DNA from: Dechloromonas sp.
GTDB lineage: Bacteria; Pseudomonadota; Gammaproteobacteria; Burkholderiales; Rhodocyclaceae
Assembly: GCA_008933675.1 (NCBI GenBank)
Contig: WBUO01000009.1
Span: forward strand, 1 to 46,514
DNA: 46,514 nt
Reading direction: 5' to 3'
The position numbers were made by a program, and so were the translations under genes. Below, piece after piece: positions 1-46,514 of the stretch. The stretch's first letter is position 1. Each line of letters opens with the position of its first letter. The notes below the pieces were generated by a model. The model saw only the letters and a program-made list of their open reading frames with translations. It was not told the DNA's origin and made no database searches.

Positions 1-399
1 AAGGATCTCGGCCAGCAGGTGACGCGCGTCATCGACGGCCGCGACCGCTGGAAAGGCGCCCTGTTCGGCGGCGTCATCGGCCTCTACGACGGCTTCTTCG
101 GCCCGGGTACCGGCAGCTTCCTGATCTTCGGCTTCGTCCGCCTGTTCGGCATGGATTTCGTGCAGGGCTCGGCCAGCGCCAAGGTCATCAACTTCGCCAC
201 CAACCTGTCGGCCATCGCCTTCTTCGCCAGCCATGGACCGCTGCTGTGGGAGATCGGCCTGATCATGGCCGTCTGCAATCTGGCCGGCTCCTATCTCGGC
301 ACCCGGCTGGCGCTGAAGCATGGCGCCGGCTTCATCCGCAAGGCTTTCCTCGGCGTCGTCGCCGTGCTGATCGTCAAGCAGCTGTCGGAAATCTTCTAA
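1..399 (+). CDS. TSUP (TauE/SafE) family permease, C-terminal part
   Basis: The reading frame is open from the first base of the window, so this is the C-terminal ~132 residues of a longer protein. The visible part has hydrophobic helices and the glycine-rich segment [12 protein letters not shown]. That motif is typical of the second half of TSUP (TauE/SafE, DUF81) permeases, which export or import small anions such as sulfite, sulfoacetate or other organic acids across the inner membrane. It ends 28 bp before the DctB-like kinase on the same strand, so co-transcription is possible. The substrate cannot be read from sequence. The family call is fairly safe; the start lies outside the window. 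Confidence 0.8.
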
Positions 400-427
400 C
401 ATAGGCGCTTCCCAGCTGCCTCTTGCC

Positions 428-2293
428 ATGCCCCGTCGCCTGCGCTTCCTGCCGATCCTGACCCTGCTCGTCGCCCTGCTGGCATTGAGCGGCGTCGTCG
501 CGCACCGCCTGGCGCTGCAGTTCGGTCTGGCCGAACTGCAGACGACCGGCCTGCACCGGCTGGAGCTCTACGCGGCCAGCCTGGAAAGGGAAATCGGCAA
601 ATACGCCTTCCTGCCCGGCACGCTCGGCCTCGAGCGCGACGTGCTGGCGCTGCTCGGGCCGCAGGGCGACCACCAGCTGGCGCCGCAGGTCAATACTTAT
701 CTCGAACAGCTCAACGAAAGGGCCGGCACGCTGGCGATCTACGTGATCGATACCACCGGCCGCGTCGTCGCCGCCAGCAACTGGCGGCGCGCCGACAGCT
801 TCGTCGGCGAAAACCTGGCCTTCCGTCCCTATTTCCGCGAAGCGATGGAAAGCGGCAGCGGCCGCTTCTTCGGCGTCGGCACGACGCGCGGCGAACCCGG
901 CTATTACCTGGCTTCGACCTTGAGTGACGAGCGCCAGACGCTCGGCGTCGCCGTCATCAAGGTCAGCCTGGAGCAGCTGGAGAAATCGTGGACGACGGTC
1001 GAGGCGCCGGCCATGGTCAGCGACGAGAACGGCGTCGTCATCCTCGGCTCGGTCGCCGACTGGAAATTCACCACGCTGCGCCCGCTCGACGAGGCGACCC
1101 GAAGCGCCTTCGACCAGACCCAGCAGTACAACCGGCGGGCGCTGACGCCGCTCGGCATCAAGGAACTGCGCGAATTGGGCCACGGCGCCCGGCTGGTCAG
1201 CATCGCCAAGGAGCGCCCGGAAATGGCTTCGGTGTACCCGGTGGCCGGCCGCTTCCTGGCTCAGTCGCGGCCCTTGCCGGGCACGCCGTGGACGCTGACG
1301 GTGCTGTCGCATCTGGAACAGGTGGACGACATCGCGCAGAGCCGCGCCGCCGTGGCCGTCGTCGTCGCCGCGCTGCTCTTCATGTTCGCCCTGATGGCCA
1401 ACGAACGCCGGCGTCATCTGAAGGATCGCCTGGCCGCCCGCGAGGCGCTGCAGCAGGCGCACGACGAGCTGGAGCGCAAGGTGGATGCGCGCACCGCCGA
1501 CCTGTCGAACGCCAACCAGCAGCTGCAGGACGAGGTTGCCGAACGCATCCGCGCCGAACGCACCTTGCGCGCCGCCCAGGATGAACTGGTGCAGGCCGGC
1601 AAGCTGGCGGTCATCGGCCAGTTGTCGACCGGCATTGCCCACGAGCTGAATCAGCCGCTGGCGGCGCTGCGCACGCTGTCCGGCAACGGCATGCGCTTTC
1701 TCGAGCGGGGCGATATCGAGACGACACGCGCCAATCTGCAGCGCATCGCCCAGCTGGTCGACCGCATGGGCCTGATCACCGGCCAGCTGCGCACGTTCGC
1801 CCGCAAGTCGAGCGGCCAGCGCCAGCCGGTGCCGCTCGCCCAGGCGCTGGACAATTCGCTGGCCCTGCTCGAACCACGGCTGCGCCAGAACAATGTCGAA
1901 GTCCGCCGCGATTGCCCGGCGCCCGGGCCGGTGGCGCTGTGCGACCCGAACCGGCTGGAACAGGTGCTGATCAACCTGATCGGCAACGCGCTCGATGCCA
2001 TGGAAGGGCAGCCGGCGCCGTGCCTCGAGCTCGGCTGCGCCGTCGCCGGCGACCAGGCCCGCCTGACCGTGCGCGACCACGGGCCGGGCCTCGACGAGGC
2101 GGCGCTCGGCCACCTGTTCGAACCCTTCTTCACGACCAAGCAGGCCGGCGCCGGCCTCGGCCTCGGGCTGGCCATCTCGGCCGGCATCGTCGGCGATTTC
2201 GGCGGCACGCTGAGCGGCGCCAACCACCCGGACGGCGGCGCCGTCTTCACGCTGGACATTCCCCTTTGCGACGAGGTTGCCGATCATGAGTGA
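428..2293 (+). CDS. dctB: DctB-like membrane sensor histidine kinase
   Basis: This 621-residue sensor kinase has an N-terminal membrane helix and a long periplasmic region of the DctB/dCache kind (about residues 35-295). A second membrane helix follows near 300-320, then a coiled coil (about 335-390), a HisKA domain with phospho-acceptor H405 ([14 protein letters not shown]) and an HATPase domain with N box [18 protein letters not shown] and GLGLGLAIS. Architecture and length match DctB, which senses C4-dicarboxylates and phosphorylates DctD. The stop overlaps the next gene by 8 bp, so the pair is translationally coupled. A TRAP transporter, the usual target class of DctB/D-like pairs, lies about 22 kb away. 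The ligand here is unknown and could be an aromatic acid. No convincing ribosome binding site precedes the chosen ATG. Confidence 0.87.
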
Positions 2294-3617
2294 AGCGCTG
2301 AAAGTACTGATCATCGAGGACGACCCGGATGTCGCACTGGGTTGCGAACAGGCCCTGCAGCTGGAGGACATCCCGGCCGAATGCGTGGCCAGCGCCGAGC
2401 AGGCCCGGCGGCGGCTGGGCCGCGACTTCCGCGGCGTCGTCGTCAGCGACATCCGCCTGCCGAAAATGGACGGCATGGCCTTCCTGCGCGAAATCCTGGC
2501 CGTCGACCCGGAACTGCCGGTGGTGCTGATCACCGGCCACGGCGACGTGTCGATGGCCGTGCAGGCGATGAAGGACGGGGCGCAGGACTTCATCCAGAAG
2601 CCGTTCGCGCCCGAGTACCTGGTCGAAGTCGTCCGCCGGGCGCTGGAAAAGCGCCGGCTGGTGCTGGAAGTGCGCGATCTGCGCCGCCAGCTGGCCCAGC
2701 GCGACCAGCTGGAAAGCCGGATGATCGGCGGTTCGCCGGGCATGCAGAAGGTCCGCGCCCTGGTCGCCGGTCTGGCCGACAGCGCCGCCGACGTGCTGAT
2801 CCACGGCGAGACCGGCACCGGCAAGGAACTGGTCGCCCGCTGCCTGCACGACGCCAGCCCGCGCCGGCACGGCAATTTCGTCGCCATCAACTGTGGCGGC
2901 CTGCCGGAAACCCTGCTCGACAGCGAACTGTTCGGCCATGAGGCCGGCGCCTATACCGGCGCCGCCAGGAAGCGCATCGGCAAGATCGAGCATGCCAGCG
3001 GCGGCACGCTGTTCCTCGACGAGATCGAGAGCATGCCGGTGCCGATGCAGATCAAGCTGCTGCGCGTGCTGCAGGAGCGAACGCTGGAGCGCCTCGGCTC
3101 GAACACGCTGATTCCCATCGACTGCCGCGTCGTCGCCGCGACCAAGACCGACCTGCTCGAACTGGCCGGCCGCGGCGGTTTTCGCAGCGACCTCTATTAC
3201 CGGCTGGCGGTGGCGACGCTGGAGCTGCCGGCGCTGCGCGAGCGGCGCGAGGACATTCCGCTGCTCTTCGAACATTTCCTGCTGCAGGCCGCCGCCCGCC
3301 ACCAGCGGCTGGTGCCGGAGACGCCGCCCGGGCGCAGCCAGCAGCTGGTCGGCTACGCCTGGCCGGGCAATGTCCGCGAACTGCGCAACGTCGCCGACCG
3401 CTGCGTGCTCGGCATCGAAAGCGGCTCGCCGCCCTTCGGCCAGGCCATTGCCGGGCCGACCCCGCTGGCCGAAACGGTCGAGGCCTTCGAGCGGGCGCTG
3501 ATCGCCGACGCGCTACGTCGCCACGGCAGCCTGGCCCGCGCCGCCGAAGCGCTGGCCGTGGCCAAGACGACGCTGCACGACAAGATCAGGAAATACGGCC
3601 TGAACGAGCCGGGCTGA
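2286..3617 (+). CDS. dctD: DctD-like sigma54-dependent response regulator
   Basis: This 443-residue NtrC-family regulator has a receiver domain (phospho-acceptor D55 in VVSDIRLPK) and an AAA+ domain with Walker A GETGTGKE and Walker [14 protein letters not shown]-terminal Fis-type helix-turn-helix ends the protein ([17 protein letters not shown]). The sigma54-contacting loop reads GAYTGA instead of the usual GAFTGA, a conservative F-to-Y change. An in-frame ATG 9 bp upstream exists, but the ATG at 2286 follows GAGGT and fits the family N terminus. It should activate sigma54 promoters in response to the DctB-like kinase. I found no clear -24/-12 element in front of the operons here, so its target is open. 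Confidence 0.88.
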
Positions 3618-3647
3618 GCCGGGGCTTCGCGCCGCAAGGGCCCGGCT
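3617..3647. terminator. Possible bidirectional hairpin between dctD and hpaR
   Basis: Between the convergent dctD and hpaR genes, AGCCGGG (3617-3623) can pair with CCCGGCT (3641-3647) across a GC-rich loop. There is no T-run on either side, so this is only a weak terminator candidate. Confidence 0.3.
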
Positions 3648-4133
3648 TCAGCCGGTGATGCTCGTCCAGTCCTTCTTGGGCGGCAGCGGCACGCGGGCGA
3701 TCGGCGCGCGCTCGGCGGCGATGACCCGGTCCATCACGTCGTAAAGCTGCTGGATCAGTTCCGGGCCGAAGGCCTGTTCGATGATCCGGTACTGTTCGAC
3801 GATCAGCGGGCCGAGTTCGGATACCAGCTTCTCGCTTTTCGGCGTCATCCGCACCAGCACGCGGCGCTGGTCGCCGGCCATGCGTTCGCGGGTGATCAGG
3901 CCCATTTCCTCCATGCGCGACAGCACGCCGGTCATGCTCGGACTGAGGATGTGGCAGGTCTCGCAGATTTCCCGCGGTTCCATCTGTTCGTTCTCGCCGA
4001 GGGCGCGCAGGATGCGCCACTGTTGTTCGGTCAGGCCGAAATGGGTGATGATCGGGCGGAAGTGACACAATAGCTCTTCGCGCGCTTTCAGGAAGAGCTG
4101 CGGCAGGTTGCGGTAGGCGAGTTTGCGTGACAT
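3648..4133 (-). CDS. hpaR: HpaR, MarR-family repressor of homoprotocatechuate genes
   Basis: This 161-residue winged-helix protein belongs to the MarR family. Its N terminus (MSRKLAYRNLPQLFLKARE, then FGLTEQQWRILRAL and LSPSMTGVLSRMEEMGL) is characteristic of HpaR. HpaR represses the 4-hydroxyphenylacetate/homoprotocatechuate meta-cleavage operon and is relieved by pathway aromatics. It is divergent from hpaA and 152 bp from it. The space between them contains the perfect palindrome CTAACATGTTAG, the likely autoregulatory operator. I chose the ATG at 4133 because it matches the usual family start. An in-frame ATG at 4166 would add 11 residues, and neither has a good ribosome binding site. Related operator copies occur before the monooxygenase, aau-regulator and TRAP-hpa operons. 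Confidence 0.9.
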   Translation of the reverse strand: MSRKLAYRNLPQLFLKAREELLCHFRPIITHFGLTEQQWRILRALGENEQMEPREICETCHILSPSMTGVLSRMEEMGLITRERMAGDQRRVLVRMTPKSEKLVSELGPLIVEQYRIIEQAFGPELIQQLYDVMDRVIAAERAPIARVPLPPKKDWTSITG

Positions 4134-4198
4134 GGCGGCGCTCGGATCGGTTGTGGGGGCGGGCATTGGCGGTGACGATTTCGGTGAAATGATACCAG

Positions 4199-4227
4199 TT
4201 GACTGGCTAACATGTTAGTAATTGAAT
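4199..4227 (+). promoter_or_regulatory. Putative hpaA promoter with HpaR operator in the spacer
   Basis: TTGACT (4199-4204) and TTGAAT (4222-4227) are separated by 17 bp. The perfect 12-bp palindrome CTAACATGTTAG (4207-4218) lies in that spacer. MarR-family repressors typically bind such palindromes and occlude the promoter. On the opposite strand ATGATA at 4189-4194 reads TATCAT, a possible -10 for hpaR. One operator could therefore control both divergent genes. The assignment to HpaR is inferred from adjacency and from recurrence of the motif elsewhere in the pathway. Confidence 0.72.
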
Positions 4228-4285
4228 CAATGGAAGAGCGTATGAACCGGCCGGCCCGGCCGGCAAGCTCGGAGGGAGCGCGGCA

Positions 4286-5200
4286 ATGACGGCAACTCCC
4301 TTGCAGGCCATCCCCGACATCCATATCGGCCGGGTCTACGACCAGCGCGACCCGGAGTGCGAGATCCACTACGAGACCTTCGGCCGGCTGGCCGATTTCT
4401 TCGGCCGCAACACGCCGCCGCACCGGCATTACTGCTTCTTCCAGCTGCACATCCTGACCCGCGGCAGCGTCCGCCTGAATCTGGACGACGTCGCCTACTG
4501 CGGCGATGCGCCGCTGCTCATCTTCACGCCGCCGACGCTGCCGCACGCCTTCTATTCGGAAGAGGATACCGACGGCCATGTGCTGACCGTGCGCCAGGAG
4601 GTGGTGCGCGACTGGTATCGCGCCATGCCCGGCCAGTGGCCGGAAACGCTGCTGCGCCTGCCGGCGTTCGTCGAGCTGTCGCGCCTGCCGGCGGCCAGCG
4701 CCGCCGATTTCGAGGCGCTGGTGCGCACCGTCGAACTGTTGCAGCGCGAGGCCGAGGGCGACGGCAAGGGGCATTCGGCGCTGCTGCGGGCGCTCGGCGA
4801 ATGCGCCTTCATCCATCTCAGCCGCCTGCTGCTGGCGCATGAGCCGGCGGCTGTGGCGCGCAGCGAGCGCAGCGAGGACGTGCGCCTGTTCCTGCAGTTC
4901 TGCGATCTGGTCGAGGCGCATTTCCGCGACCATCTGACGCTGTCCGAATACGCCGGCCGCCTGTCGGTGACCGAGGCAAGGCTCAACGACATCTGCCGGC
5001 GGATGGCCGACCTGCCGTCGAAGGAAATCGTCCATGAGCGCCTGCTGCAGGAGGCGCGCCGGCTGTTGCGCTTCTCGGCGGTGCCGGTCAGCGAGATCAG
5101 CTACCAGCTGGGCTTTGCCGACCCAGCCTATTTCTCGCGCTTCTTCACCAAGCGCACCGGCACGCCGCCGAGCCAGTTCCGGCTGGCTGAGCACAAATGA
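4286..5200 (+). CDS. hpaA: HpaA, AraC-family activator of 4-hydroxyphenylacetate catabolism
   Basis: This 304-residue AraC/XylS-family regulator has an N-terminal cupin-like sensing domain (HYETFGRLADFFGRN, H-rHxHyCFFQLH, then FTPPTLPHAFYSEEDTDGHV). That segment closely resembles HpaA, the activator of the 4-hydroxyphenylacetate hydroxylase genes in enterobacteria. The two C-terminal helix-turn-helix units occupy about residues 205-300 (LTLSEYAGRLSVTEARLNDICRR and the PAYFSRFFTKRTGTPPSQFR signature). GGAGGGAGCG precedes the ATG. In Escherichia coli HpaA controls hpaBC in response to 4-hydroxyphenylacetate. No hpaBC lies nearby here. The next catabolic operon downstream on the same strand is the diiron monooxygenase, which makes that operon the natural target. 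Confidence 0.9.
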   Translation: MTATPLQAIPDIHIGRVYDQRDPECEIHYETFGRLADFFGRNTPPHRHYCFFQLHILTRGSVRLNLDDVAYCGDAPLLIFTPPTLPHAFYSEEDTDGHVLTVRQEVVRDWYRAMPGQWPETLLRLPAFVELSRLPAASAADFEALVRTVELLQREAEGDGKGHSALLRALGECAFIHLSRLLLAHEPAAVARSERSEDVRLFLQFCDLVEAHFRDHLTLSEYAGRLSVTEARLNDICRRMADLPSKEIVHERLLQEARRLLRFSAVPVSEISYQLGFADPAYFSRFFTKRTGTPPSQFRLAEHK

Positions 5201-5308
5201 CCGGTTTGCCAGCAATCCATTTCGACCACTCGTTCAACTACGATTCCGCTTGCTTGAGAACTAACGCGACCGTATCGGCCTGCTGCTCTGGCGGAGACTT
5301 CCACTTTT

Positions 5309-6397
5309 TCAGGCAGCGTCGAACTGGCCAGAGGTGGCTTGCTCAATAGCTTTGGGTAGCTGTTCCCACTTGGCAGAACGCCCCTTGCCAGTGGGGGTAA
5401 TCAACCCTTCGGCTTTCATGGCCCGCAAGACGACACGCACCATGTCGCGGCTGATGCCGGGGCAGGCCTCTTCAATTTCCGAAATCGAGAACGGCAGGTT
5501 TCTCTTGAGGATTTCGGCGCGCACACGTTCACCCTTGGCACCGCGCCCACGTTCAATGGTGCCGACACGTTCCTCGAATTCCTTGTATGCCCGCAGCAGT
5601 GTCCCCCAGAAATAGTCCAGCCACGGTGCAATATCGTGGGCACCGCCATGCCAGCCCTGCGAACTGGCTTCCAGTGTTTCGTAGTAGCTCTCTTTTGATT
5701 CTTCGAAGATGCGCTCCAGGCTGATGAAGCGGCCCACCGCGTAGTCGAAGTGGTAGAGCAACTGCAGGGTCAGCAGCCGCGCCATGCGGCCGTTGCCATC
5801 CGGGAAGGGGTGGATGCAGAGAAAATCGAGGATGACCAGCGGGACCAGCACGAGGGGGTCGGCGAGGTGCTGATCCAGCGCTGTGCGGTAGCGTGCAATC
5901 AGGTCGGTCATCGCCATGGGCGTGAGATGCGCAGCGACCGGGCGGAAGCGGATGCGCGAGCGGCCATCGGGGTGACGCTCGACGATGTCGTTGTTGGTCG
6001 CCTTCCAGTGCCCGCCCTGCTGCGGCATGTAACGATACAGAATGCCGTGAAGCTGCAGGACAGTGCCCTCGGAGAATGGCATCTGCTCGCCGCTTTCGTG
6101 GATGAGACCCAGCGCATCGCGATAGCCGGCCACCTCTTGCTCGGATCTGCTCTTGGGCGTGGCGTTCTTGAGTACCAAGGACTTGAGTCGGTTGGCAGCA
6201 ACCACCACACCTTCGAGGCGATTGGAGGATTCGGTCGACTCGACAACTGCCACCTGGCGAAGATCGCTCAACACCTCGGGAGACTGCGCAACATAAAGTT
6301 GCTGCTTGCCCCGATACTCACCCAAGGCGCGCAGCGTTGCCAGTTGCTGGGCATCAAAACGCAGCTTGTCGAGGTAGTCGGGCAGGAGTGAGTGCAT
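5309..6397 (-). CDS. Fic-family AMPylase-like protein with C-terminal winged helix
   Basis: This 362-residue protein contains the Fic core motif HPFPDGNGRMAR with catalytic H196. Fic enzymes transfer AMP or a related moiety from a nucleotide to protein hydroxyls. An upstream inhibitory helix motif S58-xxx-E62-G63 (SNRLEG) indicates a class II, self-inhibited Fic protein. The C-terminal ~80 residues look like a winged-helix DNA-binding domain (FSISEIEEACPGISRDMVRVVLRAM). The ATG at 6397 is preceded by GAGG with good spacing; a TTG 12 bp further upstream is less likely. Base composition is clearly lower in G+C than the flanking hpa and monooxygenase genes, and the gene is antisense to them. This suggests acquisition by transfer. 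No partner antitoxin gene is visible. A role in catabolism is not supported. Confidence 0.88.
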   Translation of the reverse strand: MHSLLPDYLDKLRFDAQQLATLRALGEYRGKQQLYVAQSPEVLSDLRQVAVVESTESSNRLEGVVVAANRLKSLVLKNATPKSRSEQEVAGYRDALGLIHESGEQMPFSEGTVLQLHGILYRYMPQQGGHWKATNNDIVERHPDGRSRIRFRPVAAHLTPMAMTDLIARYRTALDQHLADPLVLVPLVILDFLCIHPFPDGNGRMARLLTLQLLYHFDYAVGRFISLERIFEESKESYYETLEASSQGWHGGAHDIAPWLDYFWGTLLRAYKEFEERVGTIERGRGAKGERVRAEILKRNLPFSISEIEEACPGISRDMVRVVLRAMKAEGLITPTGKGRSAKWEQLPKAIEQATSGQFDAA

Positions 6398-6419
6398 GAG
6401 TCGCCTCAAAGGCTAGAAC

Positions 6420-6496
6420 GGGGTAATACTACAAATTATTGGGGTATTTTGCTACATGGTTACCCTTATATGTGGCTGATTACCCTGTTTGGTAAT
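6420..6496. promoter_or_regulatory. Repeat-rich control region upstream of the Fic gene
   Basis: This AT-rich stretch carries two direct repeats, GGGGTAATACTAC (6420-6432) and GGGGTATTTTGCTAC (6441-6455), starting 21 bp or two helical turns apart. It also carries a perfect inverted repeat ATTACC-N6-GGTAAT (6479-6496), and GGTTACC occurs at 6458-6464. Such symmetry directly upstream of a Fic gene with its own winged helix suggests autoregulatory operator sites. The function is inferred. Confidence 0.45.
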
Positions 6497-6576
6497 GAGG
6501 CTGGGTTTCCATCGCTTTTCGTGACAACTCGAGGAGCGAGGTTACGAAAAGTACAAGTCATTTCCCCTTTCGTCCA

Positions 6577-6605
6577 TTCATTAATATCTTAGTAAAAGTT
6601 TTAAT
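6577..6605 (+). promoter_or_regulatory. Putative monooxygenase-operon promoter with HpaR-like operator
   Basis: TTCATT (6577-6582) and TTTAAT (6600-6605) are separated by 17 bp. TTAATATCTTAG (6581-6592) matches the hpaR-hpaA palindrome CTAACATGTTAG at 9 of 12 positions and overlaps the -35/spacer. Transcription would start near 6612. This rules out the ATG at 6604 and supports the dmpK start at 6661. I looked for a sigma54 -24/-12 element, usual for DmpR-type phenol operons, and did not find one. Confidence 0.5.
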
Positions 6606-6620
6606 GGACTCCATCAGAGA

Positions 6621-6637
6621 ACTGCCGGCAAGGCAGT
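6621..6637. repeat. Leader hairpin upstream of dmpK
   Basis: ACTGCC (6621-6626) and GGCAGT (6632-6637) form a perfect 6-bp inverted repeat with a 5-nt loop inside the untranslated leader, just before the dmpK ribosome binding site (AGGAG, 6647-6651). It could affect translation or mRNA stability; no direct evidence. Confidence 0.35.
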
Positions 6638-6660
6638 CCGAGGAACAGGAGCGAGACGAC

Positions 6661-6927
6661 ATGGCAGAAGGCAATTTCGACATCACGCGCAAGTTCGTGC
6701 GCGTCATGCGCACCCTGCCCAACGGTTTGATCGAGTTCGAGTTCGCCGTCGGCGATCCCGATGTGGCGGCCGAGCTGGTCATGCCCAAGGCGGCTTTCGA
6801 GGAGTTCTGCCAGGCCAACCAGGTCGAGCTGTTGAGCGGCGACAAGCCGCAACCGGCGGATGCCGATGCCGCCGACGCCGATTTCAACTGGAACCTGCAT
6901 CAGGCGACGCATCAGCGTTTCCGCTAA
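6661..6927 (+). CDS. dmpK: Phenol-hydroxylase assembly component (DmpK-like)
   Basis: This 88-residue protein resembles DmpK/PhK, the small component at the head of phenol hydroxylase operons. That component is not part of the catalytic turnover but aids iron loading or assembly of the oxygenase. Recognisable segments are RKFVRVMRTLPNGLIEFEFAVGDP and the FNWNLHQATHQRFR tail. AGGAG lies 9 nt before the ATG at 6661. A longer frame from 6604 would add 19 residues but begins within the predicted promoter. It is followed after 61 bp by the rest of the operon on the same strand. Confidence 0.85.
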   Translation: MAEGNFDITRKFVRVMRTLPNGLIEFEFAVGDPDVAAELVMPKAAFEEFCQANQVELLSGDKPQPADADAADADFNWNLHQATHQRFR

Positions 6928-6988
6928 GGCATTTCAACTATCCGGCTGCGCGCTGCCGCAGCCTTCGCATTAAAAGAGGAGACACGCA

Positions 6989-7981
6989 ATGGCAATCGAT
7001 TTGAGGACGGTCAGCATCACCCCGCTGCGCCAGACCTTTGGCCATCTGGCCCGGCGCATGGGCGCCGACAAGCCGGCGTCGCGCTACATCGAAGCGACGA
7101 TGGACCTGCAGCCGGTGGAGAACTACCACTACCGCCCGACCTGGGAGCCGGAACGGGACATCTTCGACACCCGCCGCACGGCGATCACGATGAAGGACTG
7201 GTACGCGCTGAAGGACCCGCGCCAGTACTACTACGGCGCCTGGACGCTGGCGCGCGGCAAGATGCAGGAAATCGCCGAGGGCGATTTCGACCTCGTCGAC
7301 GAACTGGGTCTGGCCGCCGCCTATCCGGCTGCCGGCAAGGAAGAAGCCCTCAAGGTCTTCCTGCCGCTGCGCCATGTTGCCTGGGCCTCCAACCTGAACA
7401 AGGCCTATGTCTCTTCCTACAGCTACGGCATCGCCATGTCGCAGGCGGCCTGCTACGCCAGCATGGATCAGCTCGGCGTTGCCCAGTACGTCAGCCGCCT
7501 CGGCCTCGCCTTCAACGACCTGGATGCCCTGGCCGAGGCCAAGACGGCCTGGCTGGAAGGTGCCGAATGGCAGGAACTGCGCCGCTACGTCGAGGATTTG
7601 ATGGTCGAGAAGGACTGGTACGAAGTGCTGGTCGCCCAGGATTTCGCCCTCGAAGGCCTGCTCTATCCGCTGATCTACGAGCGTTTCAACGACAAGCTGA
7701 ATGCCGCCTACAGCCCCGTTTTCTCGATGCTGACCCGCTTCCAGCGTGAATGGTTCGGCGAGACGACGAAGTGGATGGACTCGGTGCTGAAGACCACCGC
7801 CGCCGACAATGCCGACAACAAGGCCAGGCTGGCCGAGTGGATCAGGCACTGGCGCGAGCGTGCCGTCGTCGCCCTGAAGCCGGTCGCCACGCTGGCCTTC
7901 GGCGCCGAGGCCGATGCCGTCATGGAAGAAGTTGTCCAGAACCTGAACGCCCGTGCCGCCAAGGCCGGCATCGCCCTGTAA
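6989..7981 (+). CDS. dmpL: Diiron monooxygenase hydroxylase beta subunit (DmpL-like)
   Basis: This 330-residue protein is the beta subunit of the three-subunit oxygenase of bacterial multicomponent monooxygenases. It folds like the alpha subunit but has no metal site. Typical segments are YHYRPTWEPERDIFDTRRTAITMKDWYALKDPRQYYYG and EWQELRRYVEDLMVEKDWYE (each given here in part). Length agrees with DmpL. AGAGGAG stands before the ATG. It forms the (alpha-beta-gamma)2 oxygenase with the products of 8290 and 9847 in the cytoplasm. Confidence 0.9.
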   Translation: MAIDLRTVSITPLRQTFGHLARRMGADKPASRYIEATMDLQPVENYHYRPTWEPERDIFDTRRTAITMKDWYALKDPRQYYYGAWTLARGKMQEIAEGDFDLVDELGLAAAYPAAGKEEALKVFLPLRHVAWASNLNKAYVSSYSYGIAMSQAACYASMDQLGVAQYVSRLGLAFNDLDALAEAKTAWLEGAEWQELRRYVEDLMVEKDWYEVLVAQDFALEGLLYPLIYERFNDKLNAAYSPVFSMLTRFQREWFGETTKWMDSVLKTTAADNADNKARLAEWIRHWRERAVVALKPVATLAFGAEADAVMEEVVQNLNARAAKAGIAL

Positions 7982-7994
7982 AGGAAGCCCTCAC

Positions 7995-8264
7995 ATGTCC
8001 AACGCCTTCATCGCCTTCCAGAAAAACGACGAATCCCGCTGCATCGTCGAGGCCATCCTCGAGGACAACCCGAACGCCATGGTCGACGACCAGCCGTCGA
8101 TGGTGAAGATCGACGTGCCCAACCGCCTGGTCATCAAGCGCGAGACGGTCAGCGAAAAGATGGGCCGGGAGTTCGACCTGCAGGAACTGCAACTGCACCT
8201 GATCACCATCTCCGGCAACCTCGACGAGACCGACGACGAATTCACCCTGAGCTGGAACAACTGA
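7995..8264 (+). CDS. dmpM: Monooxygenase coupling/effector protein (DmpM-like)
   Basis: This 89-residue cofactorless regulatory protein binds the oxygenase and is needed for efficient hydroxylation in this enzyme class. It shows the family pattern of an N-terminal beta strand (FIAFQKNDESRCIVEAI), a central VKIDVPNRLVIKR strand and a C-terminal FTLSWNN. The ATG at 7995 is 13 bp after dmpL and follows AGGAAG. An in-frame upstream extension overlaps dmpL and is not expected. Confidence 0.9.
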   Translation: MSNAFIAFQKNDESRCIVEAILEDNPNAMVDDQPSMVKIDVPNRLVIKRETVSEKMGREFDLQELQLHLITISGNLDETDDEFTLSWNN

Positions 8265-8289
8265 TTCCGGCCGACAAGGAGCAAACACC

Positions 8290-9834
8290 ATGGATATGAA
8301 AGTTGCCAAGAAGCTCGGCCTCAAAGAGCGCTATGCCCTGATGACCCGCGATCTGGCCTGGGACACGACCTACCAGAAGATGGAAGACGTCTTCCCGCAG
8401 ACCACCTACGAAGGCATCAAGATCCACGACTGGGACAAGTGGGAAGACCCCTTCCGCCTGACCATGGACGCCTACTGGAAGTACCAGGCCGAGAAGGAGC
8501 GCAAGCTGTACGCCATCCTCGACGGCTTCAACCAGAACAACGGCCACCTGTCGGTCACCGACGCCCGCTACATCAACGTTTTGAAGCTCTTCCTCGGCTC
8601 GACCCCGCCGCTCGAGCTGATGGCCGCCCGCGGCTTCTCGATGATGGGCCGGCAGATGAACGGCGCCGGTCCGCGCGTCGCCTGCCAGATGCAGGCGGTC
8701 GATGAATACCGCCACTTCCAGACGCAGATCCACTCGATCTCCAACTACAACAAGTACTACAACGGGATGGACGAGTTCGCCCACCAGCAATCCCGCATGT
8801 GGTACCTGTCCGACGGCAAGTCCTTCTTCGACGACGCCATCACTGCCGGCCCGTTCGAATTCATGGTCGCCATCGGCTTCGCCTTCGAATACGTGCTGAC
8901 CAACATCCTGTTCGTGCCCTTCATCTCCGGCGCCGCCTACAACGGCGACATGGCGGCGATGACCGTCGGCTTCTCGGCACAGTCCGACGAGGCGCGCCAC
9001 ATGACGCTCGGCCTCGAATGCATCAAGTTCATGCTCGAGCAGGACCCGGACAACCTGCCCATCGTCCAGCGCTGGATCGACAAGTGGACCTGGCGCGGCA
9101 CCCGCAAGCTCGCTTCCGTCGGCATGATGATGGATTACATGCTGCCCAAGCGCATCATGAGCTTCAAGGAAGCCTGGGAAATGTACGTCGAGGAAAACGG
9201 CGGCGCCCTGTTCAAGGACCTGGCCCGCTACGGCATCACCATCCCGAAGTGCTTCAGCCAGACCATCGAGGAGAAGGAACACGTCTCCCACCAATCGTGG
9301 ATCGGCTTCTACATGAAGCCGCAGGCAACGCCCTTCCACACCTGGATTCCGACGCCGGACGAAATGGACTGGCTGTCCGAGAAGTACCCCAACACCTTCG
9401 ACCAGTACTACCGTCCGGTGCTCGAATTCTTCGACGCCCAGGAAAAGGCCGGCAACCGCTTCAACAACCAGACGGCGCCGATGAACTGCCAGGTCTGCGT
9501 CAGCACCATGAAGTTCAACGAGCCGGGCGACCCGATGGAAATGTGCTTCCGCGAATCGATCTACAACGGCGAGAAGTTCCACACCTGCTCCGACCACTGC
9601 AAGGAAATCTTCGACAACGAGCCGGAGAAGTACAGCCAGACCTTCATTTCCTCGCACCAGGTGCTGCAGGGCAACTGCGAGCCGGATGGCACCGATACCA
9701 GTGCGCCGGACTTCAAGCCGGGCCAGGACATGCTCGGCTACTGGAAGCTCGACAAGCGCGCCCTCGGCGACTTCAACGGCTCCGAGGACCAGAAGAACTT
9801 CGCCGCCTGGCGCGAACAAGCGACCAAGAACTAA
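8290..9834 (+). CDS. dmpN: Diiron monooxygenase hydroxylase alpha subunit (DmpN-like)
   Basis: This 514-residue catalytic subunit carries the carboxylate-bridged diiron site. The ligands are visible as E109, E139-xx-H142 (VDEYRHF), E200 and E234-xx-H237 (SDEARHM). The spacing is exactly that of toluene/phenol monooxygenases (30 residues from the first to the second glutamate, 34 from the third to the fourth). A C-terminal cysteine-containing segment (NCQVC ... CSDHCKEIF) resembles the YHS-like tail of phenol hydroxylases. The family oxidises phenol and alkylphenols to catechols. Here the gene lies between hpa regulators and hpa ring-cleavage genes, so 4-hydroxyphenylacetate or its aldehyde or amine precursor is a plausible substrate. 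This is inference. AAGGAG precedes the ATG. Confidence 0.93.
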   Translation: MDMKVAKKLGLKERYALMTRDLAWDTTYQKMEDVFPQTTYEGIKIHDWDKWEDPFRLTMDAYWKYQAEKERKLYAILDGFNQNNGHLSVTDARYINVLKLFLGSTPPLELMAARGFSMMGRQMNGAGPRVACQMQAVDEYRHFQTQIHSISNYNKYYNGMDEFAHQQSRMWYLSDGKSFFDDAITAGPFEFMVAIGFAFEYVLTNILFVPFISGAAYNGDMAAMTVGFSAQSDEARHMTLGLECIKFMLEQDPDNLPIVQRWIDKWTWRGTRKLASVGMMMDYMLPKRIMSFKEAWEMYVEENGGALFKDLARYGITIPKCFSQTIEEKEHVSHQSWIGFYMKPQATPFHTWIPTPDEMDWLSEKYPNTFDQYYRPVLEFFDAQEKAGNRFNNQTAPMNCQVCVSTMKFNEPGDPMEMCFRESIYNGEKFHTCSDHCKEIFDNEPEKYSQTFISSHQVLQGNCEPDGTDTSAPDFKPGQDMLGYWKLDKRALGDFNGSEDQKNFAAWREQATKN

Positions 9835-9846
9835 AAGGAGACAGCC

Positions 9847-10206
9847 ATGACCCTATTGAAAACCCTCGCTCCGTACGAGTTCAAGTCGCGCGATGCGGTC
9901 GAGAACTACCAGGGCCGCCAGTTGCTGTACGTGAACTGGGAGCGCCACCGCATGTTCTCGCGCCCCTTCGTGCTGGCCATGAAGCCGGAAACGCCGTTCT
10001 CGGCGGTGCTGGAAGAAATGGCCGCCTGTTTCAGCTACCACCCGGACTGGCAGCACATCGACTGGGACAAGGCCATCTGGCAGAACGGCAACACGCCCTT
10101 CACGCCGGATCGCAACAAGACCCTGGCCGAGAACGGCATCGGCCACAAGGATCTGATCCGTTTCCGCACCCCGGGCCTCGACGGCATCGCCGGCACGGGC
10201 TACTGA
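9847..10206 (+). CDS. dmpO: Diiron monooxygenase hydroxylase gamma subunit (DmpO-like)
   Basis: This 119-residue protein matches the gamma subunit of phenol hydroxylase: YEFKSRDAVENYQGRQLLYVN near the start and a DKAIWQNGNTPFTPDRNKTL segment in the middle. It stabilises the alpha-beta core. It lies 12 bp after dmpN with AAGGAG before the ATG, on the same transcript. Confidence 0.9.
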   Translation: MTLLKTLAPYEFKSRDAVENYQGRQLLYVNWERHRMFSRPFVLAMKPETPFSAVLEEMAACFSYHPDWQHIDWDKAIWQNGNTPFTPDRNKTLAENGIGHKDLIRFRTPGLDGIAGTGY

Positions 10207-10270
10207 AAACAAGCCGGGCACCGGGCCGTTGTTCGTCCGGTAGCCCGCACACACCCGCAGAGACAAGAAC

Positions 10271-11326
10271 ATGAGCTACGAACTGACCATCGAGCCGCTC
10301 GGCCGCAGCATTGAGGTCGAAGACGGCCAGACCATCCTCGACGCCGCGCTGCGCGCCGGTATCTACCTGCCGCATGCCTGCGGCCAGGGCTACTGCGCCA
10401 CCTGCAAGGTCTGCATCACCGACGGCGAAGTCGACCACCAGAATTCCTCCAGCTTCGCGCTGATGGACTACGAGCGCGAGGAGGGCAAGGCACTGGCCTG
10501 CTGCGCCACGCTCGAAGCCGACACGGTGATCGAAGTCGAGATGGAAATCGACGAGGACGCCCGCGACATCCCGGTCAAGGACTTCCCGGGCGTGGTCAGT
10601 CGCATCGAAGACCTGACGCCGACGATCAAGGGCATCTGGCTCAAGCTCGACGAAGCCCTCGATTTCCAGGCAGGCCAGTACGTCAATTTCAACCTGCCCA
10701 ACGACATGGGGCACCGCGCCTTCTCGCTGGCCAACGCACCGTCGACCGGCGACGAGATCGAGCTGAACATCCGCATCGTCCCCGGCGGTGCCGGCACCAC
10801 CTGGATCCACAACGAACTCAAGGTCGGCGACGCGGTGACCGTCTCCGGACCCTATGGCCGCTTCTTCGTGCACAAGTCGGCCAATGTGCCGTCCTTGTTC
10901 ATGGCTGGCGGTTCCGGCCTGTCCAGCCCGCGGGCCATGATCCTCGACCTGCTGGAAGAGGGCAGCGAACTGCCGATCACCCTGGTCTACGGCGCCCGCA
11001 ACCAGGGCGAGCTGTACTACCACCAGGAGTTCGTCGACCTGGCCGCGAAATACCCGAACTTCACCTATGTGCCGGCCCTCAACGACGAACCGGCCGACAG
11101 TGGCTGGACGGGCTTCCGCGGCTTCGTCCATGAAGCCGCCAAGCACCATTTCGACAACGACTTCCGTGGCAACAAGGCCTATCTCTGCGGCCCGCCGGTG
11201 ATGATCGAAGCCTGCATCACGACGCTGATGCAGGGCCGCCTGTTCGAGCGCGACATCTACACCGAGAAATTCTTCTCGGCCGCCGACGCCCAGCAGGTGC
11301 GCAGCCCGTTGTTCAAGCGGGTGTGA
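10271..11326 (+). CDS. dmpP: Phenol-hydroxylase reductase (DmpP-like)
   Basis: This 351-residue reductase has an N-terminal plant-type [2Fe-2S] domain with ligands C37, C42, C45 and C77 (CGQGYCATC). An FAD-binding domain with HRAFSLANAP follows, then an NAD-binding domain with GGSGLSSPRAM and CGPPVMIEA. It passes electrons from NADH to the diiron oxygenase. It closes the dmpKLMNOP operon: 64 bp after dmpO and followed by a strong terminator hairpin. There is no catechol 2,3-dioxygenase (dmpB) behind it, unlike classical phenol meta-cleavage operons. Confidence 0.93.
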   Translation: MSYELTIEPLGRSIEVEDGQTILDAALRAGIYLPHACGQGYCATCKVCITDGEVDHQNSSSFALMDYEREEGKALACCATLEADTVIEVEMEIDEDARDIPVKDFPGVVSRIEDLTPTIKGIWLKLDEALDFQAGQYVNFNLPNDMGHRAFSLANAPSTGDEIELNIRIVPGGAGTTWIHNELKVGDAVTVSGPYGRFFVHKSANVPSLFMAGGSGLSSPRAMILDLLEEGSELPITLVYGARNQGELYYHQEFVDLAAKYPNFTYVPALNDEPADSGWTGFRGFVHEAAKHHFDNDFRGNKAYLCGPPVMIEACITTLMQGRLFERDIYTEKFFSAADAQQVRSPLFKRV

Positions 11327-11364
11327 CCTGAGCGGCCGGCGATGGCGGCCGGCAGTCTTCGCGG

Positions 11365-11394
11365 ACGGGCATTCCCCTGGGAATGCCCGTTTTG
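11365..11394 (+). terminator. Rho-independent terminator after dmpP
   Basis: A perfect 12-bp inverted repeat, ACGGGCATTCCC (11365-11376) and GGGAATGCCCGT (11379-11390), is followed directly by TTT. It closes the monooxygenase operon. From about 11395 to 11660 I see no gene or other clear signal. Confidence 0.85.
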
Positions 11395-11667
11395 CATTTG
11401 CGGTTGCTGAACCGCCTGCCTTGTCTTGGTGCAAACCCAGGCGCGCGCCTTCATTGTGGTGCCTTTGCGACAGCGCTCGGTTGCTTTGCCCGCGATGCAC
11501 CGTCGCCGTGGCGCGTCTTCGTGAGCGCCGGAGATGCGGAAATGGCGGGCGTCTTTGTGCCATTCGGGCCATGCGTCATGCATGTTCCGTGCGCTGTGCG
11601 GTAGCTGGCCGGATTTTTGCTGACAGAAGGCTTCCTCGTTATTTGCGCCAAGCAATGAAAAACGCCG

Positions 11668-11700
11668 TTGACCATTTTGCCGCATTCACTAATATGTTAT
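11668..11700 (+). promoter_or_regulatory. Putative promoter of the aau regulator with HpaR-like operator
   Basis: TTGACC (11668-11673) and TAATAT (11690-11695) are separated by 16 bp. CTAATATGTTAT (11689-11700) overlaps the -10 and matches the hpaR-hpaA palindrome at 10 of 12 positions. A GGAGGG ribosome binding site follows before the ATG at 11738. HpaR control of the amine dehydrogenase regulator is inferred. Confidence 0.5.
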
Positions 11701-11737
11701 CCATTACGGCAGGAGAAATTAATTACGGAGGGCGTAA

Positions 11738-12736
11738 ATGAACCTGATCATGGAATCCGTCATGGGGCATGGCGCCGTGCACCGCCGTGTCAGCCACAAT
11801 GCCGACGTGGACCAGCAGGCCTCCTCCCTGACCTACGCACGCTGGGGGCAGCGTTACGACCAGCTGTCGGCCGGGCGGTTCACCGGTTCGCTGCAGGAGA
11901 TCCAGTTGCCGGCACTGACCCTGATCCGCGAGACGAGCAATCGCGTCATCCTGCAGAAGGGTTGTACGCCGAGCGGCGTCTTTGCCATCGGCGCCGTGCT
12001 CAGCCCGGCCGACCATGGTTACCACTGCGGTGACATCATGCGTCCGCGCTCGGCGGCGCTGCTCGATCCCCGTACCGAGTTCGAGATCCGCACACCGGAG
12101 GTGTTCGACCTAGTGGCGGCGGTCTTTTCGCCGCGCGAATTGTGTGCCGGCCTCGACGATCCGCAGGTCGACTACCGCGAACTGGAACAGGACCTGCTGC
12201 GCAGTGCCAAGACCATTGATCCCAGCCATACCGGGGCGCTGGCCGATTTCCTTCTGCGCGCCTTCCACATTGGTCAGGAAGCCCCGGAGCATCTGCTGCA
12301 GCCTTCCAACCTCAGGCAGCTGGCGGAAGAGTTCTATGCGCTGATCAACGAGACCATCAGCGCCGGGCAGGGGGGAGATGTTGCCGCCATCTGTCCGAAC
12401 CGCGAGCGCATCGTCCGCCGCGTGCGTTCCTATCTTGACGCCCATCCGGAGTCGGCGCTGAGCATCACCGACATCTGCGACGAGGTCGGCGTCACCCGGC
12501 GGACACTGCAGAACGCGATTCTGGAGGTGTTCGGCATTTCGCCGCAGCACTACCTCAAAGCCATCCGCCTGAACGGTTTCCGCCGCGCCCTGAAGGCACG
12601 CGACCCGTTGCGCGAATCCATCGGCGACGTGGCGGCGCGCTGGGGCTTCTGGCACCTGTCGCAACTGGCCCAGGACTACCGCCGCCTGTTCGGCGAACTG
12701 CCGTCGCAGACGCCGCTGCAGCGCCTGCATTCCTGA
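11738..12736 (+). CDS. AraC-family regulator of the amine dehydrogenase cluster (EutR-like N terminus)
   Basis: This 332-residue protein has two C-terminal AraC helix-turn-helix units (about residues 225-325: LSITDICDEVGVTRRTLQNAI and VAARWGFWHLSQLAQDYRRLFG). Its N-terminal half (LTYARWGQRYDQLSAGRFTGSLQE) resembles the sensing region of EutR-like regulators of amine catabolism. It sits 92 bp upstream of aauB on the same strand. A 16-bp box occurs at matching positions before aauB and before the DUF1329 gene, and this protein is the best candidate to bind it. The inducer is likely an aromatic amine or aldehyde, which is inference. Confidence 0.8.
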   Translation: MNLIMESVMGHGAVHRRVSHNADVDQQASSLTYARWGQRYDQLSAGRFTGSLQEIQLPALTLIRETSNRVILQKGCTPSGVFAIGAVLSPADHGYHCGDIMRPRSAALLDPRTEFEIRTPEVFDLVAAVFSPRELCAGLDDPQVDYRELEQDLLRSAKTIDPSHTGALADFLLRAFHIGQEAPEHLLQPSNLRQLAEEFYALINETISAGQGGDVAAICPNRERIVRRVRSYLDAHPESALSITDICDEVGVTRRTLQNAILEVFGISPQHYLKAIRLNGFRRALKARDPLRESIGDVAARWGFWHLSQLAQDYRRLFGELPSQTPLQRLHS

Positions 12737-12746
12737 GCGCCGCTTT

Positions 12747-12790
12747 TTGCCGATTCTTGATACAGCCTGAAGGGGGCTCCGCCAGATACT
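12747..12790 (+). promoter_or_regulatory. AraC-type activator box and -10 upstream of aauB
   Basis: TTGCCGATTCTTGATA (12747-12762) is followed after 22 bp by the -10-like GATACT (12785-12790). There is no good -35, as expected for an activator-dependent promoter. The same box with the same 22-bp spacing to a -10-like TACACT stands before the DUF1329 gene (16637-16680). No other close copy was noticed. Confidence 0.55.
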
Positions 12791-12828
12791 GACCTCGCAT
12801 TCTCAACAGAGTCGAGCGAGGTCAGACA

Positions 12829-13992
12829 ATGCGAAAAAACAAGATACTGATCGCCTTGCTGGTGCAGGCCTGCCTTGCATCCGCCAGCGCGACCGGCCAG
12901 ACGGGGCGGCCGCCGCCCCTGCCGGAAGAGGAAATGGCCGTCGAGCGGCTGACGCCGCCGGACGGCAACCGGCTGTATGTCACCGATTTCGTCTTCAATC
13001 ACATGGTCGACGGGCGCATCCACGTCGTCGACGGCAAGGCCGGGCGTTTCCTCGGTCAGGTGGTCAGCGGCTATGGCGCACTGACCACGGTATCGGCCGA
13101 TGGCAAGTCCATCTACCTGGCGACGACTTATTACCCCCGACTCTATCGCGGCAAGCGCAGCGACGTGGTCGAGGTGCATGACGCCGAGACGCTGGAGCTG
13201 AAGGCGGAAATCGACATCCCGGCGAAGAAGGCACAGGCGGCCTCTTATCGCAGCATGCTGGTGCCGAGCAGCGACGGACGTTTCCTCTACGTGCAGAACG
13301 CGACGCCGGCGACCTCGGTGACCGTCGTCGACCTGCAGGCGGGGAAATTCGTCGCCGAGGTGCCGACGCCTGGCTGCTGGTCGATCCAGGCGTGGTCACA
13401 AGGCCATCGCTTCTCGACCATCTGCGGTGACGGCACGCTGCTTACCATCACGCTGGACGAGGCCGGCCAGCCGAAGAACCGCGAGCGCAGCGCCCGCTTC
13501 TTCGATCCGGACAAGGATCCGATCTACGTGCATCCGGAAATGCGCGGCGACGAACGCTATTTCGTCTCCTACAACGGCAATGTCTATCAGGTTGGCCTGT
13601 CCGGCGAGCAGCCGGTCTTCCAGGTGCCGTGGCCGCTGCTCGATGCCCGCGACCGCAAGCAGGCCTGGCGGCCGGGCGGCATGCAGGTGACGACGATGCA
13701 CCGGGCCAGCGGCACCTTGTACGTGAACATGCACGACCAGGGGGCGGAGGGTTCGCACAAGAATCCTTCCAAAGAAGTCTGGGCCTTCGATGTGGACAGC
13801 CGCAAGCGCGTTGCCCGCATTCCGTCGAACGGCGCCATCTCGCTGGTCGCCAGCCAGGGCGAGACGCCGCTGCTCTACCTGCTCAATGTCGAGCGCGGCG
13901 AAATCCTGGCACGCAGGATTGCCAAGGGCTATCCGGTGCAAACCAAGATGACCGGGGTCGGCGAGACATCCATTTTCATGGAGGTGCGTTGA
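12829..13992 (+). CDS. aauB: Aromatic amine dehydrogenase, large (heavy) subunit
   Basis: This 387-residue protein has an N-terminal signal peptide (ILIALLVQACLASASA) and a seven-bladed propeller-like region with the methylamine/aromatic amine dehydrogenase heavy-chain pattern. Recognisable pieces are NRLYVTDFVFNHMVDGRIHVVDG, ATTYYPRLYRGKRSDVVEVHD and TLYVNMHDQGAEGSHKNPSKEVWA (partial). The heavy chain binds the TTQ-bearing light chain and shapes the substrate channel in the periplasm. It is followed after one base by the mauE-like gene, and the order B-E-D-A equals that of known aau/mau clusters. The light-chain sequence (15160) argues for the aromatic-amine rather than the methylamine enzyme. 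Confidence 0.9.
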   Translation: MRKNKILIALLVQACLASASATGQTGRPPPLPEEEMAVERLTPPDGNRLYVTDFVFNHMVDGRIHVVDGKAGRFLGQVVSGYGALTTVSADGKSIYLATTYYPRLYRGKRSDVVEVHDAETLELKAEIDIPAKKAQAASYRSMLVPSSDGRFLYVQNATPATSVTVVDLQAGKFVAEVPTPGCWSIQAWSQGHRFSTICGDGTLLTITLDEAGQPKNRERSARFFDPDKDPIYVHPEMRGDERYFVSYNGNVYQVGLSGEQPVFQVPWPLLDARDRKQAWRPGGMQVTTMHRASGTLYVNMHDQGAEGSHKNPSKEVWAFDVDSRKRVARIPSNGAISLVASQGETPLLYLLNVERGEILARRIAKGYPVQTKMTGVGETSIFMEVR

Positions 13993-13993
13993 G

Positions 13994-14539
13994 ATGCACG
14001 AAGCCGCTTTCCTCAACGATCCGGTGGTCGTCCATGCGGCGGCGGCGGCCGTCGGCATCATCCTGATCACCGGAGCCCTCGGCAAGCTGCGCGATGTCGA
14101 ACTGTTTCGCTACGCAGTGGAGAACTACGGTCTTCTCGACGGTCGGCTTGCCGCCGTTTTCGCCCGCGGCTTTCCCGTGTTCGAACTGCTCGCCGGCCTG
14201 GCGCTGATCCCCGACGCGACCCGCCCGTTCGGTGTCGTCCTCGCCCTGGTCGTGCTCGCTGTCGCGACAGGGGGCGTCGTCCTGGCGCTGCTGCGCGGTG
14301 CGGGCCGAATCGAGTGCGGCTGCGGTAACGGCAACCAGCGTATTTCCTGGTCGCTGGTCGGGCGCAACGTCGGCCTCGCCGCCATCACCACCCTGGCGGC
14401 CGCCGACGAGCTGCCGCGCAGCCTTGGTCCCGTCGATTACATCAGCGTCGCTGGCGCCATCCTGGCCCTGCTCGTCGTCTATGCCGCAGCCAACCAGCTG
14501 CTGGCCAACCAACCGCTTTTGAAGGAGTTGCAATCATGA
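13994..14539 (+). CDS. mauE: MauE-like membrane protein of TTQ enzyme maturation
   Basis: This 181-residue integral membrane protein has about four to five hydrophobic helices and a cysteine pair in IECGCGNGNQRISW. It matches MauE (DoxX-related), required with MauD for correct export and disulfide formation in the cysteine-rich light chain. The stop overlaps the mauD start by 4 bp (ATGA), indicating translational coupling. Confidence 0.88.
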   Translation: MHEAAFLNDPVVVHAAAAAVGIILITGALGKLRDVELFRYAVENYGLLDGRLAAVFARGFPVFELLAGLALIPDATRPFGVVLALVVLAVATGGVVLALLRGAGRIECGCGNGNQRISWSLVGRNVGLAAITTLAAADELPRSLGPVDYISVAGAILALLVVYAAANQLLANQPLLKELQS

Positions 14540-15156
14540 TGGATCCGCTCGTTCTTTCCGTCGTCGTCCTCTGGATCGTCGTCGTCGCATTGGGCGTCTG
14601 TATCCTCGCCCTGTCCCGCCAGATCGGCATCCTCTACGAGCGCGTCGCGCCGATGGGGGCGCTGATGATGGATCATGGTCCCAAGGTCGGCGAGCTGGCC
14701 CCGCCGGTCGCCGTCAATACCTGGGAAGGTCAGGCGCTGACCATCGGCGCGGCCGCCGAGAAGAGCACGCTGCTGTTCTTCCTGTCGCCGACCTGCCCGG
14801 TGTGCAAGAAGCTGTTGCCGATCATCCGCTCGGTGCAGGCCCGCGAAGGGCGCTGGCTGAACGTTGTGCTGGCGTCCGACGGCGAGCGTCCGGAACATGC
14901 TGCTTTCCGCGACAAGTACAGCCTCGGCGATTTCCCCTACGTGCTGTCGCAGCCGCTGGGCATGACCTACAAGATCGCCAAGCTGCCCTACTGCATCCTG
15001 CTCGACGCCAAGGGCTTCGTCCGCGCCAAGGGCCTGGTCAACTCCCGCGAGCAGGTCGAAAGCCTGATGACCGCCTACGAAAGCGGCATCGCCTCGGTGC
15101 AGGAACATATCGACCGCCAGCTGCAGGCCATCGAGGCCCAGCCGGAGAAGGGGTAA
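14536..15156 (+). CDS. mauD: MauD-like thioredoxin-fold protein of TTQ enzyme maturation
   Basis: This 206-residue protein has one N-terminal membrane helix and a periplasmic thioredoxin fold with active-site CPVC (FFLSPTCPVCKKLLP). MauD is thought to form or isomerise the many disulfides of the light chain. It lies between mauE and aauA, overlapping the first by 4 bp and 3 bp before the second. Confidence 0.9.
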   Translation: MMDPLVLSVVVLWIVVVALGVCILALSRQIGILYERVAPMGALMMDHGPKVGELAPPVAVNTWEGQALTIGAAAEKSTLLFFLSPTCPVCKKLLPIIRSVQAREGRWLNVVLASDGERPEHAAFRDKYSLGDFPYVLSQPLGMTYKIAKLPYCILLDAKGFVRAKGLVNSREQVESLMTAYESGIASVQEHIDRQLQAIEAQPEKG

Positions 15157-15159
15157 GCC

Positions 15160-15705
15160 ATGGATTTCCTCAAACTCCTCGATCGCTACACCGAGCGCCG
15201 GACACGCACGGTGGCCCAGGCCAGCGGCCGCCGCGGCTTCCTGGTCGGTGTCGGCAAGCTGCTGGTTGCCGGCGCCTTTGCGCTGCCGGTGCTGCCCTTC
15301 GACCGCACCAATGCCCATGCCGCCAGCGGGCATGGCGGCGGCAGGAAGAAGGGCGAGCCGACCGAGACCGATTGTGACTACTGGCGTCACTGCAGCGTTG
15401 ACGGCTTCCTCTGCTCCTGCTGCGGCGGCACCATGACCACCTGCCCGCCAGGCAGCACGCCCTCGGCCGTGTCCTGGGTCGGCACCTGCCACAATCCGGC
15501 CGACGGTCGCGACTACCTGATCAGTTACAACGACTGCTGCGGCAAGACTGCCTGCGGCCGCTGCTTCTGCAACACCAACATTCGCGAACGACCGGGCTAC
15601 CGGATGGGTGTGCACAACGACATCAACTGGTGCATGGCCAACCAGAGCAGTCACTATCACTGCACGGTGTCGATCATCGTCGGTCTCGAAGAGGGGCAAT
15701 CATGA
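15160..15705 (+). CDS. aauA: Aromatic amine dehydrogenase, small (light) subunit with TTQ
   Basis: This 181-residue light chain starts with a twin-arginine-type signal (SGRRGFLVG then a hydrophobic stretch). The mature part contains fourteen cysteines (CDYWRHC, LCSCCGG, CGKTACGRCFC, YHC). W106 (SWVGTC) and W157 (NWCMAN) are 51 residues apart, the same spacing as W57 and W108 that cross-link into TTQ in Paracoccus methylamine dehydrogenase. D125 (YNDCCG) falls where the catalytic D76 is expected. The enzyme deaminates primary aromatic amines such as tyramine, dopamine or phenylethylamine to aldehydes in the periplasm. No mauG or mauF is present in the window, so TTQ completion depends on genes elsewhere. 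It is coupled to the next cytochrome gene by a 4-bp overlap. Confidence 0.93.
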   Translation: MDFLKLLDRYTERRTRTVAQASGRRGFLVGVGKLLVAGAFALPVLPFDRTNAHAASGHGGGRKKGEPTETDCDYWRHCSVDGFLCSCCGGTMTTCPPGSTPSAVSWVGTCHNPADGRDYLISYNDCCGKTACGRCFCNTNIRERPGYRMGVHNDINWCMANQSSHYHCTVSIIVGLEEGQS

Positions 15706-16139
15706 GTCGTCGCCTGCTGCCCCTGGCGCTGGCATTGATCGCCGGTCTGGCCGGTGCTGCCGACGGCAAGGCGGTGTACGCCGCCAACTGCGCCTCCTGC
15801 CACCAGCCGGACGGCGCTGGAGCCGACGGCCTGGCACCGCCGTTGCAGGGCACCCTCGGCAAGCGGCTGGCAGTACGCCAGTACGTACCCGGCATCGTCC
15901 TCTCCGGTCTGGCCGGCAAGATGGTCTCCAAGGGCGTTACCTACACCGGCATGATGCCGTCCTGGGCCCATCTGCCGGATGCCGAGCTGGCCGCCGTGGT
16001 CAACCATGTGCTGGGCAGCTTCAATGCCGCCGAACTGCCGGCTGCGCACGTTCCCTTCTCGCCCGAGGACTTCGCTGCGCTGCGTGCCAGCAAGCCGACG
16101 GCGAAGCAACTGCGCGCCTGGCGTGCCGAGACGGACTGA
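15702..16139 (+). CDS. Periplasmic monoheme cytochrome c
   Basis: This 145-residue protein has a signal peptide (RLLPLALALIAGLAGA), one heme site CASCH and a probable methionine ligand in TGMMPSW. It is a class I cytochrome c of the type found next to dehydrogenases. The start overlaps the aauA stop. Since no azurin or amicyanin gene is visible, it is a good candidate for the electron acceptor of the amine dehydrogenase. The exact partner order with the next cytochrome is not known. Confidence 0.88.
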   Translation: MSRRLLPLALALIAGLAGAADGKAVYAANCASCHQPDGAGADGLAPPLQGTLGKRLAVRQYVPGIVLSGLAGKMVSKGVTYTGMMPSWAHLPDAELAAVVNHVLGSFNAAELPAAHVPFSPEDFAALRASKPTAKQLRAWRAETD

Positions 16140-16149
16140 GGCCGGAACC

Positions 16150-16575
16150 ATGCTGCATCGCTGCCTGCTCCTCCTCGCTGCCTGCGCGCTTGTCGGCAAT
16201 GCCGCGGCGACTGGCAGCGAGCAGAAGAACTATCGCCTGTACTGCATGGGCTGTCACCAGGCCGACGGTACCGGTTCGCCGGCCAACGGCATTCCCTCGA
16301 TGCGCGACGAGGTCGGCCATTTCCTGCGCGTTCCCGGTGGCCGCGCCTACCTCTCGCAGGTTCCGGGCACCCTGCATACGCCGCTCAGCGACGGGGAAAC
16401 GGCGGCGTTGCTGAGCTGGGTCATGGTCAATATCGGCCGTGGCAGTGTGCCCGCGGACTTTCAGCCCTATACGGCCGCCGAGGTCAAAAGCTATCGCGCC
16501 TCGGTGCCGGACGATATCCCGGGCTTGCGGGTGAAGTTGCTGCAGGAACTGGAGCAGCAACTGCTGGCGCGCTGA
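16150..16575 (+). CDS. Second periplasmic monoheme cytochrome c
   Basis: This 141-residue protein has a signal peptide and one heme motif CMGCH followed by QADGTGSPANGIPSM. It begins 10 bp after the preceding cytochrome gene and ends the aau operon. A single CxxCH excludes a di-heme MauG. It probably relays electrons from the amine dehydrogenase toward the respiratory chain. Confidence 0.87.
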   Translation: MLHRCLLLLAACALVGNAAATGSEQKNYRLYCMGCHQADGTGSPANGIPSMRDEVGHFLRVPGGRAYLSQVPGTLHTPLSDGETAALLSWVMVNIGRGSVPADFQPYTAAEVKSYRASVPDDIPGLRVKLLQELEQQLLAR

Positions 16576-16636
16576 AGGGGCTGGCGGTGGTCAGGATGCA
16601 TCCGCCGCATGGGGCTCCTGATCCAGATCAAAAAAC

Positions 16637-16680
16637 TTGCCGATTTTTGATAACGAGCCGGCAGCCCTGATTCCTACACT
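16637..16680 (+). promoter_or_regulatory. AraC-type activator box and -10 upstream of the DUF1329 operon
   Basis: TTGCCGATTTTTGATA (16637-16652) differs at one position from the box before aauB and is also followed after 22 bp by a -10-like hexamer, TACACT (16675-16680). The repeated geometry suggests both operons are activated by the same regulator, most simply the AraC protein at 11738. The start codon is 67 bp further on. Confidence 0.55.
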
Positions 16681-16747
16681 CGATTCCACCATAAAGCAGT
16701 CCGGGCCGGCGGGGGCCGTGCCCTTACCCAACGAGGAGGTTCACATC

Positions 16748-18127
16748 ATGAAAATGCGTAAAGTAGGCGCAGTCCTGACTGCCCTGTTTGCCATCCAGGG
16801 CAGTGTTCATGCCGCCAGCGAGGCCGATGCCGCCAAGCTGGGCAAGGAATTGACGCCGGTTGGTGCCGAAAAGGGCGCCAACAAGGATGGCTCGATCCCC
16901 GCCTGGGCTCCCGGCGACGCCGCCACCCCCGGCTGGTCCTACGGCAAGAGCCGCGCCGCCCATTTCAAGCATCAGGGCGACAAGCCGCTGTACAGCATTG
17001 ACGCGGGTAACGTCGATAAATACGCCGACAAACTGTCGCCGGGCCAGATCCAGCAGATCAAGCAGGCCAAGGGCTACAAGATGGAGGTCTATCCGACGCG
17101 GCGGACCTGCAGCAACCCGGACTTCGTTGCCGAGAACACGAAGAAGAACGTTACCGGCGCCAAGCTTGGTGCCGATGGCTGGAGCCTGCAGGAAGCGACG
17201 GTGCCGGGCATTCCTTTCGCCATTCCGAAGACCGGCACCGAGGTGATGTGGAACGTCAAGATGAAGTACGCCGGTGTCGGCTTCGAGTGGCCGACCCTGT
17301 ACACCGCGCTGTCGCCGCGCGCTGGTTCGAGCGAGTGGATCGCCGCGACGTCGACGCAGACCTATTTCTTCCCGTGGGGCAAGAAGGGCTCGACCCAGTT
17401 GTCCACGCTGCCGCCGGTCGAGTACTTCACCTACTTCGCCTACAAGTCGCCGACGGCGCTGGCCGGGCAGGCCCTGGCGATCACCAACTTCATGGACAAG
17501 ACCAACGAGGTCTACTACTACTTCCCCGGCCAGCGTCGCGTCCGCCGCATGCCGACCTATGCCTACGATGCGCCGCAGATCGGTTTCGAGAACCAGTACA
17601 CGATGGACGAGCCGCGAATGTTCAACGGCACCATCGAGCGTTTCGACTGGAAGCTGGTCGGCAAGAAGGAGCTGATCGTCGGTTACAACGCCTTCGGCAT
17701 GTATGACCCGAACGTCAAGTTCAACGATGTTGCCAAGGATGACGGCATCGCCAGCGCCAACCGCCGCTACGAGCTGCACCGTGTCTGGGTGGTCGAGGCG
17801 AGCGTCAAGTCGGGCGTCCGTCACGTCGCGCCGAAACGCACCTTCTACATTGACGAGGACAGCTGGGCCATCGTCGTCGCCGAGGACTACGACGCCCAGG
17901 GCAAGCTGTGGAAGCTGCGCGAGGGCTTCGTCATTCCGGTCTATGAAACGGGCAGCTGCGACAACCCGGCTTTCGTCCAGTACAACCTGGTCGATAACCG
18001 CTACCTGGTCGACCAGAGCTCGCTCGGCGCCGGCAAGGACATGCGCTGGTTCGTCGAAGCCAACGATCCCAAGTTGAAGGCTGGCTTCTACACGTCCGAC
18101 AACCTGCGCGCCATCAGCGAACGCTGA
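16748..18127 (+). CDS. DUF1329 family periplasmic/outer-membrane-associated protein
   Basis: This 459-residue protein has a signal peptide (VGAVLTALFAIQGSVHA) and the DUF1329 family layout, a LolB-like fold thought to bind hydrophobic ligands. Typical pieces are LTPVGAEKGANKDGSIPAW near the start and YYYFPGQRRVRRMPTYAYD in the middle. GAGGAGG precedes the ATG. DUF1329 genes nearly always sit beside DUF1302 genes, as here (31 bp away), often with an RND exporter and a YCF48-like protein. The biochemical role is not established. Context with the amine dehydrogenase suggests handling of aromatic amine or aldehyde at the envelope. Confidence 0.85.
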   Translation: MKMRKVGAVLTALFAIQGSVHAASEADAAKLGKELTPVGAEKGANKDGSIPAWAPGDAATPGWSYGKSRAAHFKHQGDKPLYSIDAGNVDKYADKLSPGQIQQIKQAKGYKMEVYPTRRTCSNPDFVAENTKKNVTGAKLGADGWSLQEATVPGIPFAIPKTGTEVMWNVKMKYAGVGFEWPTLYTALSPRAGSSEWIAATSTQTYFFPWGKKGSTQLSTLPPVEYFTYFAYKSPTALAGQALAITNFMDKTNEVYYYFPGQRRVRRMPTYAYDAPQIGFENQYTMDEPRMFNGTIERFDWKLVGKKELIVGYNAFGMYDPNVKFNDVAKDDGIASANRRYELHRVWVVEASVKSGVRHVAPKRTFYIDEDSWAIVVAEDYDAQGKLWKLREGFVIPVYETGSCDNPAFVQYNLVDNRYLVDQSSLGAGKDMRWFVEANDPKLKAGFYTSDNLRAISER

Positions 18128-18158
18128 GCGTCCGGCCACGCATAACGGGGGAATCTAC

Positions 18159-19808
18159 ATGAACCACATTTTCAGGAAGACCGTCGCTGCCGCGTTGCTC
18201 GGCTACATCGGCAGTGCCGCCGCATTCACCTTCGAGACCGAGAACGTCAGCGGCTCCTTCGACAGCACGGTTACTGTCGGTGTCGGCGTACGTGCCAGCA
18301 ACACCTCCTGTGGCCTGATCTCGCGCGATTCGGCCGGCATGTTCACCGGCAACGCCGGGCCGACCGGCCGCGGTGCGCCGTCGGCCTGTATCGAGACGAC
18401 GGCCGGCATCGGCGATCAGGGCAACCTCAATTACGAGAAAGGCGATGCCTTCACGACCTACCTCAAGGGCTCGCACGAACTGCTGCTGAAGTTTCCCGAG
18501 CGCATCACCTTCATGGGGCGGGTCAGCTGGCTGAAGGATTTCTCGGCCACCCACGATTCCGGCATCATCAGTGCCGGCAATCCGACCGGCCGCTCGCAAC
18601 CGTCGGAGGCCAGTGACGACCTGTCGTTCAAGGCCCGCCTGCTAGATTTCTGGCTCAGCAAGGAGTTCTCGGTCGGCGAGCAGACGGCGCGCGTGCGTGT
18701 CGGCAATCAGGTGATCAGCTGGGGCGAGAGCCTGTTCCTGCCCGGCGGCATCAATCAGGTCAACGCCATGGATTTCATGCGTCTGTCGCAACCGGGTACC
18801 CAGCTCAAGGAGGTCTTCCTGCCGGCGCCCATCGTCAGCTTCGCCGCCGGCCTGGGCGGCGGTGTGAACGTCGAGGCCTACGTGCAGGGGCGCTGGAACG
18901 AATCCTACTTCCCGCCAACCGGCAGCTACTGGTCGCCGGTCAACGGTCTGGGCAAGGGTTACAAGGATTACGGCTTCCGCAAGGACGATGCCAGGAACTC
19001 CGGCCAGTACGGCGTCGCCGTGCGCTGGCAGCCGGAAGGCACGCAGCTGAACCTCGGGCTGTACGGCATGCGCTACCACGAGAAGGGGCCGCAGCTGAAC
19101 CTGGCCACCGGGCCGGCTTGGGTCTTCCCGGAGGACCGCAAGATGTTCGGTGTCAGCGCCAACTTCCCGCTCGGCGACTGGGCCATCGGCACCGAACTCT
19201 CCTACCGGCCGAAGGATGCCGTGTCGCTGAATCCCAATCTCGGCTGCGCCGGCAACAACGGTGACTGTTTCGTCGACGAGAAGAAGTTCCAGTTCCACCT
19301 GACCGGCATCCTGAGCATGACGCCGGGCGATTACGGCGGCATCCTGAAGCTGCTCGGCGGCGCCCAGACGGCGACGCTGCTGGCCGAAGTCGTCGGTGTC
19401 CGCTATCCCGACCTGAAGCGCTTCTACAACGGCGATCCGGTTGGCGCCGGCGTCTGGGGCTGGGGTCAGGAGACCGACATCACCGCCGCGCCGCGCGCAG
19501 TCGGCACCAAGAACTCCTGGGGCTACAACCTGGACTTCAGCTGGGTCTATGACGGTACGCTGATTCCGGGCTGGCAGGTGACGCCGGGCGTCTATTTCTT
19601 CCATGCCGTCAGCGGTCGCACGCCGAACATCGGGGCGCTGTTCATGGAGAGCGCCAAGTCGGCCAACATCTACGTGAACTTCACGCAGAACCCGGCCAAC
19701 TGGCAGTTCGGCGTCAATTACGCCACCTTCTGGGGTGGCAAGAGCGTCTTCGATCAGGTGTACAAGGATCGCGATTTCTTCGGAGCCTATGTCTCGCGCA
19801 ATTTCTGA
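18159..19808 (+). CDS. DUF1302 family outer-membrane beta-barrel protein
   Basis: This 549-residue protein has a signal peptide (AAALLGYIGSAAAF), alternating amphipathic strands throughout and a terminal phenylalanine (YVSRNF), the hallmark of outer-membrane barrels. It matches DUF1302, a partner of DUF1329 in operons for hydrophobic substrates such as terpenoids, steroids and aromatics. It may be the outer-membrane channel of the module. Substrate and direction of transport are unknown. Confidence 0.85.
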   Translation: MNHIFRKTVAAALLGYIGSAAAFTFETENVSGSFDSTVTVGVGVRASNTSCGLISRDSAGMFTGNAGPTGRGAPSACIETTAGIGDQGNLNYEKGDAFTTYLKGSHELLLKFPERITFMGRVSWLKDFSATHDSGIISAGNPTGRSQPSEASDDLSFKARLLDFWLSKEFSVGEQTARVRVGNQVISWGESLFLPGGINQVNAMDFMRLSQPGTQLKEVFLPAPIVSFAAGLGGGVNVEAYVQGRWNESYFPPTGSYWSPVNGLGKGYKDYGFRKDDARNSGQYGVAVRWQPEGTQLNLGLYGMRYHEKGPQLNLATGPAWVFPEDRKMFGVSANFPLGDWAIGTELSYRPKDAVSLNPNLGCAGNNGDCFVDEKKFQFHLTGILSMTPGDYGGILKLLGGAQTATLLAEVVGVRYPDLKRFYNGDPVGAGVWGWGQETDITAAPRAVGTKNSWGYNLDFSWVYDGTLIPGWQVTPGVYFFHAVSGRTPNIGALFMESAKSANIYVNFTQNPANWQFGVNYATFWGGKSVFDQVYKDRDFFGAYVSRNF

Positions 19809-19817
19809 GTGCAGCAG

Positions 19818-19841
19818 GGGAGGGCGGTTCGCCGCTCTCCC
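19818..19841 (+). repeat. UUCG-capped hairpin between DUF1302 and RND genes
   Basis: GGGAGGGCGG (19818-19827) pairs with CCGCTCTCCC (19832-19841), with one G-U pair, around a TTCG loop. This is a very stable tetraloop hairpin. No T-run follows, so it is more likely an mRNA processing or stability element than a terminator. Confidence 0.5.
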
Positions 19842-19886
19842 GTCGTCCCGACAAGAACATAAAAATTCCCCACGGAAGAACAGAGC

Positions 19887-22280
19887 ATGATCAACCTTTT
19901 CAGCGTCGACGACGTCGACCGCCTGCTGACCCGGACGCTCAAGGGACTGGAAGATTTCTGCTTCCGCTTCCGCACGCCATTCCTGGTCTGGTTGGCGATA
20001 TTCACCGCAGTGATGGGGTATTTCGCCCTGCAGTTGCGCATGGAGGCCGGTTTCGAGAAACAGATGCCGAGCGGTCACGAGTACATCGAGACCTTCCAGA
20101 AATACCGCAACGATGTCCTTGGCGCCAATCGCCTGACCATTGTCGTCAAGGCGAAAAGGGACACCATCTGGACGCAGGCCGGGCTGAGCCGCCTGTATGA
20201 CGTGACCCAGGCGGTGATCTACCTGCCCGGCGTCGACCGCCTCGGCGTGCAGTCCTTGTGGACGCCGAACAGCTTCGTCAACGAAATCACCGAAGAGGGC
20301 TTTCGTGCCGACCCGCTGATTCCCGGCACCGTGACGCCGGAACAGCTGAATCCCGAGATCGTCGCCGGCATCCAGCGCTCGGCCAGCCAGGGCGGCTTCG
20401 TCGGCACGCTGGTCTCGCGCGACCAGACCAGCGCCATGATCACCGCCGAACTGGCCGAGGTGGACAAGGATGGCCAGCAGATCGACTACGTCGCCTACAA
20501 CCACCAGCTCGAAGCGTTGCGCAGCCAGTTCGAGGATGGCGATTTCGAGATCCAGATCATCGGCTTTGCCAAACAGGTCGGCGACATCGCCGACGGCGCC
20601 GCCGCGGTGCTGGAGTTCTGCGCCGTGGCGCTGGTCCTGACGGCGCTCGCCGTCTATTGGTACTGCCACTCGCTGCGCTTCACGCTGCTGCCGATCATCT
20701 GCTCTTTCACCTCGCTGGTCTGGCAGTTCGGTGCGCTGCGCCTGCTCGGCTTCGGTCTCGATCCGCTGGCCGTGCTGGTGCCCTTTCTCGTCTTTGCCAT
20801 CGGTGTCTCGCACGGTGTGCAGCAGATCAATTTCATCGTCCGCGAACTGGCGCACGGCAAGACGACCGAGCAAGCTGCCCGTGCCAGCTTCTCCGGTCTG
20901 CTGATCCCCGGGGTTCTGGCCCTGGTCACCGCCTTCGTCTCCTTCATCACGCTGATCCTGATCCCTATCCCGATGGTGCGCGAACTGGCCATCACCGCCT
21001 CGCTCGGCGTTTTCTTCAAGATCACCACCAACCTGGCGATGCTGCCCATCGCCGCCTCCTACTTCACGTTCGACAAGGCCTACGCCGACAAGGCGATGGT
21101 CAAGCGCGACAAGCGGGCGCGCTGGCTGCGTTCGCTGGCCCGCGTCGCCGAGCCGAAGAACGCGCTGCTGGTGATCCTGGCAACGACGGCGATCTTCGCC
21201 GTGTCGGTCTGGCAGAGCAGCGACCGCGTCGTCGGCACGCTGCAGCCGGGGGCGCCGGAACTGCGCCCGGAAGCGCGCTTCAACCGCGACGCGGTGGCCA
21301 TTTCCGACAATTACGACACCGGCCTCGACTGGCTGACGGTGATCTTCGAGGCGCCGCCCGAATCCTGCGACAACGTAGCGCTCGGTGGCTACCAGGACCG
21401 CTTCGTCTGGGAGTTGCAGAACACCGAGGGCGTGCTCTCGGCGATCTCCTTCTCCGGCCTGCTGCGCACCTATAACGAGGGCTACAACGAAGGCAATCCG
21501 AAGATGAACGCGGTGCCCATCGATCCGGCCAACTACGCGGCGCTGGCTACCGAGATCGGAAGGCTGCGCGGCTACATGAAGAAGGACTGCAGCATGACGG
21601 CGGTGCACCTGTTCCTGACCGACCACAAGGCGACGACGATCAATCGCGTGATCGCCAAGGTCAAGGACTTCCGCGCCGCCAACACGCTTGATGGCGTCAC
21701 CATCCGCCTCGCTTCCGGCAATGCCGGTGTTCTGGCGGCGGTCAACGACGAGGTCGAGCACAGCGAACTGCCGATGCTGCTCTACGTCTATGCCGCCATC
21801 GTCATTCTGGTGGCCATGGTGTACCGCGACTTCCGCGCCGTGCTCGCCTGCTGCCTGCCGCTGACCGTCGGCACCTTCATCGGCTATTGGTTCATGAAGG
21901 AACTGGAGATCGGGCTGACCGTCGCCACCCTGCCGGTGATGGTGCTCGCCGTCGGCATCGGCGTCGATTACGCCTTCTACATCTACAACCGGCTGCAGAT
22001 GCACATGGCCGCCGGCGAGGACATCGTCAAGGCGCTCGAACACTCGATCCTGGAAGTCGGCACGGCGACCATCTTCACCGCCATCACGCTGGCCGTCGGC
22101 GTCGCCACCTGGGCCTTCTCAGACCTGAAGTTCCAGGCCGACATGGGCAAGCTGCTGGCCTTCATGTTCATGGTCAACATGGTGATGGCGATGACGGCCC
22201 TGCCGGCCTTCGCCGTATGGCTGGAAAGACTGTTCCCGCGGCGCAGCCCGGTCCGCGCCCCGGGCATCCTGGCGCACTGA
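19887..22280 (+). CDS. RND-superfamily (MMPL-type) inner-membrane exporter
   Basis: This 797-residue protein has the two-fold RND/MMPL plan: one membrane helix, a large periplasmic loop, a block of about five helices, then a second loop and block. Visible signatures are LVFAIGVSHGVQQINFIVRE in the first block and AVGIGVDYAFYIYNRLQMHM in the second, carrying the conserved acidic residue D of the proton path. Such predicted exporters are regular neighbours of DUF1329/DUF1302 and YCF48 genes. It may move a hydrophobic aromatic or a lipid. No membrane-fusion partner is present, which fits the MMPL/HpnN class rather than AcrB-type tripartite pumps. Confidence 0.87.
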   Translation: MINLFSVDDVDRLLTRTLKGLEDFCFRFRTPFLVWLAIFTAVMGYFALQLRMEAGFEKQMPSGHEYIETFQKYRNDVLGANRLTIVVKAKRDTIWTQAGLSRLYDVTQAVIYLPGVDRLGVQSLWTPNSFVNEITEEGFRADPLIPGTVTPEQLNPEIVAGIQRSASQGGFVGTLVSRDQTSAMITAELAEVDKDGQQIDYVAYNHQLEALRSQFEDGDFEIQIIGFAKQVGDIADGAAAVLEFCAVALVLTALAVYWYCHSLRFTLLPIICSFTSLVWQFGALRLLGFGLDPLAVLVPFLVFAIGVSHGVQQINFIVRELAHGKTTEQAARASFSGLLIPGVLALVTAFVSFITLILIPIPMVRELAITASLGVFFKITTNLAMLPIAASYFTFDKAYADKAMVKRDKRARWLRSLARVAEPKNALLVILATTAIFAVSVWQSSDRVVGTLQPGAPELRPEARFNRDAVAISDNYDTGLDWLTVIFEAPPESCDNVALGGYQDRFVWELQNTEGVLSAISFSGLLRTYNEGYNEGNPKMNAVPIDPANYAALATEIGRLRGYMKKDCSMTAVHLFLTDHKATTINRVIAKVKDFRAANTLDGVTIRLASGNAGVLAAVNDEVEHSELPMLLYVYAAIVILVAMVYRDFRAVLACCLPLTVGTFIGYWFMKELEIGLTVATLPVMVLAVGIGVDYAFYIYNRLQMHMAAGEDIVKALEHSILEVGTATIFTAITLAVGVATWAFSDLKFQADMGKLLAFMFMVNMVMAMTALPAFAVWLERLFPRRSPVRAPGILAH

Positions 22281-22291
22281 GAGAGACGATC

Positions 22292-23290
22292 ATGACCTTC
22301 ACCACGATCAAAACGGCGCTGGCGCTGCTTGCCCTGCTGACCATCGGCGGCACCGCCTGCGCGCAATCCGCGGCGCCGGTCGCCGGCCAGCCGCTGAGCG
22401 TGCGCCCGGCCGCCCAATCGACGGCCGCCGTGCTCGCCCCGATGCTCGGCGCCACCCGCGCCGGCAAGCGCATCGTCGCGGTCGGCGATTTCGGTATCGT
22501 TCTGCTCTCCGACGATGATGGCAAGAGCTTCCGCCAGGCGGCCGGCGTGCCTGTCTCCACGACGCTGACCGCCGTCTCGTTTGCCGACGACAAGCACGGC
22601 TGGGCCGTTGGCCACTGGGGCGTCATCCTGCATAGCGAAGATGGCGGCGAGAACTGGAAAATCCAGCGCAGCGACACCGGCGAGGACCGGCCGCTGTTCT
22701 CGGTGCATTTCTTCGATGCCCGCGAAGGCATCGCCGTCGGCCTGTGGTCGCTGGTGCTGAAGACGCGCGACGGCGGCAAGAGCTGGGAAGCGCTGACCAT
22801 GCCGGCGCCGCCGGAAGGTGGGCGCGGCGACCGCAACCTGTTCAGGATCTTCGCCTCGCCGCAGGGCAGCCTGTTCGTCGCCGCCGAGCGCGGTGCCGTG
22901 CTGCGCAGCGACGACCGCGGCCAGAGCTGGCGCTACCTGAATACCGGCTACAACGGCTCGTTCTGGGCCGGCATCGCGCTGGCCGACGGCACGCTGGCCG
23001 TCGCCGGCCTGCGCGGCACGCTGTACCGCAGCAGCGACGACGGGCGGACCTGGCAGAACGTGCCGACCGGCAGCAAGAGCTCGCTGACCGACCTGGTTGC
23101 CGTTGGCAACAAGCTGATCGGCGTCGGCCTCGATGGCGTGCAGATCGAAAGCAGCGACCGCGGCGCCAGCTTCGCCTGGACACAGCGCGACGACCGCTTG
23201 TCGATGACGGCCGCGGTGGCGGCCGGCAGCGACGGCCTGGTTCGCTTCTCGAAGCGCGGCGTGGTCAAGCCCGGGCCGACCCACAACTGA
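22292..23290 (+). CDS. YCF48-like beta-propeller exported protein
   Basis: This 332-residue protein has a signal peptide (ALALLALLTIGGTACAQ) and repeated BNR/YCF48-type motifs (SDDDGKSFRQ, SEDGGENWKI, TRDGGKSWEA, SDDRGQSWRY, SSDDGRTWQN), predicting a seven-bladed propeller in the periplasm. YCF48/Hcf136-like proteins assist assembly of membrane complexes. In this operon type it probably serves the RND protein 11 bp upstream. Its exact role is unknown. Confidence 0.85.
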   Translation: MTFTTIKTALALLALLTIGGTACAQSAAPVAGQPLSVRPAAQSTAAVLAPMLGATRAGKRIVAVGDFGIVLLSDDDGKSFRQAAGVPVSTTLTAVSFADDKHGWAVGHWGVILHSEDGGENWKIQRSDTGEDRPLFSVHFFDAREGIAVGLWSLVLKTRDGGKSWEALTMPAPPEGGRGDRNLFRIFASPQGSLFVAAERGAVLRSDDRGQSWRYLNTGYNGSFWAGIALADGTLAVAGLRGTLYRSSDDGRTWQNVPTGSKSSLTDLVAVGNKLIGVGLDGVQIESSDRGASFAWTQRDDRLSMTAAVAAGSDGLVRFSKRGVVKPGPTHN

Positions 23291-23324
23291 TCGAACAAAA
23301 CCGACAAAGACCCAAGGAGACAGC

Positions 23325-24755
23325 ATGGAAACATTTGCCATGACCATCGGCGGCCAGCCGGTGCAGGCGGCGCGCCGCTTCGCCGTGATCAACCCGGCCA
23401 GCGGCAAGGCCTTCGCCGAGGTGCCGGCCGGCGACACGACGCATCTGGAGGCCGCCGTAGCCGCAGCCCGTGCTGCCTTCCCGGCCTGGAGCCGGATGGC
23501 CGACAGCGAGCGCCGGGTACTGGTGCATGCGCTGGCCGGGGTGCTGGAAAGCCACATGCCGGAACTGATGCTGCTGGTTACCAAGGAAACCGGCAAGCCG
23601 CTCGGCGGGCTGAACGGCGTCGGTGCCGGCATGGAGGTCGGCGGCGCCATCGCCTGGACGCACGTCACTGCCGACTTGTCGCTGCCGGTCGAAGTCATCC
23701 AGGACAATGCCGAGGCGCGTATCGAAGTGCATCGCAAGCCGCTTGGCGTGGTCGGTTCGATCACGCCGTGGAACTGGCCGCTGATGATCGCCATCTGGCA
23801 CATCATGCCGGCGCTGCGTGCCGGCAACACCGTGGTGCTGAAACCCTCCGAGCTGACGCCGGCGGCGACGTTGCGTTTCGGCGAACTGGCGCGCGAGGTG
23901 CTGCCGCCGGGCGTGCTCAACGTCATCTCGGCCGAGCGCGACGCCGGCGTCGGCGAGGCGATGGCCAGCCATCCGGGCATCGACAAGATCGTGTTCACCG
24001 GCTCGACGCCGACCGGCCGGCGGATCATGGCCAGCGCCGCCGGCAACCTCAAGCGCCTGACGCTGGAACTGGGCGGCAACGATGCCGGCATCGTGCTGCC
24101 CGACGTCGACCCGGAGGAAGTCGCCGGCAAGCTGTTCGGTGTCACCTTCCACAACAATGGACAGACCTGCGCCTGTCTGAAGCGCCTCTACGTCCATGAC
24201 AGCCTCTACGAGCCGCTGTGCCAGGAACTGGCCCGGCTGGCCCGCGAAGCGGTGGTCGGCGACGGCCTGCAGGCGGAGACGCAACTCGGCCCGGTGCAGA
24301 ACGCCAAACAGATGGCCTATGTTGCCGAACTGGTCGACGATGCGCGGGCGCGTGGCGCACGGGTGCTGTCCGGCGGCAGGGCACGCGCCGGCGGCGGCTA
24401 TTTCTACGAGCCGACGGTGCTCGCCGACGTCAGCGACGGCATGCGCGTCGTCGATGAGGAGCAGTTCGGGCCGGTGCTGCCGGTGATCCGCTACAGCGAC
24501 ATCGACGAGGTGATCCGCCGCGCCAACGACAATCCGAACGGCCTCGGTGGCTCGATCTGGTCGCAGGACCCGGGCAAGGCGGCCGAGCTGGCCCTGCGTC
24601 TGGAGTGCGGTACCGCCTGGATCAACGAGCACGGGGCGATCCAGCCGGATGCGCCGTTCGGCGGCGTCAAGCAATCCGGCATCGGTGTCGAGTTCGGCCG
24701 CTACGGGCTGGAGGAATACACCACCATCCAGACCCTGAAGATCATGAAGTCCTGA
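23325..24755 (+). CDS. NAD(P)-dependent aldehyde dehydrogenase (arylacetaldehyde candidate)
   Basis: This 476-residue aldehyde dehydrogenase has SITPWNWPLM, the glutamate motif LTLELGGND, NNGQTCACLKR with the catalytic cysteine and a C-terminal PFGGVKQSGIGVEFGRYG. AAGGAG precedes the ATG. Being last in the operon that starts with DUF1329, and adjacent to the amine dehydrogenase operon, it should oxidise the aldehyde formed from the amine (for example 4-hydroxyphenylacetaldehyde to 4-hydroxyphenylacetate). Substrate choice is inferred from context; an aminoaldehyde or lactaldehyde role is possible from sequence alone. Confidence 0.87.
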   Translation: METFAMTIGGQPVQAARRFAVINPASGKAFAEVPAGDTTHLEAAVAAARAAFPAWSRMADSERRVLVHALAGVLESHMPELMLLVTKETGKPLGGLNGVGAGMEVGGAIAWTHVTADLSLPVEVIQDNAEARIEVHRKPLGVVGSITPWNWPLMIAIWHIMPALRAGNTVVLKPSELTPAATLRFGELAREVLPPGVLNVISAERDAGVGEAMASHPGIDKIVFTGSTPTGRRIMASAAGNLKRLTLELGGNDAGIVLPDVDPEEVAGKLFGVTFHNNGQTCACLKRLYVHDSLYEPLCQELARLAREAVVGDGLQAETQLGPVQNAKQMAYVAELVDDARARGARVLSGGRARAGGGYFYEPTVLADVSDGMRVVDEEQFGPVLPVIRYSDIDEVIRRANDNPNGLGGSIWSQDPGKAAELALRLECGTAWINEHGAIQPDAPFGGVKQSGIGVEFGRYGLEEYTTIQTLKIMKS

Positions 24756-24807
24756 CGGCCGGCGGCCGGCAGCAACCGCGTTCATTCGTCTCTCCTCTGC
24801 GAGACTT

Positions 24808-24835
24808 CCGGCCGCCTGGTGCGGCCGGCTTTTTT
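24808..24835 (+). terminator. Rho-independent terminator after the aldehyde dehydrogenase
   Basis: CCGGCCGC (24808-24815) and GCGGCCGG (24821-24828) form a perfect 8-bp stem with a 5-nt loop, followed by C and six T. It ends the DUF1329-to-aldehyde-dehydrogenase operon. Confidence 0.85.
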
Positions 24836-24849
24836 GGTAAGGTTGCCCG

Positions 24850-25380
24850 TTGAGCCAATTCACCATCCCGCAGCGCCTCGACAGCGAGCGCCTGATTCTC
24901 CGTCCCTTCGTCGAAGCCGACTGGCGCAGCATGCACGCCCATTATTCCCATCCCGAATGCACCCGCTACACGCTCGGCCGGGTGCTTTCCGAGGGCGAAA
25001 GCTGGCGCCTGACGGCAACCCTCGCCGGTCACTGGCTGCTGCGCGGCTACGGGCCTTACGCGCTGGAAGACAGGGCCAGCGGGACGATGATCGGCGCTGG
25101 CGGATTGTGGCATCCGGTGGATTTTCCCGAGCGCGAGATCAAGTGGGCGCTGCATCCCGACTGGTGGGGGCAGGGCTATGCCAGCGAAGCGGCGCGCTGC
25201 GTGCTGCGCATGGCGCAGACGGTTTATCCGGACGCGCCGCCGATCAGCTTCATCGACCGCGACAACGCCGGCTCCATCCGCGTCGCCCTGGCGGTGGGCG
25301 CCGCTTTCGAGCGCGAGATGGATTTCCGCGGCCGACGCTTCCAGGTCTTCCGGCATCGCTACGCCGGCAACGAAAAATAA
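24850..25380 (+). CDS. GNAT-family N-acetyltransferase (RimJ/RimL-like)
   Basis: This 176-residue protein begins RLDSERLILRPFVEADW, typical of RimJ/RimL-type GNAT acetyltransferases. It contains the acetyl-CoA loop region HPDWWGQGYASEAARCVL and SFIDRDNAGSIRVALAVGA. The start is a TTG at 24850, because no ATG is available before conserved residues. It lies alone between a terminator and the TRAP-hpa promoter. No link to the pathway is evident. Substrate unknown. Confidence 0.82.
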   Translation: MSQFTIPQRLDSERLILRPFVEADWRSMHAHYSHPECTRYTLGRVLSEGESWRLTATLAGHWLLRGYGPYALEDRASGTMIGAGGLWHPVDFPEREIKWALHPDWWGQGYASEAARCVLRMAQTVYPDAPPISFIDRDNAGSIRVALAVGAAFEREMDFRGRRFQVFRHRYAGNEK

Positions 25381-25393
25381 TTTCGCCAACCCG

Positions 25394-25441
25394 TTGACTC
25401 ACTAACATCGTAGTGATTTAATTTAATCACTAACATATTAA
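25394..25441 (+). promoter_or_regulatory. TRAP-hpa operon promoter with two HpaR-like operators
   Basis: TTGACT (25394-25399) and TTTAAT (25417-25422) are 17 bp apart, a good sigma70 promoter. The spacer is filled by TCACTAACATCGTAGTGA (25399-25416), whose core CTAACATCGTAG matches the hpaR-hpaA palindrome at 10 of 12 positions. A second copy, CTAACATATTAA (25430-25441, 10 of 12), lies at the expected transcription start. The arrangement of TTGACT followed by the operator equals that at 4199-4227. Repression by HpaR is inferred. Confidence 0.75.
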
Positions 25442-25483
25442 TAAACGGGCCTTCGCCCTTTCTCATCAACGAGGAGATCTCGA

Positions 25484-26503
25484 ATGAACTATCGTCGCTT
25501 CGCCGTTCTTGGGGCCATGGCCGTGTCGCTGTCGGCCGGCGCCCAGGAAGTCACCTTCAAGATTGCCCACTTCCTGCCGTCGGCGGCGCCGACCCAGCAG
25601 AAGGTGCTGCAGCCGTGGTGCGAGGAGATGGGCAAGCTCTCCGCCGGCCGCATCAAATGCCAGTTCTACCCGGCCATGCAGCTGGGCGGTACGCCGGCAC
25701 AACTGGCCGAGCAGGCGCGCAACGGTATCGCCGACGTGGTGTGGACCGGCCCCGGTTATTCCGCCGGCCGTTTCCCGGCCATCGAGGCTTTCGAGCTGCC
25801 TTTCATGGTCAAGGACGCCACCTCCAGCTCGCAGGCGCTGTGGAAGTACTACCAGCAGCACGCCCAGCAGGAGTTTGCTGCCTACAAGGTGCTCGCCTTC
25901 CATACCGATGGCGGCCAGGCCGTGCATACGGCGAAGAAGGAAATCGTCGGCCTGACCGGTTTCGCCGGCAGCAAGCTGCGCACCTCGACGCGCGTCGGCG
26001 CCCGTACCCTGTCGGCGCTGGGCGGCCAGCCGGTGGCCATGCCGCCGGCCCAGGTCACCGAAGCGATTGCCAAGGGCGTCGTCGATGGCTCGCTGGGTGC
26101 CTGGGAGCTGGTCTACCCGACCAAGCTTTCCGAAGTCACCAAGTTCCACGCCCAGCCGGCACCGGGCGTCGCCTACCCGACGGCCACCGTGCTCACCGTG
26201 CTGATGAACAAGCAGAAGTACGACGGCCTGCCGGCCGACCTCAAGGCCATCGTGGACAAGACCACCGGTGAAGTCATGGTCGGCAAGTTCGGCGCGATGT
26301 TCGACGAGGTCGCTGCCGATACGAAGAAGCGCATCGCCGCCCAGGGCAACAAGATCACCACCTTCAGCGCCACCCAGGTGGAAGCCATGAAGCGCGCCAC
26401 GGCCAGCGTCGAGGACGAGTGGGCGAAGCAGGTCGGCGAAAAGGGTCTGGACGGCAAGAAGCTGATCGCCGCCGCCCGCGAATTGACCGGCACCAACAAA
26501 TAA
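25484..26503 (+). CDS. dctP: TRAP transporter substrate-binding protein (DctP)
   Basis: This 339-residue periplasmic binding protein has a signal peptide (RFAVLGAMAVSLSAGA) and the DctP pattern. An arginine near residue 167 in GFAGSKLRTSTRVGARTLSAL is the likely clamp for a substrate carboxylate. GAGGAG precedes the ATG. It opens the operon that continues through dctQ, dctM and all hpa degradation genes, and it follows the HpaR-like operators. The likely cargo is therefore an aromatic acid such as 4-hydroxyphenylacetate or homoprotocatechuate rather than a C4-dicarboxylate. That is inference from context. Confidence 0.88.
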   Translation: MNYRRFAVLGAMAVSLSAGAQEVTFKIAHFLPSAAPTQQKVLQPWCEEMGKLSAGRIKCQFYPAMQLGGTPAQLAEQARNGIADVVWTGPGYSAGRFPAIEAFELPFMVKDATSSSQALWKYYQQHAQQEFAAYKVLAFHTDGGQAVHTAKKEIVGLTGFAGSKLRTSTRVGARTLSALGGQPVAMPPAQVTEAIAKGVVDGSLGAWELVYPTKLSEVTKFHAQPAPGVAYPTATVLTVLMNKQKYDGLPADLKAIVDKTTGEVMVGKFGAMFDEVAADTKKRIAAQGNKITTFSATQVEAMKRATASVEDEWAKQVGEKGLDGKKLIAAARELTGTNK

Positions 26504-26528
26504 ACGCCGGCAGCCAAGGAGAACAGGC

Positions 26529-27071
26529 ATGCAAGATCCGATGGGCATTCCCCATGAACTGGTGGAGCACGACAAGGTCGAGCACTACCTGATCATGGCC
26601 GGCAAGGCGATGGCGGTTTCCGGCGGCATGCTGTTCGTCGCCCTGATCGCCATGTCGCTGGTTTCGATTGTCGGCCGCAAGCTGGGCTTCGGCTCGGTCA
26701 ATGGCGACATCGAGCTGATGCAGGCCGGCACGGCGGTGGCGGCCACCGCCTTCCTGCCGTACTGCACGCTGCTCGGCGAGCACATCAAGGTGGATTTCTT
26801 CACCGAAAACATGCGCGACTCGCTGAAGCACGTGATCGACGGCGTGGCCGAGCTGATCCTCGGTTGCGTCGCCGTTCTCCTCGTCTGGCGGACGGCCTTG
26901 TCGACCATCGCCACCTACGAGTCGGAAGAAGTGACGACGCTGGTCTCGCTGCCGCTGTGGATTCCCACCGCCCTGCTGATTCCCGGCATCGCCCTGATGG
27001 CCGTCTGCGCCTTCTACCGCGCCTACGCCTCGTTCCATCCCGCCAAGACTGTTCCGGAGCTGAAAGCATGA
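26529..27071 (+). CDS. dctQ: TRAP transporter small membrane subunit (DctQ)
   Basis: This 180-residue protein has four predicted membrane helices and the DctQ-type central segment AFLPYCTLLGEHIKVDFFTE. It joins DctM in the inner membrane to form the sodium-driven carrier. The stop overlaps the dctM start by 4 bp. Confidence 0.87.
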   Translation: MQDPMGIPHELVEHDKVEHYLIMAGKAMAVSGGMLFVALIAMSLVSIVGRKLGFGSVNGDIELMQAGTAVAATAFLPYCTLLGEHIKVDFFTENMRDSLKHVIDGVAELILGCVAVLLVWRTALSTIATYESEEVTTLVSLPLWIPTALLIPGIALMAVCAFYRAYASFHPAKTVPELKA

Positions 27072-28396
27072 GCGGCATCACCATTGGTCTGGTCGGCCTC
27101 GGCGCGCTGATGTCGATGCTTCTGGTGCGCATGCACATCGCCATCGCCATGTTCATCACCGGCGCCGGCATCTACCTGGTGATGAACCAGGGCGAAACGG
27201 CTGCCCTGCTGTACACGCTGAACAATCTGGTCTATGCCCGGGTGTCCAATTACGATCTGGCGGTCATCCCGCTGTTCATCCTGATGGGCCAGTTCGCCAC
27301 CCACGGCGGCCTGTCGAAGGCGCTGTTCAAGGCCGCCAGCACGCTGATCGGCCACTGGCGCGGCGGCCTGGCCATGGCGGCTACCGCTGCCTGTGCCGCC
27401 TTCGGCGCCATCTGCGGTTCGTCGCTGGCCACCGCCGCCACCATGGGCCGTGTCGCGCTGCCGGAACTGAAGAGCCACGGCTACTCCGGCAAGCTGTCGA
27501 CGGCCACGCTGGCCGCTTCCGGCACGCTCGGCATCATGATCCCGCCGTCGGTGCCGCTGGTCATCTACGCCGTGCTGACCCAGGAATCGATCGGCAAGCT
27601 CTTCGTCGCCGCCGTCATCCCCGGCATCATCGCCGCCCTCGGCTACATGCTGGTCATCGCCATCGCCGTCCGCCGCGACCCCTCCGCCGGCCCGGCGGCC
27701 GAGAAGGTGCCGTTCGCCGAGATGCTCAAGGCGCAGATCAACATCATCCCCGTGCTCTGCGTCTTCCTCGTCGTCATCGTCGGCATCTACGGCGGCTGGG
27801 CCAACCCGACCGAGGCCGCCTCGATCGGCGCCGCCTGCTGCGGCATCATCGCGGCCGTCTCCGGCGGCATGCGCTTCAAGGATTTCCTGGAAAGCGTCTA
27901 CGGTACGGCGCACGCCACCGGCATGATCTTCATGGTGCTGATCGGCGCCGACCTGCTCAACTCCAGCCTGGCCCTGTCGCAAATGCCGGCCGAGCTGGCG
28001 ACCTGGGTGCAGCAGAGCGGCCTGCCGGCCCTGCTGGTGCTGACGGCGATCATCGTCATCTACCTGGTGCTCGGCTGCGTCATGGATTCGCTGGCGATGA
28101 TCCTGCTGACCATCCCCATCTTCTATCCGATGATCATGGGCCTTGATTTCTTCGGCATGTCGGTCGAGGACAAGTCGATCTGGTTCGGTATCCTCGCCCT
28201 GATGGTCGTCGAAATCGGTCTGGTGACGCCGCCGATGGGCATGAACCTCTATGTGGTGAACAAGCAGGCGAAGGAAGTGCCGATGCGGGAGACCATCGCC
28301 GGTGTACTGCCTTTCCTGGCGTCCGACCTGATTCGCATCGTCGCCCTCGTCTTTTTCCCCGTCATGTGCCTCGGTCTGGTGCACTGGCTGGGCTGA
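27068..28396 (+). CDS. dctM: TRAP transporter large membrane subunit (DctM)
   Basis: This 442-residue protein is strongly hydrophobic, with about twelve helices and family motifs PLFILMGQFATHGG, GTLGIMIPPSVPLVIYAVLT and VEIGLVTPPMGMNLYVV. It is the ion-coupled carrier subunit of the TRAP system. The ATG at 27068 overlaps the dctQ stop. The hpaG1 gene starts 15 bp after its stop, so transport and degradation share a transcript. Confidence 0.9.
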   Translation: MSGITIGLVGLGALMSMLLVRMHIAIAMFITGAGIYLVMNQGETAALLYTLNNLVYARVSNYDLAVIPLFILMGQFATHGGLSKALFKAASTLIGHWRGGLAMAATAACAAFGAICGSSLATAATMGRVALPELKSHGYSGKLSTATLAASGTLGIMIPPSVPLVIYAVLTQESIGKLFVAAVIPGIIAALGYMLVIAIAVRRDPSAGPAAEKVPFAEMLKAQINIIPVLCVFLVVIVGIYGGWANPTEAASIGAACCGIIAAVSGGMRFKDFLESVYGTAHATGMIFMVLIGADLLNSSLALSQMPAELATWVQQSGLPALLVLTAIIVIYLVLGCVMDSLAMILLTIPIFYPMIMGLDFFGMSVEDKSIWFGILALMVVEIGLVTPPMGMNLYVVNKQAKEVPMRETIAGVLPFLASDLIRIVALVFFPVMCLGLVHWLG

Positions 28397-28411
28397 TTGG
28401 AGTTTGCAAGC

Positions 28412-29053
28412 ATGATCAAACAACACGTCGCCGGCACCGTTTACGGCGTCATCCTCAACGACAGCGTCTCGCTGCAGCGGATCGGATCGCTCGACGAGGC
28501 ACCGTACAAGGGCGCGCCGAAAGCGCCGGTGCTCTACCTCAAGCCGGCCAACACCCGGGTCGCCTGCGGTGCACAGGTCAGCCTGCCGGCGGGTGCCGAC
28601 AGCGTTGAAGTCGCCGCCACCGTCGGCCTGGTCATCGGCACGGCGGCCGGCCGCCTGACGCCGGCCAATGCCCTGCAAGCCGTCGCCGGCCTGGTGCTCG
28701 CCGCCGATCTCAGCCTGCCGCATGCCAGCTACTACCGCCCGGCCATCCGTGAGAAATGCTTCGACGGTTCGCTGCCGATCTCGTCGGTCAAGCCGCGGGT
28801 TGACCTGGCCGGCCTGACGCTGACGACCGAGATCGACGGCCAGGTGGTCGACAGCCGCTCGTTGAGCGAGCTGATCCGTTCGCCGGCCCAACTGCTGGCC
28901 GACGTCAGCGAATGGATGACCCTGAGCCAGGGCGACGTCCTGCTCGTCGGTGTCCGCTACATGGCGCCGCAGGCCAAGGCCGGCAGCACGGTGCGCATAA
29001 GTGCCGACGGTCTCGGCAGTCTCAACTTCACCATCGCAGGGGCACAAGCATGA
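28412..29053 (+). CDS. hpaG1: HpaG1, 2-oxohept-3-enedioate isomerase/decarboxylase subunit
   Basis: This 213-residue protein of the FAH fold corresponds to the N-terminal half of enterobacterial HpaG (VYGVILNDSVSLQRIG, AVALIVG-like ATVGLVIGTAAG, HASYYRPAIREKCFDGSLPI). With HpaG2 it converts 5-carboxymethyl-2-oxohex-3-enedioate into 2-oxohept-3-enedioate by decarboxylation and isomerisation. In Escherichia coli the two halves are fused; here they are separate genes overlapping by 4 bp (ATGA). The ATG at 28412 is chosen over an in-frame TTG 15 bp upstream. Confidence 0.9.
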   Translation: MIKQHVAGTVYGVILNDSVSLQRIGSLDEAPYKGAPKAPVLYLKPANTRVACGAQVSLPAGADSVEVAATVGLVIGTAAGRLTPANALQAVAGLVLAADLSLPHASYYRPAIREKCFDGSLPISSVKPRVDLAGLTLTTEIDGQVVDSRSLSELIRSPAQLLADVSEWMTLSQGDVLLVGVRYMAPQAKAGSTVRISADGLGSLNFTIAGAQA

Positions 29054-29808
29054 AGCGTGGTCGCATCGCCTACAACGGCGCCGTTCATCAGGTCACCGAG
29101 GCCAATGGCCGCGTGCGCCTGGCCGACGGCCGCCTGCTCGCGGAAGGGCAGTTCCAGTGGCTGCCGCCGGTCGAAGTCGGCACCGTCTTCGCCCTCGGCC
29201 TCAACTATGCCGACCACGCCAGGGAATTGGCCTTCAAGGCGCCGGAAGTGCCGCTGGTCTTCCTCAAGGGGCCGAACGCCATCACCGGTCACAAGGCGCA
29301 GACGCGCCGCCCGGCCGATGCCACCTACATGCACTACGAGTGCGAGCTGGCCGTCGTCATCGGCAAGACCGGCAAGAACGTGACGAAGGCCGAGGCGATG
29401 GACATGGTCGCCGGCTACACCGTGGCCAACGACTACGCCATCCGCGACTACCTGGAGAACTATTACCGGCCGAACCTGCGCGTCAAGAACCGCGACGCCT
29501 GCACGCCGCTCGGCCCCTGGCTGGTCGATGCCGCCGACGTGGCGAACCCGATGGCACTGAAGCTGACGACGCGGGTCAACGGCCAGACGACGCAGCAAGG
29601 CACGACCGCCGACATGATCTTCGACATCCCGACGCTGATCGAATACCTGTCGTCCTTCATGACCCTGAACCCCGGCGACGTGATCCTGACCGGCACGCCG
29701 GAAGGCCTGGCCGACGTCAAGCCGGGCGATGTCATCGAAACCGAAGTCGAGGGTGTGTGCTGCCTGATCAACACCATCGTCGACGACGCCACCTATTTCG
29801 CCAACTGA
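29050..29808 (+). CDS. hpaG2: HpaG2, 5-oxopent-3-ene-1,2,5-tricarboxylate decarboxylase subunit
   Basis: This 252-residue FAH-fold protein is the counterpart of the C-terminal half of HpaG. It has the metal-binding segment HYECELAVVIGKTGKNV and the conserved AGYTVANDYAIRDYLENYY and GDVILTGTPEGLADVKPGDV (each family-typical). It acts together with HpaG1. It is the second of the coupled pair and is followed 22 bp later by hpaE. Confidence 0.92.
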   Translation: MKRGRIAYNGAVHQVTEANGRVRLADGRLLAEGQFQWLPPVEVGTVFALGLNYADHARELAFKAPEVPLVFLKGPNAITGHKAQTRRPADATYMHYECELAVVIGKTGKNVTKAEAMDMVAGYTVANDYAIRDYLENYYRPNLRVKNRDACTPLGPWLVDAADVANPMALKLTTRVNGQTTQQGTTADMIFDIPTLIEYLSSFMTLNPGDVILTGTPEGLADVKPGDVIETEVEGVCCLINTIVDDATYFAN

Positions 29809-29830
29809 AGACCCCAAGAGCGAGGACAGC

Positions 29831-31285
29831 ATGATCAAGCACATCATCAACGGCCGGCAGGTCGAGAGCCGTGAAACCTTCCAGACCGTCAATCCGGCGA
29901 CCGGCGAAGTCATCGCCGAGGTCGCCAGCGGCGGCGAGGCCGAGGTCAATGCGGCGGTGGCCGCCGCCAAGGCCGCCTTCCCCGGCTGGGCGGCGACGCC
30001 GGTCAAGGAGCGCGCCCGCCTGGTGCGCCGGCTGGGCGAACTGATCGCCGCCAATGTCGAACCGATTGCCGACATGGAAACCGCCGACACCGGCCAGGTC
30101 ACCAACCAGACCAAGCGCGTGCTGGTGCCGCGCGCCTCGGACAACTTCAACTACTTCGCCGAGCTGATCCAGCACATGCACGGCGAAACCTACGACTCCG
30201 ACACCGGCCACCTGAACTACACGCTGTGGCAGCCAGTCGGCGTCTGCGCGCTGATCTCGCCGTGGAACGTGCCGTTCATGACCGCCACCTGGAAGACCGC
30301 GCCCTGCCTGGCCTTCGGCAACACCGCCGTGATGAAGATGTCCGAGCTGTCGCCGCTGACCGCCAACCGCCTGGGCGAACTGGCGCTGGAAGCCGGCATC
30401 CCGCCGGGCGTCTTCAACGTCGTCCAGGGCTTCGGCAACACTGCCGGCGAGCCGCTGGTCTCGCACCCGGACGTCCGCTCCATTTCCTTCACCGGCTCGA
30501 CCGCCACCGGCAACCGCATCGTCAAGTCGGCCGGCCTGAAGAAGTTCTCGATGGAACTGGGCGGCAAGTCGCCCTTCATCATCTTCGACGACGCGGATTA
30601 CGAGCGGGCGCTCGATGCCGCCATCTTCATGATCTTCTCGAACAACGGCGAGCGCTGCACGGCCGGTTCGCGGATCATCGTTCAGGAAGGCATCTACGAC
30701 CGCTTCGTCGCCGATTTCGCGTTGCGCGCCTCGCGCCTGACCGTCGGCGACCCGATGGACCCGAACACCGTGATCGGCCCGATGATCTCCAGGGGCCACC
30801 AGGAGAAGGTCAATTACTACATCGAACTCGGCAAGCAGGAAGGCGCCAAGGTCGTCTTCGGCGGCGGCACGCCGGTGGTGGCCGACAGGTTCAGGAACGG
30901 CTTCTGGGTCCAGCCCACCGTCTTCGCCGACGTCGACAACAGCATGCGCATCGCCCAGGAAGAAATCTTCGGCCCGGTGCCCTGCATCATCCGCTTCAAG
31001 ACCGAAGAGGACGCCGTGCGCATTGCCAACGACACCATCTACGGCCTGTCGTCCTACCTGTGGACCAACAACACCGGCCGCGCCATCCGCCTGGCCAAGG
31101 CCATCGAATCCGGCATGACCTTCGTCAACAGCCAGAACGTCCGCGACCTGCGCCAGCCCTTCGGCGGCTCCAAGGCCTCCGGCACCGGCCGCGAAGGCAA
31201 CCACTACAGCTACGAAGTGTTCTGCGAAGCCAAGAACATCGCGGTTTCGTACGGCAGCCATCACATCCCGCGCTGGGGCGTGTAA
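29831..31285 (+). CDS. hpaE: HpaE, 5-carboxymethyl-2-hydroxymuconate semialdehyde dehydrogenase
   Basis: This 484-residue aldehyde dehydrogenase has LISPWNVPFM, glutamate motif FSMELGGKSP, catalytic NNGERCTAGSR and C-terminal LRQPFGGSKASGTGREGNHY. Together with its position between hpaG2 and hpaD, this identifies HpaE. It oxidises the semialdehyde produced by ring cleavage of homoprotocatechuate, using NAD. GCGAGGACAGC precedes the ATG. Confidence 0.92.
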   Translation: MIKHIINGRQVESRETFQTVNPATGEVIAEVASGGEAEVNAAVAAAKAAFPGWAATPVKERARLVRRLGELIAANVEPIADMETADTGQVTNQTKRVLVPRASDNFNYFAELIQHMHGETYDSDTGHLNYTLWQPVGVCALISPWNVPFMTATWKTAPCLAFGNTAVMKMSELSPLTANRLGELALEAGIPPGVFNVVQGFGNTAGEPLVSHPDVRSISFTGSTATGNRIVKSAGLKKFSMELGGKSPFIIFDDADYERALDAAIFMIFSNNGERCTAGSRIIVQEGIYDRFVADFALRASRLTVGDPMDPNTVIGPMISRGHQEKVNYYIELGKQEGAKVVFGGGTPVVADRFRNGFWVQPTVFADVDNSMRIAQEEIFGPVPCIIRFKTEEDAVRIANDTIYGLSSYLWTNNTGRAIRLAKAIESGMTFVNSQNVRDLRQPFGGSKASGTGREGNHYSYEVFCEAKNIAVSYGSHHIPRWGV

Positions 31286-31309
31286 CAAGACCCGAAGGAG
31301 AACAGCACC

Positions 31310-32158
31310 ATGGGCAAACTCGCACTCGCCGCCAAGATCACCCACGTTCCGTCGATGTATCTGTCCGAGCAGGACGGGCCGCACAAGGGCTGCCGCCAGG
31401 CGGCCATCGACGGCCACAAGGAGATCGCCCGCCGCATGCGCGAAGCCGGCGTCGATACCGTCGTCGTCTTCGACACGCACTGGCTGGTCAACTCCGGCTA
31501 CCACATCAACTGCGCGCCGTCGTGGGAGGGTATCTACACCTCCAACGAACTGCCGCACTTCATCAAGAACCTGCCATTCTCCTACGTCGGCAACCCGCAA
31601 CTGGGCAGGCTGATCGCCGACACGGCCACCGCCGCCGGCGTGCATACCCGCGCCCATGACGCGACCAGCCTGGCGCCGGAATACGGCACCCTGGTGCCGA
31701 TGCGCTACATGAACCCGGACAAGCAGTTCAAGGTCGTCTCGGTGTCGGCGCTGTGCACGGTGCACAACCTGGCCGATTCCATCGTCCTCGGCCAGGCCGT
31801 GCGCCAGGCCATCGAGGAACAGTACGACGGCACCGTCGCCGTGCTGGCTTCCGGCTCGCTGTCGCACCGCTTCGCCCAGAACGGCGTCTCCGAGCAGTTC
31901 CTGCACAAGGTCTGGGACCCCTTCCTGGAAACCGTCGATCACCACGTCGTCGAGCTGTGGAAGAACGGCGACTGGCAGACCTTCTGCGGCATGCTGCCCG
32001 AGTACGCGGTCAAGTGTCACGGCGAGGGCATGATGCACGACACGGCGATGCTGATGGGCGTGCTCGGCGGCGCGCAATACACCGGCAAGGCGGAAGTCGT
32101 CACGCCGTACTTCGGCTCCTCCGGCACTGGCCAGATCAACGTCGTCTTTCCCCTCTAA
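31310..32158 (+). CDS. hpaD: HpaD, homoprotocatechuate 2,3-dioxygenase (copy 1)
   Basis: This 282-residue class III (LigB-type) extradiol dioxygenase shows the iron ligands in KITHVPSMY (His) and DTHWLVN (His), and the conserved GEGMMHDT segment. The catalytic histidine lies in ASGSLSHRF. MGKLALAAKITHVPSMYLSE is nearly the enterobacterial HpaD start. It cleaves 3,4-dihydroxyphenylacetate next to the hydroxyls. A second, divergent copy follows 68 bp later. Confidence 0.92.
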   Translation: MGKLALAAKITHVPSMYLSEQDGPHKGCRQAAIDGHKEIARRMREAGVDTVVVFDTHWLVNSGYHINCAPSWEGIYTSNELPHFIKNLPFSYVGNPQLGRLIADTATAAGVHTRAHDATSLAPEYGTLVPMRYMNPDKQFKVVSVSALCTVHNLADSIVLGQAVRQAIEEQYDGTVAVLASGSLSHRFAQNGVSEQFLHKVWDPFLETVDHHVVELWKNGDWQTFCGMLPEYAVKCHGEGMMHDTAMLMGVLGGAQYTGKAEVVTPYFGSSGTGQINVVFPL

Positions 32159-32226
32159 AAGAGCGCAAAGCCAGCCTTCACCCCCAACCGTGAAAACCGA
32201 TCCATACCATCAAGGGAGACAGCAAC

Positions 32227-33123
32227 ATGGGTGAAATCCTCATGGCCATCAAGTGCACGCACGTGCCGTCGATGCTCATTTCCGAACAGCCGGGCCCGGC
32301 CCACGGCTGCCGTCAGGCGGCCATCGACGCCGAACGCGAACTGGGCCGCCGTGCCGTCGAACTCGGCGTCGATACCTTCATCGTCTTCGACACGCACTGG
32401 CTGGTGAATGCCGGCTATCACATCAACAACAACGCGGTGCACAAGGGTAATTACACCAGCCACGAGTTCCCGCACTTCATCCAGGACCTGCCCTACGAGT
32501 TCCCCGGCAACCCGGAACTCGGCGACCTGATTGCCGAGGAAGCCACGGCCATGGGCGTCAAGACGCGCGCCCACCGCGTGCCGTCGCTCGATCTCGAATA
32601 CGGCACCATCCTGCCGATGCGCTACATGAACCCGGAAGGCAGGATCAAGGTTGTTTCGATCGCCGGCTGGAGCACCTTCGGCTCGCTGGAAGAGTCGCGC
32701 ATCCTCGGCGAGGCGGTGGCCAAGGCCGTGGCGCGCAGCAACTGCAAGGTGGCCATCGTCGCCTCCGGTTCGATGTCGCACCAGATCTGGGAGAACCGTC
32801 TGGTCGAGCAGGGCTTCAACACCATCAGCCGCGAATTCAACAAGCAGGTCGACCTGCGCGCGCTGCAGCTGTGGGAAGAAGGCCAGTGGGAAACCTTCCT
32901 GCGCATGCTGCCCGAGTACGCGCAATACTGCACCGGCGAAGGCAAGATGCACGACACGGCGATGCTGTTCGGCGCGCTCGGCTGGGACAAGTTCGAAGGC
33001 AAGGCGGAGATCGTCTGCCCGTACTTCGAAAGCTCCGGCACCGGCCAGGTCGTCGTCAGCCTGCCGGTGGCCGGCATCCCGCTGGCCAGCCGCGGCATCG
33101 GCGCCGAAATGCCGGTTTCCTGA
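32227..33123 (+). CDS. HpaD-like extradiol dioxygenase (copy 2)
   Basis: This 298-residue paralogue of the preceding gene keeps every active-site motif (KCTHVPSM, DTHWLVNAGYH, ASGSMSHQI, GEGKMHDTAML). It differs widely elsewhere and carries a 16-residue C-terminal extension past the family SSGTGQV end. AAGGGAGACAGCA precedes the ATG. Both copies look intact, so either they form a heteromer or they have different catechol substrates. It is more like canonical HpaD in the LGWDKFEGKAE region, whereas copy 1 is more like it at the N terminus. Which of the two is the main homoprotocatechuate dioxygenase is not decidable by eye. Confidence 0.9.
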   Translation: MGEILMAIKCTHVPSMLISEQPGPAHGCRQAAIDAERELGRRAVELGVDTFIVFDTHWLVNAGYHINNNAVHKGNYTSHEFPHFIQDLPYEFPGNPELGDLIAEEATAMGVKTRAHRVPSLDLEYGTILPMRYMNPEGRIKVVSIAGWSTFGSLEESRILGEAVAKAVARSNCKVAIVASGSMSHQIWENRLVEQGFNTISREFNKQVDLRALQLWEEGQWETFLRMLPEYAQYCTGEGKMHDTAMLFGALGWDKFEGKAEIVCPYFESSGTGQVVVSLPVAGIPLASRGIGAEMPVS

Positions 33124-33150
33124 ACCAGACGTCACGCCAAGGAGCGCGGA

Positions 33151-33543
33151 ATGCCCCACCTGATCTTTGAAATCACCGACAACCTGGACACGCCGGAAAG
33201 CGACGTGCCGGGCCTGTTGAAGAAGGCCAACCAGGTCCTGATCGACCAGGGCGGGGTGTTCCCGACCGGCGGCATCCGCTCCCGCGCCATCTGGCTGCGC
33301 GACTACTGCGTCGCCGACGGCGTCGCCGACGATGCTTTCGTCCATGTCACGCTGAAGATCGGCGCCGGCCGCTCGGACGAGGCGAAGAAGAAGACCGGCG
33401 ACGAACTGTTCGCGATGATCTGCCAGCACTTCGCCGCCATCTACCAGAAACGCACGCTGGCGCTGTCGATGGAAATCGTCGAGTTCAGCGAGGCCGGCAC
33501 CTGGAAGCAGAACAACATCCACGCCCGTTACAAGAAGAATTGA
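33151..33543 (+). CDS. hpaF: HpaF, 5-carboxymethyl-2-hydroxymuconate delta-isomerase
   Basis: This 130-residue member of the tautomerase superfamily has proline directly after the initiator methionine (MPHLIFEITDNL), the catalytic N-terminal base after processing. LRDYCVADGVADDAFVHVTL and the ARYKKN end are family-typical. It isomerises 5-carboxymethyl-2-hydroxymuconate to the 2-oxo form used by HpaG. AAGGAGCGCGGA precedes the ATG. Confidence 0.92.
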   Translation: MPHLIFEITDNLDTPESDVPGLLKKANQVLIDQGGVFPTGGIRSRAIWLRDYCVADGVADDAFVHVTLKIGAGRSDEAKKKTGDELFAMICQHFAAIYQKRTLALSMEIVEFSEAGTWKQNNIHARYKKN

Positions 33544-33565
33544 CCCCCACCAAGAGGAAAGAGAA

Positions 33566-34369
33566 ATGCTCAACCCAGACATCATCCAGGCCGCCGCCCA
33601 GCGCCTGCACGCTGCCGAGAAGGCCCGCCAGGCGGTGCGCCAGATTTCGCTGGACCACCCCGAGATCACCATCGAGGACGCCTACGCCATCCAGAAGGCC
33701 TGGGTGCAGATGAAGCTGGCCGAAGGCCAGAAGATCGTCGGCCACAAGATCGGCCTGACCTCGCGCGCCATGCAGCAGTCGTCGCAGATCAACGAGCCGG
33801 ATTTCGGCACGCTGCTCGACGAGATGGTCTACAAGGACGCCGCCGACATTCCCTGCGCGCGCTTCATCGATCCGATGGTCGAGGTCGAGCTGGCCTTCAT
33901 CCTCAAGGACCGCCTGGAAGGCCCGGACGTCACCATCTTCGACGTGCTCAGCGCCACCGACTACGTCGTGCCGGCCGTCGAGATCATCGATGCCCGCTGC
34001 CACCGCATCGACCCGGAAAGCAAGCGGCCGCGCAAGGTCATGGACACCATTTCGGACAACGCCGCCAACGTCGGCATCATCCTCGGTGGCCGCCCGATCA
34101 AGCCGCTGGACGTCGATCTGCGCTGGGTCGCCGCGCTGCTCTACAAGAACGGCGTGATCGAGGAAACGGGCGTCGCCGCCGGTGTGCTGAACCATCCGGC
34201 CAACGGCATCTCCTGGCTGGCCAAGAAGTTCGCCCCGCACGGCGTGGCGCTGGAACCGGGGCAGATCATCCTGGCCGGCTCCTTCACACGGCCGGTCAAG
34301 GTGGCGCCGGGCGACACCATCCACGTCGATTACGGCCCGCTCGGCAACATCAGCGCCCGGTTCGTTTAA
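33566..34369 (+). CDS. hpaH: HpaH, 2-oxohept-4-ene-1,7-dioate hydratase
   Basis: This 267-residue hydratase of the FAH/MhpD type shows [32 protein letters not shown] and [11 protein letters not shown], matching HpaH in length and sequence. It adds water to the oxoheptenedioate to give 4-hydroxy-2-oxoheptanedioate. It lies 22 bp after hpaF and 12 bp before hpaI. Confidence 0.93.
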
Positions 34370-34381
34370 AGGACACGCATC

Positions 34382-35179
34382 GTGGACATGCCCCTGAACC
34401 AGTTCAAACGCGCGCTGGCCGCCGGCGAAACCCAGATCGGCCTGTTTCTCGGCATGGCCAACGCCTACGCCGCGGAAGTGGTCGCCACGGCCGGTTTCGA
34501 CTGGCTGCTGATCGATGGCGAGCATGGACCCAACGACCTGCAATCGATCATCGGCCAGTTACAGGCACTCGGCCAGTACCCGGTCCGGCCGGTCGTGCGC
34601 ACGGTGGACCACGACGTCGCCCGCATCAAGCAACTGCTCGACGGTGGTGCCCAGACGCTGATGGTGCCGATGGTCGAAACCGCCGCCGAAGCCGAGTCGC
34701 TGGTCCGCGCCATGCGCTACCCGCCGCACGGCATCCGCGGCGTCGGCACGGCACTCGCCCGCGCTGCCCGCTGGAACGGTGTCGAAGGCTACTTTGCCAA
34801 GGCCGACCAGGAGATGTGCCTGATCGTGCAGATCGAATCGGTTGCCGGTCTGGCCGGTCTCGATGACATCCTCAAGATCGATGGCGTCGATGCCGTGTTC
34901 ATCGGGCCGTCCGATCTGGCGGCTTCGATGGGGCATCTGGGTAATCCTGGGCATGCCGATGTGAAAGCTGCCGTGGCCGCGGCCATCGGCAAGATTGCCG
35001 CGGCCGGCAAGGCGGCGGGGGTGTTCTCGGCCGATCCGGTGGCGGCCGAGTCCTATCGGCAGATCGGGGCGAGTTTTCTGCTGGTGGGGGTGGATGCGTT
35101 GTTGCTGAGGAATTCGGCGGTGGCGTTGGCGGAGAGGTTCAAGAATAGTTCTGCGGCCAAGGGTGGGGCGGCTTACTGA
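34382..35179 (+). CDS. hpaI: HpaI, 4-hydroxy-2-oxoheptane-1,7-dioate aldolase
   Basis: This 265-residue class II aldolase of the HpcH/HpaI family has LLIDGEHGPND (catalytic histidine), VRPVVRTV, QIESVAGLAGLDDI (metal-binding glutamate) and VFIGPSDLAASMG (metal-binding aspartate). It splits the substrate into pyruvate and succinic semialdehyde, the latter taken on by GabD downstream. The GTG at 34382 is 8 nt after AAAGGA and is preferred over the ATG at 34388. It is the last gene of the TRAP-hpa operon. Confidence 0.92.
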   Translation: MDMPLNQFKRALAAGETQIGLFLGMANAYAAEVVATAGFDWLLIDGEHGPNDLQSIIGQLQALGQYPVRPVVRTVDHDVARIKQLLDGGAQTLMVPMVETAAEAESLVRAMRYPPHGIRGVGTALARAARWNGVEGYFAKADQEMCLIVQIESVAGLAGLDDILKIDGVDAVFIGPSDLAASMGHLGNPGHADVKAAVAAAIGKIAAAGKAAGVFSADPVAAESYRQIGASFLLVGVDALLLRNSAVALAERFKNSSAAKGGAAY

Positions 35180-35210
35180 TGGGGGTTTTGCCTCTTCAAA
35201 GGCTGGCTTT

Positions 35211-35780
35211 CGCGCCTGACGCGCGGGTGGTGTTTTTGGAGCCGCTGGTTTCCGCCGCTGACCGGCGGGCGTACTTTCTTTTTGATGGCAAAAAGAAAGT
35301 AGCCAAAGAAAAAGCCACCCCAGGCTACGCGGTCGGCTGCGCCGACTGCCCTGCGCTACTCGACGGGCCGGGCGGCTGCGGAACTCGGGGCTACGCCCCT
35401 CAAACAGTCCTCGCCGACTGCCCCCGGCCCGTCTCCGTTGCTCGGCGCTCCACATGGGGACCCCAACAGCGTCGCAGCCCAACGGCCAAAGTTGAAACCA
35501 ACTCCCGCACCACTGCGCTCGGTGTTCCGGGCCCCTTGGGAGGTGCTGAGCAACGCAGGCTGGCCGGGGGTAGTCGTCTCGCGTTGTTTGAGCCGCAGGC
35601 GAGTTTAGCGAGACGCCCGGACTGCCGAGTAGCGCAAGGGACCCGCGCAGCGGGCGCCGACCCAGGGTCGCCTTCTTCTTTGGCTACTTTCTTCTTGGCG
35701 AGACAAGAAGAAAGTACGCCCGCCGGTCAACGGCGGAACCCAGCGCTTCAGCAACCGAAAACACCCGCGCGTCAGGCGCG
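35211..35780. repeat. Element of about 570 bp with ~100-bp terminal inverted repeats
   Basis: The ends are inverted copies: CGCGCCTGACGCGCGGGTG at 35211-35229 and its complement at 35762-35780. Further in, GACCGGCGGGCGTACTTTCT at the left is mirrored at the right. Inside each arm the sequence around AAGAAAGTAGCCAAAGAA forms its own small hairpin. The core is GC-rich and has no credible gene; an open frame of 204 codons across it is composition-driven. Similar intergenic repeats are common in betaproteobacterial genomes. It lies between hpaI and gabD and may act as a strong RNA fold or insulator. No transposase and no clear target duplication were seen. Confidence 0.72.
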
Positions 35781-35836
35781 GAACCCGGCGTAACCGAACC
35801 CCAAGAACACTCAAGAACACCCAAGGAGAACACCCG

Positions 35837-37291
<1,455 letters not shown>

Positions 37292-38488
37292 TTGAGCACA
37301 CCCGTCCTCGACACGGCCCGCGAGGGCCGTTTCGTTTTGCTGCTCGGCGCCCTGGTCGCCTTCGGGCCGCTGGCCATCGACCTCTACCTGCCGGCGCTGC
37401 CGGCCATCGCCGCCGGTCTGGCAGCAACGCCGGAAGCCGTGCAGCTGTCGATCACCGTCTTCCTCGCCGGCTTCGCCATCGGCATGCTGTTCTATGGCCC
37501 GATTTCCGACCGCTACGGGCGGCGCACGGTGATGCTCTCCGGCATTGCGCTGTTCGTCGTCGCCAGCCTGGCCTGCATGCTGGCTACTGGCGTCGAACAA
37601 TTGATCGTTGCCCGCTTCATCCAGGCGCTCGGCGGCGGGGCGGCCTCGGTGCTGGCGCGGGCTGTCGTCCGCGATGTCTACGCACCGGCCGAGGCGATTC
37701 GCAAGCTGTCGCTGATGGCCATGGTCACCGCCATTGCGCCGCTCGTCGCACCCTTGCTCGGCAGCCTGCTGCTCGGCTGGTTCGGCTGGCGCGGCACCTT
37801 CGCTGCCGTGCTGGCCTGGGGCCTCCTCAGCTTCGCCGTGGTCTGGTGGCAGCTGCCGGAGACGTTGCCGGCCGAGCGGCGCGGGGTCCTGCCGCTGAGC
37901 GGGGCCTTTGCTGCCTATCTCCACATCCTTCGTGATCCGCCGGCTATCGGCCTGCTGCTCGCCGGCGGCATGTCCTTCGCCGCGATGTTCGCCTACATCA
38001 CCGCCAGCCCGTTCTACTTCATCGAGCTGCAGCGCTTCTCGCCGACCGCCTACGGCGCGCTGTTCGCCGCCAACGCACTGGGCATCTTTGCCGCCAACTA
38101 CCTCAACAGCCGTCTGGTCAAGGCGCGCGGCGCGGCTGCGATGGCCGGTATCGGCAGCGCCTGCGGCTTCGCCGGTGCCATGTTGCTGGCCCTGGCCATC
38201 GCCCAGCCCGATTGCGTGGCGGCGGTGGTGGCCGGCCTGTTCGTCGTCGTCAGCATGACCGGTCTGCTCGGCGCCAACTGCGTCGGCCTGCTGATGGCCC
38301 GCTATCCGCAGAATGCCGGCGCCGCCGCGGCGCTGTTCGGCTCCAGCCAGTTCGGCCTGGGCATGTGGGCGAGTGCGGCGGTCAGCTATCATCACGACGG
38401 CAGCGGCCGGCCGATGGCCTGGGTCATCGTCGCGACCACGGCGGCTTCGCTGCTCGGCTACCTGCTGTACCGGCGCTGCGCGCGCTGA
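37292..38488 (+). CDS. Bcr/CflA-type MFS drug efflux transporter
   Basis: This 398-residue, 12-helix protein begins at a TTG directly after the gabD stop (TAATTG). It shows Bcr/CflA signatures: FGPLAIDLYLPALPAIAAGL in helix 1, GMLFYGPISDRYGRRTVML (loop 2-3 motif) and FIQALGGGAASVLARAVVRDVY (motif C region). Such proteins export small toxic or amphipathic compounds. A role in exporting pathway intermediates is possible but only suggested by position. Confidence 0.87.
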   Translation: MSTPVLDTAREGRFVLLLGALVAFGPLAIDLYLPALPAIAAGLAATPEAVQLSITVFLAGFAIGMLFYGPISDRYGRRTVMLSGIALFVVASLACMLATGVEQLIVARFIQALGGGAASVLARAVVRDVYAPAEAIRKLSLMAMVTAIAPLVAPLLGSLLLGWFGWRGTFAAVLAWGLLSFAVVWWQLPETLPAERRGVLPLSGAFAAYLHILRDPPAIGLLLAGGMSFAAMFAYITASPFYFIELQRFSPTAYGALFAANALGIFAANYLNSRLVKARGAAAMAGIGSACGFAGAMLLALAIAQPDCVAAVVAGLFVVVSMTGLLGANCVGLLMARYPQNAGAAAALFGSSQFGLGMWASAAVSYHHDGSGRPMAWVIVATTAASLLGYLLYRRCAR

Positions 38489-38513
38489 GCTTCGACCCCT
38501 TGCGAGAAATCCC

Positions 38514-38912
38514 ATGTCCCTGCATCCCGTCGCCCTGTACTGCACCGCCATTCTCGGCGGCCTGCTCTTCCTGCTCGGGCTGGCTGTCTCCATCGAGCGG
38601 TTTCGCAGCAAGGTCGGTTCCGGGCCGGCGGCCGAGAAACATGCGCTGCTCAACCGGCTGATCCGGGCGCACGCCAACACCGCCGAGTTCGCCCCCTTCC
38701 TCGCCGTGCTGTTCCTCTATTTCGGCTGGCGCGGCCCGTCGGCGCCGGTCCTCGGCCTGATCGTCGCCGCCACCGTCTGCCGCTGCCTGCTGGTCATCGG
38801 CCTGCTCGCCTGGCCCAGCCTGTCGCGGCCGAATCCGGCGCGCTTCGTCGGCGCGCTCGGCACCTACCTGACCGGTGCCGCACTCTGCGTCGCCCTGGTC
38901 GCCGGGCTGTAG
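38514..38912 (+). CDS. MAPEG-family membrane protein
   Basis: This 132-residue protein has four hydrophobic helices and the MAPEG hallmark RAHANTAEFAPFLAVL. MAPEG proteins include microsomal glutathione transferases and related membrane proteins, and bacterial members are mostly uncharacterised. The ATG at 38514 lies 25 bp after the MFS gene, and the stop is 2 bp before the next gene, so it is part of a run of same-strand genes. Confidence 0.85.
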   Translation: MSLHPVALYCTAILGGLLFLLGLAVSIERFRSKVGSGPAAEKHALLNRLIRAHANTAEFAPFLAVLFLYFGWRGPSAPVLGLIVAATVCRCLLVIGLLAWPSLSRPNPARFVGALGTYLTGAALCVALVAGL

Positions 38913-38914
38913 GC

Positions 38915-40156
38915 ATGGCCTTGCCCGCCGGCCTGCGCGCGCTGGCCCACCGCAATTTCCGCCTCTATTTCGCCGGCCAGGCGGTCTCCATCCTCGGCTC
39001 GTGGATCCAGCAGGTGGCGCTCGCCTGGCTGGTCTATAGGCTGACCGGCTCGGCCGCGCTGCTCGGCATCACCGCCTTCTGCGGCCTGATTCCGCAGCTG
39101 GTCGTCGGGCCGTTCGCCGGTGCCTGGATCGACAAGCACGACAAGAAGCGTTGGCTGGTCGGCGTGCAGTCGCTGATGGCGCTGCAGGCCTTCGTGCTGG
39201 CCGGGCTGACCTGGGCCGGCTGGATCACGCCGGCCTTCATCGTCATCATGGCGCTGGCCCTCGGCACCCTGAGCAGCTTCGACGCACCGCTGCGCCAGTC
39301 GCTGATCGGCAGCTTCGTCGGCAGCCGCGACGACCTGCCCAATGCCCTGGCGCTGAACGCCATGCTGTTCAACAGCGGCCGTTTCGTCGGCCCGCCGGTG
39401 GCCGGTCTGTTGCTCGGCCTGACCTCGGAAGCCTTCTGCTTCGCCATCAACGGCTTCTCCTTCCTGGCGCTGATCGCCGCCATTCTCGTCGTGCGCAGCA
39501 CGCCGCCGGCACGGGCCAGGGGATCGGTCGGCGAAGTCTTCAAGGAGGGCCTGGCCTACGCCTGGCGGACGTGGAGCGTGCGCACGCTGATCCTGACGCT
39601 GATCGCACTGAACCTGACGGCCTCGGCCTATGCCGTGCTGTTGCCGGTGTTTGCCGCCGAAGTCTTCGCCGGCGATGCGACGCTGCTCGGCTGGCTGTGG
39701 GGCGCCGCCGGCTGCGGCGCCTTCGCCTCGACAGTCTTCCTGGCGACGCGGCATTCGGTGCCCGGCCTGATCGCCTCGGTGGCCGCGGGCACTGCCATCG
39801 CCGCAGTCTCGCTGCTGGCCTTTGCCGCCACCGACTGGCTGCCGCTGGCGCTGGCCGCGATGGTCGGCGTCGGCTTCGGCATCTCGGTATGCAACGTCGG
39901 CATCAACATGATTCTGCAGAGCACCGCGCCGGAAGCCCTGCGCGGCCGCATCGTCTCCTTCTTCACTTCCGCCCGCTTCGGCTTCGACGCCCTCGGCGGC
40001 CTGCTCGCCGGCTTCCTGGCCAGCGCCTTCGGCGCCGGCCGTACCCTGCTGGCCGAAGGCGCCGTGCTGCTGGTTTTCGTCGTCTTCCTGTTCAGCCGCC
40101 GACAGCGCCTCGCCGAGCAGGTTTCCCTCGCTCAGGAACAACAGCATGGACATTGA
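38915..40156 (+). CDS. MFS transporter of the MFS_3/EntS type
   Basis: This 413-residue protein has about twelve helices. LAHRNFRLYFAGQAVSILG at the start and VGPFAGAWIDKHDKKRW in loop 2-3 are typical of the MFS_3 group, which includes the enterobactin exporter EntS. Substrate unknown. It overlaps the next gene by 11 bp. Confidence 0.87.
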   Translation: MALPAGLRALAHRNFRLYFAGQAVSILGSWIQQVALAWLVYRLTGSAALLGITAFCGLIPQLVVGPFAGAWIDKHDKKRWLVGVQSLMALQAFVLAGLTWAGWITPAFIVIMALALGTLSSFDAPLRQSLIGSFVGSRDDLPNALALNAMLFNSGRFVGPPVAGLLLGLTSEAFCFAINGFSFLALIAAILVVRSTPPARARGSVGEVFKEGLAYAWRTWSVRTLILTLIALNLTASAYAVLLPVFAAEVFAGDATLLGWLWGAAGCGAFASTVFLATRHSVPGLIASVAAGTAIAAVSLLAFAATDWLPLALAAMVGVGFGISVCNVGINMILQSTAPEALRGRIVSFFTSARFGFDALGGLLAGFLASAFGAGRTLLAEGAVLLVFVVFLFSRRQRLAEQVSLAQEQQHGH

Positions 40157-40574
40157 AATGATCGCCTCGCTCGGCCTCGCCAGCGCCGAACAGCTCGCCG
40201 ATGGCGCGCTCGCCGCCGCCCGCGCAGCCGGCGTCAAAATTTGCGTTGCCGTCGTCGACCGCGCCGGCCATCCGCTGGTCTTCAAGCGCCACCCGGGCGC
40301 CCCGTTGCACAGCATCGACATTGCCCTCGACAAGGCCTACACCGTGGTCAGCTTCGGCCCCGCCACGGGCAAGTGGGACGCCCGCCTGGCCAAGGGCTCG
40401 GAGATGCTGCGCCATGGCCTGATGCAGCGCGCCCGCTTCGTCGGTTTCGGCGGCGGCCTGCCGGTGAAACACGAAGGTGTTCTGGTCGGCGCCATCGGCA
40501 TATCCGGCGGCAGCGAGGCGCAGGACGTGGCCTTTGCCGAGGCGGCGCTGGCGGCGGTGACCGAGGGCGGCTGA
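40146..40574 (+). CDS. GlcG/HbpS-family protein
   Basis: This 142-residue protein matches the DUF336/GlcG/HbpS fold: VKICVAVVDRAGHPLVFKRH near the start, then DKAYTVVSFG and GGGLPVKHEGVLVGAIGISGG. Some members bind heme, others accompany glycolate or aromatic catabolic genes as accessory proteins. The start overlaps the MFS stop by 11 bp, implying coupled expression. Function here is undetermined. Confidence 0.85.
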   Translation: MDIEMIASLGLASAEQLADGALAAARAAGVKICVAVVDRAGHPLVFKRHPGAPLHSIDIALDKAYTVVSFGPATGKWDARLAKGSEMLRHGLMQRARFVGFGGGLPVKHEGVLVGAIGISGGSEAQDVAFAEAALAAVTEGG

Positions 40575-40682
40575 GCCCCGGGGTGGCGCACCTCGGACGT
40601 CAGTCGGTCTCCGTCTAGCCCGGCGCCCGGCAGGACGGTATCATGCCGCGTCCGCCGTCCGGTACAGACCCGTGAGGAATAA

Positions 40683-41654
40683 ATGAGCAACGTCGCCAAG
40701 CCGAATCCCGGTATTCCATCCCCGAAAGAACAGGTGATTCCCTCCGCCGCCAACCTGTTCAAATCCTGCTTCCTGATCGTCATGTTGTTTGGTGGCTACT
40801 TCGCCCTCCAGGCGATTGCCGGGCCGATGGAAAACGGCCTGCTCAAGTGGTCGCTGATCGGGCTGGTCTCGGTGTGGAGCGGCATGCTGCTGATCGGCAT
40901 GGGCGTGCTGTCGCACGACGCGGTGCATGGCGTGCTGTTCCGCTCGCGCTTCTGGAACGAACTCTGGGGCGGCCTGCTGGCGGCGCTGGTGCTGATCCCG
41001 CTGCAGGCGAACCGTGTCTTCCACATGGAGCATCATCGCTACGCCCATCAGCCCGGCCGCGACCCGGAGAATCCGATGCATCAGTCCTCCTTCCTGTTCG
41101 CCCTGGTCCTCGGTCCCTTCGTCGCGCTGGCCGCCCAGTATCGCGTGATGCTCGCCATGGCGATGCGCGGTGAAATCGTCGCCGTGCTGAAGGACATCTG
41201 CTTCATCGGCACGGCGCTGGCCATCTATCTCCTGCTGCTGCCGGCGCTCGGCGTCTCCCTGGCGCTGACCTGGGGGCCGACCTGGATTGCCCTGCCCGTC
41301 GTCTTCAGCGTGCGGGCGCTGGCCGACCACTACGGCATTCCGCCGGTCGCCGCCGACGCCGGCGAGGACCGGGGCGACGCCGATGCCCCGCTGAAACTCA
41401 GCGGCTGGGTGGTGCTCACCCCGGCGTGGCTGCAATGGCTGTGGAGCCACGTCAACTACCACGAGGTGCACCACAAGTACCCCTACCTCTCGCACCAGTA
41501 CCTGCCGCAGGCCTTCGAAGCCTCGCGCGGCCAGTATCCCTACCTGGTTGTCGACGGCTACTGGCGCTCGCTGTTCAATGTGATGAAGCTGGATTACTAC
41601 GGCCGGCCGGAAGATGTGCGGCGGTTTGCGGCGGCGGGGTCGTCCGTATCCTGA
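40683..41654 (+). CDS. Membrane fatty-acid desaturase/hydroxylase family protein
   Basis: This 323-residue membrane protein has the three histidine boxes of integral-membrane diiron desaturases: HDAVH (residues 78-82), HMEHH (114-118) and HEVHH (about 260), with hydrophobic helices between. These bind two irons and oxidise a lipid or other hydrophobic chain. The substrate could be a fatty acid or a carotenoid. TGAGGAATAA precedes the ATG. It is convergent with the SulP gene, which ends 10 bp away. Confidence 0.87.
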   Translation: MSNVAKPNPGIPSPKEQVIPSAANLFKSCFLIVMLFGGYFALQAIAGPMENGLLKWSLIGLVSVWSGMLLIGMGVLSHDAVHGVLFRSRFWNELWGGLLAALVLIPLQANRVFHMEHHRYAHQPGRDPENPMHQSSFLFALVLGPFVALAAQYRVMLAMAMRGEIVAVLKDICFIGTALAIYLLLLPALGVSLALTWGPTWIALPVVFSVRALADHYGIPPVAADAGEDRGDADAPLKLSGWVVLTPAWLQWLWSHVNYHEVHHKYPYLSHQYLPQAFEASRGQYPYLVVDGYWRSLFNVMKLDYYGRPEDVRRFAAAGSSVS

Positions 41655-41664
41655 GTCGCCTTGC

Positions 41665-43866
41665 TCAGGTTCGCCGGGAGAGCTGGCGCAACTCGCGGGT
41701 GGTGTGGCGCAGGCGGGCGGACAGGCAGCGGGTGACGTTTAGCATGACCTGCTGGGCGATGGCTGGGTGCTCGCAGGACAGTCTCTGCAGTTGCCCCAGG
41801 GATAGCTGCCAGATGCCGGTGGGCCGGCTGACGACGGCGTCGGCTGAGCGGGGCTTGTTCTCGAGCATGGCCATTTCCCCGAAAATTGCTCCCGGCGCAA
41901 AGGCAGCGACGCGTTTCGCGGGGCCGTTCTCCATCGGCAGCATGATGTTCACCACGCCTTCGCGGGCGACAAAGAGGCAGGAGCCGCCGTCTCCGCTCCG
42001 GAATACGTATCCCTGTTCCTGCAACTCGGAGAACTCCAGATAGGCCTTCAGTATCTCGACCTGTTTGGCATCCAGATCGACGGCCAGGTCGGTCTGCTCC
42101 AGCCGGATGACCCGGTTGTCGCCGGCAACGCCATGTCGGGCCAATAGCAGATCTTCCCGTGATTCCAGTGCCTGATCGGCGTCGGCGTACCACAGCACGA
42201 TGTCATCGATTCCCGAGTTCCGGTACAGGCGTTCCACCCGCTGGCTGGCGTTGCACAGGCAGAGGGTGATCTGGCGGGCAGCAAGTCCGCGTGCCGCCTG
42301 CAGCAGCTTGTGGGCACTGGTGGTATCCGCGTCGCGAACGCGGTGCAGGTCGAGGATGATGCAGCGGGCAGTGCGGGCTTGCTTGTCGATTTCCTGCAGC
42401 AGGCGGTCGATCGAGCCGAAGAACAGGGTGCCTTCCAGTTCGATCAGGCGGATCTGGTCTCCCTCGTCGGTCAGCAGGGCATTTTCCGCATTGCTGCGGA
42501 CCTTGAGCGAATGGTGATCGCGGCCGGAAAGCACCTGACGGATAACCGGTTTCATGCTCGACCGTACGAACAGGAACATGCTGAGAATCAGGCCGAGGCC
42601 GATCGCCTGCATCATGTCCGAGAAGACGGCGACCAGTGCTACGGAGAACAGTACGGCGAGGTTGGCCAGCAGTAGCCTGAATTCGCTGCGAGGTAACTGA
42701 TGGCGCAGCGTCAGGCTTTGTCGGAGAAGGGAACGGCTGCTTTCCTGAATCATGCTGATGCCGTGGAAAAGCAGGATGCCGGCAATCGCTGCAGCGGGGA
42801 TCAGATGAATGAATTGTCCCAGCAGGACGACGACGAGGGCGATACCCAGGCCATAGAATGCGGCGGACCACGGGCTGCTGGCACCGCTGGACAGATTGGC
42901 AGCAACCCTTGATAGATTGCCGGTGGCCGGAGTGCCGCCGAGGATGCCGATCAGAAAATTGGCCACCCCCATCCGCTTGAACTCACGGTCGCTATCCAGG
43001 CGTGTGTGGTTTTTGTTTTCGATTGCGGAAAGGCAGATCAGGGTTTCCAGTGAGGTCAGGGTGGCAATCCCCAGTGCGTAAGGAAGCAGGGTGGAAATCC
43101 ATTCCAGCCAGGGGGACAGTCCCTGATCCAGGACTGCCTGCCAGAGGTTGAATGCGGGTAGCAGTTGGCCGACGTCGGCGGAGGACGGGCCAAGCCAGTG
43201 TGGGCCCAGGGCGAACAGCAGTCCTTGATGCAACAAGGTCGCCAGCACCAGGGCGAGGGCAGGTGCCGGCAGCCTGGGGGCCAGGCGCGGCAGATATATG
43301 CAGCTGAGCAGGCTGGCCAGGGCCACGGCAAGGCTCAGCGGCCGCAAATGCTCCATCGTTGTTGTTGCGAGGGAAGGCATGCCCAGTGACATCGGCAGGG
43401 CGGCCAGAATCATCAGCATGCCGGTCCCGCATACCAGGCCGGAAACTACCGGGTAAGGCACATGCTTGAGGCTGCGGCCCACTCTCAGTAAACCGAAGGC
43501 CAGGTGGATCAGGCCGGCCAGCGCGGTACAGAGCAACAGCAGGATGAATACGCGAGCGGCCGGATCGGCTGTCGACTGAATGCGAACGTCGTTGAGCAGC
43601 GTGACGGCCAGGGTGCCAAGAATCAGTCCCGAAGCCGGGCGGGAGCCATGAATCATGCCCGGCTGATGGCGCAGGAAGAGGGCCAGCAGACCGCTCAGGA
43701 CGCAGGCCCAGAGGGCGGCACGCACGCCGTGGTCGGCATAGGCCTGCCCCAGGGGGGCCACGGCCAGAAGACCATAGACCAGTTCCACCGGTATGGCGAT
43801 GATCGCCGTCCCCAGCCCGGCGGTCAGGTCGAGACGCAAGCGGTGGGCGGTTGCGGCAACAGTCAT
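41665..43866 (-). CDS. SulP-family permease with STAS and cyclic-nucleotide-binding domains
   Basis: This 733-residue protein has an N-terminal SulP transport region of 10-14 helices (about residues 10-415, including GGTPATGNLSR), then a STAS domain (about 455-560, CIILDLHRVRDADTTSAHKL). A C-terminal cyclic-nucleotide-binding fold (about 590-715, GAIFGEMAMLENKPRSADAV) completes it. SulP proteins carry sulfate, bicarbonate or dicarboxylates. The extra cNMP domain suggests regulation by cAMP or a similar ligand. No relation to the amine pathway is evident. Confidence 0.9.
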   Translation of the reverse strand: MTVAATAHRLRLDLTAGLGTAIIAIPVELVYGLLAVAPLGQAYADHGVRAALWACVLSGLLALFLRHQPGMIHGSRPASGLILGTLAVTLLNDVRIQSTADPAARVFILLLLCTALAGLIHLAFGLLRVGRSLKHVPYPVVSGLVCGTGMLMILAALPMSLGMPSLATTTMEHLRPLSLAVALASLLSCIYLPRLAPRLPAPALALVLATLLHQGLLFALGPHWLGPSSADVGQLLPAFNLWQAVLDQGLSPWLEWISTLLPYALGIATLTSLETLICLSAIENKNHTRLDSDREFKRMGVANFLIGILGGTPATGNLSRVAANLSSGASSPWSAAFYGLGIALVVVLLGQFIHLIPAAAIAGILLFHGISMIQESSRSLLRQSLTLRHQLPRSEFRLLLANLAVLFSVALVAVFSDMMQAIGLGLILSMFLFVRSSMKPVIRQVLSGRDHHSLKVRSNAENALLTDEGDQIRLIELEGTLFFGSIDRLLQEIDKQARTARCIILDLHRVRDADTTSAHKLLQAARGLAARQITLCLCNASQRVERLYRNSGIDDIVLWYADADQALESREDLLLARHGVAGDNRVIRLEQTDLAVDLDAKQVEILKAYLEFSELQEQGYVFRSGDGGSCLFVAREGVVNIMLPMENGPAKRVAAFAPGAIFGEMAMLENKPRSADAVVSRPTGIWQLSLGQLQRLSCEHPAIAQQVMLNVTRCLSARLRHTTRELRQLSRRT

Positions 43867-44310
43867 GGCAGGCGCTTAACGGGCGGAAGGAAAGGGGCGC
43901 ATTCTATCCGCCGCTCGGCAAGCTGTCTGCGGGGGGCGTGGCCAACAATAGAACAACACCAGGGGTGGTAACCGTCAGGAAAGGAGGCTCATCCGTAGCG
44001 TTGTTGCCATTGCTGCCTGAAAGGAAAAACCGTGTTCCTGTCGTTCCCCTCCCGGCGTTTGCGTTGAGACTGAACGCCCATCATGGCTACTCGGGGCGCT
44101 CCCACACGGATTGACAGCGATAACTCTGCCGGCAGCTTGCGAGCCGCTTTGAACGATTGGCGCTCCGTGGGCAGATTCCATGTCGGCACGGGTCAAAGAG
44201 AACCCCGCTCGGATGCCGGATACCTCGCTTCCCCCTTGCGGGGATACGACGGCATGCGTTGTCCAGTGGTCTCGGTTTCCTTGATTTCTGGGGGAGTCCA
44301 TATACGCAGT
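43867..44310. other. Intergenic region without a supported gene
   Basis: This 444-bp region between the SulP gene and the cassette array has only short open frames on the minus strand with no ribosome binding site or recognisable domain. I see no tRNA, no clear terminator and no integrase. It may be the old boundary of the integron array. Nothing else can be supported. Confidence 0.5.
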
Positions 44311-44317
44311 GTTAGAG
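44311..44317 (-). other. attC R''-like core site ending the third cassette
   Basis: On the minus strand CTCTAAC appears 13 bp after the stop of the 196-residue gene, at the place where an attC begins. It matches the complement of the third cassette's start at six of seven positions. No matching R' was found in the next 150 bp, so the site may be truncated and mark the end of the array. Confidence 0.4.
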
Positions 44318-44330
44318 CGTACTTGAGCGG

Positions 44331-44921
44331 TTACTGAGCGAGTTTGAGGAGGTAGTCGGACTTGACCAGTACCTTTGCCCATATCAGCTTCCCGCTACCA
44401 ACAGAAGGTTGGTCACGCACTTCAAGTACCTTGAGCTCAGTTCCCGGCCGGACGAAGTATTGAGTTGTTGAGTCTATGTCATTGGCCGACGACGCGTTGT
44501 TTGGGGGGGTATCTAGGCTTCCGACAAGGGAAGCCTGCTCTTTGGTAGTGATGCGCGAACCGCTGCGCACCAAGCCTGGATTCTTTTGGGAGGCCACCCG
44601 GTCGGATTGAGGTGCCCAAGCCCCGGAACTGGAGACTCGGCCCAGGTAAATCCAGCCTTCGCTCTCTTGCGTTGATGGTGCAGCGGGCCGAGCGGCATTC
44701 TCGGCCGCCGCAGCGAAGTGCAGAAGTTCCGCCTTTCTGGCTTCGAGTTGCGCAATCTCCTCTCGCTTTGCCTGGATCTCTTCTTCAAGCGGTCGAAGGC
44801 GGGTTGCGCTGTAGTAAACAGAACCGGTCAGGAAACATATCCCAAGCACCAGCATGCCGAGAGATAGCCGGGAACCCTTCTTGAGTTCCGCGATGGAGTC
44901 TAGGATTTCGCTATTTTCCAT
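44331..44921 (-). CDS. Cassette-borne membrane-anchored protein with coiled coil
   Basis: I do not recognise a named family for this 196-residue protein. It has a short cytoplasmic N terminus, one membrane helix (about residues 20-40, LGMLVLGICFLTGSVYY) and a coiled coil (about 42-75, rich in Glu, Lys and Ala). A C-terminal part looks like a small beta/SH3-like domain (GWIYLGRVSSSGAWAP and VRPGTELKVLEV ... IWAKVLV). AAGGAG precedes the ATG. It overlaps the 96-residue gene by 11 bp, so the two form a two-gene cassette and may act together at the membrane. Confidence 0.75.
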   Translation of the reverse strand: MENSEILDSIAELKKGSRLSLGMLVLGICFLTGSVYYSATRLRPLEEEIQAKREEIAQLEARKAELLHFAAAAENAARPAAPSTQESEGWIYLGRVSSSGAWAPQSDRVASQKNPGLVRSGSRITTKEQASLVGSLDTPPNNASSANDIDSTTQYFVRPGTELKVLEVRDQPSVGSGKLIWAKVLVKSDYLLKLAQ

Positions 44922-45201
44922 CTGGCGCTCCTTGAATGAGCCTTTCGATCAGAGTAAAGGCACGATTGAAGAACCAGCTGATTCTTACTGAAGACGCGGC
45001 AACAAGTCCTGATCCTCCAAAGACGGCTGTCAGGACCTCAATGCTAGCGTTCTTGGTGGTGACGAGTTGGTAACCAAAAATCAACAGGATTGCGAACGAC
45101 GTCACTGTGAGTGCGAGGTAAACATACCGTTCGACCATGAACATCTTGAGGAGACGATCAAGCGCGTCGAGGGTGTCCTTGAGTTCTTCACGCATTGGCA
45201 T
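44911..45201 (-). CDS. Small two-helix membrane protein of the same cassette
   Basis: This 96-residue protein has an amphipathic N-terminal helix (ELKDTLDALDRLLKMFMVE) followed by two hydrophobic segments (VYLALTVTSFAILLIFGYQL and an alanine/glycine/valine-rich one near 60-75). Family not recognised. A strong GGAGGT stands 5 nt before the ATG. It is translationally coupled to the following gene. The pair might be a membrane effector or a small complex; this is not established. Confidence 0.7.
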   Translation of the reverse strand: MPMREELKDTLDALDRLLKMFMVERYVYLALTVTSFAILLIFGYQLVTTKNASIEVLTAVFGGSGLVAASSVRISWFFNRAFTLIERLIQGAPDGK

Positions 45202-45257
45202 AAATGACCTCCGATTGGAGCAGGCGAGGCTTGAGAATGGTGGTCTAACAGATTAAT

Positions 45258-45301
45258 GGGGTCAAAGAGATTTGAGAGTCAAATTAAATGTCTCTGCCCC
45301 C
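45258..45301. repeat. REP-like palindrome in the leader of the third cassette
   Basis: GGGGTCAAAGAGA (45258-45270) pairs imperfectly with TCTCTGCCCCC (45291-45301). An inner TTTGA-gag-TCAAA forms a second small stem. The sequence resembles REP elements mobilised by RAYT transposases. A 13-bp direct repeat CCCCTTTTGTTCG (45298-45310 and 45312-45324) abuts it and the attC site. Confidence 0.45.
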
Positions 45302-45322
45302 TTTTGTTCGACCCCTTTTGTT

Positions 45323-45395
45323 CGCTAACACCGAGCTAAATGGCGCCAATGGAGCCCAGCGGAATTGGCGTCCGTTTTTGAGCGCCGTGTTATGC
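45323..45395 (-). other. attC recombination site after the second cassette
   Basis: On the minus strand the site runs from GCATAAC (45389-45395) to GTTAGCG (45323-45329). The outer arms GCATAACACGGCGCTC and its imperfect complement TTAGCTCGGTGTTAGC pair. The inner arms CGCCAAT and ATTGGCG form a second stem. It begins 3 bp after the stop of the 45399-45995 gene, as usual for cassettes. The length of 73 bp is typical. Confidence 0.72.
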
Positions 45396-45398
45396 ACC

Positions 45399-45995
45399 TC
45401 AGGATTCCTTTAGCACTTGGGCGATTTTTACAATTTCATCCACAATTGGTTGAATCTCATACCTAGTTCCGAGACTCTCAAAGACACCAACGTCAATGTA
45501 ATAAGCGCGGAATACATGGAGCGGAACCCCGCCACTGTTAGGTAATCCGCCTACGTAAAATGGAATCACATGACCGGTGACAGGCTTATCCCACAAGTAG
45601 TTATCCAGCTTCTCGTCAAAATGCTCCAAAAAATCCCTGAGCCTCTTGTCTTTCAGAGGACTCTCATCTCCGATGCGGAACTTTTCCCTCAGCGTCTTCC
45701 CTCTTTCGGCGTGTAGATTGTGTTTCCCATCTCTCACTGGCCAGAAATAACGACGAATTGCAGCGGCATTTGTAACCAGGTTTTCTAGACTGCCTAGCAC
45801 TGCGCGACTTAACTCTGCTGTCTGATCGAAGTTGCCCTTAGTCTCATTCGTCATCTGAATGTAGTCGGCGAGAAATTCAATCGACTGCATTGCGGATGAG
45901 CAGTGAGGCCTTATGGCTTCGACATAGAAGACGTAATACATCGGCAATACGCCTCCGTATTCCTTTATCGCCAATTTTCGTTCTTCTTCATTCAT
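45399..45995 (-). CDS. Hypothetical cassette protein
   Basis: This 198-residue soluble protein has no family that I recognise. It is mostly helical in appearance, with a central VTNAAAIRRYFWPVRDGKH segment and a C-terminal YYIDVGVFESLGTRYEI. The ATG at 45995 lies inside the cassette's own recombination core (GTTATGA). Any ribosome binding site must therefore come from the upstream attC, and none is obvious. A TTG 9 bp further upstream is the alternative. Lower G+C and a rarer codon mix set it apart from the catabolic genes. Confidence 0.7.
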   Translation of the reverse strand: MNEEERKLAIKEYGGVLPMYYVFYVEAIRPHCSSAMQSIEFLADYIQMTNETKGNFDQTAELSRAVLGSLENLVTNAAAIRRYFWPVRDGKHNLHAERGKTLREKFRIGDESPLKDKRLRDFLEHFDEKLDNYLWDKPVTGHVIPFYVGGLPNSGGVPLHVFRAYYIDVGVFESLGTRYEIQPIVDEIVKIAQVLKES

Positions 45996-46079
45996 AACGT
46001 TCAAGGTGACCGGCGCTGCGCGGCTTCATCGCGCAGCGTCCAGAGAGCGAAGCGAACGGGGTCGACCGCAGGGTTGGGC
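45992..46079 (-). other. attC recombination site after the first cassette
   Basis: On the minus strand the site runs from GCCCAAC (46073-46079) to GTTATGA (45992-45998), 88 bp. A strong central hairpin GCTGCGCG-N7-CGCGCAGC is visible. R'' is the exact complement of the GTTGGGC that opens this cassette at 46508-46514, as expected for one mobile unit. It follows the stop codon of the RraB-like gene by 7 bp. Confidence 0.75.
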
Positions 46080-46086
46080 GTATGGC

Positions 46087-46485
46087 TCATTGGGCTGGGT
46101 TGGTACCCCAACCGTCGAATTCACAGTCATGCTCGAAGCCGATCTTGCACATCTCCTTTGTCCAGGCCAACACAGTAGCGTCGTGAATTGGCATTTTGTC
46201 CGTCCAGCCAGTGATTACTTGAAGGTTCTTGTCAGATGCAGACGGCCCATGCTCGACGTCGTACTGCATTCCAGAAAGAACGGTGGCGAGCGCAGCGGCC
46301 TTATCGGGAGCGTTTGTGTAAAAGAAGAACTCCAGCTTGAGTTGCGTCTCTGGCATTACGTTCAAGCCGCGAAGCTGCGCAACGGTCTGGGGAGTCATCG
46401 CCGATTGGTTTGCGACATTCTTTTGAAAGGCCTCTGGCGTGACGAATTGCTTTGGCTTACCCGAGAAAATTCCGAAAAGTCCCAT
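46087..46485 (-). CDS. RraB-like (ribonuclease E inhibitor B) family cassette protein
   Basis: This 132-residue protein ends with the family-typical EMCKIGFEHDCEFDGWGT and has a LKLEFFFYTNAPDKAAALATVL core. This resembles RraB (DUF695/RraB-type fold), which in enterobacteria binds RNase E and alters its activity. AAGGA lies before the ATG. It is the only gene of the first cassette, with the core site GTTGGGC 23 bp upstream of the start. A true effect on RNase E is not shown by sequence. Confidence 0.75.
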   Translation of the reverse strand: MGLFGIFSGKPKQFVTPEAFQKNVANQSAMTPQTVAQLRGLNVMPETQLKLEFFFYTNAPDKAAALATVLSGMQYDVEHGPSASDKNLQVITGWTDKMPIHDATVLAWTKEMCKIGFEHDCEFDGWGTNPAQ

Positions 46486-46514
46486 GAGGTTTCCTTAGGA
46501 TGAATACGCCCAAC

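Follow-up and report, generated by a model that had tools for sequence, protein, structure and literature searches.

A phenol-hydroxylase-type diiron monooxygenase encoded by dmpKLMNOP in Dechloromonas sp. probably hydroxylates 4-hydroxyphenylacetate (4-HPA) to homoprotocatechuate in place of the flavin enzyme HpaBC. We put the probability of this reading, in which substrate and catalysis are deduced from genomic evidence, at roughly 0.78; it gains strong but indirect support from a separate DmpN clade, the distribution of HpaD and HpaB, a promoter element and a gate residue. Because the diiron enzyme holds the pathway position of the flavin enzyme and has the same kind of promoter element, it very probably replaced HpaBC. 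Judging from these genomes, we propose it as a new, third and unrelated hydroxylase in the HpaA slot, besides the HpaB-type and C2-type enzymes.

The DNA studied, called the window, was the whole 46,514-nucleotide stretch of Dechloromonas sp. GCA_008933675.1 (contig WBUO01000009.1, positions 1 to 46,514; this genome is G000). Gene identities were assigned with NCBIfam models judged by their curated cut-offs, and domains by Pfam cut-offs. The clade sample comprised 30 DmpN rows (27 loci, 26 genomes) and the ordinary comparison 56 rows (53 loci, 48 genomes), all counts being non-independent because the genomes are related. The G000 assembly, like many in the clade, is fragmented or a MAG. The order-wide sample consisted of 300 genomes drawn from the same order. 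Where a hydroxylase is called absent from clade genomes, the kinds searched for were PF03241 (the HpaB family) and C2-type enzymes.

Gene content and the missing flavin hydroxylase

All genes named in the initial annotation for a route from aromatic amines to succinate were present, by profile and PDB sequence matches (Table 1). Pfam matches for all six subunits confirmed a dmpKLMNOP set between the hpa regulators and the degradation genes; the components lie in the order K, L, M, N, O, P and all exceed their cut-offs, as in phenol hydroxylases. The dmpK start used in relatives makes 6661 likelier than 6604 (ORF limit). No ferredoxin gene was seen by eye directly 3' of dmpP in the window, and tblastn at 1e-6 bore out the claim that no catechol 2,3-dioxygenase accompanies dmp, finding none in the window. 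Two features had been overlooked: the Fic-domain gene, which separates hpaA from dmpK in G000, and one of the two neighboring hpaD copies. The genes of the homoprotocatechuate meta pathway (hpaG, E, D, F, H, and I) lie together, with G1, F, and I below their cut-offs.

Table 1. Features of the window, with supporting matches
Feature	Positions	Strand	Evidence
hpaR, MarR-type regulator of homoprotocatechuate operon	3648..4166	-	TIGR02337 142.7 bits (cut-off 121.2)
hpaA, AraC-type 4-HPA regulator	4286..5200	+	TIGR02297 311.1 bits (cut-off 274.65)
Fic-domain gene, outside pathway	5309..6409	-	PF02661 53.1 bits
Conserved 38-bp promoter element, putative HpaA-responsive site	6544..6581	+	80 bp before likely dmpK start
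dmpK, phenol hydroxylase P0-type subunit	6661..6927	+	PF06099 (Phenol_hyd_sub) 85.5 bits
dmpL, hydroxylase beta-type subunit	6989..7981	+	PF02332 (Phenol_Hydrox) 172.2 bits
dmpM, effector protein	7989..8264	+	PF02406 (MmoB_DmpM) 104.7 bits
dmpN, hydroxylase alpha-type subunit	8290..9834	+	PF02332 224.6 bits (Phenol_Hydrox+YHS); phN 3u52 4.3e-205
dmpO, hydroxylase gamma-type subunit	9847..10206	+	PF04663 (Phenol_monoox) 76.3 bits
dmpP, 2Fe-2S/FAD reductase	10271..11326	+	PF00111, PF00970, PF00175 (Fer2/FAD/NAD)
AraC-family regulator, proposed for amine branch	11738..12736	+	HTH_18 68.2 bits; EutR model 158.7 bits (under cut-off 319)
aauB, aromatic amine dehydrogenase large subunit	12829..13992	+	2h3x 9.8e-88 (aromatic; methylamine 2.6e-39)
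mauE-like maturation protein	13994..14539	+	PF07291 90.1 bits
mauD-like thioredoxin-fold protein (name presumed from position)	14536..15156	+	PF13098 29.8, PF00578 27.8 bits
aauA, aromatic amine dehydrogenase small (TTQ) subunit	15160..15705	+	2agl 7.8e-62 (aromatic; best methylamine enzyme 3.1e-45)
Cytochrome c, probable electron acceptor	15630..16139 (ORF; true start probably near 15700)	+	PF00034 47.2 bits
Second small haem protein	16150..16575	+	CMGCH motif by eye; no Pfam match
DUF1329, DUF1302, RND/MMPL transporter, YCF48-like genes (proposed export or uptake module)	16637..23290	+	PF07044, PF06980, PF03176, PF14870
Aldehyde dehydrogenase	23325..24755	+	Aldehyde dehydrogenase family; StyD model 417.3 bits (cut-off 850)
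TRAP transporter dctPQM, proposed 4-HPA uptake	25484..28396	+	PF03480, PF04290, PF06808
hpaG1	28397..29053	+	TIGR02305 (HpaG N-terminal subunit) 210.4 bits (under cut-off 228.65)
hpaG2	29050..29808	+	TIGR02303 (HpaG C-terminal subunit) 388.4 bits (cut-off 276.4)
hpaE	29831..31285	+	TIGR02299 718.7 bits (cut-off 638.35)
hpaD, 3,4-dihydroxyphenylacetate 2,3-dioxygenase	31310..32158	+	TIGR02298 471.4 bits (cut-off 315.95)
Second hpaD	32227..33123	+	TIGR02298 451.4 bits (cut-off 315.95)
hpaF	33151..33543	+	PRK15031 134.5 bits (under cut-off 215)
hpaH	33566..34369	+	TIGR02312 458 bits (cut-off 351.5)
hpaI	34382..35179	+	TIGR02311 352.3 bits (just under cut-off 368.8)
gabD, succinate semialdehyde dehydrogenase	35837..37291	+	TIGR01780 (SSADH subfamily) 736.1 bits (cut-off 646.35)

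By sequence match, both amine dehydrogenase subunits agree on the aromatic (TTQ), not the methylamine, type. The aldehyde dehydrogenase scores under the StyD cut-off and is therefore left without an assigned substrate; conversion of 4-hydroxyphenylacetaldehyde to 4-HPA is proposed. TRAP transporter genes also lie between dmpP and hpaG in several relatives.

The island had been described as complete except for HpaBC, and a genome search for the HpaB family agreed, finding no true HpaB in G000. The sole PF03241 match was isomerase-like (best PDB match, vinylacetyl-CoA isomerase 6vjr, 1.7e-86; 4-hydroxybutyryl-CoA dehydratase-type 1u8v, 7.8e-86, versus HpaB, 3.3e-34; TIGR02309, 149.5 bits, cut-off 480.2). 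Of the 26 clade genomes, 25 carried HpaD (over cut-off in 23, fragmentary in 2) and 3 had PF03241 over cut-off, two of these being isomerase-like; the only clade genome with an HpaB-like gene (L090; 649.7 bits, cut-off 885.2) was G020 (locus L022). Neither the 26 clade genomes nor the 6 drawn genomes with clade DmpN yielded a C2-type enzyme reaching 74% identity; weak C2-like matches (26 to 34% identity) occur in some clade genomes.

HpaD was over cut-off in 25 of the 300 drawn genomes, which included all six with clade DmpN, and in 2 of the 8 with ordinary DmpN only. Eleven of the 25 HpaD genomes showed none of the three hydroxylase types clearly, so the presence of HpaD does not by itself require any of them. 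Among the 48 genomes with ordinary DmpN, five had HpaD and lacked clade DmpN; an HpaB-family gene was not found in three of these five.

DmpN clade, active site and promoter element

The DmpN phylogeny, raised earlier as a check, placed the hpaR/hpaA-linked proteins in a separate clade (30 rows; identity, at least 82%; stem, 0.67; SH-aLRT support, 100) that occurs in Dechloromonas, Azonexus, Zoogloea, and Leeia; ordinary phenol hydroxylases are 66 to 72% identical to the DmpN of the window. hpaA lies upstream of dmp at 25/27 clade loci versus 0/53 ordinary loci. Apart from the window, 24 of the 25 loci with hpaA show an hpaA-dmpK gap (from tblastn ends) of 67 to 206 bp, against 7.4 kb at L011. 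The usual phenol hydroxylase context was not found around the clade, where a catechol 2,3-dioxygenase adjoins dmp at 0/27 loci (ordinary, 44/53) and a sigma-54-type regulator (match to a DctD query) at 1/27 (ordinary, 39/53). A genome of the same genus (G244), with no PF03241 or C2-type match, carries on one contig the run hpaA-dmpKLMNOP-dctP-dctM-hpaG1-E-D-D-F-H-I-gabD; in E. coli, the gene next after hpaA is hpaB.

E109, E139, H142, E200, E234, and H237 of DmpN, which we take to be the diiron ligands (four Glu, two His), were conserved in all 30 clade and all 56 ordinary rows. The gate residue, aligned with TomA3 V106 and ToMO I100, was T105 in 30/30 clade rows and I or V in 56/56 ordinary rows. 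Residues fixed in the clade, which has an altered helix B, are T105, L110, Y140, K273, and K343 (A113 in 29/30), and they make a change of substrate directly testable. K273 and K343 (30/30 clade rows, 0/56 ordinary rows) are candidates for contact with anionic 4-HPA. Known substrates of the phenol-hydroxylase family are mostly uncharged; that 4-HPA is an anion counts against it as a substrate of this family. The T4MO variants I100A/S/G are described as raising conversion of p-tyrosol to hydroxytyrosol 34- to 36-fold (PMC3962191).

Lying after hpaA and behind an hpaBC-type element, the dmp operon has the genomic features of an HpaA-controlled hydroxylase operon. The window element scored 54.5 bits (its site is in the training set; next best, 14.7). 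The matrix was trained on dmp promoters alone, with the E. coli hpaBC promoter outside training, and the top site in 19.5 kb of E. coli was that HpaA-controlled promoter (33.3 bits; next, 3.2; 0/200 shuffles). Also outside training, the element precedes hpaB in Klebsiella (37.4 bits) and Erwinia (15.4 bits; next, 3.7); it was found at hpaB of G125 (21.8 bits), and before C2-type 4-HPA hydroxylases in four genomes of one genus (L124, 32.9; L130, 29.3; L132, 18.4; L135, 28.9 bits). Leeia, G131, and G231 likewise carry it ahead of dmp sets that are unlinked. Matrix scans found none at the C2-type locus L121 (genome G035) or at an Agrobacterium HpaB-like gene. With an earlier matrix version, sites in the 53 ordinary loci scored up to 17.7 bits; scores near 15 to 18 bits are weak taken alone. 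HpaA may bind and activate at the window element. E. coli HpaA with 4-HPA is stated to activate the hpaBC promoter (PMC4468947, citing Prieto and Garcia 1997), and the text of PMC10364317 gives 28.5 uM for binding of 4-HPA by Serratia HpaA, where its table prints 4-hydroxybenzoic acid for 28.5 uM.

Proposed mechanism and alternative explanations

4-HPA would enter via the TRAP transporter or arise from tyramine-type amines through the TTQ aromatic amine dehydrogenase and then the aldehyde dehydrogenase. HpaA would sense it and turn on dmp at the element, in the way that it switches on hpaBC in E. coli. NADH electrons would reach the DmpLNO hydroxylase through DmpP, DmpM would couple the catalytic cycle, and the diiron center would insert one oxygen atom beside the 4-HPA hydroxyl, giving homoprotocatechuate (3,4-dihydroxyphenylacetate) for HpaD; HpaE, F, G, H, I, and GabD would then yield pyruvate and succinate.

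The main substrate could instead be a relative of 4-HPA (3-hydroxyphenylacetate [3-HPA], or phenylacetate hydroxylated twice), with 4-HPA secondary, which we consider unlikely. Most E. coli strains are reported to use 3-HPA and 4-HPA through one shared hpa pathway (PMC7201708), HpaA of E. coli reportedly responds to phenylacetate as well (PMC4468947), engineered toluene monooxygenases are described as able to hydroxylate twice (PMC3962191), and the unlinked dmp set of G231 has a gene for a PaaX-family regulator in front of it; however, phenylacetate is given as not recognized by Serratia HpaA (PMC10364317), and the nearest relatives of the clade are phenol hydroxylases, acting on a pre-existing phenol. 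Hydroxylation of tyramine to dopamine, ahead of the amine dehydrogenase, is more doubtful still: amine dehydrogenase genes follow the dmp operon in the window and at L004, L007, L008, L010, L011, L027, L159, and L161, but at L002, L003, L013, L015, L019, L022, and L163 the TRAP transporter and hpa genes come after dmpP and no intervening amine dehydrogenase gene was detected, and the dmpK promoter element is the one that precedes genes for 4-HPA hydroxylases.

It is very improbable that an ordinary phenol hydroxylase is located here by chance, as the identity to such enzymes and the retained six subunits and diiron ligands might suggest. The clade is separate, with its altered helix B, its hpaBC-type element, and no adjoining catechol 2,3-dioxygenase, and of two further diiron monooxygenase sets elsewhere in G000 one is already an ordinary phenol hydroxylase (C321; DmpN, 67% identical), the other being toluene-monooxygenase-like (C357; 27% identical). 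An unrecognized flavin hydroxylase elsewhere in the genome could perform the 4-HPA step while dmp has another role in the same regulon. The absence rests on the HpaB family and C2-type enzymes, and weak C2-like matches exist, yet no such gene was recognized in the hpa region of the window or among panel matches of the G244 region, and hpaA and the element point to dmp; we give this explanation hardly any weight.

Comparison with known systems

If the diiron enzyme does replace HpaBC, it would be a third, unrelated solution for the well-studied 4-HPA hydroxylation step. It would also be a naturally occurring diiron monooxygenase that accepts a carboxylated phenol, which is of interest for making hydroxytyrosol and other catechols, and the promoter element would have outlived the enzyme it once served. 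Since the genes read as phenol hydroxylases by homology, dmpN surveys for phenol degradation would misread the clade. On sequence grounds, it seems fairly likely that one conserved HpaA-type promoter slot has been occupied by flavin enzymes of the HpaB and C2 types and by a six-component diiron enzyme with its active site shifted from phenol to charged 4-HPA, all three unrelated, with regulation staying fixed as the first enzyme was exchanged across chemistries.

The amine branch shares both subunits and MauD/MauE-like genes with AauAB but differs in its linkage to dmp and hpa and in the cytochrome c genes that adjoin it. DmpKLMNOP, PH, and TOM (diiron; catechol meta pathway) have the six components and diiron ligands in common with the clade, with alpha subunits roughly 60 to 72% identical, whereas the clade is separate (gate I/V to T, Y110L, H113A), has HpaA/HpaR instead of a sigma-54-type regulator, and lacks the catechol 2,3-dioxygenase. 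The C1/C2 p-HPA hydroxylase (2jbr) shares the proposed reaction and, in four genomes of one genus, a similar promoter element, but is a flavin enzyme, and the clade genomes that were searched contain no counterpart reaching 74% identity. HpaBC of E. coli and Klebsiella shares the place after hpaA, the promoter element, the pathway partners, and the proposed reaction; the enzymes themselves are unrelated, HpaBC being a flavin oxygenase with a flavin reductase and dmp a six-component diiron system.

Gene content and flavin hydroxylases

Contig C355, the window (46,514 bases; GC content, 64.5%), comes from a 4.87-Mb assembly of 530 contigs, listed as 100% complete with 4.92% contamination. The gene content named in the initial annotation was recovered in full: the hpa pathway, gabD, an amine dehydrogenase and dmpKLMNOP all lie in the window. 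Gene order was hpaR, hpaA, a Fic-domain gene on the opposite strand, dmpKLMNOP, an AraC-type regulator, an amine dehydrogenase cluster of the aromatic type, a DUF1329/DUF1302/RND/YCF48 group, an aldehyde dehydrogenase, a TRAP transporter, hpaG1G2EDDFHI (with two hpaD copies) and gabD. At another locus, L011, the gap between hpaA and dmpK holds ~7 kb of other genes. Coordinates of individual features are collected in the table.

Features located in the window and in other loci (element scores in bits)
Feature	Sequence	Position	Strand	Remark
Fic-domain gene	window	5309-6409	minus	separates hpaA from dmpK; dmp promoter element beyond it intact
Promoter element	window	6544-6581		ACGAAAAGTACAAGTCATTTCCCCTTTCGTCCATTCAT
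Likely dmpK start	window	6661		80 bp after the element
DUF1329, DUF1302, RND/MMPL and YCF48-like genes	window	16637-23290		after amine dehydrogenase; may export or take up hydrophobic compounds
ORF, 204 aa	window	35179-35793		between hpaI and gabD; without Pfam match; probably not a gene
HpaB-family gene	L001 (window's genome)	1369-2985		isomerase/dehydratase-like product, prone to mis-annotation as 4-hydroxyphenylacetate 3-hydroxylase
PaaX-family regulator gene	L117 (genome G231)	7151-8095		directly upstream of an unlinked, element-bearing clade dmp operon
Second element copy	L124	14146		20.4; between hpaA and divergent hpaG-side operon
Second element copy	L130	13336		21.0; same placement
Second element copy	L132	5859		15.2; same placement

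HpaB, the oxygenase of the usual flavin hydroxylase of 4-hydroxyphenylacetate (4-HPA), had been reported missing, and for hpaB this was confirmed. A genome-wide search returned a single HpaB-family gene, whose product was nearest to vinylacetyl-CoA isomerase (1.7e-86) and a 4-hydroxybutyryl-CoA-dehydratase-type protein (7.8e-86); it was rejected as a true HpaB because these matches were far stronger than that to HpaB (3.3e-34) and its TIGR02309 score (149.5 bits) was below the cut-off (480.2). No gene for the other flavin hydroxylase of 4-HPA (C2-type; 2jbr relative) was found in the genome. Because this assembly is fragmented, a one-contig genome of the same genus (G244; 99% complete) was examined; it gave no match to the HpaB-family or C2-type query and carried hpaA-dmpKLMNOP-dctP-dctM-hpaG1-E-D-D-F-H-I-gabD as a single run. 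The window's genome also encodes an ordinary phenol hydroxylase on contig C321 (DmpN 67% identical to the window's) and, on the 6.2-kb contig C357 (L089), a third diiron monooxygenase set, which is toluene-monooxygenase-like.

The DmpN clade and its active site

A bacterial genome scan with the window's DmpN (the alpha subunit) gave 588 relatives, of which the best 80 were analysed; the nearest, from a Dechloromonas MAG, was 99% identical. Identities among these best 80 fell into two groups separated by a gap, 27 loci at 82-99% (clade) and 53 at 66-72% (ordinary). Within the same 80, hpaA lay upstream in 25/27 clade loci and hpaR in 21/27, the loci without hpaA being L016 of Leeia oryzae, where dmp is unlinked, and L020, whose contig is too short for a verdict; neither regulator occurred at ≥45% identity in any of the 53 ordinary loci. 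The initial annotation had seen no catechol 2,3-dioxygenase beside dmp, which holds for the window and extends to the whole group: this gene adjoined dmp in 0/27 clade versus 44/53 ordinary loci, and six of the nine ordinary loci lacking it end ≤2.2 kb from dmpN.

For the tree, 102 DmpN rows were collected and 15 removed (12 duplicates or fragments and 3 toluene-monooxygenase-like copies, 27% identical), leaving 87 proteins (30 clade, 56 ordinary and the distant row L114). All 30 window-like rows grouped together as a single clade with SH-aLRT support of 100 and a stem of 0.67 changes per site (by a quick method, without bootstrap), so the DmpN linked to hpaR/hpaA do stand apart, as the initial annotation had thought worth checking. 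Isolates that carry the clade operon include Dechloromonas hortensis, Zoogloea dura and Leeia oryzae.

All six diiron ligand positions were invariant in clade and ordinary rows. Many group-specific differences were located on helix B, close to the first ligand, where the clade has G103, S104, T105, P106, L110 and A113 versus mostly T/S/N, G, I/V, S, Y and H in ordinary rows. Tyrosol corresponds to 4-HPA with an alcohol in place of the acid. T105 aligned to V106 of TomA3 and I100 of ToMO; the equivalent T4MO residue is part of a hydrophobic gate, and I100A/S/G raised conversion of p-tyrosol to hydroxytyrosol 34-36 fold, according to PMC3962191. K273 and K343 occurred in every clade row and in none of the 56 ordinary rows of the sequence alignment. 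R114 looked like a clade-specific carboxylate binder when set against the OX1 enzyme and was ruled out, since R stands there in 56/56 ordinary rows.

The element upstream of dmpK

A 38-bp element is strongly conserved in the sequence upstream of dmpK. It persisted both where other genes separate hpaA from dmpK (window and L011) and where dmp lies away from hpaA; clade dmp sets away from the hpa catabolic genes (L118 and L117 in G231, L016 in Leeia, which is the same locus as L119, and L120 in G131) retained it, with HpaD encoded in the same genome. A weight matrix was trained on 31 sites (18 distinct) that precede dmpK in the clade, and was then applied to sequence that had played no part in training. 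In the window, no second copy scored above 14.7 bits. In the 3 kb preceding dmpN, all 29 testable clade loci exceeded 15 bits (28 of them distinct, lowest score 18.3; for the most part sequences used in training), and none of the 50 testable ordinary loci did (highest score, 14.4). When the whole ordinary loci (all 53) were scanned with an earlier, slightly faulty matrix, the top site reached 17.7 bits, so lone scores of 15-18 mean little without position.

The best site of the E. coli hpa region (19.5 kb) scored 33.3 bits and lay between hpaA and hpaB, 88 bp before hpaB (next site, 3.2 bits; highest of 200 shuffles, 25.5). The same position before hpaB gave 37.4 bits in Klebsiella and 15.4 in Erwinia, a comparable one gave 11.7 in Aminobacter, and no element was found there in Agrobacterium; hpaB of genome G125 had an element of 21.8 bits. 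Before C2-type hydroxylase genes, in genomes of one genus, scores were 32.9 (L124; highest of 200 shuffles, 14.3), 29.3 (L130; 21.3), 18.4 (L132) and 28.9 bits (L135), and the C2-type locus L121 gave none. Three of these loci have a second copy on the hpaG side of hpaA (table), which suggests that both operons are under element control in those genomes. As stated in PMC4468947, citing earlier work, HpaA together with 4-HPA switches on the hpaBC promoter in E. coli; Serratia HpaA binds 4-HPA according to the text of PMC10364317, but a table there prints 4-hydroxybenzoic acid. We infer that the element is a putative HpaA site.

Co-occurrence with HpaD and proposed role

HpaD (TIGR02298) was searched in 26 clade genomes (that of L018 left out) and matched in 25 (23 over cut-off, 2 fragments), with no match in G011. 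Among 300 genomes drawn from the order, 25 had HpaD over cut-off and 6 had clade DmpN (≥87%), all within those 25; the chance of this overlap is ~2 in ten million (by hand, assuming independent genomes), and the six come from three families only. Eight draw genomes had ordinary DmpN only, two of them with HpaD. Besides the six with clade DmpN, the 25 comprised five with a C2-type hydroxylase (74-100% identity to the L121 query; four from one genus), one with HpaB over cut-off (G125; 1057.5 bits), two with HpaB under cut-off (G281, 461.8 of 480.2; G320, 656.9 of 885.2), three with weak HpaB relatives only and eight with nothing clear. No two of the three hydroxylase types occurred together in these 25; outside the draw, clade genome G020 also bears an HpaB-like gene (649.7 of 885.2 bits).

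The ordinary-DmpN set covered 50 of the 53 loci (without L048, L060 and L078), located in 48 genomes, with Leeia oryzae counted in both sets (G015 and G087). HpaD was present in 8/48, three of which (Zoogloea G340, G344 and G352) also carry clade DmpN with hpaA and hpaR adjoining. HpaB or a C2-type enzyme had been expected in the five without clade DmpN, which mostly failed on an HpaB-family search: G350 had a relative at 36%, G372 an isomerase-like paralogue only, and G348, G361 and G368 no HpaB-family gene.

In the proposed pathway, HpaA would sense 4-HPA and switch on dmpKLMNOP, the diiron enzyme would form homoprotocatechuate, HpaD would open the ring, and the remaining Hpa enzymes with GabD would complete breakdown. 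The amine branch would bring in tyramine-type amines; it looks optional because, in several clade loci, dmpP is followed by a TRAP transporter and no amine dehydrogenase was detected in between.

Among the open-licence PubMed Central papers covered, mostly by title and abstract start, none was found to tie a multicomponent phenol hydroxylase to 4-HPA breakdown. The portions covered of the Dechloromonas aromatica genome paper (PMC2907700) do not mention hydroxyphenylacetate, homoprotocatechuate or hpa; a table row there reads 'hydroxyphenylacetic acid catabolism pathway', and the dmp-like set reported there is accompanied by a catechol 2,3-dioxygenase. A dmp-4-HPA link is likewise absent from the covered portions of PMC4250580, PMC6460240 and PMC11309472, and those of PMC10816480 name flavin enzymes only. 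The enzyme's parts are those of the phenol-hydroxylase-type diiron family and that family's usual genetic context is absent; dmpKLMNOP here would therefore be a familiar enzyme type in a new, predicted role, and the putative third enzyme, unrelated to the other two, to occupy the HpaA slot.
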